A DNA stretch of 64,000 nucleotides from Gimesia sp. (GTDB lineage: Bacteria > Planctomycetota > Planctomycetia > Planctomycetales > Planctomycetaceae): the NCBI GenBank assembly GCA_002706765.1, contig PAJV01000013.1, positions 310,001-374,000 on the forward strand, written 5' to 3'. Below the pieces are notes generated by a model. The model did no database searches and was not told where the DNA came from. It worked only from the letters and a program-made list of their open reading frames with translations. Shown piece after piece: positions 1 to 64,000 of the stretch. How positions within the stretch are numbered: position 1 is the first letter of the stretch; every line of letters begins with the position of its first letter. Made by a program: the position numbers and the translations under genes.

Positions 1-1
1 C

Positions 2-1258
2 AGATTCTTACAGAACAATGTTACTGGTAACGGTGCCGGAATTCTCTTCGAGCATGGTCAGGCATCTGTTTCAAACAGTATTTTTACGGGCAACATTTCC
101 GACAGAGTTGGAGGAGGGATTGCAAACTACTGGACTACCTTGTTCGTAGAGAACAGTACGTTTCATCAGAACTACGCCAGAGTATATGGTGGCGGAATCA
201 GTAACGGTGGAATATTTTCTTCAGAGGGAGGAGGAGACCTCACTCTTCTCAGTAGCACACTTTCAGAAAACAGTACAGTTAATAACGGTGGTGGATATTA
301 CTCTAATTACGGTCTGACCAGGATTTTCAACAGCACGCTTTCAGGTAACAGTACGCTTCATTCAGGGGGAGGGATCAATGTTGGCAGGCCAATCTACGTG
401 GATACGTACTCTGCTCCCAATGTCGAAGGCCCTGCAGAACTGGAAATATTCAACTCCACAATCACAGGAAATACAGCCAACCATAGATCCGGGATTTACA
501 CGATATATCAGATTGAGGTTACGAATAGTATCATAGCAGGAAATCCAGCAGACGAATCTTATCCACAAAACTCAGACAAAATCACTGCCACCAGCAGTAT
601 TATTCAGGACAGCATTGAAAGCCTGCTGGACCCGGTGTTGAGAGACAATGGCGGTACTACGAAAACACATGCATTATTACCGCTTAGCGCTGCCATTAAT
701 GCCGGTGACAATTCCACAGCTTCAAACGCGGGGCTCATTAATGATCAACGAGGAATCGGTTTCCCAAGAATATTTGATGGTATAGTTGACATCGGTGCTT
801 TTGAATCGCAGTCATTGCACTTTCTCGTCGACTCTACCCTGGATACCGATGATGGCAACTATTCCGCCGGAAACTTATCGTTGCGGGAAGCCATCAAACT
901 GTCGAATGAATCAGCGTCGGTTGATACCATCACCTTTGATGCCAGCCTGTTTGATCAGACGCTCCTGCTTTACAATGAGCTGGTGATTACCGATGACGTG
1001 ACCATCATCGGCCACGGTGCCGCGCACCTGACCCTCAGCGGCGATGGAACCCGCCGGCTCTTTCGAATTGACGATGGGGATGCTGAGACTTCCATCAGCG
1101 TGGAGTTGAGCGACTTCACACTGGCAAATGGGTTCGCTTATTACAACAGTGGTGGCGCCTTCACAATCTGGAATCACTGTCCGTTTCCGATGTCGTGTTT
1201 GCAGACAATCAGGCCAGCATTTTATATGGCGGGGCTATTTTCAGTGCCGGCGACCTGA
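2..1258 (+). CDS. Giant beta-helix surface protein, 5' part (partial, frameshifted)
   Basis: The reading frame is open from the first bases of the window, so the gene begins upstream. The product is a run of beta-helix repeats (GGGI and NSTxSxN motifs) resembling chlamydial polymorphic outer-membrane-protein repeats. A choice-of-anchor Q-type segment follows (LLDPVLRDNGG ... THALLPLSAAINAGD, about 617-800), and then a CSLREA-type motif (LSLREAIKLSNE, about 870-910) opens a second module. At about 1159 the frame breaks: after GGA the protein should read I-H-N-L-E-S-L, but a missing base diverts it to a stop at 1256-1258. The rest of the protein continues in another frame to 3678. It is probably a secreted or cell-surface protein. 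Its tandem paralogue lies at 4100-8863. The frameshift could be real or an assembly error. Confidence 0.75.
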   Translation, partial: RFLQNNVTGNGAGILFEHGQASVSNSIFTGNISDRVGGGIANYWTTLFVENSTFHQNYARVYGGGISNGGIFSSEGGGDLTLLSSTLSENSTVNNGGGYYSNYGLTRIFNSTLSGNSTLHSGGGINVGRPIYVDTYSAPNVEGPAELEIFNSTITGNTANHRSGIYTIYQIEVTNSIIAGNPADESYPQNSDKITATSSIIQDSIESLLDPVLRDNGGTTKTHALLPLSAAINAGDNSTASNAGLINDQRGIGFPRIFDGIVDIGAFESQSLHFLVDSTLDTDDGNYSAGNLSLREAIKLSNESASVDTITFDASLFDQTLLLYNELVITDDVTIIGHGAAHLTLSGDGTRRLFRIDDGDAETSISVELSDFTLANGFAYYNSGGAFTIWNHCPFPMSCLQTIRPAFYMAGLFSVPAT

Positions 1259-3678
1259 CAGTGACGAACAGCACGTTTGTCCGCAACTGTTCAGATTACT
1301 ATGGCGGCGCCATTTACAGTACCGAAGGTTTATTGTCGATCACGGGCTGCGATTTCACAGAAAATCAATCGGCCTATGCGGGAGGCGCAATCGTCGTTCA
1401 AAACGGTAACCTGACGGTTTCTGGCAGCACGTTTTCGGAAAACAGCAGTGCTACCTTAGGAGGGGGGATATTCATCAAGGAGGGAGTTTTAATCGTCAGT
1501 AATACGGACTTCACAGAAAACAGTTCAGGAACAGGAGGTGCGATCTATCATCAGATCTCGTCGACCTTCCCTCCCGTCTTTACGGAATTGACCATCACGG
1601 ACTGTACCTTCCAGGGCAATACGACAACCTCCAGCGGAGGGGCCGTGTTTTATTTGTCGGCGCTTTCTGTGTATGGTTCCTATTACACTGCTTATGTTGA
1701 AAACAGTCTCTTTTCAGAAAACAGCGCCATCTCAGGCGGCGCGCTGTTTTTAAGTGGAGAAAATATTCTTGTCACAGGTTCCACCTTTTTTAAAAATTCG
1801 GCAAAGTTCTACGGCGGGGGCATCAATAGTGAAAGTGATAACCTGACGATCCAGAGCAGTCTGTTCGAAAAGAATTCTTCGAACTACTGGGGAGGAGCAA
1901 TTTTTTCAAAGAGGTCCCTGGTTCTCCAAAACAGTACGCTCTCCGGCAATACAGCTGAACAGGTCGGCGGCGGCATCGCCTTTAATAACATGGGCTATGA
2001 CTGGGAGATCATTAATTCCACTTTGACCGGAAACGCTGCCTCCAGGATCGGGGGCGGTATCTATGTGTTTCCCGGTATGTATGGGACGATCACCAATTCG
2101 ATTATTGCCGGTAATACGGCTGCTTCGACTCCGCAAGTTGTAAACTCTGTCACAAAAACAAACAGCATCGTCCAGGAGAGCGTGGCAGGTTTGCTCGATC
2201 CTGTTTTGAGAGACAATGGCGGCGTTACGAAAACACACGCGCTTTTACCAGGAAGTGCAGCCATCAACGGCGGTGACAACAATGCTCTGGATGACACGAA
2301 CCAGTTGATCATCAACCGCAGAGCCATCACTCAGGACCCGCGCGGCGAAGGATTTGAACGCATTGCAGGTGAGACCATCGATATCGGTGCCTTCGAAGTG
2401 CAACACACGTTTGCCCAGGTTGAGTTGCGGATGGTCGACGAAAAGACGACCACTCAAAGCAATGGAGAGCAAACGACTCTTCCGGATAACCTGACCTGGA
2501 TTGATGAATGGAGCGGTTACTGGCTGGAAATCTGGATCAGTACTCCCGCGGCGACCGATCTGGGAGTGTTGTCTGCAGCCATGAACCTGAGTTACAACAC
2601 CGCGATTGCCACCGCTGTCAGTATTGAATATGGGGCTGCATTTAACCTCAATCAAACAGGAACGATCAATGATCTGACCGGTTTGATTGAAGGTCTGTCT
2701 GCTGAATCAAGTCGGACCGATGCGGGAGACGATCAACGGGTGCTGTTTGCCCGCATCCGGTTTGAATCGACGGACAGTGATGGCATTGACCTGGATCTGA
2801 CAGGTCAGCTCATGATTCCGCAAAGTCCTGAGTTCACGGTTCACCAGACCGAGGTGCAACTGGTGGGCAGCATCGCTACCGAAGAAGTACAGGGGCCTGC
2901 CCCCGAAACGCTGGTCTTCGCGAACCCCTATGATCTCAACGATGACGACAAAATTAACTATCGTGATCTGATCCTGTTTGTCAGTGTCTATAATTCTGAC
3001 CCCAGGGAGGTGAGTTCCGACTATGCCTGGTTCGCAGATCTGGATCAGAATCATAATGTCAACTACCGCGATCTGATCTCCCTCGTCGGTAATTACGGTA
3101 AGAGTAAAGCCAATCAGTCGACGGTCAATTATCCCCAGGGTTTCCCTGATACCTGGAACAGACATTTAACAGTCGAGACCACACTGTTACCACAGTTGAG
3201 TGCCAGGCCTGTCGAGCAGGCGTCAGCGGAGTCCGTGTTGAGCAACGTCGTTGAGTCTCTCGAGCCGCAATTGACACCAGCAGAAAATGAAAAACTGGCG
3301 CAGGTTGACATCGAGATCGTTGATCTTCCCGAGGGCGTGTTAAGCAATACCGTCCACGGTACGATCTATATCGATGTCAACGCTGCCGACTATGGCTGGT
3401 TTGTGGATGGCACACCCGACGACAACTATGAATTTTATGCGTCAGGACCTTACACTTTGATTGCCGTGCCTTCTGGTAGCAGTAGTGCTTTCGGAACCAT
3501 TGATCTCTGGACCGTCATCCTGCATGAACTGGGACACCTGCTGGGCTACGAACATGCAGACGTCGGAGCCATGCAGGAAAGTCTGACCCCCAGCGAACGT
3601 CGGCTGATGGACTGGAATGATAGTGCGGACCAGTTTTTCATGGAATTTCCCACGCAATCGTTATTAACGTCATTTTAG
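1195..3678 (+). CDS. Giant beta-helix / dockerin-like / metzincin protein, 3' part after frameshift
   Basis: This is the continuation of the gene entering from the left edge. Homology to the paralogue resumes in this frame from about 1162, so the GTG at 1195 is only the first in-frame start and is probably not a true one. Residues 1-400 are beta-helix repeats closed by a choice-of-anchor Q-type segment. Residues about 405-560 form a beta-rich domain that looks cohesin-like (GYWLEIWIS ... VLFARIRFE). Residues about 575-640 carry two EF-hand-like loops (DLNDDDKINYRD and DLDQNHNVNYRD), as in dockerin domains. A metzincin-type zinc motif HELGHLLGYEH is at 777-787, followed by a methionine (GAMQESL) that could be the Met-turn. 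The combination suggests a surface-anchored or secreted zinc peptidase. Domain names are inferred from motifs; activity is unproven. Confidence 0.8.
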   Translation: MFADNQASILYGGAIFSAGDLTVTNSTFVRNCSDYYGGAIYSTEGLLSITGCDFTENQSAYAGGAIVVQNGNLTVSGSTFSENSSATLGGGIFIKEGVLIVSNTDFTENSSGTGGAIYHQISSTFPPVFTELTITDCTFQGNTTTSSGGAVFYLSALSVYGSYYTAYVENSLFSENSAISGGALFLSGENILVTGSTFFKNSAKFYGGGINSESDNLTIQSSLFEKNSSNYWGGAIFSKRSLVLQNSTLSGNTAEQVGGGIAFNNMGYDWEIINSTLTGNAASRIGGGIYVFPGMYGTITNSIIAGNTAASTPQVVNSVTKTNSIVQESVAGLLDPVLRDNGGVTKTHALLPGSAAINGGDNNALDDTNQLIINRRAITQDPRGEGFERIAGETIDIGAFEVQHTFAQVELRMVDEKTTTQSNGEQTTLPDNLTWIDEWSGYWLEIWISTPAATDLGVLSAAMNLSYNTAIATAVSIEYGAAFNLNQTGTINDLTGLIEGLSAESSRTDAGDDQRVLFARIRFESTDSDGIDLDLTGQLMIPQSPEFTVHQTEVQLVGSIATEEVQGPAPETLVFANPYDLNDDDKINYRDLILFVSVYNSDPREVSSDYAWFADLDQNHNVNYRDLISLVGNYGKSKANQSTVNYPQGFPDTWNRHLTVETTLLPQLSARPVEQASAESVLSNVVESLEPQLTPAENEKLAQVDIEIVDLPEGVLSNTVHGTIYIDVNAADYGWFVDGTPDDNYEFYASGPYTLIAVPSGSSSAFGTIDLWTVILHELGHLLGYEHADVGAMQESLTPSERRLMDWNDSADQFFMEFPTQSLLTSF

Positions 3679-3708
3679 GTGTACGTATGAGATCGTGTGT
3701 TCGTGGAA

Positions 3709-3795
3709 CGAGACTGTGACCAGTTTTACTGTCGCATCTCCAGAATCGTTAGGGTCGATAAAAATAGATTGAGAGACGCCAGGGTTTAATGTGTT
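3709..3795 (-). repeat. Dispersed intergenic repeat, copy R1
   Basis: Read on the minus strand, this stretch aligns without gaps to R2 at 3915-4002, with roughly four in five positions identical by eye. Shared blocks include AACCCTGGCGTCTC and ACAGTAAAACTGG. It lies 30 bp after the stop of the first giant protein. R1 and R2 form an inverted pair, so the gap between the two giant genes could fold into one long stem. Confidence 0.7.
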
Positions 3796-3914
3796 GCGCT
3801 CTCGTGAGAAGACAGGGAAAATACGTTTGTATCCTCTCTGATTTATGATAGTATACGATCTACTCGACACAAAATATTTAAGTGTCATTCAACCCAATTT
3901 AGATTTCTAGAACG

Positions 3915-4002
3915 CATCACATTTAACCCTGGCGTCTCCCGAGCTATTATGCTCGGTCCAAATGGTCTTGGAGACGCTACAGTAAAACTGGACACAGTCT
4001 AG
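3915..4002 (+). repeat. Dispersed intergenic repeat, copy R2 (best-preserved)
   Basis: The outer arms GCGTCTC and GAGACGC are complementary. Inside them lies a perfect 6-bp hairpin, CCGAGC-TATTAT-GCTCGG. A third short pairing follows at CAGT-AAA-ACTG. Copies or part copies recur near 3750, 10800, 45540, 46490 and 55280. One frame reads as a peptide (NPGVSRAIMLGPNGLGDATV), and R1 gives a related peptide, so an origin as a coding fragment is possible. No insertion-sequence gene is nearby. Confidence 0.7.
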
Positions 4003-4099
4003 AACCCACTCACTAAACTCCACTCATTCCAGTCAGTTGTGACGACACAACTGCCAGTCGGAACAGGGTCCCAGTAAGACAACCGGATCACTCTCAATC

Positions 4100-7000
4100 A
4101 TGTTAGTACAACAGTGGCTCACCTCGTTGCAGAACCAGCTCCGTTCCCGATTTGCCCGCTCTCCCCGTGGCCGTCGTCAACAGAATCGCAGGCTGAAAAC
4201 CCCGTCCGCACAGGCACTGGTTTCCCGCAATGTCATTGAGACGTTGGAAGACCGCACGCTGCTCACCGCTTTCACGGTGGTGAATACGGATGATTCCGGT
4301 GAGGGCAGTCTTCGTGCCGCCATCGAAGCCGCCAATGCGAACGCCGGTGCGGATACGATTTCGTTTGATGCAGCGCTGTCAGAGCAAACGATTGTATTGA
4401 ACGATGAGTTATTGATTTCCGATGACTTAACGATTACCGGTCTGGGAGCGAATCAGCTCACACTGGATGGCAACAACAACAGTCGGATTTTTAATATCGA
4501 TGATGATTCCGATGCATCAACAATCTTAGTTGAGATCAGCGGTCTGACGTTAACAAACGGGAATTCCAATACCGTTGATACTGAATTGGCAGACAATGGT
4601 GGCGCCATTTTCAGCACCGAAAATCTGCTTGTTGAGAATTGTGTCTTTATCGGCAATACTGCCGGATCGGGTGGGGCGATCTATGATGATGCCAGTTCTT
4701 TAACAGTGCGAGGCAGTCAGTTTATCGGGAATACGGCAGAAGAAAGTGATGGAGGCGCTATCTATCACAGTGAAACGTTCCCTTACCCGGAAGACGGTGA
4801 ACGGTTATTGATCGAAAACTCTCAGTTTGCAGGCAATCATGCCCGGTTCTCAGGGGGAGCGGTTCTGCTGCGCGATGGAATCAGTATCGTCACTGGCAGT
4901 ACCTTCACTGAAAACACGGCAGAATTTCCCGGTGGTGCCATCGCAAATATCTTCGGCGACCTGACCGTGAATGACAGCAGTTTTATCGAGAATCATACTG
5001 ATTTCAGCGGTGGGGCGATCGATAACAACGGTACGCTGTTCGTTTCCGGTTCGACTTTTGACAGGAATACTGCGGATGTCAATGGCGGTGGAATCTACAG
5101 CCAGGGAGCGGAGAGTGTCACCATTTATAACAGTACATTCTCCGGAAACAGCAGCGTGTCCAACGGAGGTGGAATTTTTGCACTCGGCAGCAAGCCCGTT
5201 TCTATTATCAACAGCACGATTGTTGGTAATGTGGCTGCCGGAAGTGGGATCAGCAACGGAGGCGGAATCTATCTGTTTAGCACCGACCCTACCTTGATTT
5301 TGAATACCATCATCGCAGGTAATCAAGCCGACTCAGGTCAGCAGATTGCCGGCGATTTCACGGGCACTGCCAACATTATCCAGGAGAGTATCGCTGGTCT
5401 GCTGGACCCGGAGTTGAAAGACAACGGCGGTCCCACCAAAACGCACGCGCTGTTGTCAGACAGTGCCGCGATCAACGCCGGAGATAATATTGCTGCGACC
5501 AATGCAGGACTGACAACAGATCAGAGGGGAACCGGTTTTTCCAGAATCGTTTCCGACATCATTGACATTGGTGCTTTCGAATCGTCCGTCGTGGAACCAG
5601 TCGATCTGGTCGTCAGTACCACCTCCGATGTAGTCGATGGAAATTATTCACCCGGCCTACTGTCGCTTCGTGAAGCCATTCAACTGGCGAATTCCACTTC
5701 CGGCGCGGATACGATTTCGTTCGATGCCTCGCTGGCCGGGCAGACGATTGTGCTGACCAGTGAATTGCTGATTTCGGATCACCTGACCATCACCGGCCTG
5801 GGGGTCGATCAGCTGACAATCAGCGGTGACAATGACAGCCGGATTTTCAATATATTTGATGGTCAAGTTGATACTTTGATCGATGTGGAAATCAGTGGTC
5901 TCACACTGACGAAAGGATCTTCCACGCAGGGCGGAGCAATTTATAACTACGAAAACATCGTGCTGACAGACACACTCTTTACGGAAAATAAAGCCAGCAG
6001 TGAAGGGGCAGCAATTTTTTCCGGCCAGGGTAGTGTGTCGATGTCGGAGAGTAGACTGTCTGCAAACATCGCTGATCGCGGGGCAGGAATCTTTGCGATC
6101 AACAGCATTCTGACACTGGATACATCCACATTCTCCGGGAATACCGTGACGAGAGACGGATCCGCCATTTATAACATTTTCTACACCCCATCCCTGGAAC
6201 TGAATCCTTCGACAATTACAGGGTGCACCTTTGTAGATAACACAGCAGCCGGCAATGGTGGAGGAATTTATAATTCCGGAGGCATCATCATCGTGAGTGA
6301 CAGTACGTTTTCTGAACAAAAAGCAGTCCTGGGAGGGGGTATCTATTCGAAGACTAATGGATATACGGGAAACATCTCAGTCATCAACAGCACGTTTTCA
6401 AACAATACCGAGGTCGAATCCGGAGGAGGAATTTATAGTGATGGAGTCGGTCTGTCAGTGGAAGATTCTTTCTTCACAGGCAACGTAGTATTCGGAGAGA
6501 ACACAAATGGTCTGGGTGGAGGCATTTATATTACAGGTGGCTCTCTCACTGTAACCGGTACAGAGTTTTCTGATAATGTGGCCTCCAGAGGCGGTGGAGG
6601 GATCTATTCGGGGGGCAACGAGTTTCTGACCATTTCAGCTTCAACTTTCAATAGAAATCAATCCCGCTCAGGTGGCGGAATTTTTAACAATAACACGACG
6701 TTGAGCATTCTTGACTCTCGCTTTACGGAAAATCAGGCGTTAGTGACTCCTGGAAAGGAATATCTGTCGGCCGTTGGTGGTGCTGTATTTAACTCTTATG
6801 CTGTGGCTACAGCAGCGGGGGAAATGGATACGCTCATTGCCAATACGGAGTTTACTGGTAATTATGCCGATAATGCAGGGGCTGCCATACAACAATCATT
6901 TGGTTTTATCACCATCAACAACAGCTTGATTACTGAAAATCTGGTCGGCACAAGTGGAAGCGGCATTCATAACTCATTTGGCCAGATGACAGTGCATCAA

Positions 7001-8863
7001 AGTACGATTTCAAATAATAAGTCTCTCGGAAACGGGAGTGGAATTTCCAATAACGGAACGTTGCTGCTTTCTGAGAGTACTGTCGCTGGCAATATTGCAA
7101 CTTATTTTGGTGGGGGGGTCTATATTTCGTCCGACGGAACGACAACCATTTCCAATAGCACGCTCTCTGGAAATCAGTCTGCAAGAGACGGAGGGGCTCT
7201 ATATGCCAATACCAACCAACCTTTGAGCATTATTAACACGACCATCACCGGGAACTCTGCAGTTCGCGGCGGTGGAATTCGCGCCGATAATGTCATTCCG
7301 GCACTCACGAACAGCATTATTGCCGGAAATACAGCGGATCTCGAACCGCAGCTTTACAGCAATTACACGAACGTGAACAGCATTGTCCAGGACAGCATTG
7401 TCGGCCTGCTGGACCCAGTTCTGCGCGACAACGGCGGTCCCACAAAAACGCATGCCCTGCTGCCCGGCAGTGCTGCCATTGATGCCGGCGATAATACAGC
7501 TGCCACCGCCGCCGGTCTCACAACCGACCAGCGTGGGGAAAGTTCCTCCCGGATTGTCGACGGAACGGTCGATATCGGTGCTTTCGAAGTTCAGGCCCCG
7601 TTTGCCCAGGTAGATTTACGCATCGTCAGTTCGGAAACGACAACGGAAGACAATGGTGAAGTCAGCGCGCTTCCTGCAAACCGGGAGTGGATCAATGAGT
7701 GGGGCGGCTACTGGCTGGAGATCTGGATCAGTTCGCCGTTGGCAACCAGTCAGGGAATCGCTTCTGTCAATTTCAACCTCAGCTATAACACTGCTGTCAC
7801 CACTGCAGTCGCCATCGAATATGGTGCTGCATTCACAATCGGACAGACAGGAACCATTAACGATCATACCGGCGTCATCGAAAACCTGTCTGCAGTAACC
7901 AGTTTGAGTGATGTCGGCGATGACCAGCCTGTGCTGTTTGCCCGTATTCGTTTTGAATCTGAATCTGCTGATGCAGTCGCCCTGGATGTCGAAGGTCAGA
8001 CTCTGAATCCACAGAGCCCCTCGATTCTTGTTGACTCTTCCGAGATTCTGTTTGCAGGTAGCGCTGCCAGCGAAGAAGTAAATGGACCTGCTCCGGAAAC
8101 GACCATCTACGCGAACCCGTTTGACCTGAATGACGATGAGCTGATTAATTACCGTGACCTGATGCTCTTTATCCGTGCCTTCGGTACCACTCCAGGCCAG
8201 TCCTCAAACCACTTTGCCTGGGCAGCCGACTACAATCAGAATGGGCGGGTCGATTTTCCCGATCTGCTCGCGATGGTATTCAACTTCGGCAAAAGTAAAG
8301 AGGGTGCCATCCCCATTGATTACCCGGCAAACTTTCCGGAAGCCTGGAACCAGTTGCTGACGGTCGAGACACAACAGCCGCTACAGACAACAGCAAAATC
8401 GGTAACACAGGCTACTGCTGAGACCATGCTGGAATCAGCCAAAGCGGAACTCAGTCCGCAATTGGACTCAGAACAACGGCAAGTGCTGTCTGAGGTAGAT
8501 ATCGAAGTCGTCGAACTGGCAGCAGGCACTCTGGGCCGCGCGGTTCCGGGGACAATTTACATCGACGTCAACGCCGCCGGCTATGGGTGGTATGTCGATG
8601 CGACCCCCGCGGACAACAGCGGATTTTCCTTTGCCAGCGAACTCTCATTGATCGCCTTACCCGACAGTGAAGCGGCAGGACACGTTGATCTCTGGACTGT
8701 CATCCTGCACGAACTGGGTCACCTGCTGGGCTACGAACACGCAGACGATGGCGTCATGCAGGAAAGTCTGACCCCCGGCGAACGTCGACTGGCGGACTGG
8801 CAATCTGAAACCGATGCTTTCTTCGGCACTCTGACGGATGATGCAGAACTGAGCGTTTTCTAA
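4100..8863 (+). CDS. Giant LEPR-XLL-type beta-helix protein with dockerin-like and metzincin C-terminus
   Basis: The 1,587-residue protein has a basic N-terminus ending in a LEDRTLL motif (about 49-55), resembling the planctomycete LEPR-XLL export region. Two modules follow. Each has a CSLREA-type segment (about 58-95 and 497-535), a long array of GGGIY/NSTFxxN beta-helix repeats, and a choice-of-anchor Q-type closing segment (about 430-493 and 1092-1163). Residues 1167-1320 form a beta-rich, cohesin-like domain. Residues 1335-1400 hold dockerin-like loops, the first clear (DLNDDELINYRD) and the second weaker. A metzincin motif HELGHLLGYEH sits at 1537-1547, followed by GVMQESL. It is a tandem paralogue of the broken gene upstream and nearly identical in layout from the cohesin-like part onward. 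It is probably exported; the substrate is unknown. The repeats could instead serve adhesion, with the zinc site processing the protein itself. Confidence 0.85.
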   Translation: MLVQQWLTSLQNQLRSRFARSPRGRRQQNRRLKTPSAQALVSRNVIETLEDRTLLTAFTVVNTDDSGEGSLRAAIEAANANAGADTISFDAALSEQTIVLNDELLISDDLTITGLGANQLTLDGNNNSRIFNIDDDSDASTILVEISGLTLTNGNSNTVDTELADNGGAIFSTENLLVENCVFIGNTAGSGGAIYDDASSLTVRGSQFIGNTAEESDGGAIYHSETFPYPEDGERLLIENSQFAGNHARFSGGAVLLRDGISIVTGSTFTENTAEFPGGAIANIFGDLTVNDSSFIENHTDFSGGAIDNNGTLFVSGSTFDRNTADVNGGGIYSQGAESVTIYNSTFSGNSSVSNGGGIFALGSKPVSIINSTIVGNVAAGSGISNGGGIYLFSTDPTLILNTIIAGNQADSGQQIAGDFTGTANIIQESIAGLLDPELKDNGGPTKTHALLSDSAAINAGDNIAATNAGLTTDQRGTGFSRIVSDIIDIGAFESSVVEPVDLVVSTTSDVVDGNYSPGLLSLREAIQLANSTSGADTISFDASLAGQTIVLTSELLISDHLTITGLGVDQLTISGDNDSRIFNIFDGQVDTLIDVEISGLTLTKGSSTQGGAIYNYENIVLTDTLFTENKASSEGAAIFSGQGSVSMSESRLSANIADRGAGIFAINSILTLDTSTFSGNTVTRDGSAIYNIFYTPSLELNPSTITGCTFVDNTAAGNGGGIYNSGGIIIVSDSTFSEQKAVLGGGIYSKTNGYTGNISVINSTFSNNTEVESGGGIYSDGVGLSVEDSFFTGNVVFGENTNGLGGGIYITGGSLTVTGTEFSDNVASRGGGGIYSGGNEFLTISASTFNRNQSRSGGGIFNNNTTLSILDSRFTENQALVTPGKEYLSAVGGAVFNSYAVATAAGEMDTLIANTEFTGNYADNAGAAIQQSFGFITINNSLITENLVGTSGSGIHNSFGQMTVHQSTISNNKSLGNGSGISNNGTLLLSESTVAGNIATYFGGGVYISSDGTTTISNSTLSGNQSARDGGALYANTNQPLSIINTTITGNSAVRGGGIRADNVIPALTNSIIAGNTADLEPQLYSNYTNVNSIVQDSIVGLLDPVLRDNGGPTKTHALLPGSAAIDAGDNTAATAAGLTTDQRGESSSRIVDGTVDIGAFEVQAPFAQVDLRIVSSETTTEDNGEVSALPANREWINEWGGYWLEIWISSPLATSQGIASVNFNLSYNTAVTTAVAIEYGAAFTIGQTGTINDHTGVIENLSAVTSLSDVGDDQPVLFARIRFESESADAVALDVEGQTLNPQSPSILVDSSEILFAGSAASEEVNGPAPETTIYANPFDLNDDELINYRDLMLFIRAFGTTPGQSSNHFAWAADYNQNGRVDFPDLLAMVFNFGKSKEGAIPIDYPANFPEAWNQLLTVETQQPLQTTAKSVTQATAETMLESAKAELSPQLDSEQRQVLSEVDIEVVELAAGTLGRAVPGTIYIDVNAAGYGWYVDATPADNSGFSFASELSLIALPDSEAAGHVDLWTVILHELGHLLGYEHADDGVMQESLTPGERRLADWQSETDAFFGTLTDDAELSVF

Positions 8864-8990
8864 ATCAGATCTTCTTTGAAAGGTGTTGCCAGTTTTGGGG
8901 AATGATTCGCTTCCCGGTTGCGCCTGGCTTAGAATCGGGGTTTGAATCAAATCCGAAGTTCGATCACCGTCCGCGTTCAGGAGGCTGAAC

Positions 8991-9311
8991 TTGAATTTTC
9001 TGCGCCGTATCCATTTCATGATTGCTTTCCTGTTAACGCGACTGTTGAGCAGTGCCTCTGTTGCAGCCGCGCGTCCCAACATTCTGCTGATCCTCGTCGA
9101 ACGCTCTCGCCCGGTCGAATGACGCCCCTGCAACAACCCGACAGCGCCCGCCATTTACGAACTCTACGACTACCAGACCGATCCCCAGGAAACAAAAAAC
9201 CTGGCAGCCGACAAACCGGATATCGTTAAAATGTTGTAACAAAAACTGGCGAACTACCCTGAGCCCCGCCCGCGAAATGCTAAACCTGGGAAAAAGAAAA
9301 CAGGGCTTTAG
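8991..9311 (+). pseudogene. Sulfatase pseudogene (N- and C-terminal remnants joined)
   Basis: A good ribosome site (AGGAGG at 8979-8984) precedes a TTG start at 8991. The frame then encodes a signal-peptide-like stretch and the beginning of a sulfatase (ARPNILLILV) before a TGA at 9120. In the same frame, after the stop, a typical sulfatase C-terminus follows (IYELYDYQTDPQETKNLAAD), then a TAA at 9237, more C-terminal-like sequence (KLANYPEPRPRN), and a TAG at 9309. The whole catalytic middle, including the C-x-P/A-x-R motif, is missing. This is a decayed gene with a large internal deletion. The ending resembles iduronate-2-sulfatase-like proteins, a judgement made by eye. Confidence 0.75.
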
Positions 9312-9383
9312 GGCAAGCACCACCTGTTTCACTTGCCAAACTCGTGGCCAGATATATTGAAGAGTGGGATTTATTGTATGCTG

Positions 9384-9965
9384 TTATTCCCATTTTTCCT
9401 CTACACGATCAGCCACAATTTTCAATTCCTCAGCTACTTCGAGCTTTTCAGACCAGTATCGAAGATATTCTTGATCTATTTCAGATCCTTGAACCAATAG
9501 AATACTTGCACAGTCACGTAAATGCTTGTCAGAACCACCTCCCTGGAAGAATATCAGTTTCTTCAGGATGACATTTTCAGGTGAAGCAAACAGGGCGTTA
9601 AAAAATCCTTGACTTGAGATGCGTCGTCCCTGACTGATATCCAGCCGACCAAACTCTGTATCTATTGTTAAAATGAGATCAGCTTTAAATCCAGAAGGAA
9701 GATGTATGATATTAAACTGTTTCCTTGCTGCAATCGCCTCGCGGGCAGCATCGGGAGAGACATGATAATCTGGCGGAGAAAACTGATGACAAAGCAGCTC
9801 GATCTTGCTTTCAGGTAAATCAACGAGTATGTCGACATCATTAGTAAAACGAGGTTCGCCATAGATAATACTGGCGATGGAACCGACGATCCTGTAGGGA
9901 ACAGATTCTCTTTCCAGAAAATCGACCACTGACTGCATCAGTTTATAAGGTTTGAACTCATTCAT
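9384..9965 (-). CDS. Nucleotidyltransferase-fold protein (DUF6036/MNT-like)
   Basis: This 193-residue protein carries the minimal nucleotidyltransferase signature: GS at 28-29 followed by D-V-D at 43-45 (TNDVDILVDL). Such domains transfer nucleotides to proteins or RNA and often occur as antitoxin or modifying partners in toxin-antitoxin-like pairs. The gene overlaps the end of the small upstream gene by 8 bp, so the two are translationally coupled. The unit sits between a sulfatase pseudogene and an initiator tRNA, which suggests an acquired cassette. A catalytic role is likely from the intact GS...DxD motif, but the target cannot be named from sequence. Confidence 0.75.
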   Translation of the reverse strand: MNEFKPYKLMQSVVDFLERESVPYRIVGSIASIIYGEPRFTNDVDILVDLPESKIELLCHQFSPPDYHVSPDAAREAIAARKQFNIIHLPSGFKADLILTIDTEFGRLDISQGRRISSQGFFNALFASPENVILKKLIFFQGGGSDKHLRDCASILLVQGSEIDQEYLRYWSEKLEVAEELKIVADRVEEKWE

Positions 9966-10188
9966 AGAGCGATCTGATGTCTCGATGGCACATGCGTCTG
10001 GCGATTTCCCGATTGAGTCTTTCTACACTCCATTCCGGGTGTTGCTGGGTGAGTGTTCCCTGCAGCATAACACGTGCTGTTTCCCACATACCGGCAGCGA
10101 TCAACAATCGTTGTGGCGGAATCTGTTTTCTGAGTGCATCCACCTGAATTGGGTCGATAATCTCTACGACCGGTGGCCTGGTACTCAT
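9958..10188 (-). CDS. Small protein paired with nucleotidyltransferase (unknown function)
   Basis: The product is 76 residues, starting at the ATG at 10188, which has GAGGAG ten bases upstream. A start 24 bases earlier is possible but poorly placed. It has no membrane segment or signal peptide. The central part (IPPQRLLIAAGMWETARVML) looks helical, and the C-terminus is rich in Arg and Glu. I do not recognise a family. Its stop overlaps the start of the nucleotidyltransferase by 8 bp, so the two very probably work together, possibly as a toxin-antitoxin-like or modification pair. That role is an inference from arrangement only. Confidence 0.65.
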   Translation of the reverse strand: MSTRPPVVEIIDPIQVDALRKQIPPQRLLIAAGMWETARVMLQGTLTQQHPEWSVERLNREIARRMCHRDIRSLYE

Positions 10189-10434
10189 GTTGATTGCTCT
10201 CCTCATTTTCAAGAAACAAAGGAAGATTCATACTGCTGGAAATTATAGTAGCCCAGTCTGGTCCTGTGATCAATAAGCTAACCCAAAACGATCATTCTGA
10301 TAGGAAACCTCAAACGAGCTGGTTACTACTACCTGACTGCTGCAGGAGTACTGGATTGTCGATCCGGAGGTGCAGGAGCCGTTGAGTGCGCAGCGTTGCG
10401 ATGCCTTTATTCTAAATCAACCTCAGCGCAAACA
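10189..10434. other. Intergenic region between NTase unit and tRNA terminator
   Basis: No convincing gene is seen. Short open frames here have no ribosome site and no family resemblance. The promoter of the two-gene unit must lie here on the minus strand, but no clear boxes stand out. Confidence 0.4.
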
Positions 10435-10475
10435 AAAACCCCGATGCGGTGATAAGTTCACTGCATCGGGGTTTT
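10435..10475 (-). terminator. Rho-independent terminator of tRNA-fMet
   Basis: AAAACCCCGATGC and GCATCGGGGTTTT pair perfectly around a 15-base loop. On the minus strand the stem is followed by a T-run, directly downstream of the tRNA. The flanking A and T tracts make it look bidirectional. Confidence 0.85.
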
Positions 10476-10480
10476 GAAAG

Positions 10481-10554
<74 letters not shown>

Positions 10555-10865
10555 CTATGGGTCCATACATGGACTGATTAAGAGCAGTTTCAGATACAAA
10601 TAACGCCTGTGACAGGCACTATTTAGATGATTAAAAGCCCTAAATACAGTAAGCGAATATCGTTACCGTATGGGGGCATTATAGACAGGTCCTCCGCTGG
10701 CGTCGAGTAACTTTGTCTAAATTCCCAGAATTCGATGCGAAGATTGTCTGATCAGCCGTCAAGCTTCCACTAATTCGTATCATCCTTAACCAAAGCGGCT
10801 CTCGTGCTGTTATACACGCTCCAAATACACTTTGAGACGCTCTGGTCAGCCTGAATTTCGGCGGC
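10555..10865. other. Intergenic region with short inverted repeats and repeat R3
   Basis: This 311-bp gap holds the upstream region of the tRNA and the 3' flank of the sulfatase gene. Two perfect short inverted repeats lie close to the tRNA 5' end: GTCCAT-AC-ATGGAC at 10561-10574 and GCCTGT-G-ACAGGC at 10605-10617. They may be operators or processing signals. Repeat R3 occupies 10786-10845. No gene is seen. Confidence 0.5.
10786..10845 (+). repeat. Dispersed intergenic repeat, copy R3
   Basis: It starts TTAACC, keeps the right arm GAGACGC, and shares the 13-mer GCTGTTATACACG with copy R4 at 45523. It lies about 20 bp beyond the stop of the minus-strand sulfatase gene. Relative to that gene it is in the same orientation as R1, R5 and R6 are to theirs. 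Confidence 0.6.
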
Positions 10866-12341
10866 TTACTCGTATTCCCACTTCAAAACCCAGGGATCAT
10901 TGGTTTTTTCCTGCCAGGCTTTCAGCTTCTCCTGCATTGTAGTCAGGGTCTCCTGGTGTTCCGGCTCGAATGCCAGGTTCTTCGCTTCCCAGGGGTCGGC
11001 TTTAATATCGTACAGCTCGTGCCGGGGTCGGTGCAGGTAGGAATAGACGGTCCGCTGTCCGTACATCTTATCACCTCGTTTCAACACGCCCTGCCAGGTG
11101 GGTGACCGATATAAATCGGAGGCGAACGGGTAGGGGAGTTCGTGAGCGATGTTGAAGATGTACTTAAAGTTGCCGCTCAGAATTACCCGCATCGGGTAAT
11201 ACATGGTGATCTCGTGGAACGTGTGTGAGGCGTAACTTTCATCGAACTCGGGAGCATGTTCTTTCCCCAGGATCTCCAGGAACGAGCGTCCGTGGAACGT
11301 GTAAGGCACTGGCTTGCCTTTGCCTTCCACGCGCTTGCCGTTGTTTTCGACCGTTCGCAGTTTGGGAACTTTCTTAGGCGTGACATCGCAGTAGTCGAGA
11401 ATCGTGGGTGTCAGGTCGGCCCAGGTGACGAGGGCATCGGTGACGATTCCCTGGTTCTTGACGGTCGGATCGCGGACAATTAAAGGCAGGTTCATGCCCG
11501 GCTGATACAGGTTCGTTTTGGCTCCGGGGAACGGGGGGCCGTTATCGCTGAGGAACATGACCAGCGTGTCTTCCCAGTGACCGGTTTCTTTGAGTGTGTT
11601 GATCAGCGAAACGACGCCCTGGTCGAGACGCGAAATCGCCTGGTAGTATTCCGCCAGCTCTTCCTTGACTTCCTGATGATCGGGCAGCCAGGGCGGAACC
11701 TGGATCTGTTCGGGCTTGTATTTCACAGGCGTGACGCCGGGGTAGTGGTCGGGGTCAGCATTGAAGTTGGAATAACCGTCGGGGCCGCCACCACGATGCG
11801 GGTCGCTGCTGCAGTAGTACAGAAAGAAAGGGCTGTCGTCGTCTGCGGTGATGAACTCTCTGGCGTTGGCCGCCATCACTGCGGAGTTGCGGTTCCCCTG
11901 GATTCCTTTGTTACGGTACTCCTGAAACTGGTAAACGTATTCGGGAGCGACATGATACTTGCCGATCGAACAGGTGCGGTAGCCTCCTTCTTCCAGAATA
12001 ATGGGGAGTGACTTTACGGTCGCGTAGGTGCTGAAGTGGTTGTAACTGTGGGCGTGGCCGTAATGTCCGGTGGCATGATTATACAGGCCGGTGAGGATGA
12101 CCGAACGACTGGCCGAACAGCTGGCGGTCGTGCAGTGGGCGCGGGAAAAGCGTGTTCCCGATTCTGCCAGCATGTCGATGCCCGGCGTTTTGATGACTTT
12201 GTTTCCGTAGCAGCCCGCCTGAAAGCCCTGGTCATCCACGACTATGACAATGACGTTTTTCTGCTTCGCCGCAGCGGAGAGAGGTTCGACGGAAACGCAC
12301 AACAGCAACAGGCTGAGGATTCCAAACAGACATCGATTCAT
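10866..12341 (-). CDS. Secreted sulfatase (heparan N-sulfatase-like)
   Basis: The 491-residue protein begins with a cleavable signal peptide (about 1-25, ending LSAAA). The N-terminal metal site VIVVDDQG is at 32-39. The formylglycine motif C-S-A-S-R at 75-79 is the C-x-A-x-R variant of the sulfatase C-x-P-x-R signature. The C-terminus has the usual [16 protein letters not shown] segment. The arrangement resembles the N-sulfoglucosamine sulfohydrolase branch, so sulfated polysaccharide is the likely substrate, acting outside the cytoplasmic membrane after cysteine activation by an FGE/anSME enzyme not in this window. It is divergent from a DUF1080 gene, a common pairing in planctomycete glycan genes. 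Substrate assignment is tentative. Confidence 0.88.
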
Positions 12342-12607
12342 GGTGTGGCTTTCTCACTGGAGTAAAAGGCGGGAATCAATTGCAGGAGAGTCGTTAAAAT
12401 CTCAGTTTCATTCTAATCGTGGTGGCAGGCAATCGCAAATCGACATTCGGGAAAGCAGGGGACTTTACGGGAAAGGGACGAAATCAGGGGGGACTGGCTT
12501 GAAGTGGCTTCAATTCCTTTCGATAATTAAGAAATTCCTCACGAGTACCGTTCTTCCCGGAGCTGTTTTTGATTTAGCGCGCGGGAAGATTTCAGACCGA
12601 TATCAGA

Positions 12608-13324
12608 ATGAAAGCAATGATTATGACTACCATGAACCGCGTCGCGACGATGCTGGCTGTGTTGCTGGCTGTTACTGCACTCAACCTGGCAGCCGCCGAA
12701 GAAGGCAAACTCAATCAACCCCCCGAAGGTTACAAAGCACTGTTCAACGGCAAAGACTTAAGTGGCTGGAAAGGCCTGGTTGGTAATCCCAAAACCCGGG
12801 CGAAGATGAGTCCTGAAGAGTTGGCTGAAGCACAGAAAAAAGCCGACGACGAAATGAAAGAACACTGGAACGTCGTGGACGGCGTGATCGTGTTTGACGG
12901 CAAAGGGAAGAGCCTGTGTACTGCCAAAGATTACGGCGACTTCGATATGCTGGTCGACTGGAAAATCAAAAAAGATGGCGACAGCGGCATCTACCTGCGT
13001 GGTTCACCACAGGTTCAGATCTGGGATCCGGCTGTGAAAGCTGCAAATGGCGTTGGTTCCGGCGGACTGTACAACAACAAGGAAAACCCTGATAAACCGC
13101 TGGTGACCGCCGACAATCCCGTGGGCGAATGGAATACGTTCCGCATCAAAATGGTCGGTGAAAAAGTCAGCGTCTGGTTGAACGGTAAACTGGTGACCGA
13201 TAACGTCACGCTGGAAAATTACTGGGAACGCGATAAGCCGATCTACGAAACCGGGCAGATCGAATTACAGAATCACGGCAACACACTTTATTTCCGGAAT
13301 GTGTTTATCAAAGAACTTGATTAG
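12608..13324 (+). CDS. Secreted DUF1080 (3-keto-disaccharide hydrolase-type) protein
   Basis: The 238-residue protein has a signal peptide (about 10-29, ending NLAAAEE) and one DUF1080 domain. That domain shows the typical opening YKALFNGKDLSGWKG and later FDMLVDWKI, SGIYLRGSPQVQIWD and GQIELQNHG. The fold is a concanavalin-like jelly roll. Family members bind or cleave modified sugars, and some act on 3-keto-disaccharides. The start is uncertain because several ATGs (12608, 12617, 12623, 12632) lie close together with no strong ribosome site. The 266-bp gap to the divergent sulfatase should hold both promoters. A terminator follows at 13354-13391. Confidence 0.88.
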   Translation: MKAMIMTTMNRVATMLAVLLAVTALNLAAAEEGKLNQPPEGYKALFNGKDLSGWKGLVGNPKTRAKMSPEELAEAQKKADDEMKEHWNVVDGVIVFDGKGKSLCTAKDYGDFDMLVDWKIKKDGDSGIYLRGSPQVQIWDPAVKAANGVGSGGLYNNKENPDKPLVTADNPVGEWNTFRIKMVGEKVSVWLNGKLVTDNVTLENYWERDKPIYETGQIELQNHGNTLYFRNVFIKELD

Positions 13325-13353
13325 CGACATTCGTGTGAAGACCGGTTAAAATG

Positions 13354-13391
13354 AAAGCACGGGGAGTCCGCTCTCTGTGCTTTCTGTTTTT
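13354..13391 (+). terminator. Rho-independent terminator after DUF1080 gene
   Basis: AAAGCAC pairs with GTGCTTT, and inner bases GGGAG/CTCTC extend the stem. TTTTT follows at 13387-13391. It separates the DUF1080 gene from the DUF58 gene. Confidence 0.7.
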
Positions 13392-13423
13392 AAACCAACC
13401 CCCTGATTTCGAAATCTCACCGC

Positions 13424-14329
13424 ATGCTTTCACACGATGCTCCCCTGGATGACCCGACGGCGCTGGCCCGCTTTGGCAAGCTGGATGTTGTCACGCGACT
13501 GGTGGTCGAAGGGTTTATGATGGGGCAGCATAAAAGTCCGTTCAAAGGTGCCAGTGTCGAATTTGTGGAGCATCGGCAGTATTATCCGGGTGACGAAATT
13601 CGCCACATCGACTGGCGGGCCTACGGGAAGACGGGAAAATACTACGTCAAAGAGTTTGAAGAAGAGACCAACCTGCGCTGTTATCTGCTGCTCGACTGTT
13701 CGGGCAGCATGGCGTATGCCGGCAAGACGCTGAGCAAGATCGATTATGCACGTCAGCTCGCAGCCGCGCTGGGTTACCTGTTGCTGCGTCAGCGGGATGC
13801 CGTGGGTCTGATCACCTTCGACAGCAAACGCCGCGATTTTATCCAGCCGTCTGCGAATCCGAAAAACTTCGGGCAGATGCTGGATATTCTCGATCAGGCG
13901 CGGCCGCGCAACGAAACCGCGATATCGACCGTTCTGCGTGAAGTGCAGCCGCTGATCAAACGCCGCAGCCTGGTCGTACTGATTTCTGATTGCTTCGACG
14001 AGCCCGATGCGCTGACGACGACCCTTAAGCAGTTGCGCCACGATCGTCATGAAGTACTGCTGTTTCAGGTGGTGACGCCGGAAGAAGAAGAGTTTCCGTT
14101 CAGCAAGCCGACGCAGTTTCGCAGCCTGGAGCGCCGCGGTCATCATCAGCTGGTGGATCCGCATCAACTGCGGGCCCGCTACCTGGAGCAGTACCAGGAG
14201 TTCTGTGCGACGCTGTCCCGACAGTGTGGATCAGTGAAGGTGGATTACCTGAAATTTCGCACGACGGACGCGTATCATTTAGCCCTTGGTGCTTTTCTGA
14301 ATCAACGCACACGCCCCGGACGAAAGTGA
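13424..14329 (+). CDS. DUF58 domain protein (VWA-like)
   Basis: The 301-residue cytoplasmic protein has the DUF58 signature YYPGDEIRHIDWRAYGKTG (about 53-71) and a von Willebrand A-like domain with a MIDAS motif D-C-S-G-S-M at 91-96. There is no membrane segment. DUF58 proteins usually act with a MoxR AAA ATPase in metal insertion or assembly of membrane or periplasmic complexes. Here no moxR is adjacent, but a small membrane protein follows 12 bp downstream and is probably co-transcribed. The exact role is unknown. The start is the first ATG after the terminator; no clear ribosome site precedes it. Confidence 0.88.
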   Translation: MLSHDAPLDDPTALARFGKLDVVTRLVVEGFMMGQHKSPFKGASVEFVEHRQYYPGDEIRHIDWRAYGKTGKYYVKEFEEETNLRCYLLLDCSGSMAYAGKTLSKIDYARQLAAALGYLLLRQRDAVGLITFDSKRRDFIQPSANPKNFGQMLDILDQARPRNETAISTVLREVQPLIKRRSLVVLISDCFDEPDALTTTLKQLRHDRHEVLLFQVVTPEEEEFPFSKPTQFRSLERRGHHQLVDPHQLRARYLEQYQEFCATLSRQCGSVKVDYLKFRTTDAYHLALGAFLNQRTRPGRK

Positions 14330-14341
14330 TAGAGCAAACTT

Positions 14342-14698
14342 ATGTCAGGTGAAAAAATTCCAATCAACCGGACTCTGACAGGCATCATCTCTCTGGTCTG
14401 CCTGGGGATTGCCGCCTATCTGTTCTGGCTGGCACCCCCCGATCAGTTTGCCCAGCAGGATGTGGCCACCGGTGCTTTCATGCGCGTAGGGCTGCTGATG
14501 CTAGCCTTATGGCTGGCACTGCCGACCAGGAACCGGGACGCTGCCTGGGCGAACGTGTCTCCCTGGGTATTCGTCGTCATCATCATGGCGGTGGTGGGAA
14601 TTGCCGTGCGTCCCAAAATTGTGGTGCCGCTGATTGTCGTGATGGCCGTGATGGGTTTTATTCTCCGACCGCGCAACAAAAAACGCTCGCGGCGCTAA
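14342..14698 (+). CDS. Small multi-spanning membrane protein
   Basis: The 118-residue protein has about four hydrophobic segments (roughly 15-32, 46-63, 75-90 and 93-110) and a strongly basic tail (RPRNKKRSRR) that would stay in the cytoplasm. I do not recognise a family. It follows the DUF58 gene by 12 bp and is likely its partner at the membrane. The gene end overlaps an inverted repeat (14682-14708) that probably serves as terminator. Confidence 0.75.
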   Translation: MSGEKIPINRTLTGIISLVCLGIAAYLFWLAPPDQFAQQDVATGAFMRVGLLMLALWLALPTRNRDAAWANVSPWVFVVIIMAVVGIAVRPKIVVPLIVVMAVMGFILRPRNKKRSRR

Positions 14699-14708
14699 CC
14701 GGAGCGTT
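14682..14708 (-). terminator. Terminator between convergent genes
   Basis: AACGCTC and GAGCGTT pair perfectly across the end of the + strand gene. On the minus strand the stem runs into TTTTTT, so it should terminate the convergent gene at 14725-15861. The + strand T-run is weak (GTTCT). Confidence 0.65.
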
Positions 14709-14724
14709 GTTCTGAATGGTTGGG

Positions 14725-15861
14725 TTACTGCGGGTTCTGTCCGCGGCTCACCGGTTGCACTTTGAGATTATCCGGCAGCTTGCGGGGAACCTGATTTCCG
14801 GTCTGCGAGATGACATCAATCGGCTGGGGAGGTACGAACCGATTGGGTACCTCGCCGTTTTGTGCGGCCGCTGCGGCTTCCCGCTGTCGGGCATCAATGT
14901 AAACCCGGGCAGCGACCTTCAGCAGTTGTGGACGGCGGACCGGCAGCACTCCTTCCAGTTGACCGGCGATCCGTTCGACCCAGCCGGGCTGTCGTTCCAT
15001 CGCCAGTGACATCATATGCATAAAGATGGAAACTTCTCTGAAGTTGCGATCCAGAATCGTATTGCTGACCGGAGCCAGGATCTTGGCCGCCATCTCGACC
15101 GTCTGGGAGGGAAAGGAGACGTACATCGATACCTGGTGCGAGACCGCATCGATCTTCTTGTTCTCGCCGGGATAAAATTCGGTCTGCAGATGCAGCAGGG
15201 CTTTGGCAGAGATCGGCTTGGCCAGCAGCGGACTTTTATAAACTCCCGAACAGAGCACGATGGTCTCTTTCGGTGACTGGTGAATGACTTCCAGTGTACC
15301 CACCGTGCCATCACCGGCATCGACTTCATAGGAATAGGGGCCGGTCTGCCACATCTGGAACTCGGACAGTTTCATTTCGCGCCAGATGCTGACGACCACA
15401 TCCGGGTGAGCGATGAAGAAAGCATACGCGGAATGATTGACGTCGAGATGTATTTTGGGCAGCACGCGAAACATGCTGAGATCTTTGAGTACGTGTTCGG
15501 CGTTCGTGCGGTTCGCCTGCGTCATCTGATCCAGGGGAATCTGCGCGAGGCATTCCTTTCTGGATGAGCGGGACGAAGAACCTTTGGTGAGTAATGTAAT
15601 CAGGTCTTCTTCATCAGGAATGCGGATTTCCTGATCGACTTGCCGATGTTTCTGTTGGAATTCAGTCAGCTGCCGATCATCGTCTTTTAACAGATATTGA
15701 TCGGCAGCTGACTCCGTCAGGGCCGGGCTCTGGCCATCGCGCTCGTTGGATTGTGGTTGTTGTGCAGAAACAGTAGTTACAGAAACCGCTACGCTACTTG
15801 TGACAGCGATCACCAGAATCGTCATTTTCTGAATGAATTTTGTCATGCTCATTTTCGTCAT
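14725..15861 (-). CDS. Exported planctomycete protein of unknown function
   Basis: The 378-residue protein starts with a signal peptide (about 10-33, ending TVSAQQ). The rest is soluble, with a Gln-rich, polar N-terminal region. A middle part (about 130-280) contains ISAKALLHLQTEFYPGE and alternating strand-like segments. The C-terminus is Pro/Gln-rich. No catalytic motif is recognised. A lipoprotein gene lies 69 bp upstream on the same strand, so the two may form an envelope operon. Confidence 0.75.
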   Translation of the reverse strand: MTKMSMTKFIQKMTILVIAVTSSVAVSVTTVSAQQPQSNERDGQSPALTESAADQYLLKDDDRQLTEFQQKHRQVDQEIRIPDEEDLITLLTKGSSSRSSRKECLAQIPLDQMTQANRTNAEHVLKDLSMFRVLPKIHLDVNHSAYAFFIAHPDVVVSIWREMKLSEFQMWQTGPYSYEVDAGDGTVGTLEVIHQSPKETIVLCSGVYKSPLLAKPISAKALLHLQTEFYPGENKKIDAVSHQVSMYVSFPSQTVEMAAKILAPVSNTILDRNFREVSIFMHMMSLAMERQPGWVERIAGQLEGVLPVRRPQLLKVAARVYIDARQREAAAAAQNGEVPNRFVPPQPIDVISQTGNQVPRKLPDNLKVQPVSRGQNPQ

Positions 15862-15930
15862 GTGAGAACCTGTTTCTTTCCGCGTTCAACATGTGTTGTC
15901 TGGATTTGTGCCCGTCAGTCTGTGTGGCAG

Positions 15931-16377
15931 TCAGTTTGGAGGTGCATTCACAGGAGGTGCCAGCGCCGGGCCGGGCTCCTTGAGTTCAGACTCCAGACCC
16001 GTTTCATCGGGAAACGGATCGGGGGGCACAAAAATAGAAGGTTCGGGAAGAGGAACCAGGTCATCTGCAGCTTCGCCGTCGTAAGACTGCTGGCTGCTGT
16101 AGTCGGTAATTGGCGTATCACTGATATAGTGTTGTGGCTGGCAGTCATCGCAGCATTTACACCACCAGCGATTGAAGCGAGACTGACACCAGTCTGGCTT
16201 GCCGATACGCGTCAGGTCCCACGTGGGACGATAGAAGCGGTCTGCATAAAGCTCTGTGTCGCTGATGTCATCGATCAGGTTATAGTAGGCGTTGCTGACC
16301 CTGAAACACTGGCAGCCCGAGCATACTATGAGCGGCTGGATCATGACTATGCAGACAAATGCTGCGCGCATTCGCAT
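15931..16377 (-). CDS. Cys-rich lipoprotein
   Basis: The product is about 149 residues with a type II signal peptide: a hydrophobic stretch (AAFVCIVMIQPLIVC) ends at the lipobox CSGC. The mature part has a Cys/Trp-rich stretch (WWCKCCDDCQPQH) that could bind a metal, and an acidic, Pro-rich tail. GGAGG lies just upstream of two close ATGs, at 16377 and 16371; the second has the better spacing. No family is recognised. It is probably co-transcribed with the exported protein downstream. Confidence 0.7.
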   Translation of the reverse strand: MRMRAAFVCIVMIQPLIVCSGCQCFRVSNAYYNLIDDISDTELYADRFYRPTWDLTRIGKPDWCQSRFNRWWCKCCDDCQPQHYISDTPITDYSSQQSYDGEAADDLVPLPEPSIFVPPDPFPDETGLESELKEPGPALAPPVNAPPN

Positions 16378-16721
16378 TTTCCTCCCCCGGTTGAATGTGA
16401 CCATCCTGTGTCACAAAAGTACCAATGATGGCTCGCATCATCGGTAGTACAATCGCCTGTACCTAAGGATGATCGGCTATCGTGGAAGAGAAACTTTATC
16501 GATTATTCCGAATGACCCGGTTATCCCGGCGATGGAAGCAGGCGGTACACGTAACCCCTGAAAAACAGGGCTGAACGTGCAATACTCTGCAGGGAAAGTG
16601 GTGCCCGCCAGGCTCAAATTCGGCGAATATCCCTTGCGATACGAAGGGTTCTTGCGATCCGGGAAACGGGCTGTGATACTGGTAGTGAAGAAAACGCCAC
16701 ATCCGGTTTCAGGAGGTTCCC
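16378..16721. other. Divergent intergenic region with short palindromes
   Basis: This 344-bp region separates the minus-strand lipoprotein from the + strand FG-GAP gene. It contains a perfect inverted repeat ATGATG-GCTCG-CATCAT at 16425-16441 and a looser TGTGA-N10-TCACA at 16396-16415. Either could be a regulator site. A strong ribosome site (AGGAGG) precedes the ATG at 16722. No gene is seen. Confidence 0.45.
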
Positions 16722-17969
16722 ATGCGAACGTTTACAAATACGATTCTGTCTATCGCTTTGATTCCGACGTTTCTATCCACTGAAAACGCGGCCGGCGAAG
16801 AAACGGAACGGGGGGCTCCCTGGGAGTGTCATATTATCGACCAATCTTCCCGGGGCGCAGACGGGGTGAAGCTGTTCGACGCCGACGGTGACGGATTGCT
16901 CGACATTACGACCGGCTGGGAAGAAGGAGGTCTCACCCGCATCTATCGCAATCCGGGGCCTGCTCAGACAAAAAAACTTTGGCCGGCAGTGACATTAGGG
17001 AAAACACCCCACATAGAAGATGCCGCCTGGATCGATCTGGAACGATTGAATGTGAGAAGGGCTGTCGTCAGTTGCTGCGAAGGGAAGACGCGTGCGATAT
17101 ACGTGCACTGGCCTCCGGTTGAGAAGCCGTTCGAAAATCCGTGGGAGCAGGCAGTGATACCTGCGTCAAAAGACCGGATGATGTGGATGTTTGCCGTTCC
17201 TGCGAAGATCGGTCTCGATTCGCGTGGGGGAGAAGAACTGGTGGCCGCCGGCAAAGGACCGGGGGCAGAAATTGGCTTCTTCCTGCCGACATCGGACACA
17301 CGCGATCTGTCAAAGTATCAGTGGATTACTTTGTCTCCCGCCGGCTGGGTGATGTCGCTGTTTGCCGTCGATATGGATGGAGATGGCGACCAGGATCTGC
17401 TGACAACAGACCGCAAGGGAAAACTGCGTGGCTGCCGCTGGCTGGAGAATCCGGGAGTTCCGACTGTCATTGTCGGTAAACAATGGAAGAATCATTGGGT
17501 CGGCGGTCAGGATCGGGAAGTGATGTTTGCGCATCTAGCCGACCTGGATCAGGATGGTCTGCAGGACATCCTGGTTGCCACAAGCACGCCGGCTGAAGTG
17601 CTCTGGTTTCGCAGACGGGATGCGAGCGGTCAGAAGTGGGAAAAACAGGTTATTCCATATCCGGAGAATACCGGCAGCGGAAAAGGAGTTGCGGCGGGCG
17701 ATCTGAACGGGGATGGGCTGCTGGACCTGGTGCTCAGTTGCGAACATGCGGAGCCACCCAAATCCGGTGTGGTCTGGCTGCGCGGTTCACGCAACGGGAA
17801 TCAGTTTCGCTGGGAACCACAGGAAATCAGCGGCCCGCGGGGGATTAAATACGATCGGATTGAATTACTCGATCTGGATGGAGATGGCGACCTGGATGTG
17901 CTCTCCTGCGAAGAGCGGGACCAGAATAAGGGATTGGGCGTGTTCTGGTATGAGAACCCGTTTAAGTAG
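16722..17969 (+). CDS. Exported FG-GAP/VCBS repeat protein
   Basis: The 415-residue protein has a signal peptide (about 1-25) and repeated calcium-binding motifs of the DxDxDGxxD type: DADGDGLLD, DMDGDGDQD, DLDQDGLQD, DLNGDGLLD and DLDGDGDLD. These mark an integrin-like FG-GAP beta-propeller, here in seven or fewer blades. Such proteins are abundant in planctomycetes and are thought to bind surfaces or carbohydrates. No enzymatic motif is seen. The start is well supported by AGGAGG a few bases upstream. It is convergent with the HlyD-like gene, with only 12 bp between stops. Confidence 0.85.
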   Translation: MRTFTNTILSIALIPTFLSTENAAGEETERGAPWECHIIDQSSRGADGVKLFDADGDGLLDITTGWEEGGLTRIYRNPGPAQTKKLWPAVTLGKTPHIEDAAWIDLERLNVRRAVVSCCEGKTRAIYVHWPPVEKPFENPWEQAVIPASKDRMMWMFAVPAKIGLDSRGGEELVAAGKGPGAEIGFFLPTSDTRDLSKYQWITLSPAGWVMSLFAVDMDGDGDQDLLTTDRKGKLRGCRWLENPGVPTVIVGKQWKNHWVGGQDREVMFAHLADLDQDGLQDILVATSTPAEVLWFRRRDASGQKWEKQVIPYPENTGSGKGVAAGDLNGDGLLDLVLSCEHAEPPKSGVVWLRGSRNGNQFRWEPQEISGPRGIKYDRIELLDLDGDGDLDVLSCEERDQNKGLGVFWYENPFK

Positions 17970-17981
17970 AGTGGCCGCCGA

Positions 17982-20039
17982 TTAAAAGAAAAAGACTTCC
18001 CGCTGAACCGTTTCGAACAATCGTCTGAGCCAGACATAACCCAGTGAGCGCGTGCCACAGTCGATCTGGGGGAGTACCGATGCGCCGGGACGGAGACCTC
18101 TGATGGTTTCATGATCCAGTTTGACTGTGATCTGCACAACCGGCTTGCCGTCGGCATCGGGTTCGGCAGTCGCGGCGATTTTTTCAATCGTTCCCCGGTA
18201 GGTCTGATCGGGATCGGTCAGCAGCAGGAATGAGACGGGTAAGGGCGCTTTGCTCTCCCGCTGAGCTGCGAGCACATGCCCGATTTCGGAATCGGGGACT
18301 TCCATTTTCAAGACCCAGGGGCCTTTCAGGTCGGCGACTGTTAACAGTCGCTGGCCGCGCTGGACAGGGCGTGCGAGAAGTTTTTCCTGTAAGTCCCAAG
18401 TGAGGACTTCCCCCCTGATGGGGCTTTTGAGCGTGAGGGCTTCCTGCTGATTTTTGAGCAGCGTCGCTTGTTCGTTCAGACTTTTGAGGCGTTCGTTGAG
18501 TTCTTCCTGTTCGGCCGTCAGTCGATTGGCCTGTTGCAGTGCATTGGCGTCAGTGGGGTTCAGTCCCAGGCGGGCTGCCTGGATGACGGCCAGTCGTTTC
18601 AATGTCGTCTGGATCTCGCCACGTACCCGGCTGGATTCCAGTTCCAGATCCGAATCACGCAGAGTAATCAACGTGCTGTCTGCAGCAACCTGTTCCCCCT
18701 GTCGGACGAGGATCTGATCGACAACGCCGTCTGCTGTTGCAAACACATTCTGCTGGTCGACGGGCTGCAGACTTCCCGTGCCTTCGATTTTGAAATCAGC
18801 GGGCGTCAGGATCAGGACAGCTGAGATGACTGCCAGAACCAGTGCCGCTGTCAGCAGTTTGCGGCCCGTCAGCTGTTTTTTTCTGAGCGGGGAATACGAC
18901 CAGTGTTTGAGGAGCGGGAAAAAGGGGAAACTTTCAAACTGCAGCGAATTGTACAACGCCGTTCCGCCATGACGCGAGACGGCCAGTGCCCGTTCCAGAA
19001 CGGTGTGGCTGGAGGGGGCTTCCTGGAACTGTTCCATGACAATCGCCCCGACGGTCAACTGGCTGGTATCGACCTCGCTTTGACTTTCAGCAGAATCATC
19101 ACTGGTTTCCTGTATGATATGCGAAAGCGGGAAGATCATCAGAGATCGCAACCCGGCAAGATCCAGGTAGGCGTGCAGTGGTGTGGCGATCTGGGGCGGA
19201 TATTTTTCATCCGCTTCCATGATCCAGTAAGGACGGTTGAGGGAGAGAATCGCAGTGACGAGGGCCTGCAGTCGCTGGACGGTTTCCGAACGTCTTTCAA
19301 TGCCTTCTACGCCGCTGGCTGCGATCAGCTGGAAGGTCTTGCCGGTTCTCTGTAAAACGGACAGACGGTCGCAGTCGATGAGGATGCGGCCTTCATTGGC
19401 GATGATGAACGCGGTCTGCTCTGTATTTAAATGGAGATGAACGTGTTCAGAGAAGCGTTCAAACTGTTCCCAGAGTGCTTCCAGCTCGCGCAGTTTCTGT
19501 AACTGGCTCTGCTGGCAGAAGTCTTCGGAAATTTCACACAGCGCACTGATGAACCGGACATATCCTTCCTGCGCTGAAAATGAACGGGGTCGCTGATGGA
19601 TGATCTCCAGCAGGCCGACCTGGGGACTGGGGTGGGCTTCGATCGAGACCGGACAGAGAATCAGGTTGTCGTGCAGGGGATTGACGCCCCGGTGTTGTTT
19701 CGACCAGCGTCCCTGGGGTTCGATGGTGGCGGGCCGCTGTTCGTGCAATGCTTCCCGCAGCAGCTGACGATGCTGTTCGAGTTCGCGTTCATCCAGAGGG
19801 CCGCCGCCGCGGGTTTCCGGAAACGCACCCCGCTGTTGCAGAACTTCCAGATTGCCCGCAGTATCAGTAACCCAGAGTACCGCTCCCTGCGCAGACATTC
19901 CCCGTACCGCGCGATCCAGGAGTTCCGAGTAAAATGTCTGACTCGAAATCTCCGTGCGTGCGAGTTGGGCCAGCCCCAGTACAAGTTCTTCAATCTCCTG
20001 CCAGAGGTTCTCAATTGAAGAGGATTCTTCCGTCGTCAT
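17982..20039 (-). CDS. GAF-like / HlyD-family efflux adaptor
   Basis: The 685-residue protein combines an unusual N-terminal half with two GAF-like sensor segments (about 20-170 and 200-385) and a C-terminal membrane-fusion half. One transmembrane helix lies at about 398-418. A biotinyl-lipoyl-like half motif (VFATADGVVDQILVRQGEQV) is at about 433-452, a coiled coil at about 475-545, and the second lipoyl half plus beta-barrel follow. HlyD/RND adaptors bridge an inner-membrane pump and a TolC channel. A TolC-like gene lies divergently 406 bp away. The cytoplasmic GAF part may sense a ligand and gate transport; this is inference. No pump gene is adjacent. Confidence 0.8.
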   Translation of the reverse strand: MTTEESSSIENLWQEIEELVLGLAQLARTEISSQTFYSELLDRAVRGMSAQGAVLWVTDTAGNLEVLQQRGAFPETRGGGPLDERELEQHRQLLREALHEQRPATIEPQGRWSKQHRGVNPLHDNLILCPVSIEAHPSPQVGLLEIIHQRPRSFSAQEGYVRFISALCEISEDFCQQSQLQKLRELEALWEQFERFSEHVHLHLNTEQTAFIIANEGRILIDCDRLSVLQRTGKTFQLIAASGVEGIERRSETVQRLQALVTAILSLNRPYWIMEADEKYPPQIATPLHAYLDLAGLRSLMIFPLSHIIQETSDDSAESQSEVDTSQLTVGAIVMEQFQEAPSSHTVLERALAVSRHGGTALYNSLQFESFPFFPLLKHWSYSPLRKKQLTGRKLLTAALVLAVISAVLILTPADFKIEGTGSLQPVDQQNVFATADGVVDQILVRQGEQVAADSTLITLRDSDLELESSRVRGEIQTTLKRLAVIQAARLGLNPTDANALQQANRLTAEQEELNERLKSLNEQATLLKNQQEALTLKSPIRGEVLTWDLQEKLLARPVQRGQRLLTVADLKGPWVLKMEVPDSEIGHVLAAQRESKAPLPVSFLLLTDPDQTYRGTIEKIAATAEPDADGKPVVQITVKLDHETIRGLRPGASVLPQIDCGTRSLGYVWLRRLFETVQREVFFF

Positions 20040-20445
20040 ACGTTTAACTACAGCGGGGAGTCAGAGAAAGTGGCACGACGATCAAAGCCGACTCACGTCG
20101 GTCTGATCCCAAAAGTAATTTTCATCCTATCATAGCGATCCGCGATCTACTCTGCTTCTCTCGAGAAAAGCAGTCAGGCTCCCCAAAGTATTTGGTGTAC
20201 AACTTTAAATCATTGCCCAGCTTGACTGACTGGTACAGGTTTTCAGCACCGGAATGGGCCGAGGGATGTGTGACGGGGTCGATTTGGCGAGATGGGTTGT
20301 CCTGGTTGAGGTTTCCGGTAATCCGATTATGCGGAATATTCCGAATATGCTGAAAATTCGCTTTGGGATGAGTTGCTCTGCTGCCGATGAGTTGAGAGAG
20401 CGTATAGCCTTTATATCAATGGTCCCCTCTGACCAGGGAAATTCG
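20040..20445. other. Divergent regulatory region between adaptor and TolC-like genes
   Basis: This 406-bp region contains an interrupted inverted repeat CTGCTT...AAGCAG with inner TCTC/GAGA at 20152-20173 and a perfect 12-bp palindrome CGGAATATTCCG at 20332-20343. Both could be regulator sites shared by the divergent genes. In-frame starts for the TolC-like gene exist as far up as 20254, but the lipoprotein signal argues for 20446. Confidence 0.45.
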
Positions 20446-22998
20446 ATGAACTGTTTCTTAGCCCGGATGATACTGCTGTTTGCCACAGTTGTGCTGCTGG
20501 GCCCGGGGTGCAGCCGCTTCCTGAGCAATTCATTCCAGGAAGAGTTCGTTGAAAGCGATGAGACCTACCAGCGTGCGCTGACTCAGATCGAGTATCCCAA
20601 TGTGGAAGACATCGATGAAGGTGATACGATTGGCACGCAGATGCCAGCGACGGTAGCCAGTACAGCCAATCCGGAGTACTGGGATCTGTCACTGGAAGAA
20701 GCAGTGCGGATGGCGTTACAGAGTTCCAAGGTTCTGGGTGATGTGGGCGGCGTGGCGTTGAATACTCCGGCTGCTGTTCACACCAAATACGATGCCGCAA
20801 TTACGGAAGCGGACCCCCGATATGGTGTTCCCGGTGCATTGAGTGCCTATGATGCGACCCTGTCTGCCAGTACCTTCTTCGAGAAAAATGATAAAGCATT
20901 AAACAACGTCTTCTTCGGCGGTGGAACGCGACTGTTGCGTCAGGATGCGATGGTTGTCCAGGCACAGTTAACCAAACGCGCCATGACCGGAACCGAATTT
21001 ACTCTGCGCGATTACATCGACTACGATGCCAACAATTCGCCGGGTAATCAGTTTCCCCACGCCTATCAGAACAATATCGAAATGGAATTCCGTCATCCGC
21101 TGATGCGGGGCGGCGGAGTGGATTTCAACCAGATTGCGGGCCCCAGCAATACGCCGGGCGTGATCAATGGTGTGATCATTGCCCGCATTAATACGGATAT
21201 CAGTCTCGGCGAATTTGAAATCTCCGTGCGTGATATGGTAAGTGATGTAGAGAATGCCTACTGGGATCTGTACTTCGGCTACCGTGATCTGGATGCCAAA
21301 ATCATGGCCCGTGATTCGGCCCTGGAAACCTGGCGTCGGATACATGCATTGTATGTGAATGGTCGCCGTGGTGGTGAAGCAGAAAAAGAAGCCCAGGCCC
21401 GTGAACAGTATTTCCGGTATCAGGCAGAAGTCGAAAACGCATTAAGCGGTCGCCTGCTGAATGGAACCCATACCAACAACGGCAGCCAGGGTGGTACCTT
21501 CCAGAGTAATCATGGCGTCTATGTGGCCGAGCGTCGTTTACGCATGCTGATGGGTATTCCCATTAACGATGGCCGTCTCATTCGTCCGGCAGATGAACCT
21601 TCGCTGGCCCGAGTCGAATTTGACTGGGAAGAAACACTGATCGAATCGCTCGAGCGTCGACCGGAAATCCGCCGTCAGCGCTGGCAGATCAAAAAACGTG
21701 AACTCGAACTGCAAGCCAACAAGAACTTCCTGAAACCGGAACTGGACCTGATTGGCCGCTATCGTTGGCGCGGGTTCGGACGAAACTTCCTGGCCGAAGG
21801 TTCTGACACGGGTGAATTTGACGGTGCCTTGAATTCTCTGTTCGACGGTAATCTGCAGGAATGGCAGATGGGGATCGAGCTGTCTGTCCCCCTGGGGAAA
21901 CGTCAGGCGCATGCCGCGATGCGACATGCCGAGTTGATGCTGGCCCGGGATCGCGCGATTCTGCATGAACAGGAACGAGCCATCGTACAAAGTTTAAGTA
22001 ATGCCATCTCTGATGTGGATCGTGCTTACGCGGTGTTGCAGACTACGTTTAACCGACGTCATGCGGCCCGCCAGGAAGTGGCAGCCGTCGAAGCCGCCTA
22101 CGATTCGGATAATGCCACACTGGACCTGCTGCTGGAAGCACAACGCCGCCAGGCAGAAGCGGATGGCAGTTATTACCGGTCCCTGGTGGAATACTCGCTG
22201 GCGATCAAGAACGTGCAGTTCGAAAAAGGGTCTCTGCTGGCCTACAACAATATCTATCTTGCTGAAGGGGGCTGGCCCGAAAAAGCCTACATGGATGCCT
22301 CGGAACGCGAACGTCTGCGAGGACGTGTCCGGAAAATTGCGGACGCTCCGGAATACACGGGCGCGCTGTCCCAGGGGGCCTATCCTCAATTGCTGACTCC
22401 AGGTGAAATGCCCGTTGAACCGCTGCAGCCCACACCGGCACCCGCAGAACCGACTCCGGAACCAGTAACAGAAAGATTAGTGCCTCCCCCTGTGCCCGGC
22501 GTGACGCAGAAGGCAGCCGGGAATGCCGATTTCATTCAGTCCATCGACTTTGATGAGTCTCCCGATGTAGAAAATTCCATCCGAAACCTGGAGGGAACCA
22601 GTAACCAGAGTGAACCCGAAGCGTATTTTGCACCTCGATCCATGGTTCCTCCCGGACCGGAATCGGGCTACCGGCCCGACGCCAGTGGAGCCGGATTCAA
22701 TGCTCTGCCAGTGACAGGACCGCAGGAGGCAGCCGCCACTCTGCCCGCTCAGAACCTGTCTGCGGGAAGTGCCACGTTGAATGTTGTGCCAGATTCGACT
22801 CCCACCCTGAGATCTGCGATACAGAACCAGACACTGAAGTTCCCCCTCAAGGAGAATTCCGGCAGTCAGGATCCTTTTAAAGACTATCGGAACGCAGGAC
22901 CACGCTGGGAACCAGTGCCCATTCCCGAGATGAAACAGCGGAATTTAAGGGACTTTTCGGGTGAAGTGAAACGATTTCCCTCGAAAGAGGCGAACTAG
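20446..22998 (+). CDS. TolC-family outer-membrane efflux lipoprotein
   Basis: From the ATG at 20446 the product is 850 residues. A lipoprotein signal (ARMILLFATVVLLGPGC) places Cys at about residue 25. The central 550 residues carry two TolC-type repeats rich in long helices, with typical phrases such as VENAYWDLYFGYRDLDAK and RRPEIRRQRWQIKKRELELQ. The C-terminal 200 residues are Pro-rich and low-complexity, longer than usual for the family. It would form the trimeric outer-membrane channel of a tripartite export system with the divergent HlyD-like adaptor. AGGGAA upstream of the ATG serves as a ribosome site. The substrate is unknown. Confidence 0.85.
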   Translation: MNCFLARMILLFATVVLLGPGCSRFLSNSFQEEFVESDETYQRALTQIEYPNVEDIDEGDTIGTQMPATVASTANPEYWDLSLEEAVRMALQSSKVLGDVGGVALNTPAAVHTKYDAAITEADPRYGVPGALSAYDATLSASTFFEKNDKALNNVFFGGGTRLLRQDAMVVQAQLTKRAMTGTEFTLRDYIDYDANNSPGNQFPHAYQNNIEMEFRHPLMRGGGVDFNQIAGPSNTPGVINGVIIARINTDISLGEFEISVRDMVSDVENAYWDLYFGYRDLDAKIMARDSALETWRRIHALYVNGRRGGEAEKEAQAREQYFRYQAEVENALSGRLLNGTHTNNGSQGGTFQSNHGVYVAERRLRMLMGIPINDGRLIRPADEPSLARVEFDWEETLIESLERRPEIRRQRWQIKKRELELQANKNFLKPELDLIGRYRWRGFGRNFLAEGSDTGEFDGALNSLFDGNLQEWQMGIELSVPLGKRQAHAAMRHAELMLARDRAILHEQERAIVQSLSNAISDVDRAYAVLQTTFNRRHAARQEVAAVEAAYDSDNATLDLLLEAQRRQAEADGSYYRSLVEYSLAIKNVQFEKGSLLAYNNIYLAEGGWPEKAYMDASERERLRGRVRKIADAPEYTGALSQGAYPQLLTPGEMPVEPLQPTPAPAEPTPEPVTERLVPPPVPGVTQKAAGNADFIQSIDFDESPDVENSIRNLEGTSNQSEPEAYFAPRSMVPPGPESGYRPDASGAGFNALPVTGPQEAAATLPAQNLSAGSATLNVVPDSTPTLRSAIQNQTLKFPLKENSGSQDPFKDYRNAGPRWEPVPIPEMKQRNLRDFSGEVKRFPSKEAN

Positions 22999-23293
22999 AC
23001 GGTCTCCCAATTTGCTAAAGCGTCACCCGAACGGTCTGAGTCAGGTATAATAGGTGCTGAGGGCGTTTTCTAAGCTGTGAACCTCTCTAACTGTCCAGTT
23101 AAGTGCGTCATATTTTCGGGGTTTGATTCCAACCTGTTCACCCTGGTAAACCGGGAAATCTGCCTCGAGACTGAGATTTTCACTAAAAATACTGTATCAG
23201 TGTAACTTGCCTCTTTCCCGGTATTGATATAACTTAAGGTGGAACAGTATAGTTAAGTCAGTTTTCGATCTGGATACGAGCTGGTGGTCAAAG

Positions 23294-23320
23294 CATCTCA
23301 TTTGAGATGTTCTTTTTTTA
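23294..23320 (+). terminator. Terminator-like hairpin upstream of infC
   Basis: CATCTCA pairs perfectly with TGAGATG over a two-base loop (or a four-base loop with a 6-bp stem). TTCTTTTTTT follows. It could end upstream transcription or act as an attenuator in the infC leader. Confidence 0.6.
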
Positions 23321-23354
23321 CTGCCAGCTATAATATTAAGTGTGTGCCGCGAGC

Positions 23355-23395
23355 TCAGGTGGATTCACCCTCGAGACACGAAACCTGGTTTTTTT
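23355..23395 (+). promoter_or_regulatory. Possible infC attenuator next to the ribosome site
   Basis: CAGGT at 23356-23360 can pair with ACCTG at 23383-23387, followed by seven T (23389-23395). A competing small hairpin GGTG-GATT-CACC (23358-23369) uses the same left arm. Mutually exclusive stems ending in a T-run just before AAGGAG look like a transcription attenuator. Stems are short, so confidence is modest. Confidence 0.35.
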
Positions 23396-23417
23396 ACATT
23401 ACAAGGAGAAACAAGCA

Positions 23418-23927
23418 ATCGAAACAACGCAGAGACTTAATGACCAGATTCGGATCAGTCCGGTACGGGTCATTGATCAAGACGGGGAGCAGTTAGGGGT
23501 GATTCCTACCGCTGAAGCTTTAAGGTTAGCAATGGAGGCCAATCTGGATCTGGTTGAAGTCGCCTCGGATGCCAAACCCCCGGTCTGTCGGATTATGGAT
23601 TATGGTAAGCTGAAGTACGAGCGTAAAAAGAAGACCAGCAAAAATACCAAGCAGCATCAGGTGCAGCTGAAAGAAATTCGGATGCGTCCGAAAATCGGTA
23701 AGCACGATATTGAGTTCAAACTGAAAAGTGCCCGCAAATTTCTGGAACAGAAAGACAAGGTCAAATTCAATATCATGTTCCGGGGACGCGAAAACGCGCA
23801 CCATGAACTTGGTCGAACCATCCTGGGAGAGATCCAGGAACAGCTTTCCGAGATCGCCAAAGTAGAGCAGGCCGCCACCATGGCCAGTGGACGGAACATG
23901 ATCATGGTACTCGCACCCCGCTCATAA
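23418..23927 (+). CDS. infC: Translation initiation factor IF-3 (AUC start)
   Basis: The 169-residue protein matches IF-3 over its whole length: an N-terminal domain with RLNDQIR and DLVEVA, then the [15 protein letters not shown] signature, a Lys-rich linker, and a C-terminal domain with [15 protein letters not shown]-3 binds the 30S subunit and checks the initiator tRNA and start codon. The best start is ATC at 23418, nine bases after AAGGAG. No ATG, GTG or TTG lies in frame nearby except a GTG at 23340 without a ribosome site. Rare AUU/AUC/AUA starts are a known hallmark of infC and make it autoregulated. The usual rpmI-rplT neighbours are absent downstream. Confidence 0.93.
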
Positions 23928-24042
23928 CAGATCCGGGACCGGCTGAGCTCGGGAATAATCTGATATTACAGGAATGAAGCAATTGCCTCGAAGGCTCTCT
24001 GTGCGCGCTGCTGATCAGGCTATTCTACATCGCCGATTTCGC

Positions 24043-25035
24043 TCAGGCTGAAATCCAGGTGCCACTGCGATTGCTTTCCAGCACTGCTTCAATCACTTTC
24101 ATGTTCGCGATGGCATCTGTCAGCGGAGTTGGAACCGGGGACTGATTGAGGATCGCCTGGGAAAACAGATCACCCTGAATGGTGTACTGGCTGCAGGTTT
24201 CCAGTTCGATCTCTTTGATGTCGGCCCCGGTCTGGTGCCAGATTTTACAGGGACGGTCGATGGGAGCATTGAACGGGATTTCAATTTCGATTCGCCCCGT
24301 AGTGCCATGAATGTGAACCCGTTGATAGGGGTTGAGCTGTGTCGAGCAGGTGAAAGTAGCGGTGCCATTCCCGAAATCCAGGGTCGCTGATGCGAGGCGG
24401 TCCGTGCCCAGCTGTTCGTCAAATTCGACGATGCCGGAAACCCGCCGGGGCTCTGTGCCAAAAATAAAACGCGAGAGTGAAATCGGGTAGCAGCCAATAT
24501 CCATCAGTCCGCCCCCGCCGATGTCGCGTTGATTGCGGATGTTGTCCGGATCGTTGTTGAAGTAAGAGAAGAAGGACTGGATCGTCCGCAACTCGCCAAT
24601 CGCGCCTTCCTGCACCAGCTTTTTTGTCAACTGCCACTGCGGATGGTGGCGGTACATGAAGGCTTCCATCACTTTGATTTCGGGATGGGCAGCAGCACAG
24701 TCGAGCAGTTGCTGACCTTCGTCTGATGTGAGCCCGATCGGTTTCTCGCACAACACATGTTTGCCGGCTTTGATGGCTTTGATCGACCACGGGACATGCA
24801 GATGATTCGGCAGCGGGTTATAGATGGCGTCAATTTCCGGGTCTGCCAGCAGCGCTTCATAGGAGCCATAGGCACGCGGGATACCCAGTTCTCTCGCGAC
24901 GCTTTCCGCCTGCTCCTGGTTGCGGGACGCCAATGCGACGATTTCGCAGTACGAACCTTTCTGCATGGCAGGGATGACCTGGATGGTGCCAATTTTTGCG
25001 GTGCTCAAAATGCCCCAGCGAATGCGCTTACTCAT
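24043..25035 (-). CDS. Gfo/Idh/MocA family oxidoreductase
   Basis: The 330-residue cytoplasmic enzyme has an N-terminal Rossmann fold (WGILSTAKIG at about 6-15), the family motif CEKPIGL near residue 98, and a C-terminal alpha/beta domain starting around residue 125. It would use NAD(P) to oxidise or reduce a sugar or cyclitol; the substrate cannot be read from sequence. The closest feel is the dimeric dihydrodiol/xylose dehydrogenase branch. It stands alone on the minus strand between infC and a DUF1559 gene and has no signal peptide, unlike the fused homologue at 61017. Confidence 0.87.
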   Translation of the reverse strand: MSKRIRWGILSTAKIGTIQVIPAMQKGSYCEIVALASRNQEQAESVARELGIPRAYGSYEALLADPEIDAIYNPLPNHLHVPWSIKAIKAGKHVLCEKPIGLTSDEGQQLLDCAAAHPEIKVMEAFMYRHHPQWQLTKKLVQEGAIGELRTIQSFFSYFNNDPDNIRNQRDIGGGGLMDIGCYPISLSRFIFGTEPRRVSGIVEFDEQLGTDRLASATLDFGNGTATFTCSTQLNPYQRVHIHGTTGRIEIEIPFNAPIDRPCKIWHQTGADIKEIELETCSQYTIQGDLFSQAILNQSPVPTPLTDAIANMKVIEAVLESNRSGTWISA

Positions 25036-25212
25036 GAGATGCCTGTGGTGTGAATACGAAGAAGAAAGAATGCAGACAAACCTTTATCATGCAGAAACAT
25101 GCGGTGTCTGTAAAGTGTCTGCCGAGTCATCTGGTTGGCGTACAGATAGCTCGGCCATGCCTGCTTTCGGTTTGGCTCACAGTTTGAATCAATTCGGGTG
25201 GCTCCGCAGAGC

Positions 25213-26229
25213 TTACAGTCTCTCCGGTTTCAGTTCATTCATGGAACCCAGGGATCTCCAGGTGGTGAGATAGATGTACTCACTGACAAACCGGATCGAG
25301 CCGTCCGCCATTCCCATGTGCAGGCCCCCCTGATGCGGGCTGCCAAAGGAAAAATTGCAGTCGCGCCATTCATCTGGTGCAAACGAGATGACACAGTCTT
25401 CGATGGATTTAAAGGGAGGGATAAACGTAGATCGAAGAGAATGGTGCATGCCTTCCGTCCAGAATGCATGGCGGCGCGCGACAACGTCCTGGTTGTCGAT
25501 CAAGGTGACCGTTCCTGAATAGTCTGTGTTGGTATCGTTGAGTTCGGCTTCGCCTGTGATGAATGTATGAGTGATGCCGTCTTCGATATCCCGAATACGA
25601 TTTCCACTGTTTGGCATCATCACGCCTGTATCGCCAGCGCGGGGAGGTCCGGAATACACGGCCCAGAACTGACCGGCGGCGCCGCCGAATTTGTTGCCGG
25701 AACAGAAGGCATAGCTGCTGGTGTAGGACGAGCCCGAGTCCGAAGAGTCCAGGTGGCCATCGCGCGGATTCAACTTGAGATTCAGCAGTTCGTTGTTGGC
25801 GGAGGGGCATTGATAAACGGCGAGCCTGGTCTGATTCAGGAAGTCATTCTGATCGACCTGCTGTCGGCCTCCGGCCTGATCGGGGCCGCCTCCCGTACCA
25901 ATGTCAAAGTTATACAGATTATATAATGCACTTTGATTGAGGAAAGGGAGCAGCATTACAAAACCGGTGGACCGGTTCTCCAGCCCGGAAACGGTGATGC
26001 CGGGATTGGCGCGAGTATAGTAGCCCGCCGGAAACATGCCGTGGGTTTCGTGATAATTGTGCAATGCCAAGACGATCTGCTTCAATTGATCTTTGCACGT
26101 GGACCGTCTCGCGGATTCGCGCGCCTGTTGAACGGCTGGCAGCAGCAGTGCAATGAGTACGGTGATGATCGCGATAATCACCAGCAGTTCGACCAGAGTG
26201 AACCCGGCCTTCTTTTTCAGTGGGGGCAT
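25213..26229 (-). CDS. DUF1559 pseudopilin-like protein
   Basis: The 338-residue protein begins with a type IV prepilin-like leader: a basic stretch, then GFTLVELLVIIAIITVLIALLLPA, with cleavage expected after Gly9 and Glu at position 5 of the mature protein. The rest matches DUF1559 (ARESARRSTCKDQLKQIVLALHNYH near the start; GGLHMGMADGSIRFV and the H-X9-DG motif near the end). Planctomycetes encode many of these proteins, thought to be exported by a type II or IV pilus-like system. The role of individual copies is unknown. A GGAGAG ribosome site precedes the ATG. Confidence 0.92.
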   Translation of the reverse strand: MPPLKKKAGFTLVELLVIIAIITVLIALLLPAVQQARESARRSTCKDQLKQIVLALHNYHETHGMFPAGYYTRANPGITVSGLENRSTGFVMLLPFLNQSALYNLYNFDIGTGGGPDQAGGRQQVDQNDFLNQTRLAVYQCPSANNELLNLKLNPRDGHLDSSDSGSSYTSSYAFCSGNKFGGAAGQFWAVYSGPPRAGDTGVMMPNSGNRIRDIEDGITHTFITGEAELNDTNTDYSGTVTLIDNQDVVARRHAFWTEGMHHSLRSTFIPPFKSIEDCVISFAPDEWRDCNFSFGSPHQGGLHMGMADGSIRFVSEYIYLTTWRSLGSMNELKPERL

Positions 26230-26918
26230 GATTACTCTCCATGGATGATAAAAAATAAAAAATCAAAATCAGAGAAGAGGCAGTGATACAAATAAAATTC
26301 AGCATGAGTGTCTGCTTTAAATAAATCGAAGTGAAAAAAAACGGGACATCAAAAATCCGCGTAGCGGGTTCAAAGCGAAGCCCGCTGTGATTTTATATCA
26401 AAATATCCTGATGTACAATATTTTCAGGAAGGAGCCAGTTTTTCTGCAACGTCTTCAGGGCTGTCTGGGCCGAGTGTCACAGACTGAGAGTCGATGCGGA
26501 AATGGAATACGCTCTGATGAAAGTTGACAAACACTCAGATGTATGTAGGTCGGGGAGCAAAATTTCTTCGACAGATCCCACTGGGGATGCTGAATGCCTC
26601 TGCGTATCGGGATGCCGGTGTCCACTTTCAGGCAGGTTGCCTGGCGGGTTGAGTGTTTCAGTGACGCGATCTGCTTTCCCCATAAATGAGAATTTCCAAA
26701 CGGAGACCTCCCGACTCCAAGAAACTTGATCTTGCGCGAGGGGGAATGGATTGCTTACTTTTGGGCTTACATCTATTCTTGGAGTTTAGATGGGGGTTCT
26801 TCTCTACGTAATCAAGTGAAAATTCCGCTCTGACCATCGGATGGCACATCAGTCAATCAAGGCAGCATCTGTCTGTTGAGGTGTTTTTTCCTCGAAAGGT
26901 CTTATCAGGTAAAGCAAA
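26230..26918. other. Long intergenic region before the respiratory operon
   Basis: This 689-bp region lies between the divergent DUF1559 and act genes. It is AT-rich near 26230-26420. A hairpin AGCGGG-N12-CCCGCT lies at 26363-26386 with TTTTAT four bases downstream. A 75-codon open frame at 26502-26729 has no ribosome site or family resemblance and is probably not a gene. A possible promoter for the operon is listed at 26751-26779. Confidence 0.5.
26751..26779 (+). promoter_or_regulatory. Candidate sigma-70-type promoter of the act-cox operon
   Basis: TTGCTT at 26751-26756 is separated by 17 bases from TATTCT at 26774-26779. It lies 140 bp upstream of the first act gene. The match is partial and was found by eye. 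Confidence 0.3.
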
Positions 26919-27602
26919 ATGGATCGTTTTCTGTTTCCCAAATGGGTGAATACAATTGTTCCGGTGCTGGGTGCGCTGGCTGCAATTGGTGGCTTATATG
27001 TGGTTGGTATGGTTGCTTTTGGAGCCAGTCCGGAAACTACGGATGTTGGCTACCAGCCCGAACAACCCCTCCCGTTCAGTCACAAACTGCACGCGGGTAA
27101 GCTTAAGCTGGACTGCCGCTACTGTCACAATACAGTCGAAGTGGCCGGCCATGCTGCGATTCCGCCTACCAAAACCTGTTTGAACTGCCACAGTGGAGCA
27201 GATGCAAATGGTGTGGTGAATACGGTTTCGATTCACTCGACGAGTTCCAAACTGGCTCCCATTCGTGAAAGTCAGGCAACCGGTAAATCGATGCAGTGGC
27301 GCCGTGTGCATGACCTGCCTGATTATGTTTATTTTAATCATAGTGCTCACGTCCGTCGGGGTGTGAGTTGTGTTTCCTGTCATGGTCGCGTCGACAAGAT
27401 GGATGAAGTGACTCAGGTCAAGCCGCTGAGCATGGGCTGGTGTCTGGAGTGTCATCGGAATCCAGAGCCCAGTCTCCGTCCTCCGGAATTCGTGACGAAG
27501 CTTGACTGGAAAGCTGAGGGGGATCCGCATGAAGTGGGCGAAAAGGTCCGTAAGGAGCTGAATTTGAATCCTTCTACTAATTGTTCTACGTGTCACCGCT
27601 AA
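26919..27602 (+). CDS. actA: Alternative complex III pentaheme cytochrome c (ActA)
   Basis: The 227-residue protein has one N-terminal membrane anchor (about 12-34) and five heme c motifs: CRYCH (66-70), CLNCH, CVSCH, CLECH and CSTCH at the very end. Pentaheme anchored cytochromes of this type are the ActA subunit of alternative complex III, the quinol:acceptor oxidoreductase that replaces bc1. It would face the periplasm and pass electrons toward the oxidase. It is the first gene of the operon; actB begins 12 bp downstream. Confidence 0.92.
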
Positions 27603-27613
27603 GGGGTTGGGTT

Positions 27614-30600
27614 GTGGAAAAAAAGTATTGGCGAAGTCTGGAAGAGTTGAATTCCACGCCGGAGTTTGAGGAAGTTTTGCATCGTGAGTTTCCGTTAGCA
27701 GCTTCGGAGTACCCGGAAGGGGTTTCGCGGCGTCGCTGGATGCAGATTATGGGTGCCTCTGTTGCCCTGGCTGGAGCAACAGGCTGTCGCTGGGAAGATG
27801 AGAAGATTGCTCCCAGTGTCACACGCCCCGAGGGTTTGATCCCGGGTGAGCCTCGGAAGTTTGCCACCTTTATGGAACTGGGTGGTCAGGCGGAAAGTCT
27901 GCTGGTAACCTGCTATGACGGGCGGCCGATTAAAGTCGAAGGTAATCCTGACTCTCCCCAGAGCCGGGGGGCTTCTTCGGTGTTTGCCCAGTCGGAAACG
28001 CTTTCACTGTACGATCCCGATCGTGCTGTCGGCGTAGTGGAATACCAGGGCAAATCCCGCTATGGCCGTGACTGGGGTGCTTTTTTAGATTATGCCGAAA
28101 CCGTGCTGGGTCAGGCGCGAAAAAGTGACGGGGCGAAGCTGCGGGTTCTGGCTGATGTCAGCTCTTCTGCAGCCCGGAAAGCACTGCAGGAGAAATTTGC
28201 AGAGCTGTATCCCCAGTCCAAATGGTATGACTACACCGCCTGCTCACGCGATAATGTATACGAGGGAGCCCGGCTGGCGTTCGGAGAAGTGGTTCGTCCG
28301 CAATTCGATCTGACCAAGGCGAATATCATTGTCTGTCTGGACGAGGATCTGCTGTCTGAACATCCGGCTTCACTGAAGCATACGCGTGACTGGGCCAGTC
28401 GTCGCGATCCTGCAGCCGGTCCGATGAACCGTCTGTATGTAGTGGAAAGTCGCTATACCACAACGGGTATTTCCGCCGACCACCGTCTGCCGACCCGTTC
28501 TGTGGATCTGGGCGCATTCCTGTCCAAGCTCGAAGCACAGGTGCAGACCGGACTGTCAGGCAAGAAAGCAGAAGCTGCCAGCGACGATTACGCCGACAAG
28601 GTTCTGGCAGCAATGGCAGAAGACCTGGTCGCGAACCAGGGTTCGAGCGTGATCGCCATCGGGGCAAGTCAGCCCGCCGAACTGCAGGCACGCGTTCATA
28701 AGTTGAACGAGCAACTGGGTAACGTCGGCGAAGCTGTCAAATACACGAAAGAGCCCCTGGCCCGTGAGCTGACTTCCGTCGAAGCACTGCGAACGCTGAC
28801 CGATGAAATGCAGTCGGGTGCAGTGGATACGTTGATCATCCTGGGCGGCAATCCGGCTTACAATGCTCCCGGGGATATCGATTTTGTTACCGCACTGTCC
28901 AAGGTGCCGAATGCCGTTCACCTGGGCGAGTACGAAGATGAAACGTCACTGTTGTGTAAGTGGCATCTGCCCAAAACGCATCCCTTCGAACAGTGGGGCG
29001 ATTCCCGTTCCTATGATGGAACGCTCTGTATTGCACAACCTCTGATTCAGCCCTTGCATGATGGCAAATCAGAAGTCGAACTGCTGGCAATTCTGTGTGG
29101 CGATAGACATCCGGTTGCCCTGGATCTGATTAAGGAAGCCGTGAAAGGTTCTCTGGATTCGATGGCCGTGAATGCTTCCTGGCGACGTGGGGTGCACGAT
29201 GGTCTGCTCAAGGGGAGTTCACTGGAAGCGGTTTCGCCAAAAGTGAAAGACTTGCCTGCTGCGAAAGCGGAAGAAGCTTCTGCGGAAGAGCTGGAGCTGG
29301 TATTTTATGCCAGTCCCCAGTTGTACGATGGTCGCTTCGCCAACAGTGGCTGGCTGCAGGAAACCCCGGACAGCGTCACCAAGATTACCTGGGATAATGC
29401 TGCGATTCTGGCTCCGAAAACCGCCGCCGATCTGGGCGTTGAAGCCGATTCCGTCGTCAAGCTGATTCTGGATGGCAAGTCCATTGAACTGCCCGTGTAT
29501 GTGTTACCCGGTCAGGCTCCCAATTCAGTCGCTGTGGCTCTGGGGTATGGACGCACTGCCGCTGGCCTGGTCGGAGGCGATGTTGCCCGCGATGTGAAGC
29601 CGGTCGGCGAGAATGTTGCTGCCCTGCAGTCCAAAGGGGCGATCGACTTCAAGTCCGGTCTGAAAGTCGAAAAAACCGGCAAAACTTATGAGCTGGCGGT
29701 GACTCAGGATCACCACGCGATCGATACCGTCGGCCAGGATGAAATTCAGGGTCGTGTCGGGCAGCTGGTGCGTGAAGGCGATCTGTCTGAATACGAAAGC
29801 GATCCTGGTTTTGCCAAAGGCCGCACTCATCATCCACCGCTGGTCTCATTGTGGGATGAAAACAAGGATGGGAAACCGATCTACAAGGAACTGTCCTATG
29901 AAGGTCAGGCCTGGGGAATGTCGATCGATCTCTCCAAGTGTATTGGCTGTAATGCCTGTTCGGTCGCCTGTCAGGCGGAAAATAATGTTCCTGTGGTTGG
30001 TCGCGAGCAGGTGATCAACGGTCGTGAAATGCACTGGCTGCGGATCGACCGTTACTTCACTGGCGAAGATGTGGATAACCCCGGGATCGCGATACAGCCA
30101 ATGTTGTGTCAGCAGTGTGAACTGGCTCCCTGTGAACAGGTTTGTCCGGTTGCTGCGACCGTGCACACAGACGAAGGTCTGAACGACATGGTTTACAACC
30201 GCTGTGTCGGAACCCGTTACTGTGCCAACAACTGTCCTTACAAGGTACGGCGCTTCAACTACTTCAACTTCAATAAGATCTATGAAGAGCCTCGCGGCAA
30301 ACTGCAGGCCCTGGTCCTGAATCCCGAAGTGACAGTCCGCCATCGTGGGGTCATGGAAAAATGTACTTACTGCGTGCAGCGTATCAAGTCGGTCCAGATC
30401 GTCGCCAAAAATGAACAGCGTCCCATCAAAGACGGTGAAATCGTCACCGCCTGTCAGCAGGCCTGTTCTGCCAACGCGATTGAATTTGGTGACCTGGCTG
30501 ATGAGAGCACTCGTGTAGCAAAAGCACATGCCAACCCGCGTACTTATGCCGTGTTGTCAGAATTGAATATTAAGCCGAGAACATCTTACATGGCCCGGAT

Positions 30601-30709
30601 ATTGAATCCCCATCCTTCACTGGCAAAGCCGAAATCAGAAGGACACGGACACGGTCATGCTGAAGAACACGCTGAAGCCGGTCATGCAAAAAAGGCGGAA
30701 AAGCACTAA
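27614..30709 (+). CDS. actB: Alternative complex III iron-sulfur subunit (ActB)
   Basis: The product is about 1,031 residues from a GTG at 27614, which has AAGGGG seven bases upstream. A twin-arginine signal ([15 protein letters not shown]) lies near residue 40, after a TAT-like preface typical of ActB. Residues about 90-700 form a molybdopterin-oxidoreductase-like domain that in ActB carries no molybdenum. The C-terminal part is a ferredoxin domain with four Cys sets: [37 protein letters not shown] and CTYC...C. It wires electrons from quinol oxidation to the heme subunits. The extreme C-terminus is His-rich. Confidence 0.93.
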
Positions 30710-30723
30710 CAGCGCGTTCGGAA

Positions 30724-30740
30724 GGCAGGTAGTTCCTGCC
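30724..30740 (+). promoter_or_regulatory. Hairpin between actB and actC
   Basis: GGCAGG pairs perfectly with CCTGCC over five bases. No T-run follows, so it is more likely an mRNA stabilising or processing element than a terminator. Similar perfect hairpins lie at 35010-35026 and 40226-40245. Confidence 0.45.
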
Positions 30741-30799
30741 GATGTGTGAGTGAGATTAACTAATCCGTTTGAATTTATTGAGCAAAGATATCAAAAGCC

Positions 30800-32248
30800 A
30801 TGGCTTCAGTAACAGCAGAGCCAGTTGACACAATCACCGAAGTTCCCGGTAAGCGAACTCCACTCGTAACGGGTGCGCACGATTATGGGACGGTCACCGA
30901 AGCGGTCTGCCGACTGGCTGAGAGTAAGACTCCCAAAGCGTGGTACATTGCGCTCGGATTTTCCGCATCACTGATGGGAATGTTGTTTGGTCTGGTCGGT
31001 TATTTAATCATCACCGGTGTCGGGGTCTGGGGTAACCGGAGCCCGGTTTTCTGGGGTTGGCCGATCGTGAACTTCGTGTTCTGGGTCGGTATCGGTCACG
31101 CCGGTACCTTGATCTCTGCGATTCTGTTTCTGTTCCGCCAGGACTGGCGTACGGGGATCAACCGTGCTGCCGAAGCGATGACGATCTTTGCTGTGGTCTG
31201 TGCGGGTCTGTTCCCGGGCATTCACATTGGTCGTGTCTGGCTGGCTTACTGGCTGTTCCCGATTCCCAACCAGATGTCAATGTGGCCCAACTTCCGCAGC
31301 CCGCTGCTGTGGGACGTGTTTGCTGTTTCCACTTACGCAACGGTCTCTCTGTTGTTCTGGTACATGGGGATGATTCCCGACCTGGCGACCCTGCGCGACC
31401 GTGCCACCGGAAAAATTCAACAGTTTGCCTACGGCCTGTTTTCACTGGGCTGGAACGGTTCCTCCCGGCACTGGCATCGTTATGAACGTGCTTACCTGCT
31501 GCTGGCTGCCCTGGCGACTCCGCTGGTGCTCAGTGTGCATACCATCGTGAGTTTCGACTTTGCCGTTTCCCAGCTGCCCGGGTGGCATACAACGATCTTC
31601 CCGCCTTACTTCGTCGCGGGTGCGGTTTTCAGTGGTTTCGCAATGGTGCTGACCCTGATGATTCCCGTCCGCTCGATCTGTGGCATCAAGGACCTGCTGA
31701 CCGATCGCCATCTGGAAAACATGACCAAGGTGATCATCGCCACCGGATCGATGGTGGGTTATGCCTACGCCATGGAATTCTTTATCGCCTGGTATGGCGG
31801 TAACCGCTATGAAACATTTGCCTTTATCAACCGTGCTTTCGGCCCGTATGCCTGGGCTTACTGGATCATGGTTTCCTGTAACGTGATCAGCCCGCAGTTG
31901 TTCTGGATTAAGAAAATCCGTACGACTCCCTGGATGATTTTCGTCGTCTGTATTTTTGTCAACATTGGTATGTGGTTTGAGCGATTCGTGATTACCGTGA
32001 CTTCGCTGAGCCGTGACTTCCTGCCTTCCAGCTGGGGTTACTTCAAGCCGACCATTGTCGACGTGTTAATGTTGATCGGCAGTTTCGGTCTGTTTATGAC
32101 GCTGTTCCTGCTCTTCTGCAAGTTCCTGCCGATGGTGGCAATGGCAGAAGTCAAGAGTGTGATGGGGCAACCCCACGCTCATGGCGGTTATCAGCCTGAT
32201 ATTCCTGATTCTGAAGGAAATTATCACACGAAAGATTCTGATACTTAA
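30800..32248 (+). CDS. actC: Alternative complex III membrane subunit (ActC, NrfD-like)
   Basis: The 482-residue integral membrane protein has about ten predicted helices and belongs to the NrfD/PsrC polysulfide-reductase membrane family. Recognisable parts are the first helix near 60 ([15 protein letters not shown]), [17 protein letters not shown] around 93-109, and [25 protein letters not shown] around 242-266. In alternative complex III, ActC and ActF are the two NrfD-like proteins; ActC with ActB likely holds the quinol site. It sits between actB and the actDE fusion in the standard gene order. Confidence 0.92.
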
Positions 32249-32317
32249 TCAAGAGACTGGTGCTGACAGAACTGAGTTCAGCTACGACTTCACTCATTTG
32301 TTTGAATAAAAAAGATT

Positions 32318-33700
32318 ATGGCGACCACAATCGAACAACCAGAAAAAACAAAAGCAGAGCCCCAGTTACTCGGGTTACTTGCCGAGTTCGATGATCCTCA
32401 TGCGTTGATCGAAGCATCAAAGAAAGTTCGCGATGCCGGCTACAGCAAGTGGGATACTCACACTCCTTTTCCGCTGCACGGAATTGATGAGGCAATGGGG
32501 ATCAAGTGGACGATTCTGCCCTGGATCGTGGCCTGCTGTGGCCTGATGGGCGGGACGATCGCGGTCAGTATGCAGTACTGGATGAACGCTGTCGATTACC
32601 CGTTCCTGATCAGTGGTAAGCCGCTTTTCAGTATTCCGGCGAGTATTCCGATTACGTTTGAACTTTCAGTGCTGCTGGCTGCCTTCGGTGCCTTTCTGGG
32701 GATGCTGGGCTTAAACCAGCTGCCGAAATTGTACAATCCGATGTTCAAATCACAGGCGTTCCGCCGCGTGACGAATGACCGGTTCTTTATCAGCATGGAT
32801 GCGAAAGATGCGAAGTTCTCCGAAATTGATACGGGAGAATTTCTGAATTCACTCAATCCGCTGCAGGTCGAAGAGTTCTGGTCTGACGTAGAATCTCCCA
32901 AGCTGCCACGACCCCTGATTCTCGCTTTAAGCTTTGTGGGTGTGCTGTTAATCATGCCTCCCGCACTGGTCGCCTATAAACGATCCACGACGACGAATAC
33001 GCCACGCATCCACATCATTCAAGATATGGATTTTCAGCCTTACCTGAAAACACAAAACACCACGAACATCTTCGCCGATGGTCGTGAAGTCCGTCCGCAT
33101 ATTGAAGGGACCATTCCCCGTGGTCAATACAAAGACGATAATATTCCGTTCTACTACGGTCTGAAAGAACTGCCGGAAGACCAGGATGTGATTGCGATTG
33201 CCCTGCAGGATGAAGCAAAACCTGCCGACGGCAAGGTGGAAGCATCCAAACCCGCGGATACCCCTCCTGCAGATCCTTCTGCCGCAACTGCGACGGAAGA
33301 TAAGCTGGCAGATCTGCCCTGGGTGACGGAGTTCCCCATGCCGGTCACTGAGAAAATGATGGCACGCGGAAAAGAAAGTTACAGCATTTACTGTTCTGCA
33401 TGTCATGGACTTGGCGGAGAAGGTGATGGCCTGGTCTCACTGCGAGCCATGGAATTGCAGCAGGGAACCTGGGTTCGTCCCGCTTCTTACCATACTGAAA
33501 ACGTGCGTAATCTGCCGGTAGGGCGTCTGTTCCATACCATCAGTAACGGCGTTCGCAAGATGCCGGGATATGCAGCACAGATTCCTCCGGAAGACCGCTG
33601 GGCCATCGTCCTGTATCTGCGAGCCCTGCAGAAAAGTCATCAGATCGATGCGAAAGATCTGCGCCAGGAAGAAGTAGAGAAACTTCGAACTACAAAGTAA
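32318..33700 (+). CDS. Fused ActD-ActE (DUF3341 plus cytochrome c)
   Basis: The 460-residue protein joins two subunits that are separate genes in many alternative complex III operons. Residues 1-180 match ActD (DUF3341): GLLAEFDDPHALIEASKKVRDAGY, followed by two membrane helices around 65-85 and 105-135. A third helix near 205-225 anchors the second half. After an Ala/Pro-rich linker, residues 345-450 form a monoheme cytochrome c with CSACH and a distal Met in KMPGYAAQIPPEDRW, matching ActE. Fusion fixes the stoichiometry and places the heme near the membrane. It lies between actC and actF as expected. Confidence 0.9.
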   Translation: MATTIEQPEKTKAEPQLLGLLAEFDDPHALIEASKKVRDAGYSKWDTHTPFPLHGIDEAMGIKWTILPWIVACCGLMGGTIAVSMQYWMNAVDYPFLISGKPLFSIPASIPITFELSVLLAAFGAFLGMLGLNQLPKLYNPMFKSQAFRRVTNDRFFISMDAKDAKFSEIDTGEFLNSLNPLQVEEFWSDVESPKLPRPLILALSFVGVLLIMPPALVAYKRSTTTNTPRIHIIQDMDFQPYLKTQNTTNIFADGREVRPHIEGTIPRGQYKDDNIPFYYGLKELPEDQDVIAIALQDEAKPADGKVEASKPADTPPADPSAATATEDKLADLPWVTEFPMPVTEKMMARGKESYSIYCSACHGLGGEGDGLVSLRAMELQQGTWVRPASYHTENVRNLPVGRLFHTISNGVRKMPGYAAQIPPEDRWAIVLYLRALQKSHQIDAKDLRQEEVEKLRTTK

Positions 33701-33760
33701 GTCAGTCGTTACGACACACAACTTGTTGAATTTAATCTCGTTGTAAAAACAAGAAACGTT

Positions 33761-35002
33761 ATGCAAACTTCACCTCATACTGATAAGAAGATTCCCGTTC
33801 AAACCCTGGCTGAGCTGGGCTCCCTCCCCATGAAAGTGGCCCTGGGTTGTTCTGCCCTGCTGCCGGTCTCTTTCCTGCTGGGATTCGTATTCACGAACGG
33901 GTGGGATCTGTTTGCCTTCTCTTATCTGCAGAGTACATTTTTCTGCCTGAGCATCTCCCTGGGAGCATTGTTCTTTGTGATGATCCAGCAGCTCACACGG
34001 GCCGGCTGGAGTGTGGTTTTACGCCGCCTGTCCGAGTTCATTTCCCTGGGAGTGATTCCCCTGTCCGTGCTGGTTCTGCCGATCGTGCTGATCACATTGA
34101 TGGGGAATGACACGCTGTATGAATGGGCCAATACCGAGACCGTTGCCGAAGATCATCTGCTGCATGCCAAATCACCTTATCTGAATACCGGCTTCTTTGC
34201 TCTGCGTTACCTGATTTACTTCGGTTCCTGGATTTTTCTGGCCCGGTATTTCCTGGGGAAATCGGTTGCCCAGGATGCAACCGGCGATCCGGAACTGACG
34301 CTGCTGATGGAACGCCGCAGTGGACCAGCGATTCTGCTGTATGCGTTCACACTCTCTTTCGCAGCCATCGACTTTATCATGTCGCTGAATGCCCACTGGT
34401 TCAGTACCATTTTTGGCATCTATTACTTTGCCGCAGGTCTGGTCGGGTTCTTCAGTTTCCTGGCTATCAGCCTGGTTTTCCTCCGCAGCAAAGGGTTGCT
34501 GCAGGAACCAGTTACTGTCGAACACCTGCACGATGTGGGTAAGCTGCTGTTTGCCTTCAACTGCTTCTGGGCGTATATTGCGATTTCACAGTATCTGTTG
34601 ATCTGGTATGCCAATATTCCGGAGGAAACAGTCTTCTTTCTGGATCGCCAATCGAATGGCTGGGGCGTTGTCTCCCTGATCCTGGTGATCGGGCACTTTG
34701 CGATTCCCTTTGTATTCTTCATGTCACGCTGGATGAAACGAAATCCCAAGGCACTCTGTTTCTGGGCGGTTTACCTGCTGATCATGAACTGGGTCGATAT
34801 CTTCTGGCTGGTCATGCCGAACATGGCCTCCCATGGTGAAAGTTCCGCCATCAGCTTCGGGATGATCCTGATCAATGTCTGTTGTACAATTGGAGTGGGC
34901 GGTATCTTTGTCGCAGGTATCCTGAAATTTGCCGGAGAGAAATCCCTCATGCCGGTCCGGGATCCCCGTCTCGAAGAATCACTGGAATTTCATAATATTT
35001 AA
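33761..35002 (+). CDS. actF: Alternative complex III membrane subunit (ActF, NrfD-like)
   Basis: The 413-residue protein has about ten hydrophobic helices and is the second NrfD-like subunit of the complex, a paralogue of ActC. Signature stretches include FAFSYLQSTFFCLSISLGALFF, ALTLSF-like SFAAIDFIMSLNAHWFSTIFG, and FNCFWAYIAISQYLLIWYANIPEE. The last of these also occurs in ActF proteins of other phyla. It lacks heme or Fe-S motifs. It probably acts in quinol binding or proton transfer with ActC. It is followed 50 bp later by a small membrane protein. Confidence 0.9.
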   Translation: MQTSPHTDKKIPVQTLAELGSLPMKVALGCSALLPVSFLLGFVFTNGWDLFAFSYLQSTFFCLSISLGALFFVMIQQLTRAGWSVVLRRLSEFISLGVIPLSVLVLPIVLITLMGNDTLYEWANTETVAEDHLLHAKSPYLNTGFFALRYLIYFGSWIFLARYFLGKSVAQDATGDPELTLLMERRSGPAILLYAFTLSFAAIDFIMSLNAHWFSTIFGIYYFAAGLVGFFSFLAISLVFLRSKGLLQEPVTVEHLHDVGKLLFAFNCFWAYIAISQYLLIWYANIPEETVFFLDRQSNGWGVVSLILVIGHFAIPFVFFMSRWMKRNPKALCFWAVYLLIMNWVDIFWLVMPNMASHGESSAISFGMILINVCCTIGVGGIFVAGILKFAGEKSLMPVRDPRLEESLEFHNI

Positions 35003-35009
35003 TTTCGAT

Positions 35010-35026
35010 CTGATCAGATTGATCAG
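35010..35026 (+). promoter_or_regulatory. Hairpin between actF and small membrane gene
   Basis: CTGATC pairs perfectly with GATCAG around AGATT. There is no T-run. It is one of several short inverted repeats in the gaps of the respiratory operon. Confidence 0.4.
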
Positions 35027-35052
35027 TGCCTTCTAGAATAAGAGAATAAACT

Positions 35053-35382
35053 ATGTCCGGTCATAAAGCAGCCTATGATGATCTCGATACCACGATGATC
35101 GCATACGTTGGTGCCGTCGGAACCATTATCACGTTTTTCACCGTATTCGCGGTTGCCGCTTTGAGCTATTCCTTTGAAAAGTCAGAGAATGAAGTGAAAG
35201 TGATCGAGGTACCAGAGGTGAATTCCGACAGCATTCTGGCCAACCAGGCAGCTGCATTAACGGAATACCGCTGGATTGACCAGGACAAAAATGTCGTCGC
35301 AGTGCCCATTGACCGGGCAATGGAAATTGTTGTTCAGGAAGAACAGGAAAAACAGAAACAGGCTAAAACCAAAAAACCATGA
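35053..35382 (+). CDS. Small single-span membrane protein in the act operon
   Basis: The 109-residue protein has one membrane helix (about 15-40, YVGAVGTIITFFTVFAVAALSYSF), then a hydrophilic domain with YRWIDQDKNVVAVPIDRAMEIVV and a Lys/Glu/Gln tail. The YRWID...VPIDRAM phrase resembles small proteins encoded beside oxidase or alternative complex III genes. It occupies the place of ActG in other operons, but I cannot show homology. It overlaps the SCO gene by 4 bp (ATGA), so the two are translationally coupled. Confidence 0.75.
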   Translation: MSGHKAAYDDLDTTMIAYVGAVGTIITFFTVFAVAALSYSFEKSENEVKVIEVPEVNSDSILANQAAALTEYRWIDQDKNVVAVPIDRAMEIVVQEEQEKQKQAKTKKP

Positions 35383-36236
35383 AACCGTTTGCATCTTCCA
35401 TTCTGGTTCTGCTCTGCTGGGCATGCTGCGTCATCCCGGTGCAGGCAGAGCGTATGGAAAAAGCTCCCAAAGATCTTGCACAGCTGGATGTACTCGAACA
35501 TCTGGATTCGAAACTTCCTCTGGATCTGGAGTTTCAGGATACGAGCGGGAAACAGGTGAAGCTGGCCGATTACTTCAAGAAAGATCGGCCCGTGATCCTG
35601 TCACTGAATTATTCGAACTGCCCGATGCTGTGTTCTTTGCAGCTCACAGCGCTGGTCAGGGGATTGAAAGAATTAGAGTGGTCGGCTGATCAACAATACG
35701 ATTTTGTCTCTGTCAGTATTGATCCGAAAGAGACGTATCAGCGGGCAAATTTGACAAAACAGAAGTACTTCAAGGAATACGATCGAGCAGGCACAGCCGG
35801 TGGCTGGCATTTTCTGTGCGGTCAGCAGGCATCCATTACAAAATTAGCGGAAGCCATGGGAGTTCAATACCAGTATGTCGAAGAGCGAAAAGAATACGCT
35901 CACCCGGCAGTGTTACTGGTCTGCACACCCGATGGTCGAATTTCCCGCTACCTGTATGGCGTCAGTTTTCCCGAACAGACTTTGAAACTGGCGCTGGTGG
36001 AAGCGTCGGAAGGTAAAATCGGTTCCACCATTGATCGGTTTTTGCTGTTCTGTTTTCACTATGATGCAGACAGTGGTCGGTACGCACCGACAGCACGGAA
36101 TATCATGAAAATTGGTGGGTTTGCTACCGTCTTTATCCTGACTGTGGTTTTGATTCCCTACTGGCGGGGACGCAAAGGCAGAGTGCAACTGGATACAGCA
36201 GCCGGGCAGGCTCATGAAGTGACCGGGGGCTCCTGA
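35379..36236 (+). CDS. SCO1/SenC-type copper chaperone
   Basis: The 285-residue protein has a signal peptide (about 5-24) and a thioredoxin-like SCO domain. The copper-binding CPMLC (C-x3-C) lies at about residues 82-86 after LSLNYSN, and the conserved His is in KEYAHPAV. A C-terminal helix (about 245-265) gives a second membrane anchor. SCO proteins deliver copper to the CuA centre of cytochrome oxidase subunit II, which is encoded directly downstream. The position between act and cox genes supports this. Confidence 0.9.
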   Translation: MKPFASSILVLLCWACCVIPVQAERMEKAPKDLAQLDVLEHLDSKLPLDLEFQDTSGKQVKLADYFKKDRPVILSLNYSNCPMLCSLQLTALVRGLKELEWSADQQYDFVSVSIDPKETYQRANLTKQKYFKEYDRAGTAGGWHFLCGQQASITKLAEAMGVQYQYVEERKEYAHPAVLLVCTPDGRISRYLYGVSFPEQTLKLALVEASEGKIGSTIDRFLLFCFHYDADSGRYAPTARNIMKIGGFATVFILTVVLIPYWRGRKGRVQLDTAAGQAHEVTGGS

Positions 36237-36329
36237 GCTGTTTCAGAGCCTCCTGCCAGAGGAATTTGTGTTTTAATCAGATTTGGTTAATACCTTAAAT
36301 ATTTTAACACTCAACAGTTGATTGTGTGA

Positions 36330-37304
36330 ATGCAGATGAAACTATTCATCCCTGAATTATTAGCGAACGCGGAAGCTGGTTTCTGGTTCCCGCCTCAAAG
36401 TTCTACAGTAGCAGAGAATGTAGACTCTGTTTACTTTTTCATTCTGTGGGTCTGCACGTTTTTCTTCGTGCTGATCGTCGGACTGATGCTGCTGTTTATG
36501 ATTAAATACCGTTATCGGCCCGGCGTCGAAGCAGTAAAAACCAACACGCATAACCTGACCCTGGAACTTTCCTGGTCGGTCATACCCACGCTGCTGACAG
36601 TCGTCATGTTCTGGGTGGGCTTCACCTCCTACCTGGATATGCGAACGCCTCCCGCAGCCTCTTACGAAATCAGCGTCGTCGCAAAAAAATGGGTCTGGGC
36701 CTTCAAATACCCCAATGGCTGGATTGAAAGTGAACTGCATATCCCCAAAGGGGAAAATGTGACACTCACCATGGCTTCAGACGATGTTCTGCACAGCCTG
36801 TGGATCCCCGCATTCCGTACGAAAATGGATGTGGTTCCCGGACGCTACACGCAGCAATGGTTCAATGCCACACAGGCAGGAACGTTTCCCCTGATGTGTG
36901 CCGAATACTGCGGCCAGAAACACTCGGAAATGATCACCAATGTGGTCGTGCACGAAACACGCGGTGATTTTGACAAATGGCTGCAGAACGCATCCGATAT
37001 TCACAAAAACAAAACGCCCGTCGAAGCCGGGGAATACTTCTACAAGAGTCGTGGCTGTATTCAATGTCACTCGCTGGACGGTGTTCCCAAGAACGGACCG
37101 AGTTTCAAGGGGCTGTTTGACAGCGAGCGGAAGTTTACTGATGGCACCTCCCGGATTGCTGATGCGAATTACATTCGTCAGTCAATTCTGGAACCACAGT
37201 CCCAGATCGTGACCGGTTTCCGGCCGATCATGCCGACCTTCAAAGGACAGCTGACCGACGAGGACATTACTGCAATCATCGCGTTCATCAAAGCCCAGAA
37301 GTAG
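36330..37304 (+). CDS. coxB: Cytochrome c oxidase subunit II with heme c (caa3-type)
   Basis: The 324-residue protein has two N-terminal helices (about 30-60 and 75-97) and a CuA cupredoxin domain with WVWAFKYPNG, HSLWIPAFR and the copper site CAEYCGQKHSEM (about 190-201). A fused cytochrome c domain follows, with CIQCH and distal Met in IMPTFKG. That fusion defines a caa3-type oxidase, which accepts electrons directly from the act complex without a soluble carrier. An in-frame ATG at 36336 is an alternative start. Confidence 0.94.
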   Translation: MQMKLFIPELLANAEAGFWFPPQSSTVAENVDSVYFFILWVCTFFFVLIVGLMLLFMIKYRYRPGVEAVKTNTHNLTLELSWSVIPTLLTVVMFWVGFTSYLDMRTPPAASYEISVVAKKWVWAFKYPNGWIESELHIPKGENVTLTMASDDVLHSLWIPAFRTKMDVVPGRYTQQWFNATQAGTFPLMCAEYCGQKHSEMITNVVVHETRGDFDKWLQNASDIHKNKTPVEAGEYFYKSRGCIQCHSLDGVPKNGPSFKGLFDSERKFTDGTSRIADANYIRQSILEPQSQIVTGFRPIMPTFKGQLTDEDITAIIAFIKAQK

Positions 37305-37416
37305 TGGCGCTGATGAATCGATTTGATAGATAAATTAAAAAGTGAGAATCTGTTTCTCCATTGTGTTTCAGGATTTTTAATCCGACCCCATTTGAAATTA
37401 TTCAGGAGGCTGGAAG

Positions 37417-39135
37417 ATGGCAACAGTAGTTGACTCCTCCAATCCAAAATCAGATTTCCCGATTCAATACCGCGAATTGAATTATTTAAACTGTTCGAAG
37501 GGCTGGAAGAGCTGGTTTTTCACCCTCGATCACAAACGCATCGGTATCATGTACCTGATCGGTGTGACCTGTGCATTCTTCCTGGGAGGACTGTTCGCGG
37601 TTCTGCTGCGTACAGAGTTGTTGTCCCCCGCAAGAATTCTGCTGAGTGCGGATGGGTACAATCAGATGTTTACCCTGCACGGTGCCATCATGACCTTCCT
37701 GGTCATCATCCCCGGTGTGCCGGCGGCGATTGGAAATATCATCCTGCCGGTGATGCTGGGCGCGAAAGATGTGGCCTTTCCCCGCATGAACCTGGGTAGC
37801 TTTTATCTCTGGATGTTCGGTGCCGCCTTCTTCCTGGCTGCCCTGGCACTGGGGGGACTGGATACCGGGTGGACCTTCTACACACCTTACAGTATCACCA
37901 CCAGTACCGCGGTGATTACCGCCCTGTTGGGGGTCTTCATTCTGGGCTTCAGTTCGATTTTCACCGGACTGAATTTCATTGTGACGATTCACACCATGCG
38001 ACCGCCGGGAATGACCTGGTTCAAGATGCCTCTGTTCCTGTGGGCCCTGTATGCGACGGCCCTGATTCAGATTCTGGCGACTCCCGTATTGGGGATTACC
38101 GGTCTGCTGCTGGTTGTCGAACGTGCGTTTCACATCGGTATTTTTGACCCTGCCCTCGGCGGGGACCCGGTTCTGTTCCAGCACTTCTTCTGGTTCTATT
38201 CACACCCCGCGGTGTACGTGATGATTCTGCCCGCGATGGGCGTGGTCAGTGAAGTGATTGCCGTTCACAGCCGCAAACATATTTTCGGATACCGCTTCAT
38301 CGCTTACAGCAGTATCGCAATTGCCATTTTCGGCTTCCTGGTCTGGGGACACCATATGTTTGTTTCCGGTCAGTCTAAAGTGGTCGCCGTGGTCTTCTCT
38401 GCGATTACCTTCAGCGTGTCGATTCCGTCCGCCATCAAAGTCTTTAACTGGTTGACGACCATGTATAAAGGTTCGATCCGCTTTACCACCGCCATGTGTT
38501 ATGCACTGGCGTTCCTGTTCATCTTTTCGATTGGTGGTCTGACGGGATTATTCCTGGCAACGCTAGCAACCGACATCCACCTGCATGATACCTACTTCGT
38601 GGTGGCCCACTTCCACTATGTGATGATGGGTTCTTCGCTGGTCGGACTGTTCGCTGCCGTCCATCACTGGTGGCCTAAAATTACCGGGAAGATGTTCAGC
38701 GAGTTCTGGGGACGGATTGCCTGCCTGGGTGTCTTCCTCGGCTTCAACCTGACTTTCTTTCCTCAGTTCCTGCTGGGAACACGGGGTATGCCTCGCCGGT
38801 ATTACACGTATCTGCCGGAATTTCAGAATCTGCATATTCTGTCAACCTGCGGCGCCTATCTGCTGGGTCTGAGTTCAGCGTTGATGGCTGCCACTTTAAT
38901 TTACTCAGTATATCGTGGCAAAAAAGCACCAGCCAATCCCTGGGGAGGAGCCTCTCTGGAATGGCAGTGTTCTTCACCACCACCAGCCAATAACTTCGAT
39001 CATCCTCCCTTGGCCGGAGATCCTTACATCATGGAATCCGTCGTTTATAATGAGGAAATCGGAGGTTACGTTCCCGTTGAATGTCAAGGGGCTAAAAAGG
39101 GCTCTGTGACCGCATCAGGAGATAAAGAAGCTTAA
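37417..39135 (+). CDS. coxA: Cytochrome c oxidase subunit I
   Basis: The 572-residue, 12-helix heme-copper oxidase subunit has the expected ligands: His in [11 protein letters not shown], the CuB and cross-linked Tyr region [26 protein letters not shown], and the heme a/a3 pair in [14 protein letters not shown]. The YSHP stretch marks the A-type family with an intact D/K-channel region (GAIMTF, SHPAVY). AGGAGG nine bases upstream supports the ATG. The stop overlaps the next start by one base (TAATG). Confidence 0.96.
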
Positions 39136-40199
39136 TGAATACCGCGGCCACCACTACCACAGACGATCATGCTGACAGCCACGATCATGAACACCATGAT
39201 CCCCGGCTGGCGCATCACTTTGATTCTCATCAGCAACAGTTTGATACCGGGAAACTGGGCATCTGGCTGTTCCTGGTGACCGAGGTGCTGTTCTTCAGCG
39301 GCCTGTTCGGCTTTTACGCCGTTTATCGATCATTGCATCCGGAAGTGTTTCTGTACGCCAGCCAGTTTCTGGATACCGTACTCGGTGCAGCCAATACGGT
39401 CGTTCTGCTGTTCAGCAGTCTGACGATGGCCTGGGGCGTACGTTGTGCACAGTTGGGACAGACGCGGGGCCTGATGGTCTGCCTGGTCGTCACGCTGGCA
39501 TGTGCTGCCATCTTCCTGGGTGTGAAATCATTCGAATACACCGAGAAAGCCCATCACGGACTGTTATGGGCGGGCATGTATCACAGCCCGGAACATCATG
39601 ACGCCGCTGCCGCCGATGGTGCAGCAGGGGCGGGCGACCATGCTCACGATGAGGCTGCTGCAGCAGGTGATCACGGTGATGATGAACTGTTCGAGAAAAC
39701 CAAGCATACACTTTCCTACATGACGACAGTTCTGTGGGTTGTGATTGTGATTTCCGGAATCGCGCTGGGTCTGCTGTTCAAAAATCCCAATAAAAAGACG
39801 CTGGCTACAGTCGCCGGCTGTGTTCTCGTTTCAGCGGCCGGGATGGTGATTGGCGCCTATTCCAGTATTGGTTATCACCATTTCGGACATGCGGAGAAGC
39901 CCACCGATGAAGAGATCCTGATGGCGGAAACCGTGCCTGCCGAATATGCCGCTCAGAAAGAAAAAGTGCCCGAACCCAAACTTGCGGGCACCTTCTTCAG
40001 TGTTTACTTCTGCATGACCGGTTTACACGCCATCCATATTATCGGCGGCATGATTGCCATCAGTTGGCTGATTGTCAGAACGGCACATGGTGCGTTTACA
40101 ACTTATTACTTTGGCGCAGTGGATTTCGTCGGACTGTACTGGCACCTGGTCGACCTGATCTGGATCTACCTGTTCCCGCTGCTGTACCTGATCAATTAA
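39135..40199 (+). CDS. coxC: Cytochrome c oxidase subunit III with inserted helices
   Basis: The 354-residue protein matches subunit III in its first three helices (LGIWLFLVTEVLFFSGLF ... GVKSFEY) and last two (MTGLHAIHIIGGMIAISWL; GLYWHLVDLIWIYLF). Between them lies an extra part of about 150 residues: a His/Ala/Asp-rich loop (about 152-195), two more hydrophobic helices, and a polar loop. The N-terminus is also His-rich (DDHADSHDHEHHD). The insert is unusual for the family and may bind metal or contact the neighbouring act complex. Translation is coupled to coxA through TAATG. Confidence 0.9.
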   Translation: MNTAATTTTDDHADSHDHEHHDPRLAHHFDSHQQQFDTGKLGIWLFLVTEVLFFSGLFGFYAVYRSLHPEVFLYASQFLDTVLGAANTVVLLFSSLTMAWGVRCAQLGQTRGLMVCLVVTLACAAIFLGVKSFEYTEKAHHGLLWAGMYHSPEHHDAAAADGAAGAGDHAHDEAAAAGDHGDDELFEKTKHTLSYMTTVLWVVIVISGIALGLLFKNPNKKTLATVAGCVLVSAAGMVIGAYSSIGYHHFGHAEKPTDEEILMAETVPAEYAAQKEKVPEPKLAGTFFSVYFCMTGLHAIHIIGGMIAISWLIVRTAHGAFTTYYFGAVDFVGLYWHLVDLIWIYLFPLLYLIN

Positions 40200-40225
40200 C
40201 GTTATCGAATTTCCCCAACTTTTAT

Positions 40226-40245
40226 GAGAGGCAGTTCTGCCTCTC
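40226..40245 (+). promoter_or_regulatory. Strong hairpin between coxC and subunit IV gene
   Basis: GAGAGGCAG pairs perfectly with CTGCCTCTC over two bases. No T-run follows. It may stabilise or divide the operon mRNA. Confidence 0.5.
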
Positions 40246-40282
40246 TGCAGTTATCAGATAAAGACACGAAAGTATATTCATC

Positions 40283-40786
40283 ATGTCAGATCATGTTGAA
40301 AGTGATGCCCACGCAGAAAATCCCCAAAGCTGCCACGTGCACGTTGTACCGGTTAAGGTGCTGGTGGGTGTGTTCCTGGCATTAGTGGCATTGACTGTCG
40401 TGACCGTGGAAGCTGCCAAGTTTGACACCGGAAGCCTGGATGTGATCGTCTCGATGGCGATTGCGACAGCCAAGGCAACACTGGTCGTCTTTATCTTTAT
40501 GCATCTCTGGTACGATAAACCATTGAACCGGCTGGCATTCTTCTTTTCGATCGTGTTTGCCGCCTTTTTCCTCTGCATGATTCTTCTGGACTCGCACGCC
40601 TATGATGATTACGTGAAAGGCTTCCAACAGGATCAGGCTGCGATTGCAGCACCTGCGGCAGCGCCGGCCGCGGCACCAGATGCGACTCCTGCAGCAGACG
40701 CACCTGCCACTGATGCGCCTGCCACAGACGCCAAAGCGGCTCCAGAGAAAAAGACCGAGCCTGAAGCAAAACCAGCTGAGAAATAA
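40283..40786 (+). CDS. Cytochrome c oxidase subunit IV-like protein
   Basis: The 167-residue protein has three membrane helices (about 22-42, 50-72 and 84-101) in the pattern of prokaryotic oxidase subunit IV, including ATAKATLVVFIFMHL, a hallmark phrase. The last 60 residues are an Ala/Pro/Asp repeat tail, which is low-complexity and probably disordered. The small subunit helps assemble the oxidase. It follows coxC by 83 bp, with a strong hairpin between them. Confidence 0.88.
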   Translation: MSDHVESDAHAENPQSCHVHVVPVKVLVGVFLALVALTVVTVEAAKFDTGSLDVIVSMAIATAKATLVVFIFMHLWYDKPLNRLAFFFSIVFAAFFLCMILLDSHAYDDYVKGFQQDQAAIAAPAAAPAAAPDATPAADAPATDAPATDAKAAPEKKTEPEAKPAEK

Positions 40787-40890
40787 TTTCCAGCCTGACT
40801 GAAAATTCAGACGAGAGAGATCTGATACAGGGGCCGGTCAGTCACAGTTACTATGTCAGTCGTTCCGCTGTTAACCGATAGCAGGTCAGC

Positions 40891-41535
40891 ATGTCAGCCT
40901 CCCGGAATCGCTCCCTCCGACATCGATTCGCGCAATTATTTACCTCCCGGGATCGCTTAAGTCAGCGGGATTTTGGACTGGCAATTTTCCTGTTCAGTAC
41001 CACTGTCCTGTTTATCGGCGGATTGCTGGCATATGTCATCGTCCGTTCGAATCTGTCGAAACATCATGAACCGGTGAATCTGGTGATTCCCCCCGCGCTC
41101 TGGCTGAGTACGGTTCTGTTGATTCTCGGAAGTATTTCCATTCAGCGCGCCGTGTATTATGTTAAACACGAAAAACAGCAGCCGTTCCGCAACTGCCTGA
41201 ACCTGACATTTCTGCTGGGCGGCGCGTTTTTTGTGATTCAGACGATCGGGCTGACTCACCTCTTACAACAGCATTCCGATATTCTGGTGAGCCTCAAAGA
41301 AATAAAAAATGCTGCCAATTATCCCAGCAGTTATGGTGCGTTATTTACGTTTGTCTTAGTCCATGCACTTCATTTTTTCATCGCGTTCGGATTTCTGGGA
41401 CTCGTAATTTACAATGCCTATCTCTACCTGTATGACCATGAATATCACTGGGGCGTCCATGCCTGTGCTGTCGTCTGGCATTTCCTCGGGGTCATCTGGA
41501 TCTGCATGCTGCTGCTGTTTTATGTCGTGGGGTAG
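40891..41535 (+). CDS. Second heme-copper oxidase subunit III-like protein
   Basis: The 214-residue protein has five helices and resembles subunit III. The first helix is FGLAIFLFSTTVLFIGGLLAYV. The fourth region, LVHALHFFIAFGFLGL, parallels the HxxH pattern. The end is AVVWHFLGVIWICMLLLFYV. It lacks the inserted helices of CoxC. Two subunit III-like proteins in one operon suggest either an alternative partner or a division of labour. It is the last gene of the respiratory block. Confidence 0.82.
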   Translation: MSASRNRSLRHRFAQLFTSRDRLSQRDFGLAIFLFSTTVLFIGGLLAYVIVRSNLSKHHEPVNLVIPPALWLSTVLLILGSISIQRAVYYVKHEKQQPFRNCLNLTFLLGGAFFVIQTIGLTHLLQQHSDILVSLKEIKNAANYPSSYGALFTFVLVHALHFFIAFGFLGLVIYNAYLYLYDHEYHWGVHACAVVWHFLGVIWICMLLLFYVVG

Positions 41536-41808
41536 CGCCCCTTCTGCTGAACGATCGAAGCGGTTGTTTGTGGTACGATGGCAGACATCTCACTCCTCGC
41601 TGGAGATGCCAGTGGAAAACAGGAACAGGCTAAGTCATCTTATTACAATGTCTTAAGTTGCTTCCCACAATTATTCCCACTGATCGAGTGGGGAGAGGGG
41701 GAAACGCTATTTCCTCTGCCCTGCTGCTTCTATTAAAATAGATGACCAGTCGTAATTCCACCTGGAAACCGGATTCCGGTTCTACCGTTTCTCTATTTGT
41801 CTGTCGCG

Positions 41809-43515
41809 ATGCACCACACTTCCCGTCAACTCGAAAATCAGGCTAAAGAGTTGCCGCAGCGTTCGAGTCTGTTTCGGCTGGTGCTGGAGGCCGTGGCTTC
41901 ACTGGCGATTGCCGTCATACTCTTTCGAACGTTCGCGGCGGAAGGTTATATGATTTCGACCGGCTCGATGGCGCCCTCTCTGCTGGGATATCATAAGCAG
42001 GTCACCTGTCCTCGCTGTCATTATTCGTTTACTTATGGCGTCGCCTATGATGATAGCGTCTCCGCCAGCCAGCAACAGGACACGGCCACTGACGGACTGG
42101 GATTTTCTCAGGCCGGGCAATATGCGACCTGCCCCAACTGTGATACCAATTCGATTGATCTGGCTCAGGTGCCCCGCAACGAAGGGGACCAGTTACTGGT
42201 GTTTAAACACGCTTACTACCTCAAGCCCCCCGCGCGCTGGGATGTGGCTGTGTTTCAGAATCCAATGAAGCCGACCCAGGCGTATGTCAAACGGGTGGTC
42301 GGCCTGCCTAGTGAAGCCGTGCAAGTCAAAGAAGGTGATCTCTATATCAATGGAGAAATCCAGCGTAAAGATTTGAAGACGCAACGTGCGGTCCGCTTGC
42401 TGGTGCACGATCATCAGTTTCATCCATCTGAAGATGATTTTTTTCAGCCCCGGTTTTTTCCCGTGGAAGCAGACTCCGATCAGGAACAGAATCAGGCAGA
42501 CGCAGCTGCCTGGGAAGAACAGCCAGCCGGGTTCGTATTTGCCTCGGACAGCAGGGATGCAGATGCGTGGTCCTGGGTGAGGTATCAGCACTGGGTGAGG
42601 CAGGGAGGACATTATCAGACAGAAGTCCCGCTGGAGCACTGGCCGGAGGAAATCGAGAAACCCGAACCCGTGCTGGCTCCCATTCAATATGATGAATTAA
42701 AACAACAGCTGACCTGTAAAGGAGCGATGCCGGCAGAAGACTGTCATCGACTGTTGAACCAGACGGAGGACGATGCGTTTCGATATGCCGTGGCACTGCT
42801 GTATGAAAAATCGCATGTGGCTCCCGTCATGGATCGGTATGCCTATAACTCGGGAGTTGAAAATCAGACTGCAATTCCCGTGCATGATTTTCTGTTTACA
42901 TGCGATCTGCAGGCGAAGTCACCCGAGGGAGAACTGGCGATTGAACTGTTCGACGGCCAGCATCACTTTCGCAATATCATCGACTTCCGACAGCGGCAGG
43001 TTAATCTGTTTATCGATGATCGGAAACAGCCGATACGTAGCGGACCATTCCGCAGCGACTTTCAATCGCAGCCCGTCAAACTGGAGATGTCGGTAATGGA
43101 TCGTCAGGTTCTGTTTGCCATCAATGGAGAACTGGTTTTTCAGCCACTGCTCTTCAGCGAAAATTCAGAGCCGCGAAAAGAGATTCGGATTCCCCTGCAG
43201 TTTGGCGCCCGGGGAGGATCATTTAATCTGACAGGCCTGAAACTTTACCGCGATATTTACTATACACGTGGCAAAGGTCTGCATGGGATTGATGAGCCCT
43301 ACCAGCTGGATGAGAACAGTTATTTCATGCTGGGCGATAACAGCCCGGTGTCCCTGGACAGCCGCAGCTGGGCTGAGGGAAAAGTGGATCAGAAATACCT
43401 GCTGGGCAAACCATTTCTCGTGCATTTACCCTCGCGGCAGGGAGAGGTCAAAATCGGTGATCATATAGGTCACATCCGCATTCCAGATTTCACCCGAATT
43501 CGCTATATTCACTGA
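41809..43515 (+). CDS. Signal peptidase I homologue 1 with large insertion
   Basis: From the ATG at 41809 the product is 568 residues, about twice the usual length. One membrane helix (about 27-42) precedes the catalytic Ser53 (STGSMAP). The catalytic Lys161 is in YVKRVVGLP, and the box GDNSPVSLDSRSW lies near 505-517. Between Ser and Lys there is a zinc-ribbon-like pair, C67-PR-C70 and C108-PN-C111. Between Lys and GDNS there is about 340 residues of insertion, including a beta-rich part (about 358-480) that looks like a LamG-type jelly roll. All catalytic residues are kept, so it is probably an active S26 peptidase. Its tandem homologue follows. Confidence 0.88.
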   Translation: MHHTSRQLENQAKELPQRSSLFRLVLEAVASLAIAVILFRTFAAEGYMISTGSMAPSLLGYHKQVTCPRCHYSFTYGVAYDDSVSASQQQDTATDGLGFSQAGQYATCPNCDTNSIDLAQVPRNEGDQLLVFKHAYYLKPPARWDVAVFQNPMKPTQAYVKRVVGLPSEAVQVKEGDLYINGEIQRKDLKTQRAVRLLVHDHQFHPSEDDFFQPRFFPVEADSDQEQNQADAAAWEEQPAGFVFASDSRDADAWSWVRYQHWVRQGGHYQTEVPLEHWPEEIEKPEPVLAPIQYDELKQQLTCKGAMPAEDCHRLLNQTEDDAFRYAVALLYEKSHVAPVMDRYAYNSGVENQTAIPVHDFLFTCDLQAKSPEGELAIELFDGQHHFRNIIDFRQRQVNLFIDDRKQPIRSGPFRSDFQSQPVKLEMSVMDRQVLFAINGELVFQPLLFSENSEPRKEIRIPLQFGARGGSFNLTGLKLYRDIYYTRGKGLHGIDEPYQLDENSYFMLGDNSPVSLDSRSWAEGKVDQKYLLGKPFLVHLPSRQGEVKIGDHIGHIRIPDFTRIRYIH

Positions 43516-43647
43516 TAGAAATGCATTTATTTTAGAAATAATTCGAAAACAGTTCATAAATCAGAGCCCGCAGCGAATGGACAGATCTGAGACACAGATT
43601 CGATCCCCCCGCTGCCCGGGCATATTAGATTTGACAGGTTGTCGGTC

Positions 43648-45510
43648 ATGGCCAAAAAAATTGAAAAAGCAAAACTGAAAAAAGTTCCGCAGGATCCGGT
43701 CGAGAGCAGCACTGCCGAAAAGGAGCAGGGCAAAAGTCGCCACAATGAAATGCGCGATACTATCGAATCGATTATCATTGCGCTGGTCTTTGCATTTGTG
43801 TTTCGCGCCTACTCAGCCGAAGCGTTTGTGATCCCCACAGGTTCGATGGCTCCCACTCTGTATGGGCGTCATAAAGAACTGCATTGCGCCGAGTGTGGTG
43901 TGAAGTATGCTGTAGGAGCCAGTGATGAGCTGGTCGAAAAATCAGAGTACTATCTTCCGGACAACAAGGTCACCGGTGCGTTCTGCCCGAACTGTCGCTA
44001 CTACACGAACCTGCAGAATGCGATGCCCTTTACCGGGGACCGTATTATCGTCAATAAATTTCCCTTCGATTACGGAGACCCCGGTCGCTGGGATGTGATT
44101 GTGTTCAAGTATCCCGAAGCGTCACAGACGAACTATATCAAACGACTCGTCGGCCTGCCCGGTGAAGAAATTCAGATTTCCCGCGGCGATGTTTACGCCC
44201 GTAAAAATGAAAAAGAGCCGTTTCAGATTCTCCGCAAAGACAATCTGGACAAGCAGCTGACGGTTCAGCAACTCGTGTATGACGATGATTATCCCCCTCG
44301 CGAAATCCTGGAGTATGGCTGGCCTGAGCGCTGGTCTCCCATGCAGCAGGTCAAGCCGGTTGAAACGCGGTTTGAAGATCTCAAGCAGTCTGCCTGGGAA
44401 CTGGACCGCGTTGCGCGAGCCTATCAGTATAAAGGGACGACAGCCAAAGCCGACAAGCTGGAGTGGCTCCGCTATCAGCATATCGTACCCCGACAGTCAG
44501 AATGGGCCTTACTGCAGGAAAATCCCGAACTGTTCACCCAGACGATGCTCTCTTCGCCTCCGCAGTCCCGTCTGATCAGCGATTACACCGCGTACAATAA
44601 CTATTCGGGTGGGTCTTCTTCCGGCGCATTCACTTACGATGCGGCATTCTGGGTCGGCGATCTGACGCTCAGTTTTGATGTCGAGATTCAGTCGGAAGCA
44701 GGTGAGTTGCTGGTGGAGCTGATGCGCGGAGATCGACATTTCCGGGTTCGTTTTGACGTCAAAACGGGACAGGCGAAACTGTATTTTGTAGAAGATTTTC
44801 CCAATCCCGAGCCAGTCGAAACCGAACTGACCACGGTGGAGACAGACCTCAAAGGGCAGGGGGGCTACTCCGTCATGTTTGCGAATGTCGATCAGAGGCT
44901 CTGTCTGTGGATTAACGGTTCAGTCGTTGATCTGGGAGCAGCGTCAGAATACCAGCCTCCGGTTTCACCAGCACCCCGCGAGGGCGATCTGGCGCCGGCA
45001 GGGGTTGCAGGTGTGGGGATTGATTTTACCGTTTCGCATCTCATGCTGCAGCGTGACATTTATTATCGCGCGGATGAGTATTATCAGAATCAGGAATATT
45101 CGGGCGATCGCAGACACTTATGGGAACTGCTCTGGGATCCCGCCGCCTGGAGCCGTCAGTACGAAGATCACCGCCAGCAGGTCCGGTTTGATCAAATGTC
45201 CGACGATGAGTTTTTTGTGCTGGGCGATAACTCCGCCCGCAGTGCCGACAGTCGTCTCTGGGGGAATGCACGCCAGGCAGAACGTCGGCACGCGGTCCCC
45301 CGTTCTGCGCTGGTCGGAAAGGCCTTCATGATTTACTGGCCACATGGGATTCCGTTTATGAATGATGGTCGGGGCTATTCACCCAGTGTCGGCCCGCTCA
45401 AGCGGTTTTTCTACCACCAGACGCGTCCGGGAGTGTATCCCGATGACCCGTATGCCAAGCTGTCAATCCCCTTTTATCCTAACGTTTCCAGGATGAAACG
45501 CATCCGCTGA
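43648..45510 (+). CDS. Signal peptidase I homologue 2 with large insertion
   Basis: The 620-residue protein has the same layout as the gene before it: helix at about 38-55, Ser66 (PTGSMAP), Cys pairs C80-AE-C83 and C113-PN-C116, Lys165 (YIKRLVGLP), a beta-rich insertion (about 328-470), and FVLGDNSARSADSR near 522. The N-terminal tail is Lys-rich. Both copies appear catalytically complete, and the two arose by duplication. Possible roles are cleavage of different signal peptides or of large surface proteins. In-frame TTG at 43639 is an alternative start. Repeat R4 begins 12 bp after its stop. Confidence 0.9.
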   Translation: MAKKIEKAKLKKVPQDPVESSTAEKEQGKSRHNEMRDTIESIIIALVFAFVFRAYSAEAFVIPTGSMAPTLYGRHKELHCAECGVKYAVGASDELVEKSEYYLPDNKVTGAFCPNCRYYTNLQNAMPFTGDRIIVNKFPFDYGDPGRWDVIVFKYPEASQTNYIKRLVGLPGEEIQISRGDVYARKNEKEPFQILRKDNLDKQLTVQQLVYDDDYPPREILEYGWPERWSPMQQVKPVETRFEDLKQSAWELDRVARAYQYKGTTAKADKLEWLRYQHIVPRQSEWALLQENPELFTQTMLSSPPQSRLISDYTAYNNYSGGSSSGAFTYDAAFWVGDLTLSFDVEIQSEAGELLVELMRGDRHFRVRFDVKTGQAKLYFVEDFPNPEPVETELTTVETDLKGQGGYSVMFANVDQRLCLWINGSVVDLGAASEYQPPVSPAPREGDLAPAGVAGVGIDFTVSHLMLQRDIYYRADEYYQNQEYSGDRRHLWELLWDPAAWSRQYEDHRQQVRFDQMSDDEFFVLGDNSARSADSRLWGNARQAERRHAVPRSALVGKAFMIYWPHGIPFMNDGRGYSPSVGPLKRFFYHQTRPGVYPDDPYAKLSIPFYPNVSRMKRIR

Positions 45511-45522
45511 AGTGAGTTACAG

Positions 45523-45572
45523 TTAACCCTGGCGTCTCTCAAGCTGTTATACACGACTACAATCGCACTTTC
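45523..45572 (+). repeat. Dispersed intergenic repeat, copy R4 (left part)
   Basis: It begins TTAACCCTGGCGTCTCTC, as in R1 and R2. It then shares GCTGTTATACACG with R3. The right arm GAGACGC is lost. It lies directly after the second signal peptidase stop. Confidence 0.6.
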
Positions 45573-45672
45573 CCCATATGAGTGAAATCGATATTTAGCC
45601 GAATGGTATAATTTAGTAGAATCAGCTCTCGTGTGAGTTTTGATTGCGGTTTCGTCAAGGAGGACGAGTACG

Positions 45673-46455
45673 ATGGCATTGCTGGAATGTGTAGGTCTGG
45701 TCAAAGATTATCCCGGTAAACGGGCAGTGGACGGCGTCGACTTCTATGTGGAGCGCGGCGAAATCGTCGGGTTGCTCGGTCCAAACGGTGCCGGCAAAAC
45801 GACCACGTTCCGGATGTCCTGCGGGATGGTGGCCCCGACGAAAGGCCGCGTCTATCTAGAAGGCACAGACGTCACAAACTGGCCCATGTACAAAAGGGCC
45901 CGGCAAGGCATGGGCTACCTGCCTCAGGACGAAAGCGTATTTGTGAAACTTTCGATAGAGCAGAACATTTATGCGATTCTCGAATTTCTGGATGTCACCC
46001 GCAAACAGAGACATGAAACCGTCGACCGCTTGCTGGATCAGTTTGGTCTGACCGCGAAGCGTAAACAGATTGCTTCCACCCTGTCCGGCGGAGAACGAAG
46101 GCGGCTGGAAATCGCCCGCTGCCTGGCCAGTTCACCCGAACTGATCCTGCTGGATGAACCGTTTACCGGAATCGACCCGGTGACGATTCACGATATTCAG
46201 GATATCATTGCCGACCTGCGCGATGATGGCATTTCGATCCTGCTCACTGACCACCGGGAGCGGGAAACGTTAACGATTACCGACCGCAGCTATATCATCT
46301 CAGCCGGTCAGGTACTGGTCAGCGGAGATGCAGAAACCGTTCTCAGTGATGCTTCCGCACAGGCGCTCTACTTTGGAAAACGATTCGACAAAGGTTCGAT
46401 CATCGAAGGACGTGAAGCGTTTGGAACGCGTGGCATGGATCGAGATGCTGCGTGA
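45673..46455 (+). CDS. lptB: LPS export ABC transporter ATPase LptB
   Basis: The 260-residue ATPase has Walker A GPNGAGKTT (about 37-45), a Q-loop in YLPQDESVF (the LptB phrase), the signature LSGGERRR, Walker B LILLDEPFTGIDP, and the switch His in LLTDHRERET. LptB powers extraction of lipopolysaccharide from the inner membrane with LptFG, which are not in this window. An AAGGAGG ribosome site supports the ATG at 45673. It stands 160 bp after the signal peptidases and is convergent with the next gene. Confidence 0.92.
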   Translation: MALLECVGLVKDYPGKRAVDGVDFYVERGEIVGLLGPNGAGKTTTFRMSCGMVAPTKGRVYLEGTDVTNWPMYKRARQGMGYLPQDESVFVKLSIEQNIYAILEFLDVTRKQRHETVDRLLDQFGLTAKRKQIASTLSGGERRRLEIARCLASSPELILLDEPFTGIDPVTIHDIQDIIADLRDDGISILLTDHRERETLTITDRSYIISAGQVLVSGDAETVLSDASAQALYFGKRFDKGSIIEGREAFGTRGMDRDAA

Positions 46456-46461
46456 ATTTGA

Positions 46462-46520
46462 TGCTGTAGCATCTCCCGGGCCATTTGGAACCGGGTAGCA
46501 TAGCTTGAGAGGCGCCAGAG
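46462..46520 (-). repeat. Dispersed intergenic repeat, copy R5
   Basis: On the minus strand it reads CTCTGGCGCCTCTCAAGCTA, then TTCCAAATGG and GAGATGCTACAG, matching R2 almost throughout. It starts 7 bp after the lptB stop, in the gap between convergent genes. A perfect hairpin GATGCT-GT-AGCATC lies at its right edge. Confidence 0.65.
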
Positions 46521-46536
46521 TGATCTCTGAAACGCC

Positions 46537-47640
46537 CTACGGTTCGCTGCGGTAACGACCAGGCTGCCATCGCAATGCCGCCCGTCCAATACTCATGGAG
46601 TCCGTCAGGCGATCCATACAGATGCCTGCTGCAGGCAGCAGGATCAAGTCTCCCGGACTCACCGGAGCATGGTCGTTATTTTCAACGACTTCGTCCAGTC
46701 GCGCCAGGATCGTGGGAATCGTGGATGAAATCGAATTCCCGTAGTTCGGCAGATTGTTCAGGAAGTCGGCGGAGATGGGAATCTGTTTTGCCGCAGCAAT
46801 CATGGCTTTGAGCAGTTTGCCGCTGGGCTGATGCGGGGCAATCAGAATACGATTCGCCGTACCGGAAACTTCATTATAAGACTTCAGGCATGCTTCCAGC
46901 ATCAGGTCCACCCCGTTGAGGAATACGGATTCGCCATCCATATGCATCACGAGTTTGTGTTCCGGCTGTCCGCGGAAGTCGTACATGTCTCCCTGTTCGG
47001 TCCAGAACAGAGGCACATCCGGCTTACGGCGTTCTTCCGGAATGTATTCGGTTGATGTTTCCACATGCAGCAGTGAATGCCCGGGACCACGCCACAACGT
47101 AGTGCCCGTAGCGCCGGCAGAGACGATGCCGCAGAATGCCTTGTCTGAGGAATCGTGCCAGTGCTCGGGAGTTTCAACAGTCAGCAGCGGAATATGCACG
47201 CCCGCCGGCTGGTCTTCCAGCAGTTGGGAAGCCCGGTTCAGCAGTTCAACAAATCCGACGCAGCCGTAGTTTAAAGCGATAAATCGCTCGGCGGGGACTC
47301 CCAGTTTTTCACTGAGCTGATCGCATAGAAGGCGCGCTGACTGGTTGCGGGTATGCGAATGGCACAGCAGAATTGCCGGGCAATCTGCCCAGTCAAAGCC
47401 GACGGTCAGTTGCAGTTTTTCTGCAATCGCAGTCGCGATATCCAGTGGTGAAAGGTCTGGCTGCAACAGGCGTCGTGTTTCGATGCCCGTAGAGCGGCTG
47501 ATCGCTTTCACGCTGGAAAAACCGGCGCTGAAACCCTGGTGAGAGAGTGTATAGACACTTTCATTATCTAATAGTTCAAACAGATCTGTGTGATCTGCCA
47601 GATCTACGATTTCTGTCAGTGCAAATCCATTAGTCTGCAT
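46537..47640 (-). CDS. 3-oxoacyl-ACP synthase III-like (thiolase-fold) enzyme
   Basis: The product is 367 residues from the ATG at 47640; a TTG seven codons earlier is also in frame. It has the thiolase fold of FabH-like condensing enzymes. The nucleophile is Cys127 in LNYGCVGF, His270 is in IAPHQPSG, and Asn302 is in NYGNSISSTIP, giving a complete Cys-His-Asn triad. It would join an acyl starter to malonyl-ACP or a similar unit. The substrate is unclear because the N-terminus differs from housekeeping FabH. It stands alone with no fatty-acid or polyketide genes nearby, so a specialised role is possible. Confidence 0.82.
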   Translation of the reverse strand: MQTNGFALTEIVDLADHTDLFELLDNESVYTLSHQGFSAGFSSVKAISRSTGIETRRLLQPDLSPLDIATAIAEKLQLTVGFDWADCPAILLCHSHTRNQSARLLCDQLSEKLGVPAERFIALNYGCVGFVELLNRASQLLEDQPAGVHIPLLTVETPEHWHDSSDKAFCGIVSAGATGTTLWRGPGHSLLHVETSTEYIPEERRKPDVPLFWTEQGDMYDFRGQPEHKLVMHMDGESVFLNGVDLMLEACLKSYNEVSGTANRILIAPHQPSGKLLKAMIAAAKQIPISADFLNNLPNYGNSISSTIPTILARLDEVVENNDHAPVSPGDLILLPAAGICMDRLTDSMSIGRAALRWQPGRYRSEP

Positions 47641-47837
47641 AAAATAATCCCAACCTCGCAATTGCAGAAAGGGAATCCATAGCCCCGCAATCGTCTGAGT
47701 ATGTGCAACATTAGCCTAAAGTGCAATTGAATATAAATAAATGAGAATGTTTTTTTACAAGTCAAAAAGTTTCTGCGGCAAACTTTAGCATGGGAGGATC
47801 CGAGATATGTCCGGTGCAGAAACGGGTGCCTGCCTGT

Positions 47838-48044
47838 TCACAAATTCCACGAAAGCATAGCCAGTAATGTCATCAGCGCTCCCATGATTATGACAGAGGT
47901 GAAAAAAAACCTGATTGCCCGTTGGATAATAATTTGCGGTATCTCATAGCGTGTTGCGTTATACACCAGGCTGATCACTGCCAGCAGCGGAATCAGATAC
48001 ACGACAGCATTAACCTGATTGGCAAAAAGCAGTGAAACGGTCAT
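47838..48044 (-). CDS. Small two-helix membrane protein
   Basis: The 68-residue protein is read from the ATG at 48044, which has AAGGTG nine bases upstream. It has two hydrophobic helices (about 13-28 and 45-63) with a short polar loop. This pattern is common among small planctomycete membrane proteins. No function can be named. It lies 68 bp downstream of the TM2-like gene on the same strand and may be co-transcribed. Confidence 0.65.
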   Translation of the reverse strand: MTVSLLFANQVNAVVYLIPLLAVISLVYNATRYEIPQIIIQRAIRFFFTSVIIMGALMTLLAMLSWNL

Positions 48045-48112
48045 GTCGAACAACACCTTTATTTTCAAAACGGGATACATGTAGCCCAGGCTGTTTAGTG
48101 AAACTCTCCGGG

Positions 48113-49000
48113 TCAGGCCTTGGCCGGCTCCGGCAGTTTATCATCCGGTTTCGTTTCTTCTTCATCACCTCTGCCGTAAGCGGGCCCTTCAAAGGCATCC
48201 CAGATGGCCAGCAGGTTTAACAGGCCGGCGATCCAGGTGAAGACCACAGCGAACTCGTAACGTTTTCCTAATTTTTTGTTGATATCATCCAGTTCATGGT
48301 CGGTTAACGGCATTTCAAACCAGTTCAGGAAGGAACGGGGAATCGCGCCTTCAATATGCCCGGTATCGGTACGTTTCCCGTTGACTTCCCGTACCACGGC
48401 GCACTCAAGAGGCCGGCTCTGATCTCCCCCCAGTGGAAAGCCGATCCCGACAGGGTCCGCCAGTTGCAGTGTTTCAATTGGTTTATTGTCCAGGGTACCT
48501 TCAAAGGTTCCCGTGACTTCAGGACCAAATTCACCGGGTACCGTAGTCAGTTTAATATAGCCATCCAGTTTGCCGTTGATATTGTTGCCATCATCGCCCC
48601 GATCAAGCAGGGTTCCCTTGAAGGGGGCCTCCAGTGGGAGTTCCATCCGATAAGGGTGCGTTTCAAAAAAGCTGGCATCAGCGCCTTGCCGCGCGACATT
48701 ATTGGGGGCTGCCATTTTATTGTAGCGACGGGCCTGGATCAGTGCGGGCAGTGCCGGCAGGCCCACGCCCACCTGTGCAAAATAGCCCAGGTTTCGTTTG
48801 CCTTCACGGGACTGATAATACACGGTTTTCCAGTCGCCCAGTGCCATGCCACAGAAAAAAGTACTCAGGATGCAGAAGCAATAGATGGCCGCTTTAAATG
48901 TTCTTCCCTGGTAGAAATGTCCTGCACCCGGAATGAGGAATGCCAGAATTGCGGCCACCACCGGATTTTTTAAATCGATTTTATTCTGACTCTCAGTCAT
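48113..49000 (-). CDS. Membrane protein with TM2-like start (DUF6677-type)
   Basis: From the ATG at 49000 the product is 295 residues. Two helices near the N-terminus (VVAAILAFLIPGAGHFYQGR and AAIYCFCILSTFFCGMALG) follow the TM2-like pattern with the GAGHFYQGR turn. A soluble beta-rich middle (about 95-245) follows, then a C-terminal helix (about 255-275) and an acidic tail. It resembles planctomycete proteins filed as DUF6677; I am fairly but not fully sure. Function is unknown. A longer frame to 49105 lacks a better ribosome site. Confidence 0.75.
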   Translation of the reverse strand: MTESQNKIDLKNPVVAAILAFLIPGAGHFYQGRTFKAAIYCFCILSTFFCGMALGDWKTVYYQSREGKRNLGYFAQVGVGLPALPALIQARRYNKMAAPNNVARQGADASFFETHPYRMELPLEAPFKGTLLDRGDDGNNINGKLDGYIKLTTVPGEFGPEVTGTFEGTLDNKPIETLQLADPVGIGFPLGGDQSRPLECAVVREVNGKRTDTGHIEGAIPRSFLNWFEMPLTDHELDDINKKLGKRYEFAVVFTWIAGLLNLLAIWDAFEGPAYGRGDEEETKPDDKLPEPAKA

Positions 49001-49263
49001 TTCAGGACCCTCAGGGAATTCCTTGGATGGTTTACGTATCTGGGGTGTTCGCTTTTCAGACGCTGATCTTAGTGATAACACGATCAAATCAGAAGCGTAG
49101 ACCATGATTTATAGCAGGCACGGGCTCGAGCGCCGGTGTCTTATAGTGTATCGGATGACGAATAACAGGCCTAGGCCAACCTTAAGTCTTTGCAAAGTCA
49201 GGGGTTGAGAGACACTGTGTCTGCAGGAAACACGGCTGGCCTGTCAGTTCGTTTCAAATAGGC

Positions 49264-50046
49264 TTACTGGCCTCCCTCTGAGCGTTTTGACCACCAGGGC
49301 AGGCTGATTCCCCCGTCGATCGTCGAAGTGCCTCCCGTCATGTAATCTGCGTCGGAGCTGGACAGGAACGTCACCAGTTTGCCGACTTCGTTAGGCATTC
49401 CCAGACGTTTCCAGGGAATATTTTCCGCACCGGCCTGCAGTTGCTCATCGGTGAAGAACTTTCGTTCGCCGGGGGTATCAATCCAGCCGGGATGTACGGT
49501 GTTGACACGGATTTTATGCTGTGCAAATTCGATGGCGGCCGTTCGCGACATGTGATCGATGGCGGCTTTGGCCATATTGTAGGCAGCAGAAGTGGGAATG
49601 GCGATGACCGCGTGTGGCGAGCTGATGACCACGATGGAACCGCCGTTGCCCTGTTTCACCATCTGGGTGGCAGCAGCACGCACTCCAAAGAAGGCACCCC
49701 ACATGGTGACATCGATGGTCCGTCGGAAACCTTCCATGTCGGCTTCGAGAATCAGTTCCCGGTCGCTGTAGGCAGAATTGGAAACGAACAGGTCCAGGCT
49801 GCCAAATTCTTCGGCGACCCTGGTGACGGCGGCTTCTACCGATTTCTGATCGGAAACATCAGCCTGAATGGTGATGGCCTTCACGCCGTACGAGCGTGCT
49901 TCTTCAGCCGCTTCTTCTGCTTCCTCGGGATGAGAGCGGTAATTGATGGCGACGTTGGCACCTGCTTTGGCCATCTCCATCGCACAACCCCGTCCGATGC
50001 CCCGGGAGGCCCCCGTTACGAGCGCATTTCGCCCTTCCAGTTTCAT
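49264..50046 (-). CDS. Short-chain dehydrogenase (glucose 1-dehydrogenase-like SDR)
   Basis: The 260-residue classical SDR has the cofactor motif TGASRGIG (10-17), an Arg after strand 2 (NYRSH) that suggests NADP preference, and a catalytic Y-N-M-A-K with the preceding Ser in VVISSPH. The usual NNAG is replaced by SNSAYS. It ends in TSTIDGGISL, typical of the family. It would oxidise or reduce a small alcohol or sugar. No neighbour defines the substrate. It is transcribed alone. Confidence 0.88.
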   Translation of the reverse strand: MKLEGRNALVTGASRGIGRGCAMEMAKAGANVAINYRSHPEEAEEAAEEARSYGVKAITIQADVSDQKSVEAAVTRVAEEFGSLDLFVSNSAYSDRELILEADMEGFRRTIDVTMWGAFFGVRAAATQMVKQGNGGSIVVISSPHAVIAIPTSAAYNMAKAAIDHMSRTAAIEFAQHKIRVNTVHPGWIDTPGERKFFTDEQLQAGAENIPWKRLGMPNEVGKLVTFLSSSDADYMTGGTSTIDGGISLPWWSKRSEGGQ

Positions 50047-50348
50047 GGTTTTACTTCCTTAGTCTGTATTCCATAAGTAATGATTTGAATTGCACTTCTT
50101 GAGAGGTACCCGCTGTCGCTGCGAGCCAACGCTGCCTGGTTTCTCTACTGGAAGTAAATACGGTGATTGGGAGCTAGCTGCCTGCTGTCCCGCACCCGTG
50201 AATCCACGCAGGTGCTTCTGCAGTGGTATCGTTACGTCGGCCAGACGGCTTGATTCCCAATGGACTCATGCTCCGGAAGCAGATCTCCGGGCACGAGGCT
50301 CATAATCATGCATTACTGTAAACAAGCGCGGCCTTAAAACAAAGAAAA
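50047..50348. other. Intergenic region between SDR and HesB terminator
   Basis: About 300 bp with no convincing gene. A 71-codon frame at 50090-50305 has no ribosome site or family resemblance. The SDR promoter should be here on the minus strand, but no clear boxes stand out. Confidence 0.4.
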
Positions 50349-50380
50349 CCGAGGAGCATTCTCTGCTCCTCGGCAAAATC
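50349..50380 (-). terminator. Terminator of the HesB/IscA gene
   Basis: CCGAGGAGCA pairs perfectly with TGCTCCTCGG over a five-base loop. On the minus strand TTTTCTTTG follows. It lies about 60 bp beyond the stop of the gene at 50435. Confidence 0.85.
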
Positions 50381-50434
50381 TTTCCATGCCTCAATCAATC
50401 GCGAATCTGTGTCGCTGAGAAGGGGGGTACCGTC

Positions 50435-50767
50435 TCAGGCAGAGAAACTGCTGCCACAGCCGCAAGATTTGACAGCGTTGGGATTGTCGAATGTGAATCC
50501 CCGTTTTTCGAGGCTTTCATAGTAGTCCAGAGTCGTTCCGTCCAGGAAGAGATCGCTTTTTTTGTCGACGACCACTTTGATCCCGTGTTGCTCGGACAGG
50601 TTATCTTTTTCTTCGTCCACTTCGTCAACGAAGCGGAAATCGTATTGAAAACCACTACAACCACCAGAAGAGATTCCGATTCTTAAAAGAGAACCTTCGG
50701 CGACGTTCTGGTCTTCCATATACCGCTTCAGTTCTTTGGAAGCATTTTCAGTAATTGTGACAGCCAT
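50435..50767 (-). CDS. HesB/IscA-type iron-sulfur assembly protein
   Basis: The 110-residue A-type carrier has the three conserved cysteines: one in [10 protein letters not shown] (about 37-46) and two in SCGCGSSF at the C-terminus. A-type proteins pass [2Fe-2S] or [4Fe-4S] clusters to target enzymes. This one could be ErpA-like or IscA-like; motifs alone do not decide. No other isc or suf gene is adjacent. With the many Fe-S centres of ActB, a supply role is plausible. A strong terminator follows at 50349-50380. Confidence 0.9.
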
Positions 50768-51198
50768 GGAAATGTGTCTCCAGTTTTAAAATGTAGTTGG
50801 GTAACTAAACCTTTGAATATTTGATATCGGCGAAAACAGGTTCCGAATCTCAAAAATGCTCCAGAAATCCGCGAGCCTGCGCACCTTGCTTTCGCTCCTG
50901 ACATTATAGCAGGAACGCTATCTTTTCCGAGATGCATTTTCAGCTGGAGCGATTGAATCTTACGCTTTTTTGTAAGTAATGGCATTATATCACTTTATTC
51001 CAAGGTAAATCCAGCCGTTCCCGGGGGAATTTCCCTCAAACCGTGGGATAATTTGCAGGAAGAGCCTGTAAATTTAAATGGACTGCTTTATCCTGATTTT
51101 CATCCGACTGGTGAACAGACTGTTTTGCACTCGGTCGGGTTCCATCCTAAAATAGTGATCAGCATCATTTTCGGGTTTTCCAGAGAGAGGACTGCTGC
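50768..51198. other. Divergent intergenic region
   Basis: This 431-bp gap between the minus-strand HesB gene and the + strand HD gene holds both promoters. I see no clear promoter boxes, strong hairpin or gene. Confidence 0.4.
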
Positions 51199-52224
51199 AT
51201 GAATCAATCCCATCAATTATTGTTATTGAGCGAAATGGAGCCTGGTCAGTTTGCTGACAGTTTCGTGTTGCTGGTTTGCCGTGAACGCGCTACGACCCGG
51301 GATGGAAAGCCCTATTTTCGCGTTCAATTTCGCGATCATGCACTCACAGCGACCGCGATGATCTGGAGCGACACTGCCTGGTTTACGGACTGTGAAACCA
51401 ACTGGGCAGAGGGAGAGTTTTATAAAGTCCGTGCCCGTTATGAGGAAAGCAAGTATGGTCCCCAGCTGGACATCGATCGAATCCGTCCGGTCAACAAGGA
51501 TGATGCCGCCGATGGTTTTGATCCGGGCATGTATTATTCGCGCTCCCGCTTTTCCAGCGAAGACATGTTCGCAGAGCTGACAGGCATTGTGCACGAACAG
51601 ATCACGGAACTCCCGCTGCAGAAACTCGTGCTGGACATTCTGGAACAGTATGCGAGTCAGATCAAAACGATTGCCGCCGCCAGCAGGAATCACCATTCCT
51701 TCACGGGTGGCTTCCTGGAGCATGTGTTATCGGTGACAAAAACTGCCTGTTTTCTGGCAGACAAGTATCAGAACTATTATCAGCAGATGCAGCCGCCATT
51801 GAATACATCGCTGGTCGTTGCCGGGGCAGTCCTGCACGATATCGGCAAGCTGATCGAACTGGAATATCGACCCCATGGTTCCCGTTATACACCGGCGGGC
51901 CGTCTGATTGGGCATATTCTGCTGGGGCGGGACCTGGTACGCGAACATGCTGCCCGGATTGAAGATCTTAACCCGGAGACCCTGCTGCGATTGGAACATA
52001 TGATCGTTTCGCATCAGAATCTGCCGGAATGGGGTTCGCCGATTGCCCCGCATACGCCGGAAGCACTGCTGGTTCACTATGCGGATGACATCGACGCCAA
52101 ATTTTATATGATGGCCAGCACACTGGAAAATATTCCGCCCGGAAACGAAGATGAGTTCTCCGGTCGAGACAATGCGCTCCGCCGCAGCATCTTTCTGGGA
52201 CTCAAGTCTCCGGAATCCACCTGA
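51199..52224 (+). CDS. YhaM-like 3'-5' exoribonuclease (OB-fold plus HD domain)
   Basis: The 341-residue protein has an N-terminal OB-fold (about 10-95, FADSFVLLVCRERATTRDGKPYFRVQF) and a C-terminal HD domain. The metal ligands are H in FTGGFLEHVLSV, the pair in AVLHDIGKLIEL, and later His/Asp in HMIVSHQ and HYADDIDA. The layout is that of YhaM/Cbf1, a Mn-dependent 3'-5' exonuclease trimming RNA or single-stranded DNA. It is probably co-transcribed with dapF 55 bp downstream. Confidence 0.9.
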   Translation: MNQSHQLLLLSEMEPGQFADSFVLLVCRERATTRDGKPYFRVQFRDHALTATAMIWSDTAWFTDCETNWAEGEFYKVRARYEESKYGPQLDIDRIRPVNKDDAADGFDPGMYYSRSRFSSEDMFAELTGIVHEQITELPLQKLVLDILEQYASQIKTIAAASRNHHSFTGGFLEHVLSVTKTACFLADKYQNYYQQMQPPLNTSLVVAGAVLHDIGKLIELEYRPHGSRYTPAGRLIGHILLGRDLVREHAARIEDLNPETLLRLEHMIVSHQNLPEWGSPIAPHTPEALLVHYADDIDAKFYMMASTLENIPPGNEDEFSGRDNALRRSIFLGLKSPEST

Positions 52225-52279
52225 ACATCCCGAATTGAAACTGAAACGATTCAGCGACTAAGCGAATAGAAGAAAAACA

Positions 52280-53119
52280 ATGAAATTCACGAAAATGCAC
52301 GGGGCCGGCAACGACTATGTTTACGTCAACTGTTTTGAAGAGACGTTGCCAGAGGATATCGCCAGCCTGGCGGTTGCCGTCAGTGATCGACATACGGGCA
52401 TTGGCTCCGATGGACTGATTCTGATCTGCCCTTCTGAAAAAGCAGATGCACAGATGCGGATGTTTAATGCAGACGGCAGTGAGTCGGAAATGTGTGGGAA
52501 CGGCGTGCGGTGTGTCGCCAAGTATGTTTACGATCACGGCATTTCTAAGCAGCAGACATTAAAAATCGAAACCGGGGCAGGTGTGCTGAGCCTCGATCTG
52601 GAGCTGACAGGCGCGAAGGTCGGCCAGGTGCGCGTGAATATGGGAAAACCAATTTTGACCAGCGCTGAAATCCCCACGCTGCTGCCGGGCGACCCTCCCG
52701 TCAATGCGCCCCTGGAAGTAGGAGGGCAGACCCTGGAAGTAACCTGTGTCTCCATGGGCAATCCTCACTGCATCACGTTCGTCGACGAATTGAACGACCA
52801 CTGGGTACACGGCATCGGACCCCAGGTGGAAGTCCATCCCGCATTCCCCCGAAGGGTCAATGCCGAATTTATCGAAGTCGTGTCACCAGCCGAGCTGAAG
52901 ATGCGCGTCTGGGAACGGGGCTCGGGGGAAACCCAGGCTTGTGGAACGGGGGCCTGCGCCTCTGCCGTTGCAGGAGTGCTGACCGGTCGGTCTGATAGAA
53001 ATGTACTTATCCACTTGCCGGGCGGCGATTTACGTCTGGAGTGGGCAGATTCGGATGAAGTGTTTATGACAGGTCCCGCAGTGGAAGTCTATCAGGGAAT
53101 CTGGAGTGGACCGCAGTAA
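52280..53119 (+). CDS. dapF: Diaminopimelate epimerase
   Basis: The 279-residue enzyme converts LL- to meso-diaminopimelate for lysine and peptidoglycan synthesis. Both catalytic cysteines are present in their usual context: C in [15 protein letters not shown] (about 63-77) and C in [14 protein letters not shown] (about 214-227). The N-terminus [14 protein letters not shown] is typical. The presence of meso-DAP synthesis agrees with the view that planctomycetes make peptidoglycan. Confidence 0.96.
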
Positions 53120-53215
53120 TTACGGGGGAGGGCCAGTGTGAAAGACATATTTTTTGAAATGGTCTTGCAGTAAAATAATAGAACTGATAAACAACGGTTT
53201 CTCTCATTTCTCAAT

Positions 53216-53707
53216 ATGAATTCCCCTTTAAAACCTGAGACCAATTCGACAGGCAGTTCATTCCTGTCAGCATTTCGTACTTTGCATCCGGGCGTTTCCG
53301 TTGGATGGAAAATACGATTCCTGCTGATTGGCTGGAGTCTGTTTCTGATCGCGGGCTTTGGAGTGGCCATTCAAACGATACCGGATTCACGTGGATTCGG
53401 TACCCATCAAAAACTCGGTTTTGCACCTTGTGTTATAAAATCTCGATTTTCCATTCCCTGTCCCAGTTGTGGGATGACAACTTCCTTTTCACATTTTGTT
53501 CGAGGCCAGATCCGTCAGTCTGCCGAGGCTAATACCTCTGGTTTGATACTGGCAGTTGTCTGCCTGGTGATGATTCCCTGGTCCTGGATCAGTGTGTATT
53601 GTCGCAGGCTCTGGCTGGTCTCCCAACCTGAAACCTGTCTGCTCTGGTTGATCTGTGGTCTGGTATCGATCACGATCGTCGAGTGGGTATTACGATTGAA
53701 CTTTTAA
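53216..53707 (+). CDS. DUF2752 membrane protein
   Basis: The 163-residue protein has three membrane helices (about 40-58, 108-128 and 142-158) and the DUF2752 signature CPSCGMTTSFSHFVRGQ near residue 83. The Cys-x2-Cys-Gly loop may bind metal or form a disulfide. Function is unknown. It is on the same strand as dapF, 96 bp downstream. A structured palindromic stretch with ACAGG/CCTGT arms follows its stop at about 53713-53747. Confidence 0.85.
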   Translation: MNSPLKPETNSTGSSFLSAFRTLHPGVSVGWKIRFLLIGWSLFLIAGFGVAIQTIPDSRGFGTHQKLGFAPCVIKSRFSIPCPSCGMTTSFSHFVRGQIRQSAEANTSGLILAVVCLVMIPWSWISVYCRRLWLVSQPETCLLWLICGLVSITIVEWVLRLNF

Positions 53708-53804
53708 TAGACAGGCTCACGGGATTCCCGGTGGGCCGCCCTGTGCCTTCCTGAATATCCAATCTCGAAAACTCTCTGCGGTTCTAGCCAAGGATGGCTG
53801 AAAG

Positions 53805-54497
53805 ATGCGAAATAGAATGACGAACGACCATCAAAAGTGGTTTCACCAGCGGTACTGTGCCGTCGTCTTACTGCTGCTGGTTTCAATAAGTCTCAGTGGC
53901 TGCTCGCTGTTTGTAATGGCGGGTAAGATGTTTTTTGGTGACCCGCTGATGACCTGTGAATTTACCAGGCAGACCAAAATCGATTTGATTGAAGATCAGA
54001 AAAAAGTCCTGGTGGTCTGCTCGACTCCGGAATCGATTCGCTCCGATTATCCGTCGCTGAATTATGATCTGCTGGAGCAGGTTACGTATCGACTGCGTCG
54101 CGAAAATATCAAAGTCATGGACACCGGTGAGGTCGCGACCTGGCTGGACGATAACGGCGGGGTCTGGAACGATGTGGATGAACTCGCGGAGAATTTTGAA
54201 GTCGACTATATCATTCATGTCGACATTGATGAATTTGACTACCGTGAACCAAACAGCCCAAATCTGCTCAGAGGCAAAGCCTACGGCCATATCTCTGCTT
54301 ATGAAGTCAATTCGATTGACGGCATGAAACGGGCGCTGGAAATTTTTAACGTGGAATACACGTCAGAATACCCCAGTCATCTGCCGGTTTCGATTGAACA
54401 GGAATCAGAAGCCGTGTTCAAGAAAAAATATCTGGATCGGATTGCCGATCAGATAGGTCGCTTCTTCTATAATTATCACGCGGGCGACCCCATCTGA
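53805..54497 (+). CDS. Lipoprotein, first of a tandem pair
   Basis: The 230-residue protein has a type II signal peptide (YCAVVLLLLVSISLSGC) with Cys at about 29. The mature part alternates helices and strands and includes VDYIIHVDIDEFDYRE and NLLRGKAYGHI. These match the next protein (VTYVIHIELHKYSLYEE; DLYRGRAEGMV), so the pair are paralogues. No family name is recognised. The fold could be similar to outer-membrane lipoproteins with a GNA1162-like layout, but this is a guess. An ATG at 53817 is also in frame. Confidence 0.78.
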   Translation: MRNRMTNDHQKWFHQRYCAVVLLLLVSISLSGCSLFVMAGKMFFGDPLMTCEFTRQTKIDLIEDQKKVLVVCSTPESIRSDYPSLNYDLLEQVTYRLRRENIKVMDTGEVATWLDDNGGVWNDVDELAENFEVDYIIHVDIDEFDYREPNSPNLLRGKAYGHISAYEVNSIDGMKRALEIFNVEYTSEYPSHLPVSIEQESEAVFKKKYLDRIADQIGRFFYNYHAGDPI

Positions 54498-54559
54498 TCG
54501 CAGGATACCTGACAAAACGCAGACCAGAAAATTATTTCGGAGTTGTGAAGGATCACACG

Positions 54560-55255
54560 ATGACAATTTTATCGAATCAACAATCTGTAGTGAAACAGTT
54601 TTTCCAGACCGTCTCGAAGCTGGCGCTGGTCTGTGTACTCTGCACCACACTGACAGGTTGTAATTATTTCATTCTCATCGGATACCTGATTGGTGGTCCC
54701 CCTTCCATCGAGCCCGATTTCGATGCCCAGACTCAGAAGTCGATGACGGGTAAAGATGTGACGGTTGCCATCGTCTGTTATGCACCGCTGGAACTGCAGT
54801 ATAATTTCGATGGAATTCATAACGATCTGGCGAAGTACACCACGTTTCAATTACACAGTCATGGCGTCAAAGTGGTCAATCCGGACCGGATTCGTGCCTG
54901 GCTGGATGAGAACCCTGACTGGGACAAACCCGAAGAAATCGGTGAAGCCTTTGACGTGACGTATGTGATTCATATCGAACTGCATAAATACAGTCTGTAT
55001 GAAGAAAACAGCTCGGACCTCTATCGCGGTCGTGCGGAAGGCATGGTCACCGTCTACGAAATGGATGAGGCCGGCGAAGGCGAAAAATTGTACAGCAAGG
55101 AAATTACTTCGTTCTATCCGCTGCGGGCACCCCGGGCGACTTCCGAGACGACCTTCTCCAAGTTCAAGAAAGAATATCTCGGACGCCTGAGTGATGAGAT
55201 TGGCCGCCTGTTTTACGAATACTACAACGGCGACGATTTCACACACGCAATCTGA
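54560..55255 (+). CDS. Lipoprotein, second of a tandem pair
   Basis: The 231-residue protein is read from the ATG at 54560, with AAGGA seven bases upstream. The signal peptide ends in the lipobox TLTGC (Cys about 35). The mature part is paralogous to the preceding lipoprotein along its whole length, ending in LGRLSDEIGRLFYEYYNGD versus LDRIADQIGRFFYNYHAGD. The two are 62 bp apart and probably co-transcribed and co-localised. No function is known. A short terminator that is also the edge of repeat R6 starts right at its stop. Confidence 0.8.
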   Translation: MTILSNQQSVVKQFFQTVSKLALVCVLCTTLTGCNYFILIGYLIGGPPSIEPDFDAQTQKSMTGKDVTVAIVCYAPLELQYNFDGIHNDLAKYTTFQLHSHGVKVVNPDRIRAWLDENPDWDKPEEIGEAFDVTYVIHIELHKYSLYEENSSDLYRGRAEGMVTVYEMDEAGEGEKLYSKEITSFYPLRAPRATSETTFSKFKKEYLGRLSDEIGRLFYEYYNGDDFTHAI

Positions 55256-55275
55256 ACGGGACTGTGTCCCGTTTT
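55256..55275 (+). terminator. Terminator after tandem lipoproteins, within repeat R6
   Basis: ACGGGAC and GTCCCGT pair perfectly over three bases, followed by TTTTA. It begins at the base after the stop codon. The same bases are the right end of repeat R6, so here the repeat supplies the terminator. Confidence 0.65.
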
Positions 55276-55312
55276 ACTATAACGTCTCCAGGATCATTTG
55301 GGCCGAGTGCTT
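55256..55312 (-). repeat. Dispersed intergenic repeat, copy R6 (right part, with a distant left end)
   Basis: On the minus strand it reads CACTCGGCCCAAATGATCCTGGAGACGTTATAG, then AGTAAAACGGGACACAGTC, close to R2. The left-arm match GAGAGACGCTCAGG is found separately at 55426-55439, so the copy may have been split by about 100 bp of other DNA. Confidence 0.6.
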
Positions 55313-55608
55313 TGTCAAGCTGGAAATTGAGGGTTGGGGGTGTTGTTTACGTGCTCCGTTGTCGCACTCTCGTGATATCGATCAACCCAAAATTTAAAAA
55401 TGACACTCCACTAGTATCATCGATGGAGAGACGCTCAGGATAAGTGGGCTTCGCTCCAGAACCGGCTTCAGGTCGAGTCGATCAATCTCCACTCTTGCAA
55501 CTGGTTCCGCGAACCGTTAATTTTCAAAGCGTAGCGCAAGCACTCACGTTCTCTGGTGAGGTTTATGCCATGGGAAATCGTAGTTGAGTTTCAAGGTAGT
55601 GATACGAA
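55313..55608. other. Intergenic region after R6
   Basis: No gene is seen. It contains the left-end fragment of R6 at 55426-55439. AAGG just upstream of 55609 is the likely ribosome site for the next gene. Confidence 0.4.
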
Positions 55609-55956
55609 ATGTCTGTAAGTAAAGAAGAGGCCGTGGCACGCAGCCAGATTATTCTGTCGCATGCCTGGATGGTCCGGACGTTCGTCAAGCACAGCGAAGA
55701 GGTGGAAGATTTTCCGGAACTGAGCAACATTGTCCGGGCTGTGTTCGATGCCTCGCGGGCTCTGGAAACACGCGTGGATGATCCCGATGCTTACCTGAAG
55801 ATGTTGCGGAAAAAAATCAGTAAGCTCCGCAAGGCCACGGACCAGTTTGCCATTGATGCGCCGGAAGCCTCCCTGCATACGAACTTCGAGCAGGCCGTCA
55901 TCTCGATGAATGCCTGCACGAAAGCGCTGGAAGAACTGCTCGCACAGGTGGAGTAA
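55609..55956 (+). CDS. Small helical protein of unknown function
   Basis: The 115-residue soluble protein is almost entirely helical, with conserved-looking stretches SHAWMVRTFVKHSEEVEDFPEL and LRKKISKLRKATDQF. It has no signal peptide. I do not recognise a family. Its stop lies 22 bp from that of lepA, to which it is convergent. Confidence 0.7.
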   Translation: MSVSKEEAVARSQIILSHAWMVRTFVKHSEEVEDFPELSNIVRAVFDASRALETRVDDPDAYLKMLRKKISKLRKATDQFAIDAPEASLHTNFEQAVISMNACTKALEELLAQVE

Positions 55957-55978
55957 ACAACCAGAGCGCTGTTGTCGG

Positions 55979-57787
55979 TTATTCGTCCTTGGTGGCGTCG
56001 AGTACGGCCAGGAATGCTTTCTGGGGAATTTCAACCTGTCCGAACTGCTTGAGCCGTTTCTTGCCCTCTTTCTGTTTTTCCCACAGCTTGCGCTTCCGGG
56101 TGATGTCACCACCATAACATTTGGCGGTCACGTTCTTTTTCAGGGCTTTGATCGTTTCGCGAGCAATGATCTTTCCGCCGATGGCAGCCTGGACGGGGAT
56201 TTCAAACTGATGCTTGGAGATCTCTTCCTTCAGGCGTTTTACCAGGGCACGTCCACGGCGTTCGGACTGCGAGCGGTGCACGATGGTCGACAGGGCGTCG
56301 ACTTTTTCGCTTTTGACGAGAATATCCATTTTCACCAGGTCAGCCGCGCGGAAGCCGAGGATTTCATAATCCATCGTTCCATAGCCGCGGGTGGCACTCT
56401 TCAGGCGGTCGTACATGTCGTACACGATTTCGGCGAGAGGTAACTCGTAAATCAGCTGCGCACGGTTTGTTCCCAGGTACTCTGTATTTTTATAGATGCC
56501 TCGTCGATCCGCACACAGCTGCATCATGGTGCCAATATTTTCCGCCGGCATGATAAACGTGACCAGGGCGATGGGCTCGCGGAATTCTTCAATGCGGCTG
56601 GCATCGGGAACATCCTGCGGGTTATCGATGTGCAGGACATTGCCGTTCCGCTCCAGGATTTCGTAGGTCACGTTCGGTGCGGTCTGCAACAGATCGATAT
56701 TGAATTCCTGCTCCAGTCGCTGTTGTATGATTTCCATATGCAGCATACCCAGGAAGCCACAACGGAACCCGAAGCCGAGTGCATCACTGGTTTCCGGAAC
56801 GAAGCTGAAGCTGGCATCGTTCAGGCTCAGCTTTGATAATTCGTCCCGCAGCTTTTCGAAGTCGGTTGCTTCAATCGGGTACATGCCGCAGAAGACCATC
56901 TGTTGAGGTTTCTGATAACCGGGCAAAGGTGCTTCGGGCAGATTCCGCGGGTTGGCGATCGTATCCCCCACGTGGACGTTGTCGAGTTCTTTCGCGCCGC
57001 TGACGAGGTAACCCACCTGTCCGGGACCCAGTGATTTGACCGCTTTCATGTGAGGCGTGAACTGGCCGATTTCGATGATGTCCAGTTTGGTGCCGCCCCG
57101 CATCAGCACGACGGACTGCCCTTTTTCGATCGTTCCCTGAACCACACGCACGTAGGTAACAACGCCGCGATAGTGGTCGTATTTACTGTCAAATACCAGC
57201 GCTTTGAGTGGCGCGTCCGCCAGACCATCCGGCGGTGCGATGCGTTCGACAATCGCGTCCAGAACTCCCTTGACTCCCACACCTGTCTTGGCACTTACCA
57301 TCAGCGCTTCGGAAGGGTCGAGTCCGATTACGGTTTCGACCTCTTCCAGTACTTCCTCGATGCGCGTGACCGGCAGGTCGATTTTATTGACGACCGTAAT
57401 GATGGTCAGGTTGGCGTTGATGCTGGCATAGGCGTTCGCCACGGTCTGTGCCTGGACGCCCTGGAACGCATCGACCAGCAGCAGCGCTCCTTCACAGGCT
57501 GCCAGGCTGCGGGAGACTTCGTAATGGAAGTCCACGTGGCCGGGTGTGTCGATCAGGTTGAGTTCGTACTTCTCCCCCTTGTATTCATGGTAGATCACAA
57601 CGGTCCGCGCTTTCACTGTAATTCCGCGTTCCTGCTCAATCTGCAGGTCGTCCAGGATCTGTGCTTTGAATTCGCGTTGCGTGATGGCACCGGTCTGCAG
57701 CAACAGCTGATCAGCCAGCGTACTCTTGCCATGATCGATGTGGGCGACGATCGAAAAGTTTCGAATCAGACGGGGCTCTGTAGCCAT
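55979..57787 (-). CDS. lepA: Elongation factor 4 (LepA)
   Basis: The 602-residue translational GTPase has G1 AHIDHGKST (15-23), G3 DTPGHVDF, G4 NKID, and the LepA-specific C-terminal domain (IGGKIIARETIKALKKNVTAKCYGGD) near 540-570. EF4 back-translocates stalled ribosomes under stress. Length and domains are normal. It is followed on the + strand by a small convergent gene, and the ROK kinase gene lies 52 bp upstream on the same strand. Confidence 0.97.
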   Translation of the reverse strand: MATEPRLIRNFSIVAHIDHGKSTLADQLLLQTGAITQREFKAQILDDLQIEQERGITVKARTVVIYHEYKGEKYELNLIDTPGHVDFHYEVSRSLAACEGALLLVDAFQGVQAQTVANAYASINANLTIITVVNKIDLPVTRIEEVLEEVETVIGLDPSEALMVSAKTGVGVKGVLDAIVERIAPPDGLADAPLKALVFDSKYDHYRGVVTYVRVVQGTIEKGQSVVLMRGGTKLDIIEIGQFTPHMKAVKSLGPGQVGYLVSGAKELDNVHVGDTIANPRNLPEAPLPGYQKPQQMVFCGMYPIEATDFEKLRDELSKLSLNDASFSFVPETSDALGFGFRCGFLGMLHMEIIQQRLEQEFNIDLLQTAPNVTYEILERNGNVLHIDNPQDVPDASRIEEFREPIALVTFIMPAENIGTMMQLCADRRGIYKNTEYLGTNRAQLIYELPLAEIVYDMYDRLKSATRGYGTMDYEILGFRAADLVKMDILVKSEKVDALSTIVHRSQSERRGRALVKRLKEEISKHQFEIPVQAAIGGKIIARETIKALKKNVTAKCYGGDITRKRKLWEKQKEGKKRLKQFGQVEIPQKAFLAVLDATKDE

Positions 57788-57839
57788 AAATGGAATCTCG
57801 TTTTCTTATGAAAGACAATCCGGGACGAGTGAGTCCGGA

Positions 57840-58868
57840 TCAGTTTTTATCGTTCGCTTCTTCTTTGCGGCAGGCCAGGCGGGCACACCCGGCGACACCG
57901 ATGTAACCTGCATCGGATCCCAGTTCTGCAAAGTCGATGATCGTGTTTTCGTAGGGGACTTTAAAGGCACGCTGTCTGGCTTCTTCCCGGATGCGCTGCA
58001 GGAAGCGCTGTCCGAGTTCAGAGTCCCTGCCACCGAAGGTGACAGCACCGCCAAACAGGATCATGTCCGGGTCAATCGTATGCATGAGTGTCGTTGTTCC
58101 CACACCCAGGCACATTGCCGATTCCATGATCAATTCAATTGCCAGTTCGTCCTCCTGTTCAGCCGCCTGTGAGATCAGCAGGGGAGACAGTTCCTTGCCC
58201 CCTTCGATCATCGAGTGGAGCAGTGAGCTGCGTCCTGCATCCAGAAGTTCCTGGCAGTGACGTACCAGCGATTTCCCGCCAGAGTACGCTTCCAGTGTTC
58301 CATATTGTCCCGAATCACACAACCGGCCGTTGGTCATTTGAATAATCATATGCCCGCATTCACCCCCGTGGGAGTGACGACCTTCAATAATCATCTCATC
58401 TATTATAATACCACAACCCACGCCCGTGCCCAGAGTCCAGAGTACCAAGCTGCGTGCCTCGCGGGCTCCCCCGATCCAGTATTCGCCGTAAGCGGCAGCA
58501 TTGGCGTCGTTTTGATAGATCGTCTTTTTTCCGGAATAATGATCACATACCGTCTGGCGGATCGGAAAACCTTTCCAGGTAGGCAGGTTGGGCGGATCAA
58601 CCAGTTTACCGCCCGGAATGTCCATGGTACCCGGAGTCGCGATGCCGATGGCTTTGATGTCGTCCATCGTAAACTGGCAGTCTGAAAGCACATCCGTAAT
58701 CGCCTGGTAGATGTTTTTCAGTCCGGCGTCAACGCCTTTATCCACTTCCGTTTTCGTCTTGCAGAATGCCAGGGACTTGCCATTGTCATCGACGATACCG
58801 ACTTTGACATTCGTTCCACCAATATCAATGCCGACAAAATAGGGACCATTATGTTTTGCCGGATTCAT
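57840..58868 (-). CDS. ROK-family sugar kinase with altered zinc motif
   Basis: The 342-residue kinase has phosphate motif DIGGTNVKVGI (15-25), the catalytic Asp in YQNDANAAAYGE, and a nucleotide-binding GGAVTFGG near the C-terminus. It resembles the glucokinase branch. The zinc loop, normally G-H-x9-G-x2-C-x-C-G-x2-G-C-x-E, here reads ECGHMI ... CDSGQYGTLEAY. Two of three cysteines are Ser and Thr, so the usual zinc site is lost. It probably phosphorylates glucose or another hexose. It is upstream of lepA on the same strand. Confidence 0.9.
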   Translation of the reverse strand: MNPAKHNGPYFVGIDIGGTNVKVGIVDDNGKSLAFCKTKTEVDKGVDAGLKNIYQAITDVLSDCQFTMDDIKAIGIATPGTMDIPGGKLVDPPNLPTWKGFPIRQTVCDHYSGKKTIYQNDANAAAYGEYWIGGAREARSLVLWTLGTGVGCGIIIDEMIIEGRHSHGGECGHMIIQMTNGRLCDSGQYGTLEAYSGGKSLVRHCQELLDAGRSSLLHSMIEGGKELSPLLISQAAEQEDELAIELIMESAMCLGVGTTTLMHTIDPDMILFGGAVTFGGRDSELGQRFLQRIREEARQRAFKVPYENTIIDFAELGSDAGYIGVAGCARLACRKEEANDKN

Positions 58869-59326
58869 GCTGGTGTGTGTTCCTCTGGTCTGGTTTGATT
58901 TCTGAAAGCCATTGGTTCCAATGGTCAGGGGTTACGCGGGAGTCGGTTTTCAAAAGTGAATGCCTCCGGACGCAACACGATCCTGCATTGACAGGGAGTA
59001 CTCGAAGTCAGTCAGAGGAAGGTCAGCTGCACACCGGGAAGTATAGCCGAGCAGGCCGGAATGATGCAATCATCAAGCGGCCAAATTCAGTTCGGGAACC
59101 GTCCGGTTTAAGGCCCAAGAAGCGGTTTCTACTGGATTAAGGTGCGAATTTCTGACGGGGCGGACAGGCCGTCGCACAGCAGATGTCAGAATGCAGTTCC
59201 AGGAACTTTCAGGAAAATCACTCAGCAGAGGCCAAAAATCCTTGGCGCCTCGCTTCAATTGGGACAGGATGAAATGCATGGGTCCTGCCTGTTTACCACT
59301 AATTCTCAACATTTCCGAGGCATGAA
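58869..59326. other. Divergent intergenic region
   Basis: This 458-bp gap between the ROK kinase (minus) and a sulfatase (+) has no convincing gene. A TTGACA at 58988-58993 has no -10 partner at a normal distance. No strong inverted repeat stands out. Confidence 0.4.
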
Positions 59327-60799
59327 ATGAGATTTCAACTTCGATTCTTCCTACTCCTGCTGGTTTGCTGTCTGACTGTTCCGGCTTCCCCGTTACCTGC
59401 CGCAGAGCCGCAAGCCGCACGACCTAATATCATATTATGTATGACCGACGATCAGGGCTGGGGCGAAACCGGCTTTATGGGACATCCGATCCTGAAAACT
59501 CCCCACCTGGATGATATGGCTGCCAGCAGCCTGCGACTGGACCGCTTTTATGCAGCTGCTCCCGTCTGTTCTCCCACGCGCGGCAGCTTTCTTACTGGCA
59601 GGCACCCCAACCGCTTTGCCTGCTTCAGCTGGGGGCATACGCTCAGACCGCAGGAAGTTACCGTCGCCGAAGCAGTGAAGTCGGTCGGTTATACCACAGG
59701 GCATTTCGGGAAATGGCACCTGGGTTCCGTCCAGGCAAACAGCCCGGTCTCTCCCGGCAACAGCGGGTTTGATGAATGGGTTTCCAGTCCCAACTTTTAT
59801 GAAAACGATCCTTACATGAGCCACAACGGGGTCGTAAAACAACTGAAGGGGGAAAGTTCACGCGTGACCGTGGATGCGGCCCTGGATTTCATCAAACAGG
59901 CAGACAAAGACAAAAAACCGTTTCTGGCAGTGATCTGGTTTGGGAATCCGCATTTGCCTCACGAAGCCGAGTCTGAACTGCAGGAACTCTATCCCGATCA
60001 GAAGCCTTACTTCCAAAATTATTTTGGTGAGATCAGCGGCGTCGACCGGGCCATGGGGCATTTACGGGGCCAGCTGAGAGATCTGGGTCTGGCAGAAAAT
60101 ACACTGCTCTGGTTTACCAGCGATAACGGCCCCCGACCGCCACAGTTCAAAAAAGAGGAAGTACGTTCTCAAGCGACCGGCGGACTGGCAGGATACAAAG
60201 GCAACCTCTGGGAAGGGGGAGTCCGCGTGCCTTCGATCATCGAGTGGCCGGCTGTCATCAAAAAACCGGAGCTCTCAAACGTGCCCTGCGGTACGATTGA
60301 TATCTATCCCACCGTCCTGGCCATTACCGGTGCGAAAGTTTCCCATCAGCCTCATCTGGACGGCGTCAGCCTGCTGCCATTAATCGAAGGACAGATGACG
60401 GCCCGCGAAAAGCCGATGGGCTTCTGGACCTACCCGGCAAAAGGACATCCCAAACGCAGTACGGATATTCTGCTGGCGCTGCAGAAACAGCAGAAGCCGG
60501 GGCAACCCAACCCCGCAGGTCCTGCACCGGATGCAGATGCCGCCAGCCTGGAGACGCAGTATTCCAAAGACGAACTGCCGGGCGCTGCTGCCCTGGTGGA
60601 CGGCAATTTCAAACTGTTGAAAATGGAAACCAGACAGGGGAAACCCAAATTCACACTCTATGATCTCGCAAAAGATCCCGGAGAAAAACAGGATCTGTCC
60701 CAGGTGGATCCCCAGAGACTGAAGAAAATGAAAGCCGCTTTAACTGAATGGCAGCATTCGGTCGTCGACAGTTTGAACGGCAAAGATTACGCCGATTGA
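59327..60799 (+). CDS. Secreted sulfatase
   Basis: The 490-residue protein has a signal peptide (about 5-26, ending LPAAEP), the N-terminal metal site IILCMTDDQGWGE (35-47), and the formylglycine motif C81-S-P-T-R with RGSFLTGRHP. A second metal site is at WFTSDNGPRP, and FTLYDLAKDPGEKQDL is near the end. The catalytic set is complete. It is close to arylsulfatase A-like enzymes, with N-sulfatase or glycan sulfatase alternatives. It acts outside the cytoplasm on sulfated substrates, a common trait of planctomycetes. Confidence 0.9.
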   Translation: MRFQLRFFLLLLVCCLTVPASPLPAAEPQAARPNIILCMTDDQGWGETGFMGHPILKTPHLDDMAASSLRLDRFYAAAPVCSPTRGSFLTGRHPNRFACFSWGHTLRPQEVTVAEAVKSVGYTTGHFGKWHLGSVQANSPVSPGNSGFDEWVSSPNFYENDPYMSHNGVVKQLKGESSRVTVDAALDFIKQADKDKKPFLAVIWFGNPHLPHEAESELQELYPDQKPYFQNYFGEISGVDRAMGHLRGQLRDLGLAENTLLWFTSDNGPRPPQFKKEEVRSQATGGLAGYKGNLWEGGVRVPSIIEWPAVIKKPELSNVPCGTIDIYPTVLAITGAKVSHQPHLDGVSLLPLIEGQMTAREKPMGFWTYPAKGHPKRSTDILLALQKQQKPGQPNPAGPAPDADAASLETQYSKDELPGAAALVDGNFKLLKMETRQGKPKFTLYDLAKDPGEKQDLSQVDPQRLKKMKAALTEWQHSVVDSLNGKDYAD

Positions 60800-61016
60800 G
60801 CATCTGCAGCAGACTCGCACTCAGATGAAGAATCGCTTTTTTCCATCACGGTCGGATTGTTTGATTGCAATTGCGGTGTGGAGTCTGCAATAATCGAATT
60901 TATAAACATTCATAAGGAAATCGAAAGCGGACTCATCATATCATTATATAGTGCAAGTCTGTTTTACCTGCCAGTTTCCCAGACCGCTTACCTGTCACAC
61001 TTGATTGAGGAACATT

Positions 61017-62699
61017 ATGAACTCAGGATCTCTCATTCGGCTTTTGAGCCGCTCGTTATTTTCAATGCTCTTGCTGGCCGTCGTCTGTTCAGGGCCGTTA
61101 ACTGCTGCTGAGGCGAAAAAAGAGTTGAAGGCCGGAATCATTGGCCTGGATACATCGCACGCGATTGCGTTTACGAAAATGCTGAATACGGGAAATCCCG
61201 AAGGGGACCTGGCGGGCATTCGTGTGGTCGCCGCTTACCCCAAAGGGAGTCCGGATATTGAATCCAGCACTTCCCGGGTTCCCGGATACATTGAGCAGGT
61301 CAAAGCGATGGGCGTGGAAATCGTGCCTTCTATCGATGAGCTGTTGAAGAAAGTCGATGTGGTTTTTCTGGAAACCAATGATGGCCGTCCTCACCTCGAA
61401 CAGGCGATTCCCGTTTTTCAGGCTGGCAAGCCGGTCTTTATTGATAAGCCGGTCGCTGGATCACTGGTCGATGCCATCGCGCTGTATGAACTGTCCGAGA
61501 AATATAATACGCCGATGTTTTCTTCTTCATCGCTGCGGTTTGCCAAAGGTGCTCAGCGTCTGCGAAACGGAGAAGAAGGCAAGATTACCAAATGCAGCAC
61601 TCACAGCCCCTGCTCACTGGAAGCGACGCACCCCGATCTGTTCTGGTACGGAATTCATGGCGTCGAAACCCTGTTTACCGTGATGGGCCCCGGCTGTCAG
61701 TCTGTAAAACGTACTGTCAGCAATGCCGACCGTGATGAAGTCGCCGGCAAGTGGGCAGGCGGACGGGAAGGTCATTTCACCGGCGTTCGTAAAGGAACCC
61801 CGAAAGGATACGGCGGAACCGCGGTAGGGGAAAACGGTGAAGTCGCCGTAGGGGGCTACGATGGCTATAAGCCACTGCTGGTCGAGATTGCCAAATTCTT
61901 CCGCTCCGGTAAAGCACCCGTCAGTCCTGAAGAAACACTTGAAATCTACACCTTTATGGAAGCCGCCGACGAAAGTAAACGTCAGGGGGGAGCCGAAGTC
62001 ACGCTCGCCAGCGTTTATGAAAAAGCAGAAAAAGAAGCACATGCCAAACTGAAGAAACTGGATCTGGCAGATGCCGGCAGCGCCGCTCCCGATAACACAC
62101 TGACTGCTGCAGAAAAAGAAGCAGGCTGGAAACTGCTGTTCAACGGCAAAGATTATTCAGGCTGGAAATGCAATAACGGCAAACCGATTGACGCTCCGAT
62201 TGAAGATGGCGCGCTGGTCCCCTATAAGTCGGGTGGTTACCTGATCGTGTATGATAAACCCTTCGCTGATTTCAAATTCAAATGCGATGTGAAGATGCCC
62301 GAAGAATGTAACTCGGGAATTTTCTTCCGGGTAGGTGATCTTAAAAATCCGGTGCAGACCGGTTTCGAAGCACAGGTACTCACGGGTGAAGGAACGGGCA
62401 TGCACGACTTCGGTGCGATCTACGATCTGGTTGCTCCTTCCGTCAATCGTGCCAGCAAACCGGGTGAGTGGACGAATATCGAGATTACCTGCAATGGCCC
62501 TCATGTCTCCGTCGCCGTCAACAATGAGATCGTTGCCAAACTGAATGCCGACGAGTGGACCGAGCCGGGGAAACGCCTCGATGGTTCCGATCACAAATTC
62601 AAAGACGCCGTCAAAGACTTTCCCCGCAAAGGTTACCTGGGATTTCAGGATCACGGGCACAAAGTCTGGTATAAGAATGTAAAGTTGCTCGCACTGTAA
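61017..62699 (+). CDS. Secreted Gfo/Idh/MocA oxidoreductase fused to DUF1080
   Basis: The 560-residue protein is read from the ATG at 61017, with GAGGA seven bases upstream. A signal peptide (about 10-30) precedes a Gfo/Idh/MocA-like Rossmann part (AGIIGLDTSHAIAF at about 38-51; the usual EKP is IDKP near 143). A DUF1080 domain starts near 367 (WKLLFNGKDYSGWK) and runs to the end. Fusion of a dehydrogenase-type domain with a sugar-binding or 3-keto-glycoside domain fits a pathway in which sugars are oxidised and then cleaved. It would act in the periplasm. A strong terminator follows. Confidence 0.88.
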   Translation: MNSGSLIRLLSRSLFSMLLLAVVCSGPLTAAEAKKELKAGIIGLDTSHAIAFTKMLNTGNPEGDLAGIRVVAAYPKGSPDIESSTSRVPGYIEQVKAMGVEIVPSIDELLKKVDVVFLETNDGRPHLEQAIPVFQAGKPVFIDKPVAGSLVDAIALYELSEKYNTPMFSSSSLRFAKGAQRLRNGEEGKITKCSTHSPCSLEATHPDLFWYGIHGVETLFTVMGPGCQSVKRTVSNADRDEVAGKWAGGREGHFTGVRKGTPKGYGGTAVGENGEVAVGGYDGYKPLLVEIAKFFRSGKAPVSPEETLEIYTFMEAADESKRQGGAEVTLASVYEKAEKEAHAKLKKLDLADAGSAAPDNTLTAAEKEAGWKLLFNGKDYSGWKCNNGKPIDAPIEDGALVPYKSGGYLIVYDKPFADFKFKCDVKMPEECNSGIFFRVGDLKNPVQTGFEAQVLTGEGTGMHDFGAIYDLVAPSVNRASKPGEWTNIEITCNGPHVSVAVNNEIVAKLNADEWTEPGKRLDGSDHKFKDAVKDFPRKGYLGFQDHGHKVWYKNVKLLAL

Positions 62700-62739
62700 G
62701 CCGAAATTAACATTAGTAAGAAATAAACAGAGTTACCCG

Positions 62740-62776
62740 CCACCTGAAAGCACAGAGTTTTTCAGGTGGTTTTTTT
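62740..62776 (+). terminator. Rho-independent terminator after Gfo/Idh-DUF1080 gene
   Basis: CCACCTGAAA pairs perfectly with TTTCAGGTGG over a ten-base loop, followed by seven T. It is the strongest terminator in the window. Confidence 0.9.
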
Positions 62777-63142
62777 ATGCAGACCACGCAGCTCCTGAGG
62801 GTGGTTTGTGTTCCCGGTGAGTGCCGGCGAGATGGAATTGAGCGATCCTCTGGCCGGTTCTCACTAATGGGAATCAGGGAAAACATGAGAGTTTGAACTA
62901 CGAATCGAAATTTTCTGATGCAGAATCGAAAATGATCTATTTTGTACCTTGCTTTCACTACAAAAAGGGGGGGATCTGTGTAAAATAGCCGCGAATTATT
63001 GGGCAACCAGATGGGTTGCGCCTATAAAGATGCAGAGAACTTCCAGAATGTCTGTCGTGTTTTGAACAGCGTTCAGATGGTTTTTTAAACCACATCAGGC
63101 GAGTCAAACGAGAAAACTCGTGATATTCAGGTTCATAATTCA
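62777..63142. other. Intergenic region upstream of nqrA
   Basis: No gene is seen. A perfect inverted repeat GCAACC...GGTTGC lies at 63003-63019 and a TATAAAG box just beyond, which could be part of the nqr promoter. A weak ribosome site (CAGG) precedes the ATG at 63143. Confidence 0.45.
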
Positions 63143-64000
63143 ATGATTACTATTAAAAAAGGGCTGGATCTGCCAATCGCAGGCGCGCCTTCTGCTTTGA
63201 TCGAAAACGGGCCGTTTGTTCGATCGGTTGCTCTGATTGGCCCTGATTATATTGGTATGAAACCCACGCTGGCTGTTGAAGTTGGCGACACTGTCAAAAA
63301 AGGGCAGTTACTTTTCAGCGATAAAAAAACCGAAGGCGTGTTCTATACAGCGCCGGTTGCCGGAAAAATCGCGGAAATCAATCGTGGTGCCAAACGCGCT
63401 TTTCAATCGATGGTGATTGAAGTAGAAGGTGATGGCGAAGAAACTTTCACTTCCTACGGCGACAGCGACCTCACCAGCCTGACACGCGAGCAGGTACAGG
63501 ACAATCTGCTGAAATCCGGTCTGTGGACCAGCCTGCGAACCCGCCCTTACAGTCGTGTTCCTTCGCCGGAAACCACCCCACATTCCATTTTTGTAACCGC
63601 CATCGACACCAATCCGCTCGCGCCACCTCCCGAAGTGGTGTTGAGTGAAGAGCCCCGGGCATTCACTCAGGGACTGCAGGTTCTGAAGTCACTGACGGAA
63701 GGCAAGCTGTATCTGTGCAAGGCTCCCGGCACGAATCTGCCTGGTCTGGAACTGGATTTCGTGACGGTAGAAGAATTCGGCGGACCCCATCCTGCAGGGC
63801 TGGTCGGCACACACATTCACTTCCTGGATCCTGTCAACGAAAAGAAAACAGTCTGGTACATCAACTACCAGGACGTGATTGCGATTGGAAAACTGTTTGC
63901 CACCGGTAAACTCTCTTCTGAACGGGTGATCTCAATAGCAGGTCCTGTCGTGAAAGAACCTAAACTGGTCAGGACCGTAATGGGGGCCAGTATCACTGAC
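63143..64000 (+). CDS. nqrA: Na+-translocating NADH:quinone reductase subunit A (partial, 3' end off the window)
   Basis: The open frame starts with [17 protein letters not shown], typical of NqrA, and runs without a stop to the last base (286 codons shown; the full protein is usually about 450). Further matches are [65 protein letters not shown] and [20 protein letters not shown]. NqrA is a cytoplasmic subunit of the sodium pump that oxidises NADH and reduces quinone. The quinol could then feed the alternative complex III encoded at 26.9 kb. The rest of the nqr operon should follow to the right. Confidence 0.93.

What the first reader, a model, noticed from the sequence alone, without database searches (positions are those of the whole stretch)
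3709..55439. Dispersed, structured intergenic repeat associated with gene 3' ends
Six copies or part copies are seen: 3709-3795 (-), 3915-4002 (+), 10786-10845 (+), 45523-45572 (+), 46462-46520 (-), and 55256-55312 with a left fragment at 55426-55439 (-). Shared features are TTAACCCTGGCGTCTC at the left, GAGACGCTACAG at the right, complementary GCGTCTC/GAGACGC arms, and an internal hairpin that changes sequence but often keeps pairing (perfect CCGAGC/GCTCGG in the second copy). Five copies sit right after a stop codon: R1, R3, R5 and R6 run inward from their right end and R4 is forward. R6 supplies a perfect terminator stem. Nothing of this shape is named in standard families I know. It could be a planctomycete counterpart of REP/ERIC-type elements, possibly a non-autonomous mobile element or a 3'-end processing element.
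Basis: partly seen in the sequence, partly recalled or inferred. Interest (0 to 1): 0.75.

Follow-up and report, generated by a model that had tools for sequence, protein, structure and literature searches.

The report
IS630-type mini-transposon that restores stop codons
The repeats are copies of a 92-nucleotide mini-transposon without genes of its own, present at least 150 times in this planctomycete genome; because both its ends begin with a letter that completes a TAG stop codon, it can land in the stop codon of a gene without changing the protein, which helps to explain why copies seem to mark gene ends.

Summary
The six pieces belong to one 96-nt unit (90-nt element plus TA dinucleotides and target letters; 32-nt arms around a 32-nt centre). 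The genome holds at least 150 copies. All 17 genomes of the genus match; one of 382 others in a class-wide draw has a related family. Best explained as a MITE of the IS630/Tc1-mariner superfamily: its left arm matches both ends of a 1,025-nt IS630 element in a sister genome at 25 of 27 positions, and filled/empty comparisons show insertion with TA duplication. The link to gene 3' ends is partly real: 23 of 142 eligible copies sit inside a TAA/TAG stop codon, rebuilt as TAG by the element's terminal G (7% expected); 9 of 35 copies examined in a sister genome do so. There is no orientation bias, and compensatory pairing in the internal hairpin is not supported, so an RNA-level function is not supported. 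No link to Y1 transposases was found, nor an Rfam match. The right arm's parent is unknown. New member of a known kind (closest in mechanism: pneumococcal RUP), with a stop-codon niche worth testing.

The parts
3709..3804 (-). R1, full copy of the element (flanking TA positions included, decayed)
   Evidence: CM E 3.9e-19, model 1-96 (a member of the model alignment); 30 nt after stop of ORF 1195-3678
3907..4002 (+). R2, full copy, CTAG at both ends
   Evidence: CM E 5.3e-24, model 1-96 (a member of the model alignment)
10770..10867 (+). R3, decayed copy; by eye its right end runs into the stop codon (TTA on + strand, 10866-10868) of the minus-strand gene 10866-12341
   Evidence: CM 10770-10854, E 2.9e-7, end extended by eye; present in G014 and G008, absent in G010, G013, G016
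22995..23090 (-). Additional copy not in the finding; its right end C-TAG-AC supplies the TAG stop (22996-22998) of ORF 20254-22998
   Evidence: CM E 6.2e-4; sequence; ORF list
26424..26517 (-). Additional decayed copy between divergent genes, not in the finding
   Evidence: CM E 3.9e-6; gene calls
45507..45611 (+). R4, left-half remnant just after stop of ORF 43639-45510
   Evidence: CM E 0.0033; 45 nt longer than G014, G008 and G006 here; alignment
46441..46540 (-). R5, decayed copy just after stop of ORF 45640-46455
   Evidence: CM E 1.6e-6; absent from the 8 sister genomes aligned
55256..55305 (-). R6, right part of a copy split by another repeat
   Evidence: CM 55257-55353, E 3.1e-7; absent in the 5 sister genomes aligned
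55306..55415 (+). Second repeat family ('B', 110 nt) inserted into R6
   Evidence: Listed copies at 88-98% identity in the genus (list cut); ends compared in 10 copies
55416..55455 (-). R6, left part of the split copy
   Evidence: GAGAGACGC arm after the B repeat; weak CM hit 55355-55459, E 0.17

Best explanation
A MITE of the IS630/Tc1-mariner superfamily. A 90-nt DNA with two imperfect terminal inverted repeats and no gene is cut and pasted in trans by an IS630-type DDE transposase into TA dinucleotides, preferably (TT)C-TA-A/G, duplicating the TA (net gain 92 nt). Because the element begins with G at both ends, insertion at the TA of a TAA or TAG stop codon rebuilds a TAG stop at the same place, so stop codons are sites inside genes where insertion costs nothing; together with selection against insertion elsewhere in genes this yields much of the 3'-end association. 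Shown: family, copy number, TA duplication, species-specific insertion, left-arm match to an IS630, stop-codon rebuilding. Inferred: mobilisation in trans by that IS630 lineage, absence of a host function, the reason for the stop-codon excess.
For: At least 150 copies; 17 of 17 genus genomes match. IS630 elements L203 (G001) and L202 (G016): inverted ends at 1001-2025, 21 of 26 matching; L203 has HTH_Tnp_IS630 and DDE_3 and both its ends are 25 of 27 identical to the MITE left arm; the repeat's HMM hits both ends of L203 and one end of L202 with model 1-28 (E 0.0012, 0.0016, 0.0087). Filled/empty pairs with TA duplication: G014 copy against window (net 92), G008 copy (shared with G006) against G014 (net 92), G013 copy against G016 (net 91 with small flank differences). 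R4, R5, R6 absent from the 6, 8 and 5 sister genomes aligned. Tandem copies share CTAG at 92-nt spacing. Stop codons: 23 of 142 against 7.2% expected, P 2e-4; 9 of 35 in G014, P 6e-4; copy L147:2001-2096 has TAG where 8 of 8 matched sister genes have TAA. ISY100, of the IS630 family, inserts at and duplicates TA, with transposase as the only protein needed (PMC2170065, abstract and passages); preference of an IS630-associated transposon for CTAG is the title of Tenzen and Ohtsubo 1991, seen only in that reference list.
Against: The right arm matches the IS630 ends at only 17 of 27 positions, so a transposase that fits both arms has not been found. The window's own genome has five DDE_3 hits; the two whose loci were fetched (L208, L214) do not show these ends, the other three were not examined. 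Target preference is lopsided (C at one side 81%, G only 41% and A 47% at the other), unlike a simple palindromic CTAG target. Only 84 of 150 reconstructed sites still read TA, and left and right TA states are not associated (P 0.19). Conservation is uneven along the element, which pure decay would not give. At two sites some empty sisters do not read TA: G010 at the G014 site reads GA, and the three sisters of L156:2001 read TGA.
Confidence: 0.9

Rival explanations
1. REP/REPIN-type element moved by a Y1 (RAYT) transposase.
For: Palindromic, mostly intergenic, over 100 copies; Y1_Tnp genes in 14 of 17 genus genomes.
Against: The element HMM finds no full copy in the 30 Y1 loci fetched (of 53 matches), only a right-arm piece in L201; TA is duplicated; the left arm matches an IS630 end. 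Low-copy genomes G001, G005, G009 and G012 all have Y1 while G004, with 53 matches to the repeat, has none, so copy number does not follow Y1.
Confidence: 0.03
2. A structured RNA or DNA 3'-end element (terminator or processing signal) kept by selection at gene ends.
For: Enrichment near stops even outside stop codons: 6 of 45 used CTAR sites within 20 nt against 14 of 562 unused, P 0.002. Whole-element folding slightly better than half-swapped copies (-21.8 against -21.2, sd 0.18, below all 20 swaps). Near the right end, G at column 83 goes with C at column 90 (7 of 34 against 2 of 84, P 0.002), and the G104 family has a paired change in the same small hairpin. Uneven conservation.
Against: No orientation preference (46 against 42 one-sided copies); 31 copies between divergent genes; the top 30 mutual-information column pairs show no pattern of a helix; internal hairpin no better than recombined halves (-4.79 against -4.67, sd 0.15); no Rfam match (for the window, for five loci); no terminator-like site at R4-R6 in the scan.
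Confidence: 0.06
3. Transposase actively prefers stop codons or gene 3' ends (targeting, not only tolerance). This is compatible with the best explanation and concerns one step of it.
For: Stop-codon CTAR sites used 17 of 50 against 45 of 607 intergenic ones (odds ratio 6.4); young copies show the excess too (own best 50: 11; G014: 9 of 35).
Against: The 6.4 is inflated because stop codons keep their TA while other sites decay; the conservative ratio is 2.4, P 0.007. At least 6 of 23 are in DUF1559 genes, 5 of these ending GEF* or GEY*, a good TTC-TA-A target, so longer context may explain the rest. In the G104 family none of 10 copies overlaps a called stop exactly.
Confidence: 0.25
4. Small coding element that adds a C-terminal peptide (frame 0 of the consensus is open for 31 codons).
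For: Frame 0 open in 95 of 118 copies of length 96.
Against: Synonymous 519 and non-synonymous 1122 changes against 482 and 1154 expected, a slight shift only; 1 of 150 copies lies in a called gene.
Confidence: 0.02

Closest known systems
RUP of Streptococcus pneumoniae (107 bp, proposed to be moved by IS630-Spn1)
   Same: Short non-autonomous repeat with about 100 intergenic copies, ends like those of an IS630 element, TA target (PMC2229807 and PMC3049150, passages)
   Different: Other host; sequence not compared; here only one arm closely matches a known IS630; the passages read on RUP do not mention stop-codon rebuilding
BOX elements of S. pneumoniae
   Same: Repeat that often supplies the stop codon: 36 of 58 overlapping coding sequences (PMC3049150, passage)
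   Different: BOX ends were likened to ISSpn2 (same passages); here the stop is rebuilt exactly by the terminal G after a TA target
Correia/NEMIS and ERIC
   Same: MITEs with terminal repeats and TA at the termini (table in PMC2229807, passage)
   Different: No sequence comparison made here
IS630/ISY100 elements
   Same: TA duplication; terminal repeats begin TAGAGC at both ends in 32 and at one end in 4 of 44 relatives whose ends I could define (of 80 kept from 306)
   Different: Full elements of about 1 kb with transposase; the present element has none
REP/REPIN
   Same: Palindromic, intergenic, high copy number; REPs with GTAG or CGTC tags are reported from Planctomycetes too (PMC3733652, abstract and passages)
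   Different: Y1/RAYT association and tag motif; neither met here

Membership tests
MITE of the IS630/Tc1-mariner superfamily | Short, no transposase gene, many dispersed copies | tested here: met
   96-nt unit, at least 150 copies; no clear coding signal
MITE of the IS630/Tc1-mariner superfamily | Duplicated TA target | tested here: met
   Three filled/empty pairs with one TA against two; at a fourth site (L156:2001-2096) three sisters read TGA where TA is expected
MITE of the IS630/Tc1-mariner superfamily | Terminal repeat shared with an autonomous IS630 | tested here: met
   Left arm 25 of 27 to both ends of the L203 IS630
MITE of the IS630/Tc1-mariner superfamily | Both ends recognised by one known transposase | tested here: inconclusive
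   Right arm 17 of 27 only; no IS with the right-arm sequence at both ends among the 20 DDE_3 loci or the 44 relatives with definable ends
MITE of the IS630/Tc1-mariner superfamily | Moves when the transposase is supplied | not testable with these tools
   Needs an assay
REP/REPIN | Linked Y1 (RAYT) transposase gene | tested here: not met
   30 of 53 Y1 matches fetched as loci, no full copy; one right-arm piece
REP/REPIN | GTAG or CGTC tag at one end | tested here: not met
   Ends CTAG or TTAG flanked by duplicated TA. Tag definition from PMC3733652 (abstract and passages)
RNA family of Rfam | Match to a curated covariance model | tested here: not met
   Window at gathering scores: only a tRNA; five loci at E up to 1: none
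Intrinsic terminator | GC stem plus T run, oriented with genes | tested here: not met
   No orientation bias; none listed at R4-R6, though R6 has such a stem by eye
RUP | Sequence homology to RUP | not tested
   No RUP sequence was compared

The most novel reading that the evidence does not exclude
A transposable element adapted to stop codons as safe harbours: both ends (TA-GA) and a TTC-TA-A/G target taste match the 3' ends of abundant host genes (DUF1559 family among them), so that it spreads through the genus by replacing stop codons without changing proteins. The related family in a second genus (G104) showed no exact stop-codon copy in the 10 seen, so the adaptation, if real, may be limited to this genus.
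Probability: 0.25. Interest if true: 0.6.

Novelty: new member of a known kind. Interest (0 to 1): 0.4.

Why it matters
It gives a concrete identity to an apparently gene-associated repeat: a mobile element, not a demonstrated 3'-end signal. It shows how a TA-targeting transposon can sit in stop codons at no cost to the protein, a simple route by which 'regulatory-looking' repeats can arise; on mutation of the TAG such copies could become C-terminal extensions (inference). The searches that combined MITE or repeat terms with planctomycete, IS630, stop-codon or target-site terms listed no paper whose title or abstract start describes such an element in planctomycetes; four of these listings were cut (15 of 104, 20 of 38, 12 of 95, 12 of 387), and most subscription papers are not held.

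Tried and rejected
RNA function: Rfam, RNAalifold on 23 copies (11 pairs, 1 with changes on both sides, covariation term +0.28), mutual information over the 118 of 150 copies of length 96 and recombination of halves gave no support for compensatory change in the internal hairpin. Against my reading: whole-element folding is slightly better than half-swapped copies, columns 83/90 are associated, and the G104 family reads ACTAGACGTAGT where the genus reads ACTGGACACAGT, a change that keeps pairing; a small right-end hairpin stays open. Peptide reading: no clear codon signal. Y1/RAYT: not linked. Terminator: see rivals.

Rows dropped: 7 of 30 first loci were left out of the model alignment (L014, L015, L022, L024, L026 as chance matches, L002 and L007 as partial or divergent). 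The 23 kept include R1 and R2. In the reconstruction of empty sites 8 of 150 copies fell in called genes and were left out of the stop test, against 1 of 150 in the first context count. Gene calls come from my own codon-usage caller, which misses some genes: it did not call ORF 9384-9965 of the window, whose counterpart in G014 is interrupted by a copy, so in-gene insertions are undercounted. Site L156:14859 (stop-codon copy) aligned too poorly outside the closest sisters to read its empty site; the script skipped the empty site of L147:2001, and it was read from the left flank only. The 35 G014 copies come from 20 regions that I chose from the best-scoring listed copies and from clusters; 3 are a tandem array and 2 a tandem pair. 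The DUF1559 test was run on 6 of 23 stop-codon genes, chosen for their ends.
Full report
What is there. Reading the copies found elsewhere in the genome showed the full unit: 96 nt from CTAG to CTAG, made of a 32-nt left arm (CTAGAGCGCATCACATTTAACCATAGCGTCTC), a 32-nt centre and a 32-nt right arm that is an imperfect inverted repeat of the left one. A covariance model from 23 copies, R1 and R2 among them (7 of the first 30 loci dropped), matched 150 of 150 scored candidates in the genome, so 150 is a lower bound. A right-end 31-mer with up to 3 mismatches occurs 88 times against 0 for the reversed control. In the window the model finds the six copies and adds two, at 22995-23090 and 26424-26517. 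R6 is a single copy split by a second repeat of 110 nt.

Distribution. In 59 genomes the model matched 17 of 17 of the genus and 0 of 42 others. In a class-wide draw of 397 genomes it matched 15 genus members and one genome of another genus of the family, G104, where all 10 scored candidates match (stricter filters). The G104 copies are on average 94% identical to each other, also 96 nt long, and their consensus matches at 67 of 96 positions, including the central CCAAATGG. Four genus genomes gave only one match each; two of these share one site and the other two have their own; the other 13 gave 18 or more, with candidates capped at 71. By eye the copies form subfamilies by species.

How it moves. 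In sister genomes I found filled and empty versions of the same site. A G014 copy is missing from the window (net 92 nt) and from G010, which reads GA in place of TA; a G008 copy, shared with G006, is missing from G014 (net 92 nt); a G013 copy is missing from G016 (net 91 nt with small flank differences). In the three pairs G014/window, G008/G014 and G013/G016 the empty site has one TA and the filled site two. The G014 copy interrupts the counterpart of the window's ORF 9384-9965, so insertion in genes does occur. R4, R5 and R6 are absent from the 6, 8 and 5 sister genomes aligned, while R3 is shared with G014 and G008 and absent from three others. Tandem copies share their CTAG at a spacing of 92 nt. 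Searching the genus for DDE_3 transposases (9 of 17 genomes) and scanning the 20 fetched loci with the repeat's HMM gave L203 (G001) and L202 (G016). Each is an IS630 element of 1,025 nt from TA to TA; L203 carries HTH_Tnp_IS630 and DDE_3 domains in two overlapping frames. Both ends of L203 match the repeat's left arm at 25 of 27 positions and its right arm at 17 of 27. Of 80 wider relatives kept from 306, 44 had ends I could define, and 32 of these begin TAGAGC at both ends, 4 at one. Transposase alone suffices for TA insertion with duplication in ISY100, of the same family (PMC2170065, abstract and passages). The most likely mechanism is therefore mobilisation in trans by an IS630 transposase. 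That step is inferred, and the right arm's own parent is not known.

Why gene ends. Of 150 copies, 88 lie between tandem genes (46 with the 3' end on the element's left, 42 on its right), 31 between divergent and 24 between convergent genes, so there is no orientation rule. But a sharp peak exists: a neighbouring stop codon formed exactly by the element's end. After removing each copy in a script, 23 of 142 eligible insertions fall on the TA of a TAA or TAG stop codon, against 3.9% of eligible TA sites, or 7.2% when weighted for the neighbouring bases (P 2e-4). Among CTAA, CTAG and TTAG sites, 17 of 50 at stop codons are used against 45 of 607 elsewhere (odds ratio 6.4). This is inflated by decay of the other sites, and a conservative ratio is 2.4 (P 0.007). 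A separate set of 35 copies in G014 has 9 such cases and none in a called gene (P 6e-4). The reason is simple: the element begins with G at both ends, so TA plus G makes TAG. The copy at L147:2001-2096 shows it: 8 of 8 matched sister genes end in TAA, the own gene in TAG followed by the element (best BLAST matches in syntenic stretches, 69-74% identical, so paralogy within this gene family cannot be fully excluded). Six stop-codon genes chosen for their ends are all DUF1559 proteins, five ending GEF* or GEY*; such ends fit the preferred target, so part of the excess may be ordinary target taste. In the window the copy at 22995-23090 supplies the TAG of ORF 20254-22998. Outside stop codons there is a milder excess within 20 nt of stops (6 of 45 against 14 of 562, P 0.002) and no significant change near starts. 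In G104 none of the 10 copies overlaps a called stop exactly (the caller was trained on the other genus).

No sign of an RNA function in the internal hairpin. The consensus folds because it is a palindrome, but the copies do not keep the internal hairpin through compensatory change: recombining left and right halves between copies gives about the same energy (-4.67, sd 0.15, against -4.79), and the strongest column associations do not outline a helix. Weak signals the other way (whole-element folding; columns 83/90; a paired change in G104) concern the arms and the right end, where transposase binding or shared descent could produce them. Rfam has no match.

What it is called. It meets the tested defining features of an IS630/Tc1-mariner MITE, except that no transposase is known for both ends. 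RUP of pneumococcus is its closest analogue by mechanism, and BOX elements are a precedent for repeats that supply stop codons (36 of 58 overlapping coding sequences, PMC3049150, passage). I did not compare sequences with RUP, ERIC or Correia. The family was not met in the paper searches made; the kind is known.

Noticed in passing
window 55306-55415: Second dispersed repeat family (110 nt, AGTGCTTTGTC...CACTAG), many copies in the genus, several abutting copies of the first element at CTAG; probably another MITE, duplication not resolved.
   Followed up: partly
G104: L342-L351: A related but distinct 96-nt family, on average 94% identical within itself, in another genus of the family: it suggests an independent recent burst with the same centre CCAAATGG.
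   Followed up: partly
L147, L099, L109, L106, L071, L081: Stop codons of DUF1559 (SBP_bac_10) genes, five of six ending GEF* or GEY*, are repeated landing sites (at least 6 of the 23 stop-codon copies).
   Followed up: partly
L226:2933-3028 (G014) against window 9384-9965 (-): A sister-genome copy interrupts the counterpart of the window's 193-aa ORF 9384-9965, which by eye looks like a nucleotidyltransferase (GEPRFTNDVDILVDLPESK) and is open in the window.
   Followed up: partly
L203:23-1003 (G001): The IS630 element lies at the end of another open reading frame that by eye looks like a different transposase, suggesting nested insertion.
   Followed up: no
L034, L042, L044, L046: Four genus genomes yield only one copy each although the other 13 have 18 or more, suggesting lost mobility or a late arrival; the L203-type IS630 is nevertheless present in one of them (G001).
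   Followed up: partly
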